DNA from: Cinnamomum chago
Lineage: Eukaryota > Streptophyta > Magnoliopsida > Laurales > Lauraceae
DNA length: 64,000 nt
NCBI GenBank assembly: GCA_038049695.1
Contig: CP142454.1
Location: forward strand, 76,485,501-76,549,500
Reading direction: 5' to 3'
Positions 1 to 64,000 of this stretch are shown in pieces; position 1 is the first letter of the stretch; each line of letters opens with the position of its first letter. The notes beneath the pieces are model-generated. The model was given only the letters and a program-made list of their open reading frames with translations, was not told where the DNA came from and searched no databases. A program made the position numbers and the translations under genes.

Positions 1-3000
1 TGAAATGTTTAATTCCAGTATCCAAGGACCAACAAAAGAGTCAACAAACTTGGAATATTCAACTAAAACAATAAACAGACACAGAATATCAGATGTGCCA
101 GAAGCGGTCATGATAAATGCAACATCTCATGTAGCGACAGCTGATGAAGAAAGAGTTTCTGAATGGCTTTGGACGCTTCACCGGATTGGTAAACGAAGCA
201 TTTTCACATTCTCTCATATGCTAGTAGCGAACATTATATTGCTTGTTCCATGATTAAGCTCACTTCATATATTTCAAAGCTGATAAAAATGCATTTGATT
301 TCAGTTGTCGACGTGGTAAGAACAGATAGCCACCTTGAATTTTATGAAGATGCTAAAAATATGGCTCGAATGTCCGATATTCTTGCTGTTTATGCATGGG
401 TTGATCCTGCTACTGGATACTGCCAAGGTTATTGCATTGTCTCTTCTCATAAACTTTTGATTCTTGTATCAAATGTTAGTTTATAAAGATTTTCTTTATG
501 AAACTCACCCTAAAGAAAGATGCTCCGAGCATATCTACTTTTAATTTCAAGCACTTGAAGTGTTATGTATCATAAATGGAAATCTGGTTTTAGGTATGAG
601 TGATTTGCTGTCTCCTTTTGTTGTCCTCTATGAGGATAATGCGGATGCATTTTGGTGCTTCGAGATGCTTCTACGGCGAACGGTAACATGGGAAAATAAC
701 AGTGATTTATTCTTCCATTTTTTTCCCATGACCTGTGTTAAATCTTACAGTAGCATGTCTTGCATCTGTTCCAGCGTGAAAATTTCCGGATGGAGGGACC
801 AACTGGAGTAATAAAGCAGTTACAATCATTATGGAGAGTCTTAGAACAAATCGATGCTGAAATGTACAGACATTTGTCACTTATTGGTGCTGAGAGCCTA
901 CATTTTGCTTTCCGTATGTTATTGGTGCTTTTTCGCCGGGAGTTGTCTTTCAATGAGTCCCTTCGTATGTGGGAGGTCTGTATTCCTCTTTTTTTTTTCT
1001 AATAGTATAGTACACTAAATACTATGCAAAAATTTTACATGTCTGAAAACCTGAAACTTCTTATTGATGAATTTAAGTGTCCAACTTAGTAGTAAAAAGA
1101 AGTTTTTATTTGTTATTTAATTTTTCAAAATAAATGTCAGTACAGGAGCAGTTATGAGGCAGTTTTGCATGATGCATGTTATTATGTATGGGATGATACA
1201 CAAAACTATTTGATAGTTCATGAACTTTCCCAATTTTGAGCACCGTAATTGATATAGAAATTGTTTTTTATTGCATCAGAAACAATGCATCTTGCAAAAG
1301 GAATTAATGTATAAATTGTTTTGTTACTGTATTTTGATTTGAAACCTCTTGTGCCAGCGATTTTGTATTCGATTCATGGTATGTTTATTTTAAAAAAAAT
1401 AGTGATGTACTGATTATCTTTGTTGGAGTAACAATCACTAATGCTAACATGAGGCACATTGTGTCTTTTTGGGTTGCTCCATAATGGTCCTGAAGCTAGG
1501 AAAAAAAAGTGTTGCTTGTCTAGATGGGGTATTAGTATGAGCAACTGAAGTAGTAGGGCGGTAGGTAAGAAATTTCTGAAAAATGACCTGAGTTCAATAT
1601 TTTGGTGCGAGCATTCACTTATATATCACCATCTGTTTGTGCATGTGCATTTGTGTGCTTAGGTGTGAAATGTAGATATAAAATTGGAATGAGTTCACTT
1701 CTCACATGCTCTTGGCCATTATTATGTTTTCTCTTCTGTGAAATCAGTGTCATGGCTTTTTCAAGAATAATATCTTTTGCAACTCTCTTATAACTCTTTA
1801 GATGATGTGGGCTGCGGATTTTGATGAAGCTGTCACACAAAAATTGGAGAAGAGTTGTCTTGAACCATTGGTTTTACATCTTCCAAGGGATTTAAATTCG
1901 GAAAGAATAGAAGAAAGCACGGAGAATGGCAAAAGAAACTCAAGGGGCACACAATCCCAAGATGTTGGCAATGCAGATGTTTCCAAAACTGATAGTAATG
2001 GGATGCGATCTGCTTCAATTTATCCCTTCTGTGGTTTGACCAGTGCTAGTTTCTGGTGTAGGAATGATCGCATGCAGATTTGCACTATAATTTCAACAAA
2101 GAATGGGGATGATGAATTAGTTGTCTTCTGTGTGGCAGCAATTCTCTCCATCAACCGTTATAAAGTTATCAAAGAAGCTTGTTCAATTGATGACCTGATA
2201 AAGGTAGGTGCAATGTATTCAGACTGTATCTTACTCTCATCCTTCTAATAAATTCTTAGTATACTGGCACGTGGTTTCTTCTATGTTTATCTTTCGTGAC
2301 ATGGGTACAAAATGGGTACATCTTCATTGTAGTTTTTCTGTATTGTTATAATGTTGCTGATGTGTCTTGCTGTGCTTTTTTCCCCTCGCTACATTGGGGA
2401 CTCAACCTCACATACTCTTACACATACTCATGTCCCCAACCAGCTGGGAAACAGCCGGGGACTAGTGCAGTTCTTCTTTCATGTGGTCGTGCAATAATAC
2501 TCTTTTTTTTTCTCCATGGTTCCCTTTCTCCTACTGGAAATAAAACTCAGTTGCATAATGAAATAACTCAAGAATCCCAAAAGATTTGGAGAAGTTGTTG
2601 TTGGGTTAATAATCCCAAGCACTCTATTTTTAATCAAGTCTCATATACAATAATGGAAGCAAGCTTATTACAAAGACGCTTGGCTAACTACATGGAGCTA
2701 AGAAAGTGTATAGTACACTAAGGGCTATCAAATAATGGTGCTCCTCTAGAATTATGGTACACTGAGAACCATGTGAAATTAAGTTTCACAATTAAGTGTT
2801 AGAATCTGACACTGCTACGAGGTGTGCAATTCGGCAAATCTCAAAACATTGAATTCCTAGATTAGGCATAATAATTTATTTATTTCTTCAATTTTGTAAA
2901 ACAATGTTTAAACTAACACTAGAAGATTCCGTGAAAAATCTGGAATGATGTCGTTTCCAAGATGGGTATTGGGCTCATTCTGAAGAGTCTGTGTAACATC

Positions 3001-4127
3001 GGATTAAGCCTTTTTTATATTGCATGCTTTGAGGTTGATTCTTAGGATTTTTTACTAGGTGAATACAACTGCCCCTAAATCTCCCTAATGAGGAAATCTA
3101 ACTGCCATAATTTACCTTCTTTCTTTTTATCCCATCCACCTTCTATTATGAGTTTTTCATTTTACGAACCTCTGTTTTTTTTAATAATTTTTAATGGTTT
3201 ACAACTGCATAGTTTTTTTCCCCTTGGCTTGGCTTCTTTTACATTCCATCGGGCTAGAGAAGGACAAGGCCGCTCGATTGCCTTTCCTCATCAGTCATCA
3301 TGCCTTACACCTGCAGGCCTGATTTACCTCGTGCTGCCCATCAACATTGAGTTTAAGCTGCTCCTCTAAGGAGGTTTCCACTTGATTTTCTTGTCTTTCC
3401 CCTCTTTTCTCGTAACATTGATGCCTTTCAATTTGTCAAAAAAGTCTTCAATTTTGAAGTCTTTGAATTCTTTAGTCACTACTGTGCAATTCATACTACT
3501 ATGATAGGCTCAAATGTTTCTTCCACTGGACCCCTTTAGTGATTAAATATATAATTCAATTTCTTTCTTTCCAAATGATCCATCATATATAGTTTGTACT
3601 TTGTAGGCCCATATTTTATAAAATCTTGCTTTGAAATGAACAGAGTCACCAAGAAAGGATCACCTCCTTTAACATATCCTGTTGTGTACAATGGATACCA
3701 AATAGACCAATTACCTTGAGAAAAAGATGAACAAAAACAAAGACCATCTAAAAGATTAGACTCCTTATTCCATACCACTTGCACATGGACTTTCTCATAG
3801 CCACCTAGTTTTCTTGCATTCACTTTTATTTTTATTCCCAACTATTTTTCCCTTTTATGTCAAACCATTTGTTCTAGATTTTAAAACCTATCTTGGTGCT
3901 GGTAGTTGAGACATTTTCAAGATCTGCGCTAACATTGGACACTTGGGGAGAACTATATTTTATTGAGTTCCAGCATTTTATTTTGGTTTGTGAATCAATA
4001 GGTTCACACCCTTACTCTTTCTTGGCTCTCGCAGATGTTTAATGATAAGCTGCTCAAAATCAATGTTAGAAGATGTATACGGACGGCCATCAAACTCCGA
4101 AAGAAGTACTTCTACAAGGTGAAGTGA
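1..4127 (+). CDS. TBC-domain Rab GTPase-activating protein, C-terminal part (5' end outside window)
   Basis: Six exons can be joined in frame: 2-188, 305-427, 594-682, 775-975, 1802-2203 and 4035-4127 (TGA 4125-4127), all with GT..AG borders. The product is the C-terminal half of a TBC protein, which speeds GTP hydrolysis by Rab GTPases in vesicle traffic. Both catalytic fingers are visible: the arginine finger IVVDVVR (IxxDxxR) spans the exon 1/exon 2 junction, and the glutamine finger YCQG spans exons 2/3. Next come the conserved stretches LLSPFVVLYEDNADAFWCFE and ESLHFAFRMLLVLFRRELSF, then a polar variable linker in exon 5 and a short basic tail ending KKYFYKVK. This order matches the large plant TBC1/Gyp-like proteins. 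Exon 1 is open to the window edge, so the N-terminus is missing. No frameshift or stop is seen, so the gene looks intact. Family assignment is secure; the exact paralog and Rab partner are unknown. Confidence 0.9.
2204..4034 (+). other. Last intron of the TBC gene (1.8 kb)
   Basis: Starts GTAGGT and ends in a pyrimidine-rich CTCTCGCAG acceptor. I see no coding homology inside. A 101-codon open frame on the minus strand (3536-3841) has no recognisable motif. The intron before it (976-1801) is likewise A+T-rich filler. Confidence 0.7.
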
Positions 4128-4635
4128 CGTTTTATTGCATGGGTTTTACGTTTTGTCTCACATCCAATTTATTTTGTGATTGATGTTTTATACTTGTCGA
4201 TTTGTCATAGAAATATGATTTAAAAAAACACTTCATTCCTGTTGATGTTACTTTTAGCTAAAAATATGACCGGCTGTGCAAAAGGTGAGGAGATTCGCTA
4301 CTTACATTCTTTGCGTCATACATGCCATGCCAATGCACATTTGCTAATGTGCCAAATACATGCTATATCCTGGCCATTCATTAGGTGAGGTCCATTAGGA
4401 ACATGCCCTGCACCCCCCAATTATCTTCCTCAACACACACACATTGAATGAGTGTTAACTACATATATGTATTATTATATTTTCATCATTTACAAAGATC
4501 CCTATTGAAACTTCTAACTACATATTAGTCCTTGGACTAATTTTTATATACTGAAAACTGTAATTGTCTAAAACAATTAGGTACTATTTTCACAACATGA
4601 AATTTGTGAGCTTTTGATAAATCTCACTATACACC

Positions 4636-5869
4636 AAGGATGAAAATATCGGTATCGGCGGGCGTATCGGCCCGCCGCCAAACCGATACGAAGCGGGCGA
4701 TACGTAGCGTATCGGAGATACGTATCGGCGTAGCGGTGCGATTTTAAAAAATCGCCAAAAAAATCTGAAAAAATTCCACAAAATCCAGAAAATTGTAAAA
4801 TGAAAGAAAATGTGGTTCTTTTGCAAAATTAAGTAAGAAAAGGGGGCGTATCGGTGCCCTCAATATATGATGTCCTGTATCGCTGTATAAATAGAAAATA
4901 ATAGTAATGATTAGTTTTTTCACATGTATTCATGTTTCTTAGTCATGTTAACTTAAAAAGTAATGGAAAGCTAAATAGAAAAAAATTAGAACATGAAATA
5001 AAGGCATAAGAATTAAGAAGACTTAAGAGTTAGGTCATTAGTGAACATTGAACAATCAAATATCAATATTTCAGCATTCAAGGTTCAAATTCAATCAAGT
5101 GAATGAACTATGAAGTGATCAACAATCAACATTCAACACCAATTTAGAAATGACAAAGGGAGTAGAGGGTTAGTGAAAGAAATAGGAAATTAGGAATACC
5201 TTGATCACCACCAAAAGGGATTTGGGAGACACTTATATTCATACATTTGAACAATATGTAATGTAAACATCATGATGGTACTATTAGAGCTAAATATCAG
5301 TGTTTAATTGTTAGGGTCACTGTGGTTAGACCTAACCCTAAGCATAAAACTTTGGTGATCAAAATTAGCTTAATATGAACATAAACATTATATGTTGCAT
5401 GCATTCATGATAGATCATTCAATATATGAAAAGTACTGATAAAGAGGCCGAGCCCCGTAGGGCTGTCCGACGGCTCTTTGGGGCTGAAAGCCCCATGCCG
5501 TCGGACTGCCCGGGGCTGGCCCTCCGGGCCGTGGACCATAAAGGCGGGGTTCGGGGCGGCAGCCCCGATTCGATTTTTTTTTTGAACTTACGCAAGATGG
5601 ACCACAAAGAGGTGAAAACAACAACCATAGAGGGGAAGAGATGAAAGAGAAGGGTAAAAAACCCTAAAAAGTCCAAAAGGGGGGGTTATACACGTCGTAT
5701 CGGCCGCCACGCATGTATCGGCCGATACGGGCCGATACGCACCCGTATCGGCCGATACGGGTGCGATACACCTGTATCGCCGATAAATGCTTTGTACCGT
5801 ATCGGCCTTGGCCGATACGGCCGATATATCGGCCGATACGCTTCGTATCGGCCGATATTTTCTTCCATG
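4636..5869. mobile_element. Word-type Mutator-like element W1 (word gtatcgg/ccgatac)
   Basis: A 1.23-kb element bounded by a perfect 9-bp target duplication, ctatacacc, at 4627-4635 and 5870-5878. A 9-bp duplication is characteristic of the Mutator superfamily. Ends are inverted (aaggatgaaaatatcgg on the left, ccgatattttcttccatg on the right). Both ends are crowded with copies of gtatcgg and its complement (4648-4735 on the left, 5695-5856 on the right, including palindromic gtatcggccgatac). No transposase is present, so it is non-autonomous. The interior 4745-4960 is related to the interior of W7 (46457-46670). A GC-rich hairpin island sits at 5446-5575. Confidence 0.85.
5446..5575. other. 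GC-rich multi-hairpin island inside W1
   Basis: About 130 bp of strongly G+C-rich sequence within an A+T-rich element. Stem gtccgacgg (5465-5473) pairs perfectly with ccgtcggac (5498-5506), enclosing a second stem ggggc/gcccc (5480-5484, 5490-5494) with loop tgaaa. A separate stem gcccgg/ccgggc lies at 5508-5513 and 5524-5529. It may be a nested GC-rich insertion or a structured-RNA source. No coding match is recognised. Confidence 0.6.
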
Positions 5870-6245
5870 CTATACACCCGACATCCAAATGAGCGGTATG
5901 AGGTGCGTGCACATACTGACTCATGATATCCCTTGTTTGAGATAAGTCTGGATGAGTAAGAGTGAGATGAGTTTCTTTTCCCCTATGGGACCCTGCATGG
6001 CAGTTGTGCGGGATTCTCCGTTGCTACAATTCAAGCAGCAGAGGTTTTTATTTTTTATTTATATATATCTCACCGTACACCCAACATCCAAATGAGTAGT
6101 ATGAGGTGCTTGCACATATCTACTCACGATACCCATTGCTTGAGATAAGTCTCGACGAGTAAGAGTGAGATGGATTTCTTTTCCCCTATGGAAACCCCCG
6201 CATGGTACTTGTGCTGGATTTTCTGTTCCCGCCATTCAAGCACCA
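5870..6245. repeat. Tandem duplication of a ~180-bp spacer unit
   Basis: The stretch 5870-6040 (tacaccc-gacatccaaatgag, later gagataagtct and ttcccctatgg) is repeated with moderate divergence at about 6066-6240. The first 14 bases of copy one lie before W1 (4622-4635), showing that W1 inserted into the first copy after the duplication arose. Confidence 0.75.
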
Positions 6246-6788
6246 ATTTATCTATTTAATTTTTCCAGGTTTTTTTTTTTTTGGGGGGGGGGCTGTCCTT
6301 AGACGGCTTGGATTGAAAAAAATTGCCAACAAGCATTTCAAACAGCTGCCCTTGTGTGGGAATATATTCTTGCACTTGTGTGGGAGTCTGCTGGGGAGAA
6401 AGGCAGATGTTGAGATAGATAAACTTGTCAAGAATTTCAAACATCTAAGGATTTTCTATAAGATCACAGTCGTCAAACTTCAGTTTCTCATTTACCTCAT
6501 AGGAGTATCATGCTCCAAGAAGACCTGTAGACTTCAACAAATGTGAGGCATATTTTCTTTTGCATAAAAGAATCCTACAATGATATCTAGACACTTCAAG
6601 TCCTAGAAAGTATTCAACGAGCCTAGATTTAGTTTATGTAGAAAATCTTAATCAGGTATCCCAATCTTAATCTAGTTCATGATTGATGTGGATTAATTCA
6701 TGTCCGAAGACGTGGATCTAGAAACTCGAGTTATAGGTTGAGCATTCAAGTATTTTAGACACGCATGATGATGCCTGCAGGACCTAGA

Positions 6789-9700
6789 TGGATGCAGTCG
6801 CGGATTCACTTAGAATCCCAAGATAGTATATAATTTGTCAAAATACTGCTGCACGACAATTTAAGGTCACCGAAGTACCCTTTTGGACTTTTGGAGAATT
6901 AAAAAAGTCACCTAAATGATGTAACTTATTTTGAGAAATTATGGTTTTTTTGGTTGTAGAACTGAATGGGACCCTTCTCACATGGATTTGGACCCCATGT
7001 GCTTGATCATATGCTTCCATAAACATCATGGCTTGCTCAATTACATGATCTTCCTTCTTAATAGGGCAATCCGCATCATCCTTCCTTGCTTGAGAGGAAC
7101 TTGACCTCGAGTTCTTGTTGGCATATCGGCGTCGTCACTTGCGTTGCTTTCTCCTCTTTCTTTTAGGCTCTACTTTTGCGGTTGAACCTTCTTGTACTTC
7201 TAGATTTTGTTCATGGGCCACTATGACTTGAATTTCTTCAGGAGGTGTATTGCTATAATCATCTGAAATCTGCATCTGGATTTGCTGCTCATCCTACTGT
7301 TGGATCCCCTCAAAGAAAGGATTGATGTACTCGGTTGTTGTTGGGAGATATTCTTGGATAAAAAATGTTTCGCCATTTTGCTCCTCTGTGGTATGCTCGC
7401 CATGGATCAGCAGTGATCTGCAAACTGTCAAGTCAATGCTCTCTTGATCCCCACAATTGAACGGATCTAGACTTTGGATTTGCCCATCCCATTTACAACT
7501 TTTGGAAATACGGTCACCACTAGGTTTTCATCATGGATAGTTTTTAATTATTTCTTCCATTGTGAATCACCCCTCGTGCAAATTGCCATGGTCTCCCCAA
7601 TAGGAGATGACAAGCAGTCATGATAAGCATAACATCACACCAATACACCATATATATCATGCTAGCATGTTCCAACAACAAAATGGACTAGGCATCGTTC
7701 AAACGTGGTTACCTTGTGACCGCTATTAATCCATTCCAATTGGTACGATTGCACAATAAGTTTTGTTGATGGTTGAAGATCCTGCATGACTCATCGGGCC
7801 ACCAGATTAGTGCTGCTACCGTTATCAATCACAAACTCTAGCCGCTGCCATTAACCAAACAAGCAGCTTGAAATACATCCATCTGTGGGTCTTCCTGATT
7901 TCTGTTGCAGGGGGCTGCTGGAACTAATGAACTCTTCTTCGTAGATGATCTTGCCTTCACTATATTTGTCATTATCCTCCTTGTGATTAAGATCTTCCGG
8001 TTGGGACAACCAAGTCTTGCGAATCATCAGTGTCTCTGGTCCATAGCCAACTACCTCATTATCATCATCATCACGATCTACTTCGCCAACCCCGTCATAC
8101 TTTTGTTCGCTTTAATGTTCCAGTTTGACTCTCTTTTCCTACTAGAAACTCGCCAAAGAATTTTATTGCTTGCGGCACTCCGAAGAGATGTGGCCTAACT
8201 CCTTGCACTTGTAGCAACAAATGTTTTGTTGCTCTGAATTTCCCGGCTGTCTCCTTAGCACGACTCTTCGATCCAGCCACGAGGGGTGGGCGCCGCTAGA
8301 CGGCTGGATTGTCTCCAACTTGAAGTGGCCACTGCTTGTCTTAGGCCGGCTTGAGAGCTGACCTCCATGGCTTTGCTACTTCTTGAGTTGCTTCTGGGCA
8401 AGGCTCACTCGTCGGCATGCTTTTGCAAAGCTGAAGATCTGTCCAAGCCCCGTCAGATCGGTTATGTCGGTGAAGTGCGTCAACAACTGCTCTAACTTGT
8501 TCAGATCAGTACATGCAATGAGTTTGTGAGACTCCTCCGCGTATTCATCTACTGTCTGGTCCCATTGTTAAATATGTTGCAGTTGTTGGATGATGAACTG
8601 TGGATAATCGACGGGAGGAAAGGCTTTATGCATCAGGGGCTTCATCTTTTCCCATGACTGACCTTGCGCTTTCCTTGCATTTCTCTAGTAACTTTCATTT
8701 GTTCCCACCAAGCGGAAGCTTGGCCTCACAATTGCACGGCCACTATCTTGACCTTGTGATCATTTGGAATCACTCAATACTTGAAGACGAGCTTGATGGC
8801 TTTGATCCATTCAATGAAGTCATCACCACAGAGGCTACTAAGGTACTTCGGGTTCTACTTTGAGATTTAGATCATCACCTCGATCCTATTGTCTCCTCCA
8901 TGGTTCAAAATAGTGGACGATATGTAGCGTAGTGGCCGCATTATTGGCTGTAGCAGTGGAGGCTGCTATGCTATTTTGAAAATAGTGGCACTACAGTCTA
9001 AAACCTAGTAAAGCCAATCAGTTTTCTTAAAAAAATATTTTTCATATTTTTTCTCCTCAATAGTCTTTCCTAAAGTTGTCTCTACCCTTGTATGGTTCCA
9101 AATCACTAAAACAACACAAGATTGGCTACTACACAATATTTGAATTCTTTTGACCACTTAAAAAACTCACACCGCTATGCAACTTTGTATCGCCGCAAGC
9201 GCTATGTAGCGTTTTGGCCACTGGCCGCTACACCTGCCGCAACCGCTATTTTAATCCTTGGTCTTTGCCTACGGTGATCACCTCACAGGATTCACTGATG
9301 GAAAGGATTAAAAAATCACTTCCATCTGAACCCTATTTTTAGCTTGAATTTGTCAGATCCTTCCTTGCCCCTGGATCCGCAAGTTGTTTGGTGTTTGTGT
9401 GCAGTTTCTCCTCCAGCATTGCAAATCTGGTGTTGGTGTACCCTTGCAAATCCTCTTGCCACACTCCCACAGTCTCTCCCTTTTCAATTCATTGCTGGAT
9501 AAGGGACTTCCACAATTATAGAAGGTCTTGGTGTCGATGGCTCACAGAAGCGGTGGCTTTGATACTACCTGACGCAGTTGCGGATTCACACAAAATCCCA
9601 AGACAGTATATATTCTGTCAAAATACTACTTCACAACAGTTTAAGGTGACTGCAGTACCTTAACTTTTGGAGAATTAAAACAGTCCTCTAAATGTTCATG

Positions 9701-9927
9701 CATGTATCTCTTTTTTCTTAATATATTATAATTTATGTTATTGTTTAAAAAAAAAAATTGTCCCCTAAATAATTTGTTTTGAGCAATTTTGGGGCTGTTT
9801 TGGTTCTAGAACTGAATGAAACCTTCTCACATGGATTTGGGCCTCATATGCCCAATTATATGCTTCCATAAACATCATGGCTTGATCAATTACATAATCT
9901 TCCTTCTCAATAGGGCCATCTGCATCA
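6789..9927 (-). mobile_element. Small Ty3/gypsy-type LTR retrotransposon (gag-protease only), broken fossil
   Basis: Direct terminal repeats lie at about 6789-7078 and 9570-9927. Both begin TG and end CA and share the cggattca, cccaaga and catcatggcttg stretches. On the minus strand the sequence just inside the right LTR (9552-9569) resembles the plant initiator-Met tRNA binding site (tagtatcaaagcca), fixing the orientation. The minus strand shows a gag region with the motif GQASAWWEQMK near 8720, a CX2CX4HX4C zinc knuckle (CYKCKELGH) near 8190-8215, and an aspartic-protease signature FVIDNGSSTNL near 7805-7840. No reverse transcriptase or integrase is seen, so it is a non-autonomous or heavily reduced copy. 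It carries many breaks (of the order of ten) and the LTRs have clearly diverged, so it is old. A clean target duplication was not found. Element W2 lies inside it. Confidence 0.8.
8900..9260. mobile_element. Word-type Mutator-like MITE W2 (word gtagcg/cgctac)
   Basis: A 361-bp element inserted in the gypsy relic. The ends are inverted: atggttcaaaatagtgg on the left, ccgctattttaatccttg on the right. Flanks gtctcctcc and gtctttgcc match at 6 of 9 positions, consistent with an eroded 9-bp duplication. Both ends hold iterated gtagcg/cgctac words; the A+T-rich middle has no coding potential. Confidence 0.7.
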
Positions 9928-10587
9928 CAGACACACTTCTAAGAATACCCAAGATACTGGCCCAAAACAGTTGCTAAATAATTAATAAACTTGCTTTCGC
10001 CTTTCAGGGACTGGATTGAGAAAAATAGGATGAGGCAGGGGTTTTTCTATAATTACAGAAAACTCATGCAAAAAAAAAACCAACAAACTGGGTCTTTTTC
10101 TGGCCTCACTTAAATGGGTTGACTTGGACCCAACCCCATGAAAGATCCACACCTATTTGGTTGCCCATGAGCGTCCTAGGACCTGGTGTGGTCCAACTCT
10201 TAAGATGGTGGGCCATGTGGGCACGGCAGCAGGATTTCTCCCAGTTGTTTGAGACGTTCCAGCCAACTGAAATTCTTTGGATTTTGATTTTATTTGCATT
10301 GTTGTGATCAATCCTTTTGTAAATAGGATTCCTAAATCTTAGGAACATAGTTGTTAAGTAATTAGGATTTGCTTAGTAGTGTTCAAGGGTTGTTTTCAGG
10401 GATTTAGAATGGTATTTATAGAAGAGATGGTTGACTGTTCATGAGCAATGCACTGTATTTCATCCAAACAACAAATATCAATAAAGTTGATTTATGTTTT
10501 CTTCACTCCACTGGATTGAAGGTACTCCTTGGATCGAGAATGTTAGCTTCTAATATGGAGTGAATGTTATTGCAATTTTATTAGTTA
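9928..10587. other. Intergenic spacer with an LTR-like stretch
   Basis: No gene seen. The part at about 10300-10520 has a tatttatagaag TATA-like motif followed by aataaag, reminiscent of the regulatory part of a plant LTR, but no matching partner or target duplication was found. Confidence 0.3.
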
Positions 10588-10871
10588 AGGGGGTGTTTGG
10601 ATAAATGCATAACATAATATGAACAAATATTTGGAGTCATAGTTGCACTCCTATAAGAGTCATTTATGTTAAAACTTGTAGTGGGCCACTTTAATTAATG
10701 GTTGCTCATGAACTCTCCAATGGTTTTTACTAAAACTCTCCATTGGTATTTAGGAATTTTTTTTTAACAAAAGACTTTATACCGCATATCCTTGCATGAT
10801 CTAATATAAAGGTTTTTGGAAGAAAGTGAGGTATTGTAAGATGCTTTCTAAGTTATCCAAACACCTCCTTT
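10588..10871. mobile_element. Tourist-type (PIF/Harbinger) MITE
   Basis: A 284-bp element with inverted ends (ggggtgtttggata on the left, tatccaaacacctcc on the right) flanked by TTA on both sides (10585-10587, 10872-10874), the target duplication used by the PIF/Harbinger superfamily. Non-coding. Confidence 0.65.
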
Positions 10872-12074
10872 TTAGGTGAATATATTATATTCTAAACTAG
10901 TATATAGTATAGCAAAATCTCTTGAAATATCTCATTTCCGAACACCCTCTAAGTTCCATTTTCTTCGTCAATTTCTGGGAATTTCTGGATTTTGAGATTT
11001 TGGGCTTCATTTGATGGTTTGATAATCTGATTACTAATCGGGACTGTGTCAATGATCCTTACCAATTGCAGAATGCTTTCAACATACACATCGATTATAG
11101 CAGCAGTACCATGTGGTCCTCTTCTTACAAGGACAGAATAGTTAGAACTACTCCTTGTGAACCCATTGTTGACAGGAGCCCCACTTTTCTTTTTTCTTTT
11201 TTTTTTTTTTATTATAAAAAAACTAGGCTTTAGCTGATTATTTTTTTTTTCAAAACCACAAAGCCTTCTTCAGTCTATATACAGTATACTTTCCTTTCTT
11301 TCCTCTTGCAAACAAAGCCAAGTGGAGATGGCATATATACCTCTTAGTCAGATCTCCATAAAGAATCTTGTTCTTCACATTCAGTTGATGAATGGGCCAT
11401 CCCAAGTTAGCAGTGATCATGGTAATAATCCTGGCTGCCTACAATGTGGTTAATGGAGCAAGGTCTCCAAATAATCCTCCATATTAACTTGGGTGTAATC
11501 CTTTGCTACCAATCAAGCTTTATATTGTGCTACACTACCAATAGGATCGAACTAAAGTGCATACACCAGTTTGGCATCAAACACGATTGCTTTTATTTAA
11601 GGTGACTTGGCCGGTTATGGAGGTTTAGGCCTGAGTGACATTTTGATCCAAAAACTGCTGTAGTCACACATCTTTTGGAGATTCTTGCAAAAATCCCTGG
11701 GCCTATTGGGTCAGGTTGCTAAGTTAGAAATATTTCAGAGGGAAGGATTTTAGAAATATTTCAGGGGGAAGGATTTTGGGACTGCACCTTAAGCAATCTG
11801 GCTCCTTTTGGAAACTTCTCCATTAGAACAGGTATAGAGGTACTAAACTTCTCCATAAGAACGGGTACAGAGGTATGTACATTGGAGGATCGATGAGATC
11901 TGTGTTTAGATACCCTAAACTGTTACCCTATTCATTGTGGGCCATCCATCTTGACCAATCTTGCTAGAGTCTCAGATCTAATTCTTATTCAGGATCGACT
12001 TCCATTTTGGAAGAAAGGAGGAATCCCCATATTCTGGGCAAGGTTATCCAAATTCCTCTTGGGGGTGTAGTCAT
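10872..12074. other. Non-coding spacer
   Basis: A+T-rich, with homopolymer T runs near 11190-11250. Around 11720-11870 two short phrases are repeated in tandem (ggaaggattt; acttctccat). No gene or clear element boundary was found. Confidence 0.5.
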
Positions 12075-12565
12075 CTGATTAGGGTTTAAAAACTTGCCCA
12101 AGTCTGAAGTTGACTCGGCCGACTCGACTTGGACTCGGATATGAGTGACTCGGGTCAATAGGCATCGGTCGAGCTGCACCTCATGAAAATTCCTTTTGAA
12201 GTCCACACATCCAAACCCAAGTTCCTATTTTCCACGTTTACACTGCCTGCAAAATCATCGAAAAGATGATCTTCTCAAAACCCTATCAGGTAAAAAACAA
12301 AGGGATCAAATGTGGACTCTGCAACATGGAAAAAAAGGGCAGCTTCTTCTACAGGAGGAGGAGAAAGAAGATCTCACCCTTCCAGGTCATCCTACAAAAG
12401 AACCTGCAAATAAACGAGCATGCAGGCTTGAAAGTAGTGGCTTCTTCTTCTTCCTACGACAGAAAAAGAAAGAAAGAAAGAAATCTTATTCTTCTTCCTG
12501 CAACATAAAGAAAGGCCCGAACCCAGTTGTTTTTTTCAGAAATGAATGGACTTTCCCCGCCGCAC

Positions 12566-12605
<40 letters not shown>

Positions 12606-13693
12606 ACTACCACCACCACACTACACACACACACACACAAAAAAAAAAGTCTTCTTTCTATTATGGGAAAAAAAGAAAAAGAAAAAGAAATATGCGACTC
12701 GACCCTGAGTTGGTACGTGTTTGGCCAAAGAGCCTTATGTAAGTCTCTTACCCTCGAACCATAGGACCTCACCAACCTTGGCGGAAACTGTGGAATCTGG
12801 AATTACCACCAAATCTGAAATAACAGTGGGATGGGTTGTCAATACTAGTCCAGCTACAAATGTTCAATCAGGATACCAACCTAGTGTATCATTCTTTGCA
12901 GAACCCTTAATGAAATTACAGACCATCTCTTCACCACCTGTTATATCACCACCCATATTTGGTCCCTATATCCTCCTGGAAATATTTGTATGCCTACTAG
13001 TGCTGATCCTTTTCTGAGTGGTTCTAGTCCTCGACGTCACCCTATCACAAATGTCTGGGAATATGACCTGGTACCTTTGGAAATTACGCAACAATCTCTT
13101 TAATCGGTGCCCAATTTGGCCATCATCTGTCAAAACTAAGACCATATAGTTACTGTCAAGGTTGGAAAGCTTTCCGTGTTTACTCTGGATTCTCCTGAGT
13201 CATCTCATTTTAAGGAAAGAACGAGTCAAATACAGGGGAGACTCGGCCAAGTCACCTCATTTTAATAAGTTTGCACTATGAATCATTTGATAGGTAGATT
13301 AGATTGTAAACAATTAATTTTATTTTTAAGTAATTATGCACAAGGTTTGGAGTCAGAATTTAAAAATGATCATGGGAATGTAATTTGAAACTTATATTAG
13401 ATCTTTCTCATTCGATATTTGGACTAACAAATTTTGCAATATGCAATATTTCTTTCTTCTATTTTTCTTATTATAGTATTTTCTTGCATATATAAATTTA
13501 TTAATTCGAATTGATTATCATGAATGCATGTAAATAAATAAATATTATTATTTATACGTATTTGATTTTTTTTAAATATATTTTAATTTATTAAAAAAAC
13601 ATGACTCTCAAGTCGCCGCATTGACTCTATCCAAGTCAATTTTTTTTTTTATTTGGACTAGTTAAGTCCGAGTCATGAGTTTTCCAATCTTGG
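12075..13693. mobile_element. Word-type element W3 (word gactcgg/ccgagtc)
   Basis: Dense gactcgg/gactcga words occur at 12110-12175. More occur at about 13195-13260 and, in mostly inverse orientation, at 13600-13672. The outer ends look like a degraded inverted pair (ggtttaaaaactt on the left; gagttttccaatcttgg on the right). I found no clean target duplication, so the limits are approximate. The interior contains the AC microsatellite. Confidence 0.5.
12566..12640. repeat. AC/CACCAC microsatellite
   Basis: Runs of (ac)n with an interrupting cac-rich stretch, followed by a poly-A run. The open reading frames over this region are low-complexity His/Thr repeats and not genes. Confidence 0.9.
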
Positions 13694-14440
13694 TTACTGT
13701 TAGAGTGGAATATGGATCACACCTATGCAGGACAGCGACTTTTGCAGGTCTGCCTTCAGAATATTGGCTAACTGTCCTCAAGGCTCTTATAAACTGAATT
13801 TTGATGGATCTTTCAACCGTTTACAAACAATGCGGGCATGGTGGTTATATTCACAATTCTAATGGTGATATGATTGTCGCGTACACGGATAATATAACAG
13901 CAGAATATCCATTAGAAGTGAAGCTACAAGGGCTACTCAAAGGGTTAACATTTGTCTGGATGGGAATTTGAAAAATCCTTTAGGAAGATGACAATCTGGT
14001 TTTGGTGAGCACCCTACAAAAGCTTGGCCACTTCTCATGGGATCTCATGCTTTATTGGGAAAAAAACTGTTACCAAGCCTGCCTAACTTCCATCAATAGA
14101 AAATACGATGTTGGCGATTGCCCAATCAAGGGGCAGATTACTCATCTAATATCATATACCCAATGTTTACTATATTCCATGCTTATTTACCTTCTTTTAT
14201 CATGGCCGTATATATGCAGTCATGGATGGAGTCAAAAAGGCAAAGTATTAGCTTTTGCTTGTAGCAAGCGCAGTCATCAACTTCAACTCTGGAAGAGCCT
14301 GATATTCACTCCACAAATATAAATGATCCTACTAAAGTTTGCATTGTAGAGTCAATCTTTTGTAATAGCTTTGTTATCTGGGGTATAGTGTCTTGTAAGT
14401 TGGCCTTTTCCAATATATAAGTTACATTCATGTGAAAAAA
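13694..14440 (+). mobile_element. L1-type LINE 3' fragment (RNase H region and tail)
   Basis: At 13795-13955 the plus strand shows an RNase H-like domain of plant L1 elements (KLNFDGS in one frame, then GGYIHNSNGDMIVAYTD and AEYPLEVKLQG in another), with a frameshift between them. Downstream sequence is non-coding and ends in a short A-rich tail near 14430-14442. No reverse transcriptase precedes it, so it is a 5'-truncated, decayed copy. Confidence 0.6.
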
Positions 14441-14442
14441 AA

Positions 14443-15529
14443 GCAACCCACCAAAGCAGAAATAATTCAAACCAGTCCTAAAACCAGGCAAGCTGACAGC
14501 TTGATGCAAAGCAGTTGCTGGCTGACATCAGAAGTGTGTCAGCATTTATTGTCTTTAGGAGCAGTCGGCCTAGAGGAAGGTAGAAAAGAAAGTACAGAAA
14601 GGAGAAAAGGAGGGAAAGGAATAGAATGAAGGAAGAGGAAAGAATGTGGTAGAGGAGGGAGAGCGAACTAGGAAGCCTTAGGGCTACTGTTATTCTTCGA
14701 ACATGGTTTTGATGCCATGTGGTTAGAAACAATAAAACGAATAAGGAGGAAGTCGTGTGTAATCCAATGTGGGCGTACGCACGCTAATAAATAGTGTCTT
14801 TATACAGGAAAGTTTTTATAAAGGTTTTTTTTTTAATGTTAGTTTTTATAAAGGTTCTTAACTAGGATTTACATAAAGGGGAAAAAGTAAAAACTTAATA
14901 AAGTGATAAACAGCTATTCTACATAAATAAGCATGAATTAGCAAAAAAAAAAAAAAAACATAAATAAGCATGCTCGCTTCAACAATTTCTCTTTTTATCT
15001 CTTCCCTTATGTTTGTTTCTTGCCTACATTATTTCTCTACTTCTATATGAGGCAGATTTTAATTCTTTGTTTTTGTACCAGATCATAAAGAGCACGAGTT
15101 TAGTTAGTTTGGAGTGATGATTAAAAGAAGAGTCCAAATGTTCTACATTCCTCATTTTCTGTTATGACTCACAAGGAAAAGCTCATTTGTTGCCCGAGAT
15201 ACTATTCCATGAAGGTTGCAAACTGAGTTGGCGTATAGATCACCCAAAACTTTGAAATGACATGTTAAATTTCATTGTTTCTATATTTATTTTGAAGAAA
15301 GTAGTTGAAAGCAGAAAGTGATACTCCCCATGTTTGAAGTTTAGTTCTTCACGTCTTCCATCATTCTTCCAGCACTCATTCCGGGTATGTTGCTACTTGT
15401 TTCATGCCTCAATTTTGTTTTTTGTTTTTTATTCTAGGGGATATAACCAGATTGCAGGGAAGCTTAGAGATGGCATTCTATTATTCCATATCCACATTTG
15501 GACCCCACTCTTATATGAATGATTACTTA
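14443..15529. other. Non-coding spacer
   Basis: A+T-rich, with an A run near 14944. An aaataagcatg phrase appears twice (14925, 14964). No gene recognised. Confidence 0.5.
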
Positions 15530-15541
15530 CCCTCTGTTTTT

Positions 15542-15572
<31 letters not shown>

Positions 15573-15887
15573 GGGGTGGTTTGGGAAATGGGGGAGGGGG
15601 AAATGGAGGGAAAAATGAATTGTTTTCCCTCAAAATTGGGGGAAATGAGGGGAAAAGAGGGGGAAGTGATGGAAATGACCAAACTGCCCTTTTACTCTAA
15701 TTGAATTTTTTTTCAAAAGTAAGGATAAAATGGTCTTTGTCTTTGTACCTCACAAACAAACAAAATTATACTTTTTCATTTTTCTTCCCCCTACTTTTTT
15801 ACTTCCCAAACAAATTTTCCCTCCCCTCCCCTTCATTTTCCTTCCCCCTCAAATTTTCCCTCCCCTCCTCCCTTCCCAAACGGAAGG
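15530..15887. mobile_element. Tourist-type (PIF/Harbinger) MITE, purine/pyrimidine-rich arms
   Basis: Bounded by TTA at 15527-15529 and 15888-15890. Ends ccctctgttt and aaacggaagg are inverted (8 of 10 matches). The left arm is G-rich (gggaaatgggg words) and the right arm is its C-rich complement (ttttccctcccc words). A long TG run followed by a 20-base G run lies at 15541-15576. Non-coding. Confidence 0.65.
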
Positions 15888-15890
15888 TTA

Positions 15891-17483
15891 ATTGCCAACC
15901 CAAGCTCAGTAGCAGTATTTTTTTTTCCTTAATATTTGCTATTAGTTGCTTTTCAGTGTATTGTGGGATATTTCTGAGTCCAAGTTATTTATGTTAAACC
16001 ATAATAACCATTCGAAAAATATTATTTTTATTTTAAGAGTTCTATGCGACAGCCTGAGTCGAGTCTCTGTGGCATGTTTCATAAAGTCTTGGAGATGTTT
16101 CGGCTAGGAATGGTCCTATGTTTCTTTCTTTCTTCTTATTTTTTTAGGAACCTGCATCATTGGCTACCTTTTCACTTTCTTAAAGATGCCAGGGTTCTAA
16201 CTCTGGTCTTCCCCACCACAGGGGCAGTGCCTTACAATTGAACCAAAAGCAGATTGGCGGAAAGGTCCTAGCTTAGTTGGATACTTTTGTAATAGGATTT
16301 TCTATCATTGTTTGATGCAACAAAGACTTGAAGCCTCATATATATGTAAGTCACAGCTAACACCAAAGATAACATGTTATTTTGTCTGATATTGGCACAG
16401 TCCATATGATCTAGTGGTTGATCTTGTTATCACTTTGGCTGAGTAGTAGATTCGTACATGTAGAGGTGTGATTCATCAAAACAGCCAAAGGGAAGAAGAT
16501 CCTCTCTCAATCTTTGTGGTCAACCATTTCCATGGTTTGCCCGCCCCGTGATGTAGCTCACAGTCCACTCGTGACCATGTGGTCGGTACCAACTGAACTG
16601 CAATTGGATCATGAGGATATCTCGTATGGGCTGGATATCTACTTAGGGTTAGCTTTAATAGGATTTGGTTATGTTTGACATGATTGGCACCCATGGAGAT
16701 TTTAAACTTATGCTTGTTATTTGATTATAATGGCTAGGCTAATATATCCAGTAGCTGATTGTAAGGGATTTGTTTTCGGCATCTTTTTTTTATTATACAC
16801 TATATTAGCAATTATATAGATACGGACCCACAATCAAATCCCACAGGAGTCAAATTATCCCATGCACATATCGTTAGAGAGAGAAAAGGATTTGATTTGA
16901 CGCATTTGATAAGAGGAGCTCCAGCTATACATACATAGTATAATAGGGATCAAAGGATATTTTATAGGAGATTTTATTTTTTTGATTAATTGTACACATG
17001 ATTGTAGCATTGTAATTGGGTAATCCCAAATCTATAATTACCAACCTCGATCACACAAGATGGCAGGACTTACACAACAATCCCTTTCTTTCTAAGGCAT
17101 TATAAGTTATAACATGATATTTGAGCTTATCTTATTGTGAGACGAAATATAACTGAGCAATCCATCTCTAACTTTCTTTTTATCGACTGGAGACTTTTGG
17201 ATCTGATTGCACCGTTTCTTTGTGATCTAGGGTTTGGACAACAAACCCTCCAAATTGCCTGTCTGGATCTGTCTGCAATGAAGAGCATGATCTCTGTGGT
17301 TCTTTGTCATCGTCTTTGTCTCTGGTAATAGTCGTTATGCCCTCTCGATCACACAGATTCTTGTTTTGCTGCAGATTCTTCAGTCATAGATTGCTTCTGT
17401 CGTCTTCTTCGTCATCAATCTTCCTGTATCTAAAAATCTCTGAAGGAAGCCATCGAATAGATTCCATACCTATTGAGGCTATC
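15891..17483. other. Non-coding spacer with a SINE-like remnant
   Basis: Apart from the tRNA-like piece at 16185-16255 no feature was recognised. Short open frames here show no family motif. Confidence 0.45.
16185..16255 (-). mobile_element. tRNA-derived SINE head (candidate)
   Basis: On the minus strand ggttcaattgtaaggcactg resembles an A-box region and agagttagaaccctgg resembles a B box, about 30 bp apart, the layout of plant tRNA-derived SINEs such as Au. Tail and target duplication were not identified. Confidence 0.4.
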
Positions 17484-18065
17484 GAGAGTCATACTATGAA
17501 GCTATGGGAGAGAGTAATGCAACAAAGACTTAGATAGAAGACCAAGATATCTGAAAATCAATCTGGTTGTATGCCAGGGAGGTCAACTATAGAAGCTATC
17601 TTCTTACTTAGGCAATTAATGGAAAAATATTGAGCGAAGATTTATTAAAAACAATTTGTATATGGTCTTCATCGATCTAGAAAGCCTACGACAGGGTATG
17701 TAGAGATTTAATTTGGCAGCTTAAAATAAAAGGAATGCTCCAAGAGGTTATATTGAAATTATAGAAGACATGTATGAAGTAGTGGTAACGAGTGTGAAAA
17801 CTACTTGTAGAGAGACAAGTGAGTCCCCTGTGACCATATGTTTGCATCAAGGGTTAGCCCTAAGCCCTCACCTCTTTCCACCGATTATGGATGACTTAAC
17901 AACTCGTATTCAAAAGGAGGCACCTGTTATTTGTAGATTATATAATGTTGGTACAATCAAGAGATGATGTGAATGCAAAACTCGAGAGATGACGAGAAGC
18001 TTTAGAATCCAAAGGCTTTAGAATAAGCCATACAAAGACGGAATATATCTCGAGATTCACAAGGT
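17484..18065 (+). mobile_element. RTE-type LINE fragment (reverse transcriptase), decayed
   Basis: Conceptual translation in shifting frames gives SHTMKLWERV, SENQSGCMPGRSTIEAIFLL, MVFIDLE, IGLHQ-like GLALSPHLF and then TKTEYI. These match, in order, the reverse transcriptase of the longer RTE copy at 44459-45830. Several stops and frameshifts are present, the LFADD active-site segment is degenerate, and both the 5' part and the C-terminal part are missing. Confidence 0.75.
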
Positions 18066-18374
18066 ATTATGTGATCAAAATTGACCTTATAGCCTTTTTC
18101 AGCCTCTCAAACATATCCCACGGTTTTGATCTTGTTTTTGGGGCCCACAGATCATAACAAATTATATCCAATGGCTCACGGTTTGTGGCACATATCTCGA
18201 TATTGGTGATGATTCAATGGCTAAAATTTGGTTATAGGGCCGTGTTTGACCTTGTGAACATTTTCAACGGTTTGGATTTTGATTGTGCCTCTCAGATTTG
18301 GAGAAAAATTGAAAAAAGGGGACTGGGCATATGGGCATGATTATGCATAAACACTGTAGCTCCACCACCTCTTC
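18066..18374. other. Repeat-derived spacer with 'acggtttggat' phrases
   Basis: Non-coding. Phrases such as cacggttttgatcttg, ggggcccacag and caacggtttggat recur here and in W7 (46675-46860 and 51060-51235), suggesting remnants of one dispersed repeat family. Confidence 0.45.
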
Positions 18375-18634
18375 TTTTTTCCCTCTATTTCTCAACTACC
18401 TCATCAAGGGGGCTGTGGAAAGTAGAGTCATTGCCTCTACTTATCTAAAATATGTAGAGGCTGAAAGGTGGTGCAAAATACTCTATTTTTTCAAACCTCT
18501 ATCCATTTTAGAGAAATAGAGGGAAAAATTAAACGTCCCAAACATGCACTATGAGAGCTAGGGTGGGGGCCCTCACATCCATATCCAATGCCAACAACTT
18601 AAATGTGAGGGCCCCCCACCTTAGCTCTCATAGT
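18375..18634. repeat. Nested inverted repeats, including a near-perfect 31-bp hairpin
   Basis: An outer pair, tttccctctatttctc (about 18378-18393) with gagaaatagagggaaa (18511-18526), is followed directly by arms 18548-18578 and 18603-18634. Those arms are complementary except for one mismatch and one extra G, with a 24-bp loop. This could be a pair of MITEs or a small-RNA hairpin source. Confidence 0.65.
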
Positions 18635-20126
18635 AAGTTGAGAGATACTCTCATAGGAGCATCTCCCTTATATATATTGTATTGGTTATTACAAAAAATT
18701 GATTTGTCAAACCCTCTAGGCTTTTATTTACTTCATCTAGTCCTACTAGGAGATTAATTTTCAATATCGCAAGTCACATCTGATTTTCTAACTACCTTTT
18801 TCACTTGTGAATTTGCTGGATCATTTATCTGTTTTAAGAAATAGATCTGCTTTGGTCTGGTCAAGTCATACCTCAGATATTGCTAGAGACGATATCCTTT
18901 ATAGATTAAATTACTAACCCTTGCGATCATACCTTTTGTTAAACTTTGAGCAGGTACTTCAGCCTATTTACTTTATAGCCATTGAAAGAAGCTGAAATGG
19001 TAGGCATTTTTAAGTTGCTTGGAAATATCATCTGAAGTGTTATGTGAAGCTAGCCTTGTGGAGATTGCTCATTGATAACGATCATAAGAAGGAAAGGGCT
19101 ACCCCTATATTGGGGAAAAAGTGAAGCTGCTTCAATTTTGCTTGAATCTGTAACAATGCATCACTATATCTGTAAATATCGGATCCTTTTTATCCCTAAA
19201 AAAGGGAGAGAGAGATTCATTCAGTTAGTCCTATGTGAGATGCAGTTGGTTGAGAGCTCCTAATCCATCTGAAGATATTCCTTCTCAAGCTGTGTCTTAG
19301 TTTTGAATACTAGTAATTGGAGATTGTGCAAAATTAACTCCGGTGCTGATTCTTACCATACCAAAAGTTTGTTTTGGCAAGGAAAAGTATATAAATGTGA
19401 GGAATCTGCTAAAAGCAGTAGTGATTCATTGGTTAGGCTCCTCTCACTAATGAGCTCTGGTCCAGCAACTGAGTTCGTGCAGATGTAACTTCTTTAAGTC
19501 TTACCTCAAACATGAAATACCCGAAGCAGGCAAGCAAGCATATGCTTCGTCCCTGTATTTATTTTTTCTTAGGGAGAATTGTCTGGATTCCTTAAAAGCG
19601 ACCTTTTATGGCAGATTAATTGCTAAATCATTGTGAACTGTTCTTTATTATTATCATCTGCATTTGCATGTAGTTTCTCAATCATGCTGACTGTTAACTT
19701 GGAAATCGTGCAGTTTGTGTGGAAAACTGTATTATTCACAGTAATGAGTTCAGACATGATGATCTTGTGAGATCTGGATGTGAGAGTCAGAGTTCATACA
19801 TATTCTGTATTTAATTTCTTTTAAGGCATCGAAGTGAAATATCGCAATTTGGTAGGAGATGAATCAACAAAGAATATAACAGTTATTGAAAATTACAAGT
19901 ACATTTACCATGAATGAAATAAAAGATGGAGAAGCAAGCAAGAAAACATGTCAATATTGGTCCTTCTCTACTTTTCCCTTTTTGAATAATTCAAATATTT
20001 GTTCTTAAAGGAGATCCAGTAACCGGTCAATCTTTTGCAGCTACATTTCCATCAGTCCCTAATCAGATTCATGTAGATCCTCCATCCTTACCCTTTGCAG
20101 GTAAGACATAATTGGCATGGACTCGG

Positions 20127-20170
<44 letters not shown>

Positions 20171-20549
20171 TGTTGAAAACCTATTGATTCATCTTTCCAT
20201 TGCGAGATTGGGAGTACAGCATTTATTTAATATATTGAATTGCATGGTTATGTTGACTTGAGGATGATATCAGATCTTCAACAACTTAAAGTGAAAACAT
20301 ATAGATTTATATTAAATTTCTAAGTGTTATAATAAAGTTAGTTTTAACGAAAAAGTACTCAAAATCTAAGAAGTAAAAATAAAAAAAATATATAAATAAA
20401 ATGTGGCAATTTAGATGAGATCTTTACATCTTTAGAATTTGATTTAATAGAGTAATTACAACGGGGCAGTCATTTTACCAAATGAGAGACTATTTTATAG
20501 CCCTTTGTGGATCTTCACCTTTATTGTTTCAATTTAGCCTTGTTCGATA
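18635..20549. other. Non-coding spacer
   Basis: No gene recognised. A CT microsatellite lies at 20129-20166. Short open frames lack any family motif. Confidence 0.5.
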
Positions 20550-22691
20550 AAGGGGCAATTCTTAGGAGAGGATTTAACCAAAAGAATCCCCTTAGACTTG
20601 TCAAAACCAAAAAAATGCCATCAATGTCTTATAAAGACCATAGTGATCACAGGAGCTCTGTGTGGTATTTTTTATTTTTTTTATTTTCCCTCTGAGTGGG
20701 GATATTCTTGCTCCTTTAATTAAAAAAGTTTCAAAATCTTTTTTTCCCTTTTCGTTCTTCTCCCATCTTCTTCTCCCTTCCACAACGTTCAAGCTCGACC
20801 ACTCATTGGACCAAAACCCTAATCATTCTTCTGCCATTACCAACACTAATGAAGAAGAAGAGGCGAGAATTTGTCTAGCTTCATCAGGAAGGGGGCAAAT
20901 CTTCTCCCTAAGCAAACCTCATCACTAAAATAGAGTGCCCAACTAAAAAGATGGTCCGGATCCATCATCCAATTGCACCGGTCAGCAATTTATACTTCAT
21001 AGTGAGATCAATTTGTACACCACCCCCACCATTTTCCCTTTCTTCTCTGCAATGTATATGTACAATGATAGTGATTATATTAGAGAGAGAGAAAGAGATA
21101 AAAGTGGATAATGGGAGGGAGAATGGATAAGTGGTGACTGCAATGGTTGCATTTTCCTTCTGATATGGTCTTTTGGTGTTCTTTTTCTTTAAAGGATCCC
21201 AGCTTCAATGTCGTGGAAGGGAGAATAAGATGGGAGAAGAACGAAAAGGTTTTGTGACCCCAGACTTCGTGTGGTCCCCGCCTCTCTGAGTGCTGTCTCT
21301 CATAGTGATATCAGTTGAGCCGGAGATATTCCCGCCCAAATTAGTGCTATGAATGTGGATATCCCTGCTTGTGTTAGTGCTGTGAGTGGGGATATCCGCG
21401 CCCACTAGAGTATTGTCAGTGCTGTCTCTCAGAATTGTATTTCTCATTTGAGGAATTATGACCAAATGTTCATTTCTTATTGAGCTAATGCCCATGTGTA
21501 TGTAACTGATAGAATCCCAAAACTATTTTCAAAGTTTAACCATTTCTATGTTAGCCAAAGCCAATGCTCATTTGTATTACTGAAATAGGGTATTTTTATC
21601 ATAAGAAAGTTAATGTGGACTACCCACCTCTTTAATGGAGTAAATATTAATTATCCATCAAGGAAATGGAAGCTTTAATAAGTAGTTCCAAACATCAACT
21701 TTTTGGGTAAAATAAAAACACATGTGGAGATTTTGCTTGTAGGTTTAATCAAATGTAAAAATAGCAAATCTAGACTACCAACCTCTTTAATGGAGCCCAA
21801 GGCTTCCTACTTAAAAGAGCAATACAAATGGGCATTAGCTTTGACTGTAATAGAAGATGATAGAATGGGGCATCGTCATTTGCTCACATAGAAATGGACG
21901 TGAAGGTGGAAGTTATGTGTGAATGTGGATTATTTAATGTGTTCGCTATAGCATTGTCCCGGCTCAGCTGGTTGTATCTATATTTTATGAAACTCTATTT
22001 GGGCTCGGATGGGCGGGGATATCTCAGCTCATAGCACTAACACAGGCGGAGATATCCCTGCTCCCCGCCTATAGCACTAACACAGGCGGGAGAGGATTAG
22101 CTATCAAGAAGACGAGTCTCTCTAGCTCTACTTTTCTTTATGAGAGAGAGAAAAAAAAAAGAAGAAGATATAGTAACAGTAATGAAGAAAAGTACTTAAA
22201 TGAAAAATACTAAAATGGGTGCGTCTAACATATGTTGTATGGAAAAGATATAGGCGTTTTCGATTTGGACTTGGATATGAATATTTGGTTCTGAGAATGG
22301 TAAAGAAAGATGAAGCGTCGGTAAGAAAGATGAAGCGTCGGTAAAGCACTTTTCTTCTCATCGGTTTGCCTTTTTCAATCAAGGGATTTGCAAAGTCTTG
22401 CTGCTTCCTCTCTTCTTCAATGAATCCTTGCTCAGAGAAGATGAGTCTCTGTTCAAATGAAATGGGCAAAAGAACGAAAATGGGGAAAAAGGGTTTTGTG
22501 TTTGAGACTTTTAAAGGTAAAAGGAGCAGAGATATCTCTGCTTATAGAAAAAATAAAAAAATAAAATCAAACAGGGCCTTTGGGACTACTATAGTCTATA
22601 TAACACATTGATGGTGTTTTTAGCCTTTAACAAGTCTTTAAGGGGATTTTTCCGGTTAAATCCTCTTCTTAAAATCCATTAGAATTCACTT
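20550..22691. mobile_element. 2.1-kb element with ~220-bp terminal inverted repeats (word ggatatc)
   Basis: The left arm, about 20550-20775, matches the reverse complement of 22465-22691: gaggatttaacc, atccccttag/acttgt, ccatcaatgt, and a T-rich tract followed by gatattcttgctccttt are shared in order. Between the arms, sequences rich in ggatatcc and gcgggga words recur in inverse orientation at 21280-21410 and 22010-22100. No transposase is present. A gataaa motif at both outer borders may be a remnant of the target duplication. It is probably a non-autonomous Mutator-like element with long inverted repeats. Confidence 0.65.
21553..21854. mobile_element. Nested MITE-like inverted repeat
   Basis: agccaaagccaatgctcat / tttgtatt (from 21553) pairs with aatacaaatgggcattagct (to about 21850). 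The phrase acctctttaatgga occurs twice inside it (21630, 21781). It is inserted within the 20550-22691 element. Superfamily not resolved. Confidence 0.5.
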
Positions 22692-23551
22692 TGATAAATA
22701 AAACATTTGGGCTATGAGCATTTGTGGTATTGATTTTGAACAGGAATCAATATTACCTTTAAAGATGGACCTTCCGGTGGAGACTACAATGCCGAGAGCC
22801 TTCCTTCCCTCTCCGATACATGGAGTGTTTTACTTCCACCCCTTCCCTACAGCCGGCAATGTTCAGGGACCGGGTATAGGTCTAGAACTGGCTCTCAAAG
22901 CTCTAACCAGGATGAGAGGGAGGGCGGAAATTGCCCCTGAATTTGCCCTCTTGTTTTTTTTTTTTTTTTTGTACCCCCCAAAAGGAAAGTTTACTGGTTC
23001 AGCCATTGATAGTGAATAAAATGTAGGGGTGGAACTAGAGCAGGTCAAGGGTAGCCATAGTCATGGCCTCCAAAATTTTCTGATAGATATTTTTACTTTT
23101 TACAGTGTCCCCTTCAAAATTTGATTTTTTTTTAGTTAAAGTGTGCCAACTAGAAATCATGAAAACAATTGTGGTACGGGGAAATCCTTCATAATTAACT
23201 GTAAAAAAAATATATAAATACTATATATATATATATATATATATATTCCAAGATGTGGAATCTATTACAGCCACTATGAAGACATTTATATGTGGACCCC
23301 AGAAGGCTGTAAAATGCAACATACACCCTTGTCTCATATGCATGCTAGGTGTGAAATAAACGAAACTCTACAGACTCATGGTTTCTTTGAGAGCAAAGAC
23401 GACCGTGTTATTTCTAATATTAGTACCAGATGGTTTCTCTGATAGGCATCGAAGACCATATTATTGCTAATATATATTTGTATATATAGCAGTCAAGCAG
23501 GCATGCATGCACTTGAATGAATTAATGCATGGATCCATCGATATTATTCAT
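22692..23551. other. Spacer 3' of the CYP82 gene
   Basis: Non-coding; includes a T run at 22955 and an AT microsatellite at 23222-23247. No terminator motif can be assigned with confidence. Confidence 0.5.
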
Positions 23552-25662
23552 TCATTCGTAGAGATTGGAAGGGAGACGCGGAGTGAGTATTACTTCGAGT
23601 GGGCCCACCTTGGGCAGTGTCAAGCCAAATCCCTCCTTCATATCCACAGGTTCACCCAATGGGGTCACCATGTCAAAGCCATGTAGCAGCCGAGCCAGGG
23701 TCAGGTGCATCACCTGTGCAGCCAAAGATATACCCGGGCAGGATCTCCTGCCCGACCCGAAAGGCATGAGTTCGAAATGGTGGCCTCTGAAATCCACATC
23801 TGCTTGGGTGGTGAGAAATCTCTCTGGTTTATACTGCTCAGGATCCGACCACTTGCGTGGGTCCCTTTGAATCTTCCAAATGTTTGAAATCAACCATGTT
23901 CCAGCAGGGACATAATAGCCATTGATGTAGCAGCTTTCCATGGCCTGGTGGGGTATTGAGAGTGGGCCTGCTGGGTATAGACGCATTGTTTCCTTTATGA
24001 TGGCTTGTAGGTAGACCAGGTTCTTTATATCTGATTCGTCCACATTCCTGTCCTTTCCCACTTGAGTATCTAATTCATGTTGGGCTTTCTTTAACACGTC
24101 TGGATTGTTGAGTAGTAGTGCGACTGCCCACGCCATCGTCACGGAAGTAGTGTCCGTCCCAGCTATGATCAGCACCTGCATGGACACAAAACAGAGAATT
24201 TAATTACTTCATTTTGTGTAACCCATGGAAGTCCTTGTTTGTTTGATCTATAGTTTATACTCACTCTCTCTCTCTCTCTCTCTCTCTCTTCCTTTTTATG
24301 AAACCCACACAAACACAGCAAGTTGAGAACGCAAGATGTGAGGAGCCAACCACGCCTAATGCCACTCCACATTATTAACACCTCATGTACTTCACCATTT
24401 TGCAGGCCTTTGTAGTCTTTCATGTCCTTTCTACCGGTGCGTTCATCCAAATCCATGCAAATTCATGGGATTCAGTGCCTATAAGGAATGCGTGATCAAT
24501 TTGGATGGGTCATAATTACGGTGGGCCATAGTGGGAGTTTCAAAATGTGCGGACAGTGAGGACCGTCATTATAGGACGGGTTCCACATATATATAAAAAT
24601 ATATGCTGAGCGTTTTATTTTTGGAGTCCGAATCCCTTGATCAGTGTTTCCCATGCATGAATATTGAAGTAAAACTCGAAGAAGATGCCACTTTTGTATG
24701 AAGATGATGCAAAAATAACATACCAGTGGGAGTGTTTTAAAAACGGTATCCTGATCGAACTCAGAGAACTTTGCACCTTCTAATGTGGACAGCATCACAT
24801 GTATGAAGTCCTCCCTCCCCTCCACATTACTGGAGAGTCTCATTCGACGGTGCTCTTCCAACCAACTCGTCACTATAGAGTCCATCTCCTTGCCAGTGTT
24901 CTTCATGGCATTCTTGTATCCCCCAAAATCCAACCACTTGAGAAACGGAAGACAATCCGACACAAGGAACATCCCACCTAGATGAAACAGCTCACTTATT
25001 GCTTTCTGGAACCGCCTCGCCTCAACTTCATCACCCCCAGTGTTCTTGCCAAAGTAGCGCTTCCCTGCAATCATCATCACAATAATGTTAAAAATCACGT
25101 CCTTCAGCTGTTGCTTCATGTCCACCTTAACCGGTCGGTTCCCATTCCGTGCCCATACACTGTACAGCTCCTTCATGCACATGTTCACCTCAGCAGCTCG
25201 GACATGCTTGCGCAGCTCGAGCTGGAGGGTGGAAAGCAGCTCAATGGTGGCTATCTTACGCACTTCGCGCCAGTAAGGACCATAAGGGGCGATGCCAAAT
25301 AAGGCATATTCATAACCCAAGTACTTCACTCCAGAGAATCTGGGACGGCCAGCCAGGGCTTGGTCGTTGGTGGTGAAGCACTCCTTGGCTGCCTCCCATG
25401 TGCTTACGACGAACACCCGGTTTACGCCTAGCCGGAGCATGAAGACGGGGCCGAATTTATCTGCCATGGCACCAAAGACCCGAAAGAGAGGCTTGCCTCC
25501 ACCTAGCTGATGAAGGTGACCTATTACAGGCAACGCCCCAGCTGGTTGGGGTGGCTGCCTGCTGTTGGTGCCCTTGGTTTTCTCTCCTTTCCATAATAAA
25601 GTGTAGAAAAAGATGAAAGCTAAGAACCCAACAATAATTTGCAATGGGAAAGGCAATTCCAT
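23552..25662 (-). CDS. Cytochrome P450, CYP82 family (two exons, apparently intact)
   Basis: Exon 1 runs 25662-24724 and exon 2 24175-23552 (stop at 23552-23554), with a GT..AG phase-0 intron of 548 bp. The predicted protein is about 519 residues, normal for CYP82. It has an N-terminal membrane anchor (LPFPLQIIVGFLAFIFFYTLL), a proline-rich hinge (PPQPAGALPVIGHLH), the I-helix oxygen-binding motif AGTDTT (just after the intron), the K-helix KETMR, PERF, and the haem-binding FGSGRRSCPG with its cysteine ligand. CYP82 enzymes are endoplasmic-reticulum monooxygenases of specialised metabolism (alkaloids, phenolics, terpenoid-derived volatiles); the substrate cannot be inferred here. An in-frame Met 12 codons upstream (25698) exists but has weak start context; the Met at 25662 (aagATGG) fits better and puts the anchor at the N-terminus. 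No disabling change is seen. A decayed relative lies upstream at 27440-27870. Confidence 0.9.
24263..24289. repeat. CT microsatellite in the CYP82 intron
   Basis: About thirteen CT units on the plus strand, within the single intron of the P450 gene. Confidence 0.85.
24449..24552. repeat. Dispersed repeat, copy A (P450 intron)
   Basis: Shares aaattcatgggattc, caatttggatgggtcataa and the following ggtgg-cc phrases with 26221-26325. Both are followed or preceded by accgtc-tta words (24550, 25995). The copy lies wholly inside the P450 intron, so it is an insertion and not part of the gene. Confidence 0.6.
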
Positions 25663-25698
25663 CTTTGAATTGAAGCTAGTGTTGAGGTGGATATGCAT

Positions 25699-25940
25699 GG
25701 ATACACCACTTGTGCTCTTGTAGGAAATTTATACTAAATGCAACTCAGCTTAAGAATGAAGCATTTACAGCAATTTACTGATTTCAATTCATCAAACAGT
25801 AAGACAAGTACCCACACTTAACATAAAAAGGAAAGAGTACTAACACCCGAGAAGCACGTGACAGTGTGACACCCAAGCATAAAGGGGCGGACGTATAACA
25901 TGATACATGTCTTCTCTCTCCCTAGGGAACTAACAAACCT

Positions 25941-25979
<39 letters not shown>

Positions 25980-26349
25980 GAGAACAGGTCTTATAAGGAC
26001 CGTCCTTACAACTTATGGTGTGGACAACCTAGTAGGGCCCACGGTGAAATCTCACTGATCATGGGACAAAGGGGGATCGAAAGATTCAAGTGGGGTCAAC
26101 CTACATATCAAATTTGAAGTCAATCTAATACCTCTAACTCCCTCATCCGTCGTCCACAAGTTGAACAGTTTTATATCAAACAAGAAAAATGGACCTCAAT
26201 ACAATGGTCTAGTTCATTCGAATCCAGCAAATTCATGGGATTCGGTGTCTATGAGGGGGTTGTGAATATGTGGTCAATTTGGATGGGTCATAAGGTGGAC
26301 CCTATGTGGGCATTCCGAACTATGCATTTAGAATTCTCACTTCTATTCT
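25699..26349. other. Upstream region of the CYP82 gene
   Basis: Presumed promoter side of the minus-strand P450. It contains an AT microsatellite at 25942-25972 and copy B of the dispersed repeat (26221-26325). No well-placed TATA box was identified with confidence. Confidence 0.45.
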
Positions 26350-27399
26350 TAATATGTATGTTTTACTCCTCCTTTCCTAGAGTTCAAATAGTATTAGTAA
26401 CATTCTTTTATTAGGGCTGGCATGAGGACCACTAGGGATTCCTTAGAATCTGACTTCAATTGAAAATTTGGACCCCACATCTCATGTGAACTCCGGATGC
26501 ACAATTAATTGCAAATATGTCCACTATATAAATGCAATTGTATTCCATTCTTAGGAATAATTAGATAAAGACCCTAATCTTCCCAAATACTACAAGTATG
26601 CCTCTCTATCAATTATATCCATGGATCTAATGAAATAAATATGTCCAACCAAATCTGATTCACATCTCATTATTTATGTGACCCAATTAATCACAGTAAT
26701 CATCAGTACCATCCAATTAATTCTTAATTGAGATGAGTGCGCACCTACCAATGATAAAATCCATTAATTGACAAAAGGGGATATTTAGGAGATAAATTCC
26801 ACTTGAGAATTATATTTTCCCACAGCTCCACTACCACGTACCCAAGACACCGATTTGTTGACCTACAATTGGCTTCACTTATTGGTGACTCATAGTAAAT
26901 GCATAGTAGAAACTTAAGTCTATTAATCTCTCAGGATTAAGCCTATTGCTTTGGAATTATGAGTGTAGTCCTTAAATCAAAGGCACATTTATATAAGGTG
27001 CTACCTATGGTCTTTTAGTACATCCAATGTACCAGCACAATGTCTTATACTCTGATGATTTAGATATACCATACTATCTCATAGTGATAAAAGTGTGCAA
27101 CATTATCAGATGAGATGTCCAAGTGTCCAACCCCATCACTAGTTGTGAAAATACTTTAAGTATAATATTTGTGATCTATATCTCCTGTATGTGAATCCCA
27201 TCCACACATATGGATTACATCTAATAAAGTTGTGAGCTCTGGTTCATCTTATGAACCATTATGTCATTTTGTATTGGCTACATGCAAACATAGAATATTA
27301 CCATTCATTACATGAATAAAGCATGAGAATATAAATCAATTAATGAAATAAATCAATTTATTCGGATCATCCACTTGATTAAGGATATATAATCTAACA
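26350..27399 (-). mobile_element. Probable Copia-type solo LTR
   Basis: On the minus strand the unit begins tgttagattatatatcc at 27399, a start typical of plant Ty1/copia LTRs, and has a TATATAAA-like box near 26990. No internal retrotransposon sequence is adjacent. The other end is not resolved and no target duplication was found, so the limits are approximate. Confidence 0.4.
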
Positions 27400-27439
27400 A
27401 AAAGAGCATGCCTTTTCTAATACTATCTAGCCGAGGCAC

Positions 27440-27870
27440 TACATGCATCCATCACTCGTGGAGCTTGGAAGGGAGACGTGGTGTGAGTTTGAGTGGGCCT
27501 GTCTTGGGTTAAGCATGCTTTTTTCTCCTAAAGTGACTTTTCGCTTGAATTCACTTTACAAGTGAATTTTCCAAACCGGCCGATATATATTAAAAAATGT
27601 TGGTTAGCCCTAGCTAGAAGTCCACGCCTGCTTGAGTGGTGAGAAATCTCTCAATCAAATCTATACTCCTCCGGGTCAAACCATTGGTCTGGGACCTGTT
27701 GAGTCTTCGAAGGGTTAGAAATCAACTATGGGCAAGAGGGACCGTAATAGCATCTTTCCACGGCCTGGTGGGGGTAAGAGTGGGGGCCTGGCGGGTATGG
27801 GCGCATTGTTTCCTTGATGATGGCTTGTATTGTTGGTAGACCAAGCTCTTTATATCTGGCTAGCAACTGT
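27440..27870 (-). pseudogene. Decayed CYP82 second-exon copy
   Basis: Segments at 27455-27512 and 27615-27860 align on the minus strand with exon 2 of the intact P450: the C-terminal coding end (ggaagggagacg), the tgagtggtgagaaatctct segment, the ggcctggtgggg segment and the gcgcattgtttcctt region coding for KETMRLYP. Between them about 300 bp, including the haem-binding region, is missing and replaced by unrelated sequence. Frameshifts and stops are present throughout. The copy is a partial tandem-duplication relic, non-functional. Confidence 0.8.
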
Positions 27871-29024
27871 GCTTCGCCCGAGCCTCGATAAAAAAAAGTA
27901 AATGGTTTATTACAAGATTTATAAAAATAAATAAAGTTTCAGATACTTATAAAATGAAATGGACTTTCAAAATCTTTTTCTTTTCAATCATGAGAATAAT
28001 TTGGTGGTCTCCTTACATTGTCAGATATTTTCTAATTCTTTTTATAGATTTAGTGGGCAGCTCATTTCTAATGTTGATTGTTGTACCTTGATTAACATTA
28101 GAAACATCCACCCCCATAAAAATGAAAAAAAAAAAAAAAAAAAGCCCATGTAATTGATGTAGCTGATCTGTTCATGCTTCACATGCATGGAAATACAATA
28201 ATCAAATGTACATAGGTGTACAACTGACTTGAGGCTTACAAATTGTGTCACATCTCTTACTATTAATGGAAAAAGGACAAGAGCAACAACAACAAAAGGA
28301 GATATATAGTGAGGTCATAGAATCCATATTCATATCAATTTTAAGTTAAAAAAAATTAAAAGGGCTCACACAAATACATTGAAGCATAGCTTCTTACATC
28401 AAAATAGATATTTAAAAAGAACTATCAACATTTGTATCAATGTCATCCTCTAGTTCATGCAAAAAGTGAGGGCAATAATAAGGGTGCCATGAAAGCAGCA
28501 ACGGCGGATGGACTCATTCGATTCTCTGAAATATGAGCAGCAATAATATGGAGGGATGGAGATGAGTCGTTGGTTGGATTGATAGATGTGAGAAGGTTCA
28601 AGTTGGAGATTGGGAGATTAACAAATTTCCTAAAATCAAGGATTTGCTAAGATTCCATTCAAAATCCGAAACTATGGGAATATTAATGGGAGACTACGCA
28701 CAGGTTATATGTTACTATATGGTTGGACTTGATTGATCGTAATAGATCATAGATTTAGTGTGGCCCATATTGATAGGTGATCCAGTGAGAGTGATGAGAG
28801 AGATTTTCCGTTTTATTTGGAATGTGGATTAGTGCAAATTGGAATCAATTTTAGTCAGGCATCGATTAGTTTGAATTAGATCCTCTCAATTAGAAAGATT
28901 TCAAGAATCTCTCTTATCTTTATGTGAGAGATATGAGATATGAGATATGTGAGAGATCTTAGGAGTTTCTCTTATTTTTATAGGCCAAAGTGACATGGCA
29001 AGCCAAAGCACTGTATATTTTTTT
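27871..29024. other. Non-coding spacer
   Basis: A+T-rich; an A run lies at 28124-28143. Short gagatatg repeats sit near 28925-28950. No gene recognised. Confidence 0.5.
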
Positions 29025-29533
29025 AAAGAGGAATTTACCGCATACGATCCCATAGGACTCCATACTACTCTTGATGTCCAAAAAACCACCGTATATATGG
29101 ATACGTCTAGCGATTGGTCGATATCGACCATTATTATGGTTGATATTGACCATTCTGTGGTAGTTGCTTTCGATTTGCAAAATCCAAATGGTCGATATCG
29201 ACCATTATGCGGTAGTTGCTCTTGATTTGCAGAACCAAATAGAAATTAGGGTAGGGGAGTAGAGGAGGACGGAGAAGAGGGGAGGGGTGGGTTTTCCTAT
29301 GCAACAGTGATGATAAAAGTTTGTGGTTGATTGTGGGTCTATTCCTGCAGGCAACAACATTGCAAAGGTAGTGGTTATGCAATGTTGGGTAGGGGCACTA
29401 CTTGGCCATTGTGGTGGTGGTTGAGGGCAGGAGAAAGTGGGAAATTTTGATGGGTTGCATAGGGGTAGCAACGGCAAGAGAGGTTAGGTTGTGGATACTT
29501 CTTCTAGTTGGAAGGATGATGGGATTTTCATTC

Positions 29534-32228
29534 TGTTACACCGCAACCCAACTTAATCTCCATTTGTACTGATTATTGAGGATTGAGTTTAAATTAATTA
29601 TGCTTAGTTGTCAATCATCGAGCTTAGTACTCCTTAGTCTTTTTAGACCGAGTTAATTGAGTATTGAGTCTTGAATAGGTGAGTGGAGTAGGCTTGACTC
29701 ACTTGGGTAGAGTCAAGGACTTTTTCGTAATTGTAGATTTTCTCATTTTGCATCATTTTCACGTCATTTTGGCGTCATTGCGTGTATCTCGTTGAGCACG
29801 TTAATTTTTGTATTGAGTTTTGCCTCATTTGACCAACCATTGAACTAGTGGACCTCTAATTGACTTAAATTGTAAATATGAAATTTTGGTGGGCCTTATA
29901 GCAAAAAGGGACAATTTTATCCCTTTACAGCAACTACTACTCTCCTCTCTGTTTTCATTTCCTTTCACCTCTTCCTCTCTATGTTCTTCATCTTTTTCTC
30001 TTCTCTCTTCCTCAATCAGCAAAAGCTTGTGCATGTATTTTGAGAGTTAAAAGAGAACTCATCATCATCATCCTCTTCTTCCTCTCACCCTCGTTGACAA
30101 GGTTGGCAAGAACCCACCTCTTTCATTCCTTTTTCTCGTCAATTCGGACGTCTTGTTGAGGTAGGCGCCAAACCCCTTTTATTCCATGTTTTTGGGTTGC
30201 AATTGACTCAAAAGACCCTTGAGATAGACATGCATTCATATTCATGTGTATTTGTGTCTAGGGTTTGAATATTTTGGGGATTTTAGGGTCCTTTAACCCA
30301 AGATTGTAGAAGAGAGTTTTGGAAAGCTTAAATTGAGGCAAGTATAAGCATAATATGAGTTACATCTTGTTATTTCCATTGATTTAATGTTTTACTCCAA
30401 TACTCTTAGTGGTTAACAAATGTTTAACAATCTCTCTTTATGTAGTTCTTTATGTATTTAAATTATGGAATGATTATATATTGGAAATGGGAGCAAAGAG
30501 GCTCCATTTTTGTCTAGGCTATAATGTGAGAAAAAGTGTGGAATGGAAGGAGGAGAGAGAGCTTCAGATTTGGCAAAAATGCACACTTCAGGAACAGTGC
30601 CGTAGACTCAGCGGTCACCAGGCGGTTAGCCGCGTGATCCCTGGCGGCTAGCCGAAACCCACGGTTACATTTCCAATAGTTGACATTCTGTCAGGAAAAC
30701 TGCGGTTACCAGGCGGCTAGCCGACTGTTCTACAGGCGGCTAACCGCCAGGCCACCACCCGCTAACCGACCCCTCAAATTTTCTAATTGTTTCAAAGCCC
30801 TCTTAGAGCCATGAATTAATACTTTGACCCCGTAGTTGCCTAATTGAAACCCTAGGAACTTGAAGAGCCCTAAAAGCCAGGACTTGTCACCACGCCATGG
30901 ATATTAATTTAATGAACTTTCTATTAAAATGTGACACAAAAGTTCCTTAAATGTATGTCGAATTGGATGGTGAGGAACTAATAGAAGACTAGACTAGATT
31001 GGCTATTAATTCCTTGATTCCTTAAATTATTGCATTTCATATTGAATTTTACTTTCAATTGATATATCAATCATTATTTATAGCTTTATTGTATCATCAA
31101 TATCCTCTGAGGTCTCATTACTCCATTTCTTTTGTCACTCGTCAAATATGGTATATTAATTCAGTCTTTAATTGGAAATGTGGATAGAGTAAATATACAG
31201 TGATATGTGAATATTATTGATTTTGATTATAGACAGTTTGAAGTACACACTTACTCGAATCCACTTATTATGTCGATTATTTTGATTCGATTGAATCGGC
31301 ACTACTTAGTTTCAACCTTGTGATACCCGACGGGGTTTGAACTTTGTTTATTTATTAGAGACTACTGCAGTAAGTTGTCTGGAGTACCGAAACTCCAGAA
31401 CCGGGTAGCCAGTTAGCCTTTGGCCAGGCAACTGATGACATCTCAACTAGATTTGCTCTCTTTGAGAGGATGAGCTTAAGGTAGGAGCCAAATTAGTATG
31501 TTTTCTTATTAATTGATTCATCAGCATAATTATTCGAAGTTTGCGCAATTTGCGTAGTTGATACTATTATTGATATCTACTAATTCACTTGTCTTAAATT
31601 CAAATTGCAACATTATGTGGTTTTTTATTTTGCCTATATTTGCTAAATCGTCGTGTTGAGATACTACATTTGGTGTCACAGACACAGATGCAGCTCCCGG
31701 TCCTGAAGAGGTCCAGAAGAGAGAGGAGGTTACCCAAGAGGTACCATCAGGATTAGAAGAGTGGCTAGAACAATGGTCAGCTTAGAATCTACCTCCTCGG
31801 AGTGCGAACTACACTTGTAGATACCATAGTTCGTGTGACTAGCCCTTTTTATGTGGTCATACAAAATTCTTTTGCATATACTTTTGGTAGTGGATGTATA
31901 TGTTTTTCTTTCAATGGATGTATAGGGATTCCTTCATTGGTCCCTCTTTTGTAACCTAATGCCTATACTTGTATAAGTCTTTTACATCAAACTTAAATGT
32001 TTAATTGCACTGAATGAGAGATGATACCTTCTGTACATGAATTACGACTTCCGCTATATTTTAATATCATTTATTTGTGTTAGTGAGCTAGACTCACATG
32101 TGGAATCGTCAATTTTCTCTCCTTCGTGTGTTGTATTTGGCTCGAGACAGGTACAACATTCGGGAGTACGTGTGCCACACCTTAGGGATTACCCTAGGCC
32201 AGGGTGATTTCGGGACCGGGATGCGACA
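29534..32228 (+). mobile_element. Solo LTR, Ty3/gypsy type, 2.7 kb
   Basis: Begins tgttacaccgcaac and ends gatgcgaca. It is flanked by a perfect 5-bp duplication cattc (29529-29533 and 32229-32233). No internal coding domain is present, so it is what remains after recombination between two LTRs. The TG..CA ends and TGTTACAC start resemble chromovirus-type gypsy LTRs. It interrupts the inverted-repeat element at 29025-32906 and is therefore younger than it. Confidence 0.85.
30608..30775. repeat. Iterated cggctagccg words inside the solo LTR
   Basis: Six or so copies of ggcggttagccg / ggcggctagccg, partly palindromic, within 170 bp. They lie mid-LTR and are non-coding. Confidence 0.75.
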
Positions 32229-33079
32229 CATTCTATAGTGAATCCCAATTTTAAATCTAGGAAGAGAAGAGATCAAATGGAAAGGGAGTGGACCCATTCT
32301 TGGCGCCTGTTCAGAAATTGGTTAACTGGTTTAAATCATATCCATATACATACACGTTTCTAATGATGTGCCGTCCTAGCAGCAGCTGTGACCTCATACA
32401 GGTAGTACAAGCACAACCTACCACAGGTTCCAACTCATGCCTGTCCTCCATTCATGGAGGTCATGCACTACCGCTTAATGTTGGCAGACTGTATACGTGT
32501 CAGCCTTGATCTCCTGTATGATGTTATCTATGGCTATGGAGAGCATGGGCAAGAGCCCATAGGTCACAACCTGGGGGGCTGGGATTAGTCTTAACGGACT
32601 CAATCACCTATGCAACACCACTCCTCACCTCTTCTCCCTCATGAAAATCTTAATTTCTATTTGGGTTTTACAAATCGAGAGAAACTATTGTATAATGGTC
32701 GATACCGACCATTTGGATTCTGCAAATCGAAAGCAACCACTGCAGAATAGTCGATATCGACCAAAATAATGGTCGAGATATCGACCAATCGCTAAACGAC
32801 AAAAAAAAAAAAAAAAAACCCCGCACCTTGAGGACTTTATCCATACATACGGTGTTTTTGGGACCTCAAGAGTGGTATGGGGTCCTATGCGGTAAATTCC
32901 TCTTTTTTAAAAGAAGAACTCTAGTATCTTTGATTTGGCACTCTTGAGAGCACTTCTCCTTGTTTGTTGTATATAATTTGACTACATGCCTCTCCCTCCC
33001 CCACATGGGTACCTAACTCCTATTGAGTAGTAGTGAAAGTGCCCCACACCATCAACACTAAAATAGTTTCAATCCCAGC

Positions 33080-33920
33080 TAGGCTTGTAAATCAGACCAT
33101 CTCGAGAGAAGGGGCCCAGCCCAGATCGGAACTCAAAAAGCCCTTAAACTGAGGGCTTTCGTTTTCAAGGAAAAGCCTTAGGGCTGGGCTTGGGCGATAT
33201 TTGGCATGCTCTTTTGATGGCCAAGTTTGGACAGTACTAGTGCAGCCTTGGCCATTTTATTTTTCTTTATTTCAAGTAATAAAATGGGGCTGCTTCCATT
33301 CCCTTTCTTCTAGTTTTATTGTTTCTAATGTAAGCTCATTATATTATTTTAATACATATTTACTAGTACAACATACTTTTTCCTCCATAGAGTAACTTGG
33401 GATGCCAATCAATTCACAATTCATAAAGATAGCGTGGAACTTCAAGAATATGGGGTGACCCAAATATCTATTTAATTAGATATTTACGGCTTCCAATTTT
33501 TAATAATCTAAACTAACAGTATTTTTTAAGTATTATTTTTGTGACCGAAATCCAATAATGTTTAATTGTCAAATTAGTGTTAAATTGAAAATGATGCCAA
33601 TTCATAAAAGGTAGGTGAAGCCTGGCCCAACAATAGGGATTGTTTAACTAAAAATAATATTTTTTTGGTAAAAAAGAGGAGTTGAACATACATTCACTCA
33701 CACACAAACAAACCTCCCAACCAAGTGAGCTGCAAGTTGGGTTATACCTTCACTTTTATTTATAAAATATAATAGACCCGGTCAGGCTTAACATATCATA
33801 GGTGGGTTGGGCTTGGGCTGGGTACTTATGGCCAGACTTAGTCTTGGCCCAGGCTCAGGTTTGTTGTTTAAAATACAGGCCAAGCCTAGATATTGCTCAG
33901 CCCAGCCCATGAACACCCCT
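33080..33920. mobile_element. Word-type element W4 (word ggctggg/cccagcc)
   Basis: The left end (taggcttgtaaatcag) and right end (gcccatgaacaccccta) form a degraded inverted pair, each followed inward by gggctgggcttggg / gcccagcc words (33110-33195 and 33780-33910). The right terminus matches a common plant repeat end. No target duplication was recovered. Confidence 0.5.
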
Positions 33921-34384
33921 ATATATAGAAATGCATGTGAAAGGTGTGAAATAAAACAAACTCTTTAACCATTTTTCTTTTGAGAAAAGTAAATATAATC
34001 GTATATGTAAAACCCATATGAACAAAACATGTATAATTTTGTCCAATAAAAGAAAGTTTTTAGAGACAACTTCCATTCTCCAAGGATTTTCTTTTAGCGG
34101 TCCCTTTGCAATAGAAGTTAGACAATATAACGCTCAACCAATACTCAATGCTTGGTAATAGTGTAAAAAAAAGTAAAATGATGGTTTTCTTATTTTGATT
34201 GAGGCCATGAGCTTTGCTCTGTCTTGGCCCTAGCCCTCGAGGGTAAGGTAAGGGACTAAGTAGTGCAAGCCCTCTAAGGCCTTTAGTTCACTCGGGCATG
34301 GCCTTGCATATATTAACGGTAGGGTAAGGACAAACCCATAGTCTTAATTGATCAAAATCATTGTCCCCTTCTTTTAATACTAGC

Positions 34385-35290
34385 GGCCTCTTTGTTTCAT
34401 CTCGTTGAATACCGAGAATTGTATTTTTTATAATTAGTTAAAAATGAAGAACCAAAGGTAAATATCAAGAAAATGATGATCAAATAAATCTTCCTTTGGT
34501 GATCCTTTTTTTGCATTAAAATACGTACATAGGAATTGAAAACATAGAGTGGTTAAAAATGAAGGCCAAACATGAAATTCCAAAAATGAGCATCAAATAG
34601 TATCTTCTTCTAATTGTATTTTTTAAAAGAAAATGTTATTTGATCTTCTTTTTTGAAATTCACTTTAATCTTCATTTTAAATCATCCTGTGTATTCAATT
34701 CCTTTTGAATTCTAATAAAACCAAATGGGACCACGACAATAGAATCAAGGGAAGACGGGGAAAAGAATACCCAGTCATTCAAAAGTAAGGCCTTAGAGTG
34801 AAATTCTCTACCTCAATTTGTGTTATGCTCACCATTAAATAGACCACATCTGCAACATGTTATTAAAACGCTCAATAATAAGATTTTCAAAGTGTTTCCA
34901 TTCCTCGTCGCACTAGGAGGAGCATTTTAATAGATTACATTCGTCATTGAGGAATGTGATTGAACAAAGCTTTGGAGTATTGAAAGCTCGATTCCATGTA
35001 CTCAAAGGTAATTTCATGGTTTTTTTTTTTCTTTCTTAAGAATGGGTGTGTCAGAAGAGAAAAATTCCGGGTGCTAATAGAACGTCCCATTCTTCTTTTT
35101 TTTTTTTTTTTTTTTAAATAATGATAGAAACTACCCCTCTAAAAAGAGGCAAATAGGGGGCATACCAAATGGTCTATTAAAAGTAGATTTGTTCATTACC
35201 AAATACATTTTTTTTTATTCTAACATCTTTTTTTAATGGCCCTATTTTGAATAGTCTATCAGAAAAATAGTAGAGACGCCAAACAAGGCC
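34385..35290 (+). mobile_element. PIF/Harbinger element remnant with transposase fragment
   Basis: At about 34918-35020 the plus strand encodes NVIEQSFGVLKARFHVLKGN, the conserved C-terminal block of plant Harbinger (DDE_4/HARBI1-like) transposases. Nearby inverted ends ggcctctttgttt (34385) and gccaaacaaggcc (35290) resemble this superfamily. Everything else of the transposase is missing. A clean TTA duplication is not seen, so the limits are tentative. Confidence 0.6.
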
Positions 35291-36655
35291 TTAGGACTAT
35301 ATCTTCAAATTTCAATAGAATAGTAGTGGGTCCTACCTGATTGAGCACAAGAACTGAACATGATTTACTCCACATCAACAGCAACGCCACAAGAGTGCCC
35401 AATCATGTTTTCAGTCATGCGATCAATCTTATGGTGGGGCCTATTCCTATTAGAGTGAAATTTAAGGATGGAATTCATCTTAAATAGTCTAATTATCTCT
35501 ATGTGGGCCCCATGATGTTCCTAGAACATGTTACATGGTACCGGCCGGGTAATAGCTGGGACAGGGGATCATGACAAACATGGGCCCATTGATTTATTTT
35601 TGTCCAGATACAAAACTAATGGACCTTATAATCATTAGATCCATGGGCACAAAATATATGGTCAGCTGAATGAGGGCAATATTTCTATTTTGACTTTATT
35701 TTATGGCTAGTCATTATTAACTTCTCCTGTACTTCCCCGTTTTGTTATTAACAAATTGAGAAAGACTCAAACATAAGCAAGTGACGCCTCCAATCTAATT
35801 CTAGTTGGAAGAAAAGATCCAGTAAAGTTTTCAAACTATGCAAAGAGGATGAAGATAAACAACAACAAAAAAAAAAAAAAAAAAAAAGTTTGTACGATAG
35901 ATCTTCAACCCAAGAAGAGCTTATGGACCTTGAGGGTGAGTTCCTTCCAATTTGGAGAGAACTGATGCAGCCCAAAAGGAGTTACCTCCCATAGAATGGG
36001 CTTTGAATAATGGGTCACATCCAACCCAAGAATCATGGGCGAGGCCTAGATCCACTGAGCCTAGACCCATGAACGGGCGAGTAGCCCAGCTCTGCTGTAT
36101 TGAACAAAGAATCAAGCTCAAACACAATTGGGACAATTACAATGGATTGGGTCTTGGTCAATTTCATCTGGACCCGATAAACAGCTATCACAAGATTACT
36201 ACAAACTTAAAAAAAATAATATGAAATAGTGTTGATGGCAACATGTTAGGTCTGGGCAAGATGTAAGTCACCGAAACAATTTTATGTACTTAAAAATGCG
36301 GTCATTAGTAAAATAACTACAATCCCTTAATTGGGTAAAATTTTAAAGCAGACATGAGCCCATTTTGAGAAACCATATATACATAAGTCTACTTCTATTG
36401 GAAAACAACTTTGATAAGTAACTTCATATATATTGGTCATGCATTGAATGATTTAAAGTATAAAATTGTGTACTTGTTGGCCTCTTATATGTGAGTTTAG
36501 AAGTCTACAGCCAAAAGATAAAAGCTTTCATATCATTTTGTCAGAAGATTAGAAAAAAAGGCATTCATATAAAATATTTGTTGTTGTACCATTTTCATTG
36601 GACTCACTTTCCAATAATATGATAGGAGAATGTTGGGGCTGGTTAGATATTTGAA
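35291..36655. other. Non-coding spacer
   Basis: No gene recognised. The open frames around 35921-36224 on both strands overlap one another and show no family motif. Confidence 0.45.
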
Positions 36656-39197
36656 TTTTGAGAGGACTATGGGTTTCATGAGATGCGTAGAGCATTTGCG
36701 GAGTGCGAAGGGGATAATGCTCTGGGTTTAGTTGGTTTCAACTTCTCCTTTATTAAAGCTGGATGGGATTTTCTTAAAGATAATTTTGGTATTCTATTAT
36801 CTGAGTTTCATCGAAGAGAAAGAACAAATAGGGAGATGAATGCAACTTTTTTTATCACTTATTCTAAAAGTTCATAACCCAGTGGAATTAAAGGATTGTA
36901 GACTTATTAGCCTCGTTGGTTGTGCATTTAAATTGTTGTCTAAGATTTTGGTGAACCGACTAAAGAGTGTCCTTCCTCAAATTATTAGTACCTTTTAGGG
37001 GGCCTTTGTTGCAGGGAGACAAATTCTTGATGGAGTGTTGATTGCTAATGAGCTCATTGACTCTAGAAAAAAAATCTAAGGAAGAAGGGGTGTTCTTCAA
37101 AATTGACCTAAAAAAAGCTTATGATCATGTGGAGTGGGAGTTTGTAGATTATATGTTGTTCAAGTTTGGCTTTGGAGGGATCTGGCGTGGACGGATTCGC
37201 AAGTGCATTTCTACTACTTCCTTTTCTGTTTTGGTTAATGGCTCTCCATCAAAGTTGTTCAAAGCTTCAAGAGGTATTTGGCAGGGGGATCCCCTACTTT
37301 GTTCCTATTTACAATTGTGGTAGAAGACTTGAGTTTACTTTTAGTGAAAGCGAAAGATGTGGGGTTGATTGGAGGCTTGGAGATGGACCGAAGTGGGGAG
37401 GTTATCACGCATATTCAGTTCACAGACGAAACCATTCTTTTTAGTTCTTCAAGGAGGGATGAAATTCTGGCTCTTAGGAGAATCCTTCATTGTTTTCAAT
37501 TGGTATCGGGTTTGCAGATTAATATCTCCAAGAGTATGCTGGTGGGAATAGGGTGCTCAGATAAGACCACTCGGTCTTTGGCAAATGTTATTAACTGTAA
37601 GTCAGGGAAGCTTCCCATCATATATCTTGGGTTTCCTATTGGAGCTAAGCCTAGATCTAAATCTTTATGGGATCCGGTGATTAAAAATTTTAAGAGAAAA
37701 TTGGCATCATGGAAGAAGCTTTATTTGTTTTTAGGAGGGAGAATAGCCCTTATTAAAGCATATATGTCCAAGCTTCTGGTTTACTACAAGTCTCTCTTCA
37801 AAATGCCAAAGGTGGTGATTGAGAGGTTGGACCGCATTCGGAGGGACTTCTTATGGGAGGGCCATGGGGAGAAGAAGAATTGCACTTAATGAAGTGGAGT
37901 GAATTGATCAAGCCTAAATCCAAAGGAGGTCTTGGTCTTGGTAGTCTTGGTCTTGGTAGTTTAGGTGGACTCTCCGGCCATTGGAAGGGGTTCAATATGA
38001 GGAGTTGTTGAGGATTCTTGCTAACACATTTTATTATAGGGATTCCAAGGACTCAGATTTGGAAGCCTTCCACTTTTGGGGGTGGCATTGGAGGGAACTC
38101 ATTCACATAGGGCCACCTCTTCCCTTGTGTGGTTGGGTTTGGCTCTTCCTCGGGTTGAGGCTTTTTGTTGGTTGGCAGTTGCAGGAAAAGTCTCCACAGC
38201 TGATAATCTAAGAAGGAGAGGATTGACATCTAACAAAATCGCAAATACTTGTGTGATGTGCGGTAAGGAGGAGGAGTCCATAGATAATCTTTTTCTTCAA
38301 TGTGAGGTGGCCTTCAGAGTTTGGAGCAGCTTTATTGGCAAGTGCAGTTTTTCATGGTGCTGCCCAAAGAGTATTATGGATGTGGCAGAGTCTTGGTTGG
38401 GTGAGTGTTTTGTGGGGTGTGGCCGAATCTTATGGAGCATGATACCATTTGCTATCTTATGGTCAATTTGGAAGGAAATGAATGATAGGATCTTTAGGGG
38501 TTCATCATCAACAACATATTTGATATCCAAAATCACCTTTAGGATTGAAAAATGGGCTTTTCTAGTTAGGGAGCTTGCATGGGGTGTGACTCTTTTAAGG
38601 AGAGGAGAACAATCCCTTAGTATCCTCCTTTTTTAGGAGTCTTTAAGTTTAATGTGGATGTTGCTTCAAGGGGTAAGCCAGGTTTGGCCGAGATTGGAGG
38701 GGTGCTTCACAATTGTAAGGGTGAGGTGTTAATTATGTTTTCCAAGTATGTGGGTGTGTGTGATTCCAATGAAGCGGAGGTGCTAGCCATTCTTGAAGGT
38801 CTTCGTTTGTTTTCTAGTAGATATGGCGGTATGCTTATCATGAAAAGTGATTCCTCAAATGCGATCGCATGGATGGCTAAGTGGAAGACTAATCCTTGAA
38901 AGTTTCATTTCCACATGAATAAAATTAGAGAGTTATCTGTTGGAATCAATGTTTCTTTCTGTCACGAGATTAGATTGGCTAACTCCATGGCAGATGTGTT
39001 AGCCAAGCAAGGGGTTGATAGGTTGCTTCCTTGGGTGGGTGTGATTATGTAAATGGTTGATAGGTTGCTTTTTTGGGTGGGTGTGATTTTTTTGTAGGGT
39101 TGGAGTTGGTGCATTTCTCCTACACATCTACTTCCTCTCTTTCTTTGGTTTGTACTTTCTACCATCTTTTTTTAATGAAATCTTTTGTTACCATTAA
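36656..39197 (+). mobile_element. L1-type LINE, 5'-truncated, decayed
   Basis: Reading in order: reverse transcriptase start (GLVGFNFSFIKAGWDFLKDN, 36683-36877), KIDLKKAYDHVEWEFVDYML (37042-37170), the main RT body (37278-37889) with ASRGIWQGDPL just upstream, a zinc-finger RVT region with CVMCGKEEESIDNLFLQC (38076-38636), an RNase H domain (38654-38899, SNEAEVLAILEGL) and an A tail at 39187-39197+. The catalytic F-A/V-D-D is altered to FTDE, and several frameshifts and stops separate the pieces. The endonuclease ORF is absent. A possible target duplication gttaga-at-t-aa occurs at 36643 and just after the A tail. Confidence 0.85.
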
Positions 39198-39210
39198 AAA
39201 AAAAAAAAAG

Positions 39211-40094
39211 AGTTAGAGATCTCAAAATTGTTGATTTTAAGAGAGAAGTAAACATAATTTCAAGGAAATCATAATCTATTATCTGAATTAAAAGTGGTGT
39301 TTGGTCTTACATGAATAATGCATCATAAGTAAATTAAGCATGATAAATAAAAAAAAATAGTATGTACGACTTCCTTCCACATCCTTTTTATGATATTTAT
39401 TCATCATTTTAGCTTCTCCCTATCCATATCATCATTGACATGGACTTTGAGTCTTCAACCCATATAAACGGGCCAAGATGGACCCAAATTTATGGCCAAA
39501 GTCTATTTTTCTCTGGCCTAGTTAGTAAGAGTCTTCCAGAAGGCTCAAGACATCTAAAGATAAGCCTTTTTTTTTTTTTTTTTGCTATTGGAGGATTTTC
39601 AAGGACTAATCCCTCTGGGCCCAGAGAGAAGTCAGGTAAACACTCCTGTGACTTCAAGGTAGTAGCACTAGTGGGTTCAACCTTCTATTCCTGAAAAAGG
39701 GAGAACAAATGGTCGATACCAAAACCTCTAATTCCAGAAGAGGGAGGAACCGTAATCCTGACCACTCGGAGAACCCCTTGGAGTTAAAGGTAAGCTTGAG
39801 GAGATTTAGAAGGGTAAAAAGGCTTTTATATAGAGTTAGGGACAATGTTAGAGAATTGTGTATAATTTTATTTATTAGATCGGTGGCACTTATATATATA
39901 TTTAACTGTAGAGTACACTTGTTTTTAGGATGGTCCTGATGGTAATCGGAGGTCCATTAACCAACCTAGACCCACCATTGTGAATTTCAACCCTACAAAA
40001 CCCCTCGTCAAAACCCTTACTCTTCGCTTTCTCTACAGAAGAAGTTGGCAAAAACCCCTCATTCCGAAAACAGTTCCTTTCATTTCTCGCAGAG
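39211..40094 (+). promoter_or_regulatory. Upstream region and 5' leader of the FAM136A-like gene
   Basis: The spacer between the LINE tail and the start codon. A TATA-like tatatatattt lies at 39891-39903, about 195 bp before the ATG. The stretch 39960-40094 is C/T-rich with several cccta/accc phrases, consistent with a plant 5' leader. The exact transcription start is not visible. Confidence 0.35.
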
Positions 40095-43000
40095 ATGAAT
40101 CCAATCGCAGCAGCAGAAGAACGAATTGTATCAGAGAGAATGAGAAGAAAACTGAACGAAGTTAACATTGAAGCACAGAACCAGCTCTCAGGAATACAAG
40201 ACCATGTCAATTTCACTCTCCAGGTTCATAAAAAAAAAAAACCCCTTCTCTCTATCTCTTCAATTCCAATCACCCCAACCTTCTTGGGTGTCTTTGGAGA
40301 TCTGGGTCGCTTCTGTTTCTCTTAATTTTTACATTTTCTTTCTGGGTATTTGTCCTTTCTTTGAGTAATTGCTTAAATTGGGTGGTTGCAGCAAGCCTAC
40401 TTCAAATGCGCCTACGATTGCTTCGACAGAAGAAGAAAGCAAGAAGAGATTAGTAACTGCGTCGAGCACTGCAGCGTTCCTGTTTTGAATGCCAACAATT
40501 TGGTTGAGGATGAAATGGCTAAGTTTCAGGTAACTAAAAAAAAAGTAGTTAGTTCTTTGTTACATTTGATGTTTGGGTGTTTGCTTTTGTTTTCCGAAAC
40601 ATATAAGAAAATCGCTTCTCTCATTGAGCTTGGAAATGGGTTTCCTCTATTTTGTTGAGAATTAAACAACACAACCAATTTTGGAAAAGTATTTCTATTC
40701 TGTTGCTGGCATCTGTACTTGCCTCATTATCATCAGCTTAGCTTTATTTGATCAATATAGGTCGGCTAGAAGCGTCTTACTGTCTGTCTCTGGGTGTATA
40801 TATGAAAGTGTTAAAGTGTCTTATTTGTGGCTATGAGAGGAATGCGAGTAACCTAGAGAAACATAAAGAGAGCACTAGCGTGTTTGGATGTATGGTGAAT
40901 TGAAGTAAAGTGAGGTGAAGCCTCCATTAACATAAGACAAATGGGTCATATCAAAGTACACAAATTCAAAATTTCCTCCTTTTTTTTAAAAAAGAAAAAA
41001 ATGAACCTCCTTTCTCCACTAAATGACAATAAAAAAATTCTCTTTTTACACAAAAAGTCAAAAAGATTCCCTATCAAGCTACTAAAAACAAAAGATCATC
41101 ATAATCCATTACTTTTTATTCTCTCTTGATTTAATGCTTCACCTAACTTTATTTCTATTCACCAGGATGATATCCTGTGACATGCATCCCCTAGAAAGTA
41201 TATTTTGATAGGCTTCTGTTGTATGATCAACCTAGTTAGTTATGCATTGGTTAGGTTAGGTTATGTTTGTTGGTTTTGAAGGATTTAAAAGATATAAAAT
41301 GGGGTTTGAATTTGCTTATGTAGGTGTTGTGAGGGACCTTTTCCTTGTCCAATATCTATTAAACTTGAATGCACATTATATTAGGAAATAGGAAGTGCTT
41401 ATGAAGGCTTGTGAACAAACCTAAAAAATCCTTTGGGAAGAATTTGGTAGAATTTTCTGGGAAAGATTCTTTCGTGCATGCTTGTTGAGTTGCACTGAGT
41501 TGAGTCAATTTTATTTTGGTGTTGCACGGTGTGTACATGCTTTTGTGTGCGAGACTCACACGTGGCTATGGTGCTTAGGCTCCCTCCTAGGCCTATGAAA
41601 TTTTGTTTCCCATTCCTTTCCTTTTAGCTATTGTAGGTATGGTTCGGCTGTACCATACTTGCGGGTATTGTCATTGGCCACCTTTGAGGTAGCGCATGTT
41701 AGAGTTCCACATGACAGTGGTGGTCTGGCTCATAGTTATCAGAATCCTACGATTCGTATTCCGAATTCCGATTCGTATCCCAAATCTTAAGGAAAACGAT
41801 TTGTATCTATGTAATGAATCCCATTTAAAAATGAATCTTAGGATTCATTGAATCCTACGATTTGATACTCGTTTCATTGAATCTTACGATTCAAGCGATT
41901 TGACTAAGCGAGAATGGCTATAGCCAATAAGCTAATATTAATAATCTTTTACCTTTTTTCTTTCTTTATTCTCTCTTTCTTTTATTGCTTGTATTTTTAA
42001 AAGGTTATTTAGTAGTTAACGAAACCTCGTAATAATTTTTTACACCTTTGATAAGGTTTTAAAGATGAATAAAGAACATGCATTTAACTAAAGCATTCAA
42101 CTGTCCGTATGGTGCTTGTTTATATCTTCTTCTTTTTTAATCTATTTTGGTTTTTTTTCTTCATGAATACTTTCTTAACTTTAAGAGATATCCTACCATG
42201 TAAGATTGATGGTTTGGGTTTTATTTTATTTTTATATTCTGATTTAAAGATAATAAAAAATCTATATTGATATTTTAAACTTATTCAACTATATGGAATA
42301 ATATATGTCATGATGCTCTTGATATGATTGTATGATAGACTTGTTATTATATTTATACTACTATAGATGGAAAAATGGATGGTTATGAATAATTACTTTT
42401 TTTTTCTTTTTCTTTTATTTTTTAATTATTTTCATTTTTATTAGAAAAATAAAAAATCCTACGATTCACGATACGATTCGCGATTTGATTCGATTCATGG
42501 GTATGAACGATTTACGATATGATTCCAATTTTGAAAACTATGGTCTGGCTTCTCTAGAAGGCTTCTCTAGAAAGCTTCCTTGCTTCCCGTGGCAGCCTTT
42601 TCTTTTCTTTTTTTTTTATCCCTTCTCTTTCTAGAAATGATCTTTCTCCTTCATAACTTTATTTCCTTTAATTTTGTTCAACTTTGGGCAAACTAGTAAT
42701 CTGCTGGGTGTACCAGTGGGTCTAGATTGTGTGTTCACCTGATCTAGTCTGTTGATTGTGACAAGAAGTGCCGGTATATATCCCAAGGATAAAGGAGCTG
42801 TGATCTAGTGTACCTAGAGCATAGTTACCTAATTCGTTCCTGTAGGTGCCGAATCACGAACTATTCAAATCAAATAATTCATGATTCGATTCACTTGAAT
42901 TCGGGATTCTCATAATCTTCTGTTCGATGGAGTTCGTTACTGCTGCAGTTAGCAGGAAGGAGTGGGAAACGATGTGTCAACATATCTTTCTCAAAACATG

Positions 43001-46000
43001 ACATGATACACGTGTTACCATCTAAAGGTTTAACAGCAATCATAAAGGGTGGCCCAGTGGCCCCATCCAAATATAAATTTTTTGTTGGATTCTCTGTCAG
43101 AAACATAATCATCTAGTGGGGCTTGCTGAATGGCCAACATCTGATGAATGGCCAACATATAGTCAGAAACATAGTCATCTAATTCTTTCCATTGAATGGC
43201 CAACATCTGATGACTCATATATTTTATCAATGGCTAATTCATCAAGCCTTATTTTTTATGGCAGGCCCATAGGGCCACTCCTCGTGTGTAACGCCCCACC
43301 CTACACGCATGCATGATATTGTTCAGTTTGGCTCACGGGCCTCACGGTTTTGTTTCTGGCAGGCCTCAACCCACCAAAAGGCCTAATGCAAGGTAAGGGT
43401 GCAAGCTCTATATATAATCCCAGTAACCTGCCAGTCCTCTTGGCCCGCCCACATGGAAACCCGCCCACTTGCGCAGGGACTCACACTCGAACTAGTTGGG
43501 AGTCGGGTCTGATACCATTTGTAATGCCCTACCCTACACGCATGCATGATATTGTCCGCTTTGGCTCATGGGAGTCCAACTCAATCTTGTCTCACGGTTT
43601 TAAAAGGCCTCATGCAAGGTAAGGGTGCAAGCTCTACATATAATCCCAATTACTTTCCTCTCTATAGTCGATGTGGGACTCCAGGGCGTCACATCGTGCC
43701 ACATGCCTACCATCCTACTTAGGCAAGGCAAGTTTATGTTAAAATAATGCAATATGGAGCAATCTGGAGGTGGGATGTCTACGTACGCTAGCTAGAAAGA
43801 CAGCTAGGAAGTGATTTGACTGGATTTATATCAATTTTGAATTCAAATTCTCCCTGAATTTAGAGAGATTTAAGCTTACCTATTTTAATTCATTGTGTTT
43901 GTGCCTACATCTTGAATGCTCCAGTTTTCTAATCTACGAGTGATCAAGCTAATGTTTTTTTTTTTTCTTAAACAAAACTAATGTTGTTGTTCAACTCTAA
44001 TTCAAGTGAAATGTCATATGAAGATAACACATCATATGATGGTTACATCCGGTATTTAGGATTTCATATATGGCCCACACTAATTAATTTATAGAGTATA
44101 AAGGCCTTCCTTTTGACACAAAACTAGACGTGGTCATGATGGAGTTTGTAGGGCCATATTGAGACATTGAGCCCCGAGTAGACAGGAGAGATTGAAAGGC
44201 CTCACTTCCATATGCAGGCTCACTGATCAGATGGGACATCTTTTGTTTGAATTAGTGTTGCTTTTATTATAAGTTTTCATGAAACATCATTTTTACCTTT
44301 TGCAAAATCTAAGAATTTTTGTAAATCAAATTATACTATCGCCAACTATATTGAATTTTATACTCGAATTAGTTCAATGAGTTACTTGAACTCGAATTGC
44401 AAATCAAGCGAATCAGAAAACGAATTAACTGAACCTACTCCATCGAATTTTTTAATGTAGTGCTAAAGAGCAAAAAGATGCCTGATGCATGGAGGAAAAG
44501 TTTTCTTATACCCATATACAAGAACAAAGGAGATATTCAGAACTGTGCGAACTACCGCGTGATTAAATTAATGAGCCATACAATGAAATTATGGAAGAGA
44601 ATTATTGAGAGAAGACTACGAAGAACAACAAACATTTCAGAGAATCAATTTGGTTTCATGCCTGGGAGATCAACCATGGAGGCTATCTGTCTCCTAAGAA
44701 GGTTAATGGAACAATAATAGAGCAGGTCAGAGAGATTTACATATGGTGTTCATTGACTTGGAGAAGGCCCATGACCGGGTTCTTAGGGAGATTCTATGGA
44801 GAGTACTGGAAAAGAAAAGAGTGTGTGTCGCATATATTGAGGCGATAAAGAATATGTATAATAGAGCCGTGACATCTATAAAAACGACTGGCGGAGAGAC
44901 TAAAGAGTTTCCTATCACGATTGGTCTACACCAAGGCTCAGCGTTAAGCCCGTACTTGTTTGCCCTAGTTATGGATGAGATTACAAGACATATTCAGGAT
45001 GAGGTGCCGTGGTGTATGCTATTTGCAGATGACATTGTTTTAGTGGATGAGACGAGAGGAGTGAATGCTAAGCTAGAATTGGGGCGGAAAACGTTAGAAA
45101 CAAAAGGGTTTAGGCTAAGTCGATGCAAGACGGAATATATGGAATGCAAGTTTAATCAAAGTAGGACACCTGGTAACTTAGAAGTAAGTTTGGGCATACA
45201 AAAGATTGTAGAGAAAGAAAACTTTAGGTACCTTGGATCTATGGTGCAACAAGATGGAGAGATTGATATTGATGTAAGTCACATGATTCAGGCTGGGTGG
45301 ACCAAATGGAGGAGTGCTTCGGGGGTCTTGTGTGATCGGAAAGACCCCCTCAAGGTTAAAGGAAAGTATTATAAGGTGGCGGTACGTCCAGCATTGTTAT
45401 ATAGATCAGAGTGTTGGGCAGTAAAACATAATCATGTTAAGAAGATGAAAGTTGCGGAGATGAGAATGCTAAGATTGATGTGCGGGATCACAAGGAGAGA
45501 TAGGATTATGAATGAAGAGATTAGGGGCAAACTAGGAATAGCACCGATTAAAGATAAAATGAGAGAAAATCGACTGAGATGGTTCGGCCATGTTAGAAGG
45601 CGCCCAACGGAGGCACCTGTTAAAATGTGTGAAAGCATGGAGATTGCCCGGAGTAGGAGAGGGAGAGGGAGAGGGAGACCCAAGAGAAGTTGTAAAGAAA
45701 CTATTAAACATGACCTTGCCTACATGGATCTAACGGAGGACATGGCCCTAAACAGATTTGATTGGCGTCGTCAAATCCATATAGCCGACCCCACCTAGTG
45801 GGAAAAGGCTTGGTTTGGTTTGGTTTATATATCAAATTGCGAACTGCAAATTCGAACCTGAATTGATCGAATTGCGAATATGGTACATATGGTCTAGAGA
45901 TCATCCATGTGAGGGAATCTGTCTATAAGATAGCATTACTGGAACGTTCTTCGGCTCTTATCTACTTGAAGCCAATTATCTGTCTCAATTTTTGGATTTT

Positions 46001-49000
46001 ATTTTCTACTCATTTTTTGGGATTTCCCAACCAGTAATGTTATCATTAGACTAGTCACTATCCAACAATGTGGCCCTATCCCATATATTTAGGGTCACCT
46101 TCATGAGATGAGTTCTACCTTTCCACTTGCCTTATTCGAATCTATGTCGTAAACAATATAGAAATTTTGGCCTAGTAATTTTCTATTTGGTCAGGATCGT
46201 GATTTAATCAATAAGAGAAATGATTACATTCTGGAGCAAAGGATGTGTTATTGGGTTACATTGTGAAGGTGTCAAGAAACTTAATCTATTCAAGCATGGG
46301 TCCACATAGTTAACAACCTTAGAACTCCTATTTGACCTGCAAACAAGGATCAAAATAGTGGTTGCGGTGGGCGTAGGGCCAGTAGCCAAAACGCTACGTA
46401 GCGACCGTCGAATGATACGTAGTGGTAGCGGGGATACGTAACGGCGTAGCGGTGTGAATCGAAAAGGTTGTCAACAAATTTTGAAAAAAATACCCAGAAA
46501 ATCCAGAATATTGGAAAATGTTAGAATTTGATGATTATTTTTCTATAATAAGTAAGATAGAGGGGAGTAGCGGTCCCTTCAATGCATAAAAATTCTGTAT
46601 CGTTGAATGATTATTAAAAAACAATATTGATGTAATTTTTTTCATGTATTCATGTTGGTTAGCCATATAAAATATAGCCAACGGTTCAGATCTTCATATA
46701 AGCGCGCCCCCCCCCCCCCCCCCACCCAAAAAAAAAAAAAAATTTATATAATGATTCACGGTTTTTTTGCAAATATCTTGAAATCCGTAATGTATCAACA
46801 GTTGAGTTTTGGTATGGTGGCTACTCAGTATTTTCAAGAGTTTGTATGGTTCAGATTACAGTTTGTGGCCCCACAATTGAAGAAAAAATGAGGCAAATAG
46901 TGTAACGCCCCAATTCCGGATACCGATATACTCGTTCGATTTCCTGAAATTGGCGCGCTACTTCCCGGAAAATCCGAGAACTTCCAAGATCGTAGGCCGC
47001 AGTGAGGTCCAATTTAAAACTTTTTGACCAACATAGTTATAACATTTAAATTGCGGAAGCATAACGATTTAAACAATGCGGAAGCAATAGTATCGAGATA
47101 TAAGTTTAAGTGTGAGCAAAACATAGTCTATTAAATGATTCAATGTAAATTCAAAGTTATACATTTTCCATTCTACCCTTCTCACTACAAATGTCACTCA
47201 AAACCCAAAATAACATAAACTCTCAGAACCCTGGAATGTACTCCTCGCCCTCCGGCTCGACGTCCGTGTCGGCCGGGCCCCAAGCGTACTCTCCTGCCAC
47301 GGGTGCCTCCACTAAGGCTAATGCGTCGTCGGGAATCTCTGGGTCAAGGCCTAAGCACCATAGAATGGGTCAGATCTAAACGATCTGGCAAGATACAGTA
47401 TACTACTAACATAGAACATATATATCAAAGGGAGTAAAGACAGGTACATAATTAAATGAGTAACAAAGGAAGTGAACTAGGCAGTTGTGCATTTAAATCA
47501 TAAGGAATCAGTATAAATAGAAACATCTAAACTACTATAAACAAGGTGGCACATTCACACGAGCTGGAATACCGCGGGATATTATGCCGCGGCCCTCCCA
47601 TACTGAACACAGTCGCGGTGGGGAATCTCACCAGGGAATAACTAATCCCGAACATCACTCATCATCTCATCACTCCAGATCGGCATGGTATGACACCTTG
47701 CCGTCTTAACCACACAGCTCATCATGATAGCTTCACCATACTCAACTAGCTCCTACCGGGGATGATCAGTCCACAGGCTGAGCTTAAATCAACCGAGTGA
47801 ATGTTCATGCCGACTCGAGAATAACTCTAAGGTCTGTGTCTGTCTAGGCTTTGCCTTGCGTGAACAAGGTCCTAACAATATCCCTAAGAGGTCCAAACAT
47901 CTCAACACAGTCTCTGGATCTCATTCAAGGTCCAGGCCCACTCGTTGGATCCATACCAAGGCCCATCAGTACATGGCCTGGTCTAAAACCGTCCAAACGA
48001 GGCAACCAATCCATCTACTACTGACAATCGGTTCCATCATAATCCATATAACTTAACAGTCCAATAGAACTACCTCTTCCAGCTAAAGGGTTCACATCTC
48101 CACACTTAGGCCCAGTAAGGGCCCGCCTAGACACAGACACGGGTCAATGATCTTCGAAACCACATTATCGGGTCACCTCTAGATACCCTAGGTTCAGGTC
48201 TTCCAATTATGATTAATTAACGGTAAACAGCTATTCTAAGATCTAAGAACGACATAGTAAAATAACAGTGAAGTATAAACTTCACTCAGAGAATCAACGG
48301 GAAAAGCAACGGTCCAATCCTAGGTAAATGGGCCACTTTAGGTTCGGGTCTATCTCCGGTAATTCGATCTCTAAATGATGTCATTAATGCCGTAAAATAA
48401 TGTATTTGGTGCTTAGTTGATTAAAGGCATTGTTGACAACTTTTAGGGTTCGAATCATCTTAGATAATCAACCAAAACACTAAACAGTGGGCCCCGCGAG
48501 TCAAGGTTGAGCCACACCATTGACTCGGGCTTGGATCACTGATAAACGTTCATTTGGATGGTCAATGGGCCCCACAACTGTTCATAACTCCTAAATGTTG
48601 AAAACTGGAACAATCAGGGTTTTCCAGGTGATCCTGATGTGTTGTGAGCTCGGTTGATCACCTGGCCGGGTGGATCAACCGAGTGCACTGACTAACCTGA
48701 GTCAGGCCTCCTGGAAGACTTAATTCATTTCTAAAGGTTTCCAGCGTGTCCGGTCAAACACCTGGCCTGGGTGATTGACCGCATACACCAAAAACCCTAG
48801 AAAGATGGATGTCCCAGCTTTACACATTTTCTACTGTAAATCCTAAGTATCAGGTCATCTTTTCCATGAAATTTCAGTCACTGAGCTCGGTCCTGCACTG
48901 AGCTCGGCCATGCACTGGTCTCGGCCATGCACTGCACTGCACTGGTCTCGGCCATGTACTGAGCTCGGTCCTGCACTGGTCTCGGCCATGCACTGCACTG

Positions 49001-52000
49001 TACTGGTCTCGGCCATGTACTGCACTGGTCTCGGCCATGCACTGCACTGCACTGGTCTCGGCCATGCACTGCACTGCACTGGTTTGGGCCATGCACTGCA
49101 CTGCACTGGTTTCGGCCATGTACTGCACTGGTCTAGGCCATACACTGCACTGCACTGGTCTCGGCCATGCACTGCACTGCACTGGTCTCGGCCATGCACT
49201 GCACTGGTCTCGGCCATGCACTGCACTGCACTGGTTTCGGCCATGCACTGCACTGGTCTAGGCCATGCACTGCACTGCACTGGTCTCGGCCATGCACTGC
49301 ACTGCACTGGTCTCGGCCATGCACTGATCTCGGCCATACGCTGGTCTCGGCCATGCACTGATCTCGGCCATGCACTGATCTCGGCCATGCACTGGTCTCG
49401 GCCATGCACTGAGACCAGTTTTCAGGTTTTCTCCATTTCAACCCGTTTTTCCACCAAATCACTTACAATCAGTCCCAAACTTCACCAAATCATCTCCAAA
49501 CATCAAATAACTCTAATGCCCATTAATTTACATCCTTGTGGCCCATTGATCTTCCAAATGGGGGGTGAAACCCCCATCCATCAATGCCAATCCATCCCAT
49601 AAACAAACAACTAAGCTCAGGTAGAATTTCTATGACTAATTAGTGACAATCATGAAATCAAACTACAGAAATCAAAGGAAAGACAACATATATTCTAAGT
49701 TAACAGTAAGATGCACTTGCCTTTTAGCTTGAGAGAGAGATTTGTAGAGAGAAAGAGCAATAGAAGAGAACCCAGCTGAACCAGAGGAAGTGAAGAAGAA
49801 GATAACCCAGCTGCTGTAGCAGTGGCCCCAGCACACAGTAATCTCAGAAATGAGGGAAATGAGGGAGAGGAAGTGAAGAGAAGGTGTAGTGGCTGTAGCA
49901 GCTCTAAGGAGAACTCAGCACAGCAGTAGTCTCCCAGTGAAGAAAAGAGAGAGGAAGAAGAAGAAGTGGCAGCTGCTGTAGCTCCAATGGGTTCCAGCAA
50001 CAGTCACAGCTGCAGAGTCTTGGAGAAATGAAATGGGAAGGGGAGATGGGGTAATAACAACAGCTCTTGGAAAATTCCAGCAGAACAGTAGCAGAGAAGA
50101 AGCAGTTGCAGCACAGCCCAGGGGGAAACAGAGGAAGAGTTCCAGCAGAGGTTCAGCCCAGTAGAGAGGATGAAGAGAAGAAGATGAGGTAGTGGGGTAG
50201 TGGCTGATGCAGAGGAGGAGGAGAGATGAAGGAGAAGGGTTGCAACAGCTGTAAGATGCTCCCAGCACAGTCACAGTAGAATGCTTAGCTCAATACGTTG
50301 GAAGAGGAAGGAGGAGAAGAGAGTTGCAATGGGAGTGAAGACAGTTGGGAGTTTTCTTGGGAAGGGGGCTGGAGGTTTTCTTGGGAAAGGGGTTAGCTTA
50401 GGTTTTAGGGTTTTGGGGATAAGAGAGGTTTTATAGTTTTAAGGGGGGTGACTAATTACCATCTTAGCCCTAGGGTTTTCATGTAGTTAGGGTTAGGGCT
50501 GGGGGTAGTTGGGTCATTAGGCTGGAAGCTTCTAGAGAGGGCACCCTTTGCACTAACCCAACCTTAATTAGTTAATTAAACTCTATTAATGGCCTAACTA
50601 GCACTAATAGCCTAGGTTTAGCACTAACACCCAATTAATTGAAAATTCTACTCAACTAAGCTAATCTAACTAGAAGCTAGGAGAATCTAACTAATCTCTC
50701 TAATAACCCCTAATTAGCACAAATAAAGAGTAATTAACCAAGATTAGCAAAGATTAGTAGAGATTAGTAGGGATTAGTAGTAATTAGCAATAATTAACCA
50801 ATAATTAACATAGATTAGCAATAATTAGCTAAGATTAGTATAATTAACCAATAATTAGCATAAATTAAGATTAATTAGCGTATAAAATAGCATTTAGAGG
50901 GCCCACCAAGGGTGGGACCTCACAAATAGACACCCCAAACCCAGTTAGTTTGGCCAAGGACATCAACGGTGGATCAGTTTTCAGGAAATTCCTCGAGATC
51001 CACAAAGAATCAAAGACTAATTTTTGAACCCATAGCCGTTTTTGGCTTTCCAAAGAGGGCCAACGGTTTGGATCATGATTACGGGCCCCACTAAAGTCCA
51101 GAAATTAAGATCAATGGCTGTCGTTTTTACAAAAATCTCGAGATCCGTGATATATCAACGGCTGAAATTTCACTGATGGGCCGTTTTGGGCCTTCTTAAT
51201 ACTTCTAATGGTTTGGATCATGATTGAGGGTCCCAGTTTTGAAAAAAAAAAAGAAGAAAAAAGCGTGACAACAAAACTGCCACCCAAAAGCACTGTCCAT
51301 GCCATCTCTTCCTGCTTCAGAGATGCTCATTTGTTTCAAGTGGGGACGTTTTCTTTGCTGCGTCAAATAGATGATTTTCCTCTTTATGTGGATTGAAATA
51401 GATATGCTAAAATAATTCCCAAACGCTATAAATGCGTTTTGAATCCTCTTTAAGATAATAAGATGTTGAAAATAGATATGCCAAACAAGCACTAAGTTAG
51501 ATTCTATCATACATTTCTAAATTCATAATTCAAATAAGCAATTTAATACAACTGTATATAGCAAAGGATATATAAATTATAAAAAAAATACTTAAATAAA
51601 GTTTTAAGTTCAAACTAAATAATAGATTACCTTTTATCAAAACAAACATTGTGTTTTTGTTGAGTGTAGAGAAAAGAATACCTCTACTAAAGGGGGTGTC
51701 TACCTAAATAAGAGCGCTTAAGAAGAACTCTCTATATTGACTATGTAATTCGGTGAGATCATGTATTTTTTGGTGTTCCTTTAAGCATAAAAGGGTAGAA
51801 GAGTTGCGTAGAAATGTTATTTGGAGAGAAGAAGAAAAGAAATAAGTCTTATTATGCATTTAAAATTTTTTTGTATAGTAGAAATATGGCCGTAGCGGGC
51901 CCGCAGCAGCCGTAGCGGACCGTAGCTCTACGGGTGTGAGCGGTGCTAAATTCCATTTAGCATAGTGGTCTTCACTGCTACACCCGATATAGCGTAACGG

Positions 52001-55000
52001 CCGCTATTTTGATCCATGCCTGTATGTCCATAATTTGGATTATTATCTAGCGTATAATTGCTAGATTTGTTAGTTTAGTTATTAAATGATTGGCAGTGGT
52101 ATATATTCTAGCATCATTGAAAAGTATGAATCTCATTATTCACTATTTTCACTTCTAGTTATTTTGCTCATCGCCCTTCTTGTGTGTTTCTTCTTTATCG
52201 AGTGAATGTGACTGCCTACAAAACTGGAGCACCTGACTCAAGCTGAACCAAGGAGAAGGAACCTGGAATCCCTCTTCCCCGGGACTTGAACTCTTACATA
52301 AATTTTGAACTTGTATTGAGCTCAAAATTAAATCCATCATTGTTTGGTTCTATGCCCAGGTTTCAATCCCTATGCCACTCTTCCCACTCGTGTGGGCTTC
52401 TCTTCCCACGTATGTAGGCTCTCCTTCCCATGGTGTGCTTTGTACCAACCAAGCAACAAAGCTGACTTGTGAAAAAAGAGTCAGAAAGCAGTACTTTGCA
52501 CAAATTGTTTGTAAGCTAGGGTACCAGGTTTTTCACTTGCTTTCTCATTACATGTGAGAAAGTCACCTTTGCTTTTACTGGTCATCTTGTAATATTATTA
52601 AAGAATGGAAAATGTCAAAGGTTCAACTTTAAAAGGTACCAACTATGTAATTGTGTTGGTTTAGTTTCTTTTCACAATCAAAGCTTAAGAATGAGGCAAC
52701 TGTAATAACCAAGGGCATCCCTTAGTACTGTAGAATCCCACTTTGGTCTGTATAAATTCTGATAAGCACCTCGCCTTTATCATTTATAAGGGCCCTCCAG
52801 TTCCAATGAACCTTGGTTCCCAATGAAAACTATATAGTATAAGAGAACAATATTGCACACAAAAAAACCCCAACAAAAAATGGCGGAAAAGCAACCGAAG
52901 CCAAAAAAGAAAGAGAGCCAAAGCCCCCAAAAAATGGTATAAACCCAAAACGAAGAACAGATTACGAAGGAGCATAAATGATCAAAGAAGATTTAAGAAC
53001 TCCCTCTTTGGCAAGCTGATCCGCTTCTGCATTGCTTGATCGCATATATGAAGGAAAGAAATGTTTAAATCACCCAACAGCTAAACCACCTCTTCTATGA
53101 TATCTGCATTAAGCTATTAACTTTGGTAAGTAGATTCTTTAAATAGGTTCAGTGTGCACATCATATGATGTCCAATACTTTGTTTGTGGACTTTTTCCAT
53201 AGTAGTCAATTCCGTTCCGGTCCCTGTTCCAATTTGACCCTGTAATGGAACGTTTCGCCATTCCGGTTAATTATGGCGTTCACTTCCAGAGAAGACAATT
53301 GAAAAATGAATAAAAAAATAAAAGAATACCTAAAATTGAAAAAATAGTTTAAGGCTAAAATAATACTAAGAATGCATACTTATATCACTTACATTAAACA
53401 GAATGCATACTTATATATATCACTTACATTAAACAACAGGTTACAATTGACCATTTTCTAGGTTTCACTATATACAAATGTACGTATAAAACATGGGCCA
53501 GAATTGGGACTGGAATGGACTGAAATGACCATCATAGACTGGAATTAAGAACCTGGAAACTTTTAGGGGGGTATTTAGTTTCGCCAGAGGCCAATTCCAG
53601 AAAGTTCCGGCAGGAATTGACCGAAATGGAATGGAATTGACAACTATGCTTTTCTTCCTTTAATATCCATTATGTATTTGGATACTTGATCCTTATTTCA
53701 CTTGGGTAACAAAAATCAAAATTTAGTTTTTTTTCTTCCCCTAATTGGTAATGTGACTTTAACCTATAACCTCCACCTTCTACAACCCACTTCCTCAAAA
53801 TTTAGTATATTTCAATGACCTTCTATCCTTCCATCCAAAGGAGAGGAAAGAACCACTTAAATTCGGCAACTTTTCCAATAGTTTTTTCTCTAACAAAAAG
53901 GTTTGTGGTCCATGCAGCTTCAATTGCCATTTGTATATTGCTGTGCTTTTATAAGCGTGTGGGCCTTACACCTCTGGGCTTGCCTTGAGGTGAGGAAACT
54001 CCCCAGGCTCAAGTCTGAAGCATGGCATGTATTTGAGGCTTATGCTTCACTGTATGGGGCATATTTAAAGGCATATGCCCTAGATCAAGAGTTTGTTTCA
54101 TTATGCTCTAGATCTGGGGGCATTCATTTCATTAACACATCTCATTGTTAAGTAAAAGGGCAATTTATATTAAGTGCTTTAAAGTTCCTTTTTAGTTTAA
54201 GATTGTTGTAATTTGGGTTAACATGTCAACCCAACCAAAATCGACTGTTTTCTATGTATATTAATATATTTGAATTTTATGCAATAATCAATCAATCAAT
54301 TAATTAAAAAAGGTGTGTTCATGAGGCTTATGCCCCATTCTTTGTGCCTCATGTTTTGTGCAATTGTAATGCCTTGCCTCATGCCTCAACATTTTAGAAC
54401 ATTGCTATAAAGGAAGAGAAGAAACCAAAGTGACTGAGGAATTGTACAAGTCTTCTTTTACCAGATAATTCAGTGTGTGCAAGACAAGATGATCCTTTTA
54501 TAGTATATATAGTGTATTAGTGTGGATTTTTTTTAAACTTATATTTTAATCTTTGTATTTTATATAATCCACTCCAGATACTGTTTTGATCTCGGGAAAG
54601 AATGTAAATAGAATAAAAATAGTGAAAAGAGTTCCTAATCTTCAGAGAGCTCATAATATAGTACAGAGTTTGAAAGGTGGACATTAAAGAGATCAAGTTT
54701 ATAAAGTTTTGAAAGGTAGACATTAAAGGGTTGAGGCGGTTTGAAGAAATTGCAGTAACATGATTGTATGGATCTTTAAAAATGTGCATTGGATCATATG
54801 GACCTTAGGCATGATTTATAGAAGTTGATTTAAGCAAGATTTTGGTTTCTCATATGAAGGCCATCTTACATGTGTCAAGTGAAGCCCGAATGTTATGAAA
54901 TTGGTTATGAAGAATCAATGAGTCTGCTGCTTTTCAACAAGCCCAAGATTGTACAATTTGAACAAGAAATAGGTTAAGTTATGGCCATTTCTGATTATGT

Positions 55001-56685
55001 AAATCTTAGTGAAAGGATTTAGTAGTAGTTTGGCCATTTTAAGTAATCAATTATTGTCGTTAATGTTGAATGTCTTGGAGATTTAATGGCTGTGACTAGA
55101 AGTTACATTTGGTTTTGTTAGAGATTGGCTTATAAAAAAAACTGTAAAGAAGAGAAGGGGGGGCTCTTGGAAATTATTCTTTTTTTTTTTTTTTTGGAAT
55201 GATGCTCTTGGAAATTATTCATTTTTATAGAAGTCAAATCTTTGAGAAGATATTAGTGATTCCAATAAGATGAAGATAATACCAATTAAGGATTGGCTTA
55301 GGTTTGTATCTTCCATAGCAAGGCCTGGTGTGAGTTGAAGGTGATGAAAGAGATGCTTATTGTTAAAGAAACACTTAAATACTTTAGAGGAAGGATGGCT
55401 TAAACATAAAAATGATGTGAGATTGACAAATCATTTGCCTTTTCAACGAGGACAATTATTCTGTTATGTTGGGCACAATGTATTAAGAAATGTTGGAACT
55501 TGGGATCTGTACTGACATTATGGAGAGACCTTTATTTATCTTTTAATTATTCATGATTTTATTGTGGAATTATAACCCTCCATTTCTATAGATCTAGTTG
55601 TTGTTTCTCTCTTCGTTTTATTCAGTGTCATGCCCTTTTGTAGCAATATATACGGTCTCTTTTGATCATGCTGCATATATATAGAGGAACTACGGATCTG
55701 TGAGCTGCAGGAAGTCTCCCTCGGCACATTGAGCACCTCGAAAACAATGTGGGGGTTGTTTTTCTGCCTTTGCCAGAAGCAATGTTCAGTGTCGTCCATA
55801 GTATAGAAGTCAAAAGTTCTTTTCCTAATAGAGGAATGCAGTCCAGCTGTAGTGGGGCACTTGGGGCCACCTTTAATCACCCACGTGCACACAGGCACAC
55901 GCGCGCGCACACACATATTGGCACTAAGCCAACTAGACACTCACCTTTATTCATCGTTGGATTGAATCTCAAAAAAATTATCGTTGAAAGGTTGTTAAAG
56001 GGTTTGGATAATCTAATGGTCCTATTTTTTTGTGAAACCCTCATCCATGATGAGGCTTTTCCATTCCTCTCCTATTCTCGCTGTTGGCATTTGCTTAGGT
56101 GGGGACCACAATCTGGACTGCTGCTTGGAGAAACTTCCCTTGCGCAAATATTAGATGGTGATCCATTTTGTTTTTGTTTAGGACAGGCATAATACTATAC
56201 CATGTTATTTTAGATGCTGTTTTCCTGCTTTTTCAGCACCCGAATTGCAATATTCATATCTTGTGGAAGAGTGGGAGAAACACTATCCCATCTAAAGCAG
56301 TTCCTATTTTCCATGCCCACTCCATGGTGAAATAGATGACCAGCAGCCATCCTTACCAAATATAATTGAGCCAATTGCAGTTTGGGGCACATCTACATCT
56401 TTAATATACTTCTGTTTTTTGTTTTGTCATACCCTCCTTTGTCTCTAAAGCAAAAATCTCACTGCCAACAATGGTTGAATCACCATGCAGGAACGAATGA
56501 ACAGGTCTCTGATGGTTTGTCAAGACAAGTTTGAAGCAGCCAAACTACAGCAGCTGAAGACAGGAGCCATGACTGACTTGGAGTCTTGTGTGGACCAAGC
56601 AATTCAAGACAGCATTCAGGTGCTGCCTCATATCGTTGATCGACTGAAGGCCTCTCTTTCTCTGAATAGTTTCAGTGAACAGTGA
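40095..56685 (+). CDS. FAM136A-like mitochondrial twin-CX3C protein (three exons)
   Basis: Exons 40095-40223, 40392-40529 and 56491-56685 join in frame (all phase 0, GT..AG) to a 153-residue protein, close to the usual family length (about 140-150). Exon 1 gives a charged N-terminus (MNPIAAAEERIVSERMRRKL). Exon 2 holds two CX3C motifs, CAYDC and CVEHC, of the kind found in intermembrane-space proteins oxidised by the Mia40 pathway. Exon 3 begins ERMNRSLMVCQDKFEAAK and ends ASLSLNSFSEQ. The order and wording match the FAM136A (DUF842) family, present in plants and animals; the animal protein is mitochondrial, but a molecular role is not firmly established. No disabling changes are seen. Intron 1 is 168 bp; intron 2 is about 16 kb and carries a pile of nested repeats, so correct splicing over that distance is needed for function. 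Confidence 0.9.
40876..41165. mobile_element. MITE-like inverted repeat in FAM136A intron 2
   Basis: ggtgaattgaagtaaagtg/aggtgaagc on the left pairs with gcttcacctaactttatttc/tattcacc on the right. The left side begins gtgtttggatg, as many Tourist/hAT-type MITEs do. The outer right end is not well matched. Confidence 0.45.
41731..42541. mobile_element. Word-type Mutator-like element W5 (word gattcg/cgaatc)
   Basis: An 811-bp element in FAM136A intron 2, bounded by a perfect 10-bp identity tggtctggct (41721-41730 and 42541-42550) that contains the expected 9-bp Mutator duplication. Ends catagttatcagaatcc and ccaattttgaaaactat are inverted. Both ends are full of gattcg, cctacgattc and cgattcg words; the A+T-rich middle is non-coding. 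Confidence 0.85.
43287..43693 (-). mobile_element. TRIM (terminal-repeat retrotransposon in miniature)
   Basis: Terminal repeats start at 43287 (tgtaacgccccaccctac) and 43520 (tgtaatgccctaccctac). The full right repeat ends ggcgtcaca at 43693. A perfect 5-bp duplication tcgtg flanks the unit (43282-43286, 43694-43698). On the minus strand tggtatcagaccc at about 43505-43517 is a primer-binding site for initiator Met-tRNA. It has no coding capacity, as expected for TRIMs. The two terminal repeats differ in length and sequence, so it is not recent. Confidence 0.85.
44459..45830 (+). mobile_element. RTE-type LINE, 3' part with reverse transcriptase
   Basis: Two long open frames (44460-44717 and 44743-45798) encode the reverse transcriptase and C-terminal region of a plant RTE-clade element: NYRVIKLMSHTMKLWKRIIE, ENQFGFMPGRSTMEAI, MVFIDLEKAHDRV, GLHQGSALSPYLFALVMDE, the intact catalytic LFADDIVLVDE, and a basic tail with LRWFGHVRRRPTEAPV and GRGRGRPKRS. 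The 3' end is ggcttggtttggtttggttta, the short tandem tail typical of RTE elements, which lack poly-A. One frameshift with adjacent stops near 44717-44743 separates the frames, and the N-terminal endonuclease is missing (5' truncation). It is the younger relative of the fragment at 17484-18065. Confidence 0.9.
46901..50924 (-). mobile_element. Solo LTR, Ty3/gypsy type, 4.0 kb
   Basis: On the plus strand it begins tgtaacgccccaattccgg and ends gggacctcaca, flanked by a perfect 5-bp duplication aatag (46896-46900, 50925-50929). The tgtaacgcccc end is what many gypsy LTRs show at their 3' terminus (ggggcgttaca on the other strand), so it lies on the minus strand. It has no protein-coding domains. 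Purine-rich and simple tracts (49730-50350) and short ttagca/attag repeats (50640-50880) account for several spurious open frames. It interrupts W7 within FAM136A intron 2. Confidence 0.85.
48884..49413. repeat. Minisatellite (ctcggccatgcactg) inside the 4.0-kb solo LTR
   Basis: About 530 bp of tandem units built from actggtctcggccatgc plus one to three extra actgc steps. Six-frame translations give repetitive peptides on both strands. It is an array and not a gene. Confidence 0.95.
52019..53197. other. Intron spacer with a LINE tail
   Basis: Within FAM136A intron 2. Apart from the LINE fragment at 52785-53110 no feature was recognised. Confidence 0.45.
52785..53110 (-). mobile_element. L1-type LINE 3' fragment (RNase H C-terminus)
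   Basis: The minus strand encodes SSNAEADQLAKEGVLKSS followed by a stop (52962-52964). This is the conserved end of the RNase H domain of plant L1 LINEs, with the catalytic-loop N-A-E/D-x-x-A pattern. The rest is 3' non-coding sequence. 5'-truncated and inactive. Confidence 0.7.
53198..53648. mobile_element. Word-type Mutator-like MITE W8 (word ggaat/attcc)
   Basis: A 451-bp element with inverted ends catagtagtcaattcc and ggaattgacaactatg (15 of 16 matching). Words ttccgg/ggaatg/gaattg recur at 53208-53290 and 53495-53640. Flanks are pyrimidine-rich on both sides (ctttttc, cttttcttc) and only loosely match. Non-coding. Confidence 0.75.
53960..54412. mobile_element. Word-type repeat W9 (word gaggc/gcctc), candidate
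   Basis: Clusters of gaggcttatgc, ggcatatgcc, gcctcatgcc and ttgaggtgagg occur at 53965-54085 and 54315-54395 with an A+T-rich middle. The right edge (cctcaacattttagaacattg) looks like a terminus; a matching left terminus is poor. The open frame over 53903-54151 is a by-product. Confidence 0.4.
54413..56490. other. Remaining 3' part of FAM136A intron 2
   Basis: A+T-rich; includes a T run at 55171-55195 and a short cacgcgcgcacacac tract near 55890-55915. No coding homology was seen. The intron ends atgcag at 56490. Confidence 0.5.
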
Positions 56686-58678
56686 TAGCGTTTCTTGTCG
56701 GAGATTTAAATCTTCAACATTTGAAGAGATGAACGGAGCTAGTCAAGGAATATCATACTTCCTTTTTCAATGAAGAAGGCTTAGGATACATACAGGTTTC
56801 AATTCTATTAAAAGATTTTGTTTATTGGCCAAATTTTTTTATGCCCATGAGCTCTTCAGGTTTTAAACTTGATTTGATAGGCCTTATTACTAATGCTAGA
56901 AACAGCTCGTGTTTTTGCTGTTGCATCTTCTAAAACATCATCTAAAAACTGTATGTTCTTCTGAGGTGTTACTCAAACACTGTTCTCTAATTATTTGAGC
57001 TGGATTGAGTATCGGATCGGATGACATTACATTCATCCTGGAGGAATTCTGAACTTCTGAAACATTAATGCATTCTTATCAACATTCAGCTGTTGTATAA
57101 TTAGCTTAGAATATTCAATTTGTTCTCCTGAGTTCCATGGTTCAACTTGGTGTCACCAGAGAGTTTCTCTATAATCCTGGCCAAGTACTTTGGTCGGAGA
57201 TCACAAATCCAAATAAGTTACAGCCGTTGGAACAATTTTTTTTTTTCAAAAGATGCATCTAACCGTTGGCGAAATATTCACCTACAGGAACGTCCATCTG
57301 GAGGTCTATCAAGCAAGGGGCATGTAAAGAAGCTGGCCCTCACTACTTAAAAGCACTTGCCAACAATGTCACTGGTCCGGTATGTGGGAACATCTGCAGG
57401 AAATAGAGCTGCTAACTCTTGATATATGGGCTCTATTTTCCATTCACGGAATTCCCATAATATAGATCCCAGTTATTCTGTTTGGTTGAATGTGGACAGT
57501 TGTTGCTATACTCTGGGGGTCATCGTAGAAAGGCGGCCCCTTTTTTTCAAATTCTCAGAATTAGCAGCAGATATCACTACATATTAGAAGATCATCTGTA
57601 AGATCCACACATAAGGGTTCATCATACAGCGAAAACATTGGTTCTCACTTAAAAAAGGTGTTGGAAATATAGGCTGACAGATAACAAGGTGTGCCATTTG
57701 TATCAGCCAGTATTGGGGTTGTAATGGTAATGGTGTCTTTCCCAGCTGCCAGGGAGGGTCAAACAGGTATACTTTTAGGCAGTCACCAAGGTGCCAGTCT
57801 CTTGCAAAAAAAAGAAAAAAAAAGGGTGCTAGTTACAGGCCTTATTCTAGTGGCATTTGGCATGCTGATTGTCCGCTGACTATACAAAAGGGTGCGAGTC
57901 ATTATAATCCCTTGCTTGACATGTGATCAATATAATGATGGCCCTAGACTCCAGTGTTTGTTCTTTCTTTTAATACCCTAGCTAAGGGGGTGGGGACCCA
58001 TCGAACCCACACCAGTGGTAGAGCCCTCGGGTGAGGGAAGTTAAGTCTCAAACCCTGGGTAGCCAGGCGAGAACTTCCACGCCTTACCACTAGGATAAGT
58101 CTCCTTACCACTATTTCAAGCAGGTTGTATTATTAAGCTGGGCCATGTTCATTGACTTGTTCAGTCTGTCATCCGGTCCAGCCATTTATGCCTGGTCCAC
58201 ACCTTTCTTCTCTTCAGCACTTGGATGGCTGCCCTCGTCTGGGCAGTGGGTAGTACCCATAAAACTTATTGAATAGGATAAGTTGTTTCAATAGATGACT
58301 TAGCTCCGAGAAAAAAAAATAAATGGAATGAATGCCATGCCCGAGCCATTTTCATGAACAGTTAAGACTCTGCGCAAAAGGAGCCTAGACTGGAGGACTT
58401 GCTGGAAGCAATGACAACCATGTTGTTTGAAAGGTCTCCATGAATGACTCATGCAGAAAAATGGTAATCATTTGATTGCGGAAGGTAAATTTTTAAGAGC
58501 CTAAGTTGTCCAAATTTTAACCTGTTGAAAATCTCAAACTCAAATCCAACCTGAAAGTAGAAAGTGTAAGGGATATAGGGATGGCCTACTAGTAACGGCT
58601 TCCGCTCCCATCCCTCCCATGAGGCTATACCCCTCTCCAACTTGGCCGCTCAAAAAAAAAAAAAAAAAAAACAGAGAG
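56686..58678. other. 3' flank of the FAM136A-like gene
   Basis: The 3' untranslated region starts here. The stretch 57120-57360 and the rest show no coding signature. A SINE-like piece is at 57980-58105, and an A run at 58651-58670. Confidence 0.45.
57980..58105 (-). mobile_element. tRNA-like SINE (candidate)
   Basis: On the minus strand, cctagtggtaaggcgtgg resembles an A-box segment and cagggtttgagac a B box, and a second B-like gtgggttcgatgggtcc follows. The spacing suits a tRNA-derived SINE. No tail or target duplication was identified. Confidence 0.4.
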
Positions 58679-59568
58679 ACTTTTGTATAAACCCCCCTAA
58701 GGTTTGTAGGATTTGAAAATAGCCCCTAAGATTTTAGTATTTACAAATAAGCCCCTGTATTTTCATTTTAATACCTTTCGCGCCCCTAAAATCAATAGTC
58801 TTCCAACCACCTAGGTTTTTATAGTGAAATGACACTTTTGTTCATCTCTTTTTTCCTTATATGCATAATTTTATAAGCTTGAAATAATTTATTTTATAAA
58901 GCATATAACATTAACAATTGTACTTAGTGGGAGATAATAACCCTATATGAATTTCTTTATTTTTATAAATACGGAGCTCATTTCATTAAATCCACATTGA
59001 TCATGACGACAATAACACACGTACTTAAAACTAGTTATGATTTTCCAATCCATACATGATCCACCTAATTTGGATTGATAAAAGTTTCAAAATACATAAT
59101 TATGCTTCATGTGTAGGACTGTAAAAGAATTATTGAGCGAATAAAAAAAGAAAAATTAAATTTTAGAATTTGGGCGTGGGGGTGGGGGGTGGTGGTTTGG
59201 GTTTGGTTATATGTAAAAGAAATATTAAGGGGGAGGGAGGGAAGACCCCAGGCTCTTGTACCTGAGTCCACCCCCGGTTATGTGCATGAGAGGATTATTA
59301 TTGAGAGAAACCATTAGGACTTTGAGATAAAATAATGGTAATTTTGTATACTCAAATAACAGTATACTCATTTTTGTTTAATGGATGTAAGGGCAAAATT
59401 GTCATTTATATAAAAATCTCACGTGGATGCCCATTCTTGTTAGGAATATTGATTTTGAGGACACAAAAAGGCATTAGAAAGAGAAGGCCGGGGCCTATTT
59501 ACAAATACTACAACCTCAGTGGCCTATTTACAAATCCTACAAACCTTAGGGGCGTCTATACAAAAAGC
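58679..59568. mobile_element. 0.9-kb element with ~110-bp terminal inverted repeats
   Basis: The left arm (cttttgtataaac-ccctaaggtttgtaggatttg, then aaatagcccctaagattt-tagtatttacaaata) is inverted at 59465-59568. Inside each arm the phrase aaatag-cccct / gtttgtag is itself repeated. Non-coding and probably a Mutator-like MITE; flanks cagagag and aaagag are similar but not a clear duplication. Confidence 0.65.
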
Positions 59569-60294
59569 TCGGAAAGAGAGAGAGAGAGAGAACTGGAACA
59601 TACATCGCCTTTTCTGGTCCAGGTAGCAGGTCGATCATCATTTTAAATTGCCCAGTCTTGGGTGAAATTCTCCCATGCCCCATCGTAAATGGGCCCTAAC
59701 TACACAAGTAAATGACATGTAAGGGGAGATGTTCATCAATCAATCAGATGGAATCAAACAATAGAGCATTTTCTACCATACTGGCCGGCGCTGGAGAGCT
59801 CAATTCTGGTAATCAGTGGCAGAAAATCATCTCCCATTTCTTGGCCATTTCTCCACTTCAGGTACAAAATTCAGGTCTTTCGAATGCAGAGAAAACAAGC
59901 AGAAAAAACAGTCGGCAATACAAATTTCAACAGTGGACAGTTTTCTTCACCTCCATTTTCTCCACCTTTTCTCATCATACAAATTTCCAAATGATCATGT
60001 GGATGATGAGAAAAGAATAGATAACTTTGACATTGTTCACAAATTCGTATTCGATATGGTTATCTACATCTTAACTCATTGAAATAACCTTAGTGTAATA
60101 TATTCCAGCAGAGAAACTCATGAATGAGTTAGTCGCTGCAAGCTCTTTCAACATAAGTTTTTAGACCAAGAGCTTGCCAAGCCCAACAGCAAAAAGAAGG
60201 AAATGCAAAAGTTCACTCCTTTATTTTTCTTTTCATCAGTATTTGCTACATGATTCTAACAAGAAAATGCCTATAAAGTGAAAAAGGCGATGAT
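59569..60294. other. Spacer between FAM136A-like and COA3-like genes
   Basis: A GA microsatellite lies at 59573-59590. A 102-codon plus-strand frame (59712-60020) shows no recognisable domain and is not called. Confidence 0.45.
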
Positions 60295-60501
60295 TCAGGA
60301 CTTAGATAATCTACTGGAATCAATCTCTTTTTTGTCCTTCTGCTCTTCAAACTTATCAATTGCCACCTGCAGCTCATCAGTACCTCCAACAGCCCTCATG
60401 GTGTAGAAATACACCCCAAAAACAAAGGTTGTCAAACCTCCAGCCACAATGAAATTCTTAGTCTTGGGTGCAAGGCTTCCAAATCTTACAAAAGCTGACA
60501 T
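60295..60501 (-). CDS. COA3-like cytochrome c oxidase assembly factor, mitochondrial
   Basis: A 68-residue protein starting MSAFVRFGSLAPKTKNF and ending SSRLSKS. It has one hydrophobic segment (FIVAGGLTTFVFGVYFYTM, about residues 17-35), preceded by a basic KTK and followed by an acidic/lysine-rich helix (DELQVAIDKFEEQKDKKE). The K/RT-K/RN-[IF]V-x-G-G/L-x-x-x-F-V-x-x-[VI]Y-x-Y-T pattern matches COA3/CCDC56, an inner-membrane protein needed for COX1 maturation in complex IV. An upstream in-frame Met (60525) exists, but the sequence just before the chosen ATG looks like a splice acceptor (taccctcag|cATG), so the shorter start is preferred and a 5' untranslated exon is likely. It lies convergent to the FAM136A-like gene. 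The frame is intact. Confidence 0.75.
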   Translation of the reverse strand: MSAFVRFGSLAPKTKNFIVAGGLTTFVFGVYFYTMRAVGGTDELQVAIDKFEEQKDKKEIDSSRLSKS

Positions 60502-60883
60502 GCTGAGGGTAGTTAAGGGCCACAAACGTGTTTACAACAGTTGAAAAAGGCAGAGATGCTGAATAAGAAACTTTCAGTAATCAGTACACCTCCAGTAACA
60601 AATATTCTACAAACAAATAAGATCTAAAAAAACATATTTCAACAAACCAATAACAAATATTCTACAAACAAATAAGATCTAAAAATATATATTTCAACAA
60701 ACCAAAGGAGTTCACTAGGAATGCGCTCAAGTCTCTGTAATTATTCCATATATGTGACATCTATATTAATATACACGAAAGGCATGAGGCAACAAAGGCC
60801 AATGCCAAAAAAATCTGCAGAGCATGTCCACTGTCGATTTTTTTATCACCTTTTTCTCACCAAAACCTAAAAGGTCATAACAA

Positions 60884-60910
60884 CCCCCCCCCCCCCCCCC
60901 CCCCCCCCCC
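60884..60910. repeat. Poly-C tract
   Basis: About 27 consecutive C bases 380 bp upstream of the COA3-like start. Long G/C homopolymers of this kind are prone to length error in assemblies. Confidence 0.9.
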
Positions 60911-62278
60911 AAACATGGGCATTTAAAAAGTGCTAACAAGTATACAGTCAATCATGAAGTAATCACTAATATCTGATTCTTTTTCATTCTTTATATTCAA
61001 CTCATATTCTAAGTGATATATATTCTTGATTTATATATCTTTATATGTTCTTATTGTTGATATTTCTTTAATAGTTGATGATGATGACAACGACATATAT
61101 ATTCTCATCTACTTAATGATTTATCTTAATATATACTTGAGATCAAAGCTAAATAAATAATGAGATGTTTTTTGGTACAAAATATTGCAAAGAAGTTTGA
61201 ACATAATGCTGCTTTATCAAATATTTGTTTTACACATTAGTTTAACTGAGGAATCCGTTGAGCATTGATCCCTTCATTGTGAGCTGGCATGTTCGATTCA
61301 GAAATTGTGTTTTCTCACTCTTTACTCTTTAGTACTTCATATCTACTTCCCTTAGCTCCCTAGTGGTAGGTCGGTCGGTCCTGCTAATTATCTAGGAGGG
61401 TGAGGTGTGGATAATGGCACCCTTTGCAATAGCCCAGGGGATTTAGATGAAAAGAGACATAAAAGAGAATAACCAAATAAAAGTGTTTTGCTGTAAACTC
61501 GAGGATGTAAAGGGAGTTTTTAGCCCCAAAGCATCATCCTCATGCACGTAAATCCTGGGACCTATTGAAGCTGCCCCTAATTGGACAATGCCTAAATGAG
61601 CAGTCCACACATTATGGGTGGGTTCAAAAGGTGGAAGAAAAGTGAATTCCATAAAAAAGAAAAATTGGAGATGGTAGCCACCTCTGCCAAAATAATGAGA
61701 ACGAAGCGTCGTATGAAATTCTGGCCCATCCACAATATGGGTTGTAATAATAATAATAAGGGAAAAAAAAAAACCACAAGAATGAATTCTCCCTTTTAAG
61801 ATTGGGGATCCTAGTGGGACAGAACTTTTGCTGGTGACAGAGGAACCATAATTTCACATCAGAAGGGGAGTATGCAGCCCTCTAGTACTTTTTTTAAAAA
61901 AATGGTTACTGATTTTATTGAAAAGAAAAAAATAATAATGGATCAACAAAGGCAAAATGGTGGAACAAAAAGAGGGTGCAACCCACCACAAGCTAGCAGA
62001 TTAAAGACAACAGAAACCTACATATGATGGCAAAGGAATTACAACACCACATATTTAGCATGAAACACTTCCAGCCCACTAGTACTTGAGGCAGATTCCA
62101 CTCATGACCTTTATGGACATAGAAAGGAAAGCAGAACCTTGATGGAGATTTTACTTTGTGGTCAATGAAATCAAGGTGTTAGCATCCACAGAAGTTCTCT
62201 TTTGCGAGTCAAAAGACTGAACAGCCTAGGTTGCTCCATAAAGACTCAATGTCCTCCTTCTGGGATGCCTTGAGTTCC
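60911..62278. other. Non-coding stretch, presumed COA3-like intron or upstream region
   Basis: A+T-rich. Short open frames near 61443-61857 on both strands overlap each other and are not called. Confidence 0.4.
61890..62080 (-). mobile_element. LINE 3'-tail-like remnant (candidate)
   Basis: On the minus strand gttgcaccctctttttgttcc then cttttcaataaaatcagtaacc resembles the 3' end of plant L1 elements (a uaataaaat signal before the tail). No coding part is adjacent. Confidence 0.3.
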
Positions 62279-62620
62279 AGCTCTCTCTCTCTCTCTCTCT
62301 CTCTCTCAACAGAAGCCAACCCAAGCTTTCCTATTCTCTCATGTTGCACTCCCTCCCTCCCTTTTTCTCTCTCCCCGACTCTCTCTTTCGTTCTGTCTCT
62401 ATCTATCTTGCTCCCTCAGTCCCTCCGCCAAAATCCAACCCAACCCGACACCCTAAATGTCCAAATCCTGGAGCCTAACTTTTTGAACCCTAAGCCCTAA
62501 CTCCCTAATTCCTATAACTCTAAACCATAATCCCTAATCTTTAATCTCTAATCTCCTTTCCCTAATCCCCTATATCCCTAAATCCCCCGAATTCTTAAAT
62601 CCCTGAATCCAATCCCTAAA
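62279..62620. repeat. CT microsatellite followed by degenerate ccctaa-like repeats
   Basis: (CT)n at 62281-62308, then pyrimidine-rich sequence, then about fifteen irregular copies of ccctaa/tccctaat up to 62625. It resembles, in inverse orientation, the block at 63314-63545. Confidence 0.75.
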
Positions 62621-63313
62621 CAGTAATTAAGCTTTTATTGTTTTATGTTTGATTCTATGTAATTAATTGATTTTATTCTTGAAGAATATTCGATTTATAA
62701 TTGATTCTCTAGAGTTGTATAGGTTTAGTGAGACAGTGGCGTTTCTGTTATGATTTCTGTTGAAACCTTTGTTGTTGCTGCTGCTGCTGTTGTGTTGGAA
62801 TTGTTTTCTGCTCTAGAACTGGGTTTTTAGGCTGAGAAATGTTGTAAATGATACTTCCAGTTGAGATTACAGAAAATTGCTTTTGGATGAGTCTCATATG
62901 CTATTCAAGTTCGTCAGTTTGTGTTGGGTTAACTCATGCTTGATTTGTTGTTTTACTCTCCATCTGCATTTTGAATAATTCATTCTTTTTTGAAAGCTTA
63001 TCTTTTTGAACATTTATATTAGTTTTCTAATGCCTGAAATAGCAAGTAGTAGGAGTGATGCTTTGGTTGGAGATCTGAAAACTTGTTCTACCATATGCAT
63101 TTGATTCTATTTTTCTTTTTTATACTTTCTAGGGTGGGTTTGTTGTCTATTTCAACTTAGATAGGTCTATAAACCAAAATATAGTTGTTTAAACATACAG
63201 ATGCAGAATATACAAGTGAAAAAAAAAAAGTCAATAAATTATAAAATCAGTAAATTAGTAATAAAATGAAGCCAAATATCAGTATGGATGCAGGTTTGGG
63301 GCTTGGGTTGAGA

Positions 63314-63433
63314 GGGATTTGGAGATTGAGGATTAGGGTTTATAGTTTAGGAATTTGGGATTTGGAGATTGAGGATTAGGGTTTATAGTTTAGGAATTTG
63401 GGATTTGGAGATTGAGGATTAGGGTTTATAGTT
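63314..63433. repeat. 43-bp tandem repeat, 2.7 copies
   Basis: Unit starts gggatttggagattgagg and includes attagggtttatag; repeat starts are at 63314, 63357 and 63400, nearly identical. The period is exactly 43. Confidence 0.9.
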
Positions 63434-63532
63434 AAAAGGAATTGGGTTGATTTTGGGTGAGGGAAGGAGAGAGAAAGGGAGGGAGAGGAAGATGGAGATA
63501 GAGATGAGATTACCTGTAGTGTAGAGAGAGAG

Positions 63533-63600
63533 AGAGCCGATCGATCGGAGAAGGGAGAAGGGGAAGCGGCAGCTGGCTAATTAATATAAGGTAGGAGTAG
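63533..63600 (-). other. Possible 5' untranslated exon of the COA3-like gene
   Basis: On the minus strand a C/T-rich leader (cttccccttctccc, ctctctctctctctac) ends actacag|gtaatctc, a good donor site, about 3 kb upstream of the acceptor just before the COA3-like ATG. Plant genes of this size often have such a leader intron. Inference only; a transcript is needed. Confidence 0.35.
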
Positions 63601-63884
63601 GAATGTGGAGAAATGCTCTCCAAGGCACAAGCCTATGGAGTCCATCTCTGTGGGGGGCAACTTTTGATCAGCCCTTTTTGCATACTCACCCATCCCATGG
63701 CATCAAACTTTTTTTTACACCGTTGGATTGAATCTTAAATAAATTTATGATGAAGAGACAACTAAAGATTAAGGGTATTAAATCAATGTTGGTTAGGATG
63801 GTATGATGGGGTTAAATTATTTGTTATCACCCATCCATAAAAAAGGAGACCTACCTCGCCCCTACCAATAAGAAGCCACGTCCG

Positions 63885-64000
63885 AACTAGAGGAGTAAAT
63901 TGGGTCGTGCCGGGCCAGCCTGTGAATGTCGTGTCTAGGTTAGGTTGGTGTCGGCTTAGCACGGCTTAGGTCTTCTTATGCTACATTGTGCCGCCCATGT
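63885..64000. mobile_element. Word-type repeat W10, left part only (word gtgccgg/gcacgg)
   Basis: agaggagtaaattgggtcgtgccgggcc begins a stretch with repeated gtgccg, gtgtcg, gcacggc and gtgccgcc words that runs off the window edge. The start resembles other plant word-ended elements (agaggtgt-aaatcgg). The right end is outside the window. Confidence 0.4.

Follow-up and report, generated by a model that had tools for sequence, protein, structure and literature searches.

A 64,000-nucleotide stretch of the Cinnamomum chago genome (contig CP142454.1; hereafter the window) contains a series of elements whose ends are packed with copies of a short word that differs between elements. This arrangement raises the question of which class of transposon these elements belong to, and of how the two ends of a single element come to carry the same word.

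Borders and superfamily of the window elements

The initial annotation outlined nine elements (W1-W9) and a tenth (W10) cut by the window edge. Most are real, with the borders of W1, W2, W5, W6, W7 and W8 and the right end of W4 placed correctly to within one base, but W3 had been misdrawn. The revised elements, with their target site duplications (TSD) and terminal inverted repeats (TIR) where detected, are as follows.

W1, 4635..5869, + strand: hAT element, A end left and B end right; 8-bp TSD CTATACAC 8/8 (left copy 4627..4634, right copy 5870-5877), TIR 16/18.
W2, 8899..9260, - strand: short W1-family hAT element, nonautonomous, with its B end left and A end right; TAGCGG/TAGTGG words; TIR 14/18, TSD 5/8.
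W3 (corrected), 13157..13692, no strand assigned: 536-bp hAT with ends CAAGGTTGGAAAGC and CAAGATTGGAAAAC; TGACTC words; TSD GTTACTGT 8/8.
W4, 33080..33921, no strand assigned: hAT-like, right end TAGGGGTGTTCATGGGCTGGGCTG; GGGCTG words; duplication decayed.
W5, 41731..42542, no strand assigned: 812-bp hAT with ends CATAGTTATC and CATAGTTTTC; GATTCA/GATTCG words; TSD GTCTGGCT 8/8.
W6, 42820..45891, no strand assigned: CATAG-ended element; TSD 6/8, TIR 13/18; a reverse-transcriptase gene piece in its interior (RVT_1 at 44743-45798).
W7, 46344..52018, + strand: long W1-family element, A end left and B end right; TAGCGG/TAGTGG words; TIR 16/18, TSD 5/8.
W8, 53198..53648, no strand assigned: CATAGT-ended element; GGAAT-like words; TIR 16/18; duplication shifted or decayed.
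W9, 53957..54402 (borders uncertain), no strand assigned: gaggc-word element.
W10, 63888-64350, running past the window edge at 64000, no strand assigned: hAT with ends TAGAGGAGTAAATT and TAGCGGTGTAAATC; TSD GTCCGAAC 8/8, copies at 63880-63887 and 64351-64358.

W3 as first drawn (12075-13693) was rejected: the corrected element does not include the gactcgg cluster near 12110-12160, and a search for a partner end to this cluster found none. The W3 end pattern occurs at 137+181 places in the genome and that of W4 at 514+553, versus 0+0 for the control in each case. Relatives of W3 at L010:1215-1750 and L054:41-556 both carry 8-bp duplications (8/8), and relatives of W5 show duplications of 7/8 (L059) and 6/8 (L057); no convincing duplication pair was found for the W3-type copies L055 and L056 or the W5-type copy L058. 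A search for target duplications likewise gave nothing convincing at W4 and W9, and only a shifted one at W8.

The elements had been described as Mutator-like on the strength of a 9-bp duplication in W1 and a 9-10-bp duplication in W5. Both duplications are in fact 8 bp long (8/8), the ninth matching base appearing because the terminal base of the element matches by chance. A scan of duplication lengths from 6 to 10 bp placed the excess at 8 bp: CA-type matches numbered 21 at this length, 4 at 7 bp and 0 at 9 bp, and TA-type matches 4, 3 and 6, respectively, the last six all deriving from a tandem repeat in locus L039. Within the W1/W2/W7 family, perfect 8-bp duplications flank 23/32 accepted members, and 7-bp and 9-bp duplications none (0/32 each); acceptance required at least 5/8 matching duplication bases, a condition from which the length scan was free. 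Both ends of these elements carry CAWGGWTNAAAATA, a short terminal inverted repeat with a C/TA start, which was found at 1459+1458 genome places (2917), versus 1+4 (5) for a reversed-pattern control.

Protein domains inside family members point to the same class. L039, a 5.4-kb W1-family copy with duplication AGTACACA (8/8), encodes DUF659 (E 2.6e-52) and the hAT C-terminal dimerisation region (Dimer_Tnp_hAT, E 5.7e-05, 23.3 bits versus a cut-off of 21.4), and L060, within a paired full-length A/B copy at C1:72679739-72685081, encodes an N-terminal zf-BED domain (E 2.6e-07). A Pfam scan of five pieces, four from L039 and one from L060, showed no MULE domain. Perfect 8-bp duplications also support hAT membership for W3, W5 and W10. 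Transposase and iterated word occur together at other hAT loci, with GGTTCC in 11 and 5 copies at the two ends of L052, GACCGG in 8 and 10 copies at those of L050, and CGGGGA in 3 and 3 copies at those of L051; a search for element ends around transposase locus L049 found none. The window elements are best explained as cut-and-paste hAT (Ac-like) transposons, nonautonomous and decayed, belonging to several families. Although MULE transposases are numerous in the genome (150 scored) and the W1 and W5 duplications resemble 9-10 bp on first inspection, the 8-bp duplications and hAT domains leave the Mutator class unsupported and make it extremely improbable, the contradiction being direct for the W1 family and W4, W8 and W9 having duplications that are lost or unclear.

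Words shared between the two ends

The occurrence of one word at both ends was assessed outside the terminal 18 bases, with the best 6-base word common to both ends set against dinucleotide shuffles. Before any correction, this word exceeded the shuffles at p<=0.05 in nine of the ten window elements (W1, W6 and W7, 0.002; W5, 0.004; W10, 0.028; W2, 0.038; W8, 0.040; W3, 0.044; W4, 0.050), with W9 at 0.088; after correction for ten tests, W1, W5, W6 and W7 remain significant and no others. The best shared word sometimes differs from the one first proposed, as in W6 (ATTTGA) and W8 (CTGGAA, present in one copy at one end and in four at the other). A cross-table of 16 elements (the ten of the window and six others) had the left end closest to its own right end in 7/16 rows, and the ends of one hAT-like element, L025:984-1904, had no word in common (p 0.996). 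Within one interior family, the predicted correlation between left-end and right-end words was borne out (Spearman 0.77, permutation P 0.0013, 22 of 31 typed elements usable); an earlier, cruder typing that gave 0.42 (n=19, P 0.04) had mistyped several ends and was replaced by typing on shared sequence.

The sharing of a word holds between families but not strictly within one, since the two ends of L039 differ. That each word marks an unrelated family is true in part: the words sort into several families, but W1, W2 and W7 form a single family in which the word varies. Subterminal binding repeats are known in hAT elements, and the suggestion that the words are iterated transposase-binding sites is, judged from sequence, very probably correct: the repeated words are most likely landing sites for the elements' own transposases. 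In each family an N-terminal BED zinc finger would most likely bind the word that is repeated in the two subterminal regions, and the 8-bp duplication would arise from cutting at the short terminal repeat.

The words would then be alike at both ends because a single enzyme must read both, and not through copying from end to end. Gene conversion or copying between ends had been proposed, and was rejected because the A and B ends of the W1/W2/W7 family have no common sequence beyond the terminal repeat: there, A and B ends of the same element match in 3% of 62 comparisons, versus 78% of A/A and 29% of B/B comparisons between elements (930 each). The accompanying idea that new words sweep both ends together survives in part, in that each end does acquire the new word, though at different times, which also counts against copying between the ends.

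Proposed word replacement in the W1/W2/W7 family

Elements of this family have A and B ends of unrelated sequence, with TAGCGG or TATCGG as the word. W1 has TATCGG at both ends (6 T:1 G at the A end, 13 T:0 G at the B end) and would be the end point of the word switch; L039 has one TATCGG and five TAGCGG at its A end and nine TATCGG and no TAGCGG at its B end. Word states were read at the listed matches, which were 100 A ends out of 911 and 100 B ends out of 1054, all of them perfect and located on contigs C1-C3. Among these listed matches, the A-end states were GGG (60), TGG (29), TTG (3) and TTT (8), the other four being absent, and the B-end states were TT (44), TG (29), GG (26) and GT (1). 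The 40 A/B pairs among the listed matches comprised GGG/GG (5), GGG/TG (5), GGG/TT (6), TGG/TT (18), TTG/TT (1), TTT/TT (4) and TGG/GT (1). All but the last (39/40) fit one order, in which the B end changes to T and the A end follows from the tip inward. B ends had some T words before the switch, mixed B ends being spread across the family tree, so that the apparent priority of the B end may in part reflect the starting state. In that tree 13/28 inner branches have weak support, and two more distant copies, L024 and L041, have T words as well, so that at depth the G-to-T direction is provisional.

The change is concentrated at the third base of the word. With flanks matched, and in pairwise and therefore non-independent counts, G/T changes (A/C on the other strand) affected 124/621 word centres (20.0%) versus 264/11502 other sites (2.3%) in A ends, and 29/214 versus 30/2916 in B ends, an excess of about nine-fold and thirteen-fold, respectively. 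These counts supersede earlier unmatched ones (20.8% versus 3.0% and 20.1% versus 3.0%), and transitions showed no increase. The A ends of W1 and L023 differ at 18/412 aligned bases, with 4/11 transversions at word centres. CpG decay produces transitions, such as TAGTGG, and was rejected as the source of the T/G difference by reasoning on the type of change, T/G being a transversion.

The word state is associated with the form of the BED finger. Copies with the RH form have B state TT in 6/6 cases, versus TG in 6/6 and TT in 0/6 for the other form, and a T in the A end in 4/5 cases versus 0/15; the 12 finger/B pairs are identical whether 57 or all 100 listed B ends are used, and the copies from which the idea arose lie inside the samples (5/12 B pairs, 5/20 A pairs). 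T state, finger variant and youngest clade form one lineage, so that these associations are not independent and the Fisher values (0.002 and 0.001) are overstated. The RVTH and KVTN finger forms have further codon differences in the same stretch, and no single residue is therefore singled out. The K-to-R change between the forms is conservative.

We consider it likely that these observations share one explanation, in which several hAT families each have a BED finger reading the words at both ends and the word of the W1 family switched along with its finger. TAGCGG would have become TATCGG site by site through its third base; the change would have begun at the B end and then moved inward along the A end from its tip, in a lineage with an RVTH finger in place of KVTN, presumably under selection by the enzyme. 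On sequence evidence, the pattern resembles a switch in binding specificity observed partway through, in one lineage. More tentatively, and with somewhat less than even confidence, hundreds of copies may preserve its successive steps, from the finger variant to the words of one end and then those of the other from the tip inward, with mixed-end intermediates still mobile.

Two alternatives are both rather unlikely. The first is neutral hitch-hiking, whereby chance G-to-T changes in one successful master lineage were inherited with binding unaltered. Descent alone would yield states nested within one another and a T clade of recent origin, and the finger association amounts to one lineage; chance, however, does not direct changes to one and the same base of several words at two ends of unrelated sequence, as seen in the G/T excess at word centres with transitions not raised. 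The second, to which we give comparably little credence, is homogenisation within an end, in which short conversion or template switching among neighbouring words spreads a variant mechanically. The words are tandem and partly palindromic, the step from TGG to TTG alters adjacent units, and, in the excerpted text of the source, VANC motifs of VANDAL elements are described as spreading through tandem repeat formation (PMC5735166). Against this, site 3 of the A end changes in place with its own spacers kept, and the A and B ends offer no common sequence for conversion outside the terminal repeat.

A third alternative, that recombination between two older subfamilies produced the copies in which a G-type A end is combined with a T-type B end, is quite improbable. 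Such copies exist (L023 and L039; 6/40 pairs among the listed matches), but recombination was rejected on their likeness to W1 at both ends (inner A sequence, 97% for L023 and 96% for L039; B end, 89% and 81%, respectively): of ten copies compared, L010:3228 alone is nearer to W1 at both ends. Mixed words within a single B end are, moreover, common (29 TG among the 100 listed matches).

Relation to known systems

Where a transposase binds numerous repeats of one word at both ends of its element, it would seem unable to leave that word, because a change in the finger would cost all sites together. Copies representing every step of a change of word within one family, full-length ones among them at several steps, allow one to ask whether finger or sites changed first and whether mixed ends are functional. 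In the literature covered by our search, mostly papers open without subscription, we found no ordered word replacement in hAT elements.

The closest parallel is Ac/Ds of maize, a hAT system for which the portion of the source available describes an 8-bp duplication, 11-bp terminal repeats, AAACGG hexamers that recur within the terminal 200 bp at either end and serve as binding sites for the transposase, and numerous nonautonomous copies with filler (PMC3260210). The elements described here share the 8-bp duplication, short terminal repeats, hexamer words at both ends and abundance of nonautonomous copies, but differ in their words and in an ordered within-family replacement that is not described in that portion. 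According to the excerpts of the respective sources, the BED finger of Hermes recognises subterminal repeats whose arrangement differs between the two ends of the element, with a call for re-evaluation of the GTGGC motif (PMC10368747), and the Herves transposase binds CG/AATTCAT at both ends (PMC3143072), a site that, as given there, is close to the W5 word. Both are insect (animal) elements, unlike those of the window. The transposase of L052 shows a Hermes match across its core (E 4.5e-12 to 2.8e-11); a comparison of the L060 finger stretch with sequences of solved structures yielded no Hermes match and nothing useful.

VANDAL elements belong to the Mutator superfamily. In Arabidopsis, as far as the consulted sections of the source describe it, their iterated short motif occurs in C- and T-type forms between related elements and co-evolves with the VANC protein that reads it (PMC5735166). 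The likeness, within those sections, lies in a short iterated motif that varies between relatives alongside its reader; the difference is that the VANDAL reader is an anti-silencing protein rather than a transposase, and that its motifs are situated in non-coding sequence, introns included.

Target duplications and class of the elements

The genome, by its content probably that of a plant, comprises 1.06 Gb in 14 contigs, with the window at C4:76485501-76549500. The initial annotation had described at least nine window elements with word-packed ends, the word differing from element to element, and most of their borders held to within one base; W3 was moved by a length scan, which combined perfect duplications of 6 to 10 bases with matching terminal repeats in the window and in loci L001-L052 from elsewhere in the genome. 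Reading of the element ends, with lengths of 7 to 10 bases tried, placed the target duplications at 8 bases instead of the 9 first proposed.

Elements and other features of the window (window positions; duplication bases matching out of 8)
W1 and W5: duplication 8/8 in each
W3, 13157-13692: duplication GTTACTGT, 8/8
W10, 63888-64350, finished from adjoining DNA: duplication GTCCGAAC, 8/8
W6: duplication 6/8
W2 and W7: duplication 5/8 in each
W4, W8 and W9: ends read and duplications checked, no clear duplication kept
12110-12160: gactcgg cluster outside the corrected W3; partner end looked for, none found
24496-25698, minus strand: cytochrome P450 piece (E 1.1e-24)
44743-45798: RVT_1 reverse transcriptase within W6 (E 5.4e-18)
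48880-49410, in W7: ACTGCACTGGTCTCGGCCATGC-like units repeated in tandem

Across the length scan, CA-type perfect duplications numbered 21 at 8 bases, 4 at 7 and 0 at 9, in a set enriched for the W1/W2/W7 family because loci were partly picked by its CAWGG terminal repeat. The terminal repeat of this family, CAWGGWTNAAAATANYGG, occurs at 2917 places in the genome, versus 5 for the reversed control. A perfect 8-bp duplication was found in 23 of 32 accepted members and a perfect 7- or 9-bp one in none, acceptance itself having demanded at least 5 of 8 matching duplication bases. One member (L039:97-5509, duplication AGTACACA) contains DUF659 and hAT-dimerisation pieces, and a BED finger was found in its full-length relative L060. 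For this family, these domains and the 8-bp duplications contradict the Mutator-like class originally assigned. Genome searches returned 150 scored matches for the hAT dimerisation family and likewise 150 for MULE, so both classes occur in this genome; window elements of the W1/W2/W7 type belong to hAT and not to the genome's MULEs.

The ends of W3 (318 places, control 0), W4 (1067, control 0) and W5/W6 (1011, control 273) are also repeated genome-wide. Two further hAT elements that carry a transposase, L051:1273-5859 and L052:636-6091, are flanked by perfect 8-bp duplications (GCTATAAG and ATTCCATG, respectively), and L052 has an open frame of 669 aa. W3-type ends form a tandem array at C3:120845348-120886830, two variants alternating at ~1120 bp with a period of 2241 bp, and CATAGTTGTCAAATTCGGGTCC occurs 11 times, spaced ~3.34 kb, in an array containing a hAT-like end at C2:2810654-2844105.

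Words at the two ends

The proposal that words are alike at both ends of each element stood in part: with the terminal 18 bases of each end left out and shuffled sequences as comparison, shared 6-base words rose above the shuffled level at 0.05 uncorrected for 9 of the 10 window elements, and for 4 of the 10 once corrected. Three hAT loci chosen by transposase and not by word follow suit, with GACCGG (L050; 8 copies at one end, 10 at the other), CGGGGA (L051; 3 at each) and GGTTCC (L052; 11 and 5). In the same test, the ends of hAT-like L025:984-1904 showed no common word (p 0.996) and L020:5183-5969 was borderline (0.054).

By inner sequence, an A end and a B end could be told apart in 31 of 32 W1/W2/W7-family elements. 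Beyond the terminal repeat, A and B ends of the same element match in 3% of 62 comparisons, versus 78% for A/A and 29% for B/B between elements (930 comparisons each). Their words, TATCGG (T) and TAGCGG (G), differ at the word centre, with totals of 19 T:64 G at A ends and 88 T:63 G at B ends. The anticipated left/right correlation was borne out within this one interior family: the TATCGG share of both words, with at least two words per end required (22 elements kept, 9 dropped), gave a Spearman coefficient of 0.77 (n=22; P 0.0013 by a permutation that ignores relatedness among elements), and with a cruder typing of the ends the coefficient was 0.42 (n=19; permutation P 0.04). A W1-family relative, L048:102-1265, shows yet another word state, its two ends differing: TAACGG/CCGTTA at B and CGCGG at A.

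Pattern searches, one per end type and with any base allowed at the variable word position (controls 0), listed 100 of 911 A ends and 100 of 1054 B ends, all on C1-C3 and all perfect pattern matches. Among the listed A ends, states read from the tip inward were GGG 60, TGG 29, TTG 3 and TTT 8, with the remaining four possible states at 0; listed B ends were TT 44, TG 29, GG 26 and GT 1. Listed ends formed 40 A/B pairs of <7 kb: GGG/GG 5, GGG/TG 5, GGG/TT 6, TGG/TT 18, TTG/TT 1, TTT/TT 4 and one pair off this ladder, TGG/GT. As TGG/TT is common to 18 copies, the mixed state itself was probably copied. W1, with T at 6/7 A-end and 13/13 B-end words, is an end point of the ladder.

Word centres and the BED finger

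At A ends, G/T differences affect 20.0% (124/621) of word centres versus 2.3% (264/11502) elsewhere, and at B ends 13.6% (29/214) versus 1.0% (30/2916), with matched flanks; transitions run at 6.4% versus 8.6% (A) and 6.5% versus 7.6% (B). Between the A ends of W1 and L023, 18 differences in 412 bases include 11 transversions, 4 at word centres. Mechanical spread of words inside one end could give parts of this pattern.

In a midpoint-rooted tree of inner A sequences (13 of 28 inner branches weak), W1 and L010:3228, with T at both ends, group with L039 and L023 (A end G, B end T) in an eight-row set (98/96); its other four rows have G at the A end and a mixed B end, and most rows outside have A-end G. 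This placement suggests a G to T change in the W1 lineage, but T words are present in distant L024 and L041 too. Hitch-hiking of T words in one lineage could likewise give parts of the pattern.

The finger was read in L039 and in five full-length copies at different ladder steps. It reads CGKVTNGG in L060 and L061 (both GGG/TG) and CGRVTHGG (RH) in L062 (TGG/TT), L063 (GGG/TT) and L064 (TTG/TT); the surviving part in L039 is VTHGG, as in L062-L064. Several of the genes concerned are no longer intact, and differences between the two forms extend beyond this motif. By hand alignment, the changed N/H appears to sit just before the base-contact stretch of Hermes. Tandem repeats of ~154 bp lie between B end and finger at L039:4126-4730, with alike repeats in L062-L064.

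The RH form occurs at 59 places genome-wide. Among 74 listed finger places on C1-C3, 12 have a listed B end (RH, TT 6/6; others, TG 6/6) and 20 a listed A end (with T, RH 4/5; others 0/15), the non-RH form being read as letters in L060, L061 and 5 of 8 places shown as sequence and elsewhere assigned by absence among RH matches. Copies that prompted the finger idea make up 5/12 B and 5/20 A cases; the 7 B and 15 A cases independent of its origin fit it too. The simplest account is that the hAT transposase finger shifted its preferred word, through putative binding, and that the ends are now following: B-end words would have followed first and A-end words later.

Comparison with known hAT systems

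The sites bound by Ac transposase are AAACGG hexamers, which recur within the terminal 200 bp at each end of the element (PMC3260210). Hermes subterminal repeats are bound by a BED finger whose apical loop and helix contact bases (PMC10368747). Herves transposase likewise attaches to a short motif found at each of its ends, and the authors of that study emphasise that different hAT transposases have different bound sequences (PMC3143072). The window words match this pattern and are most likely transposase-binding sites.
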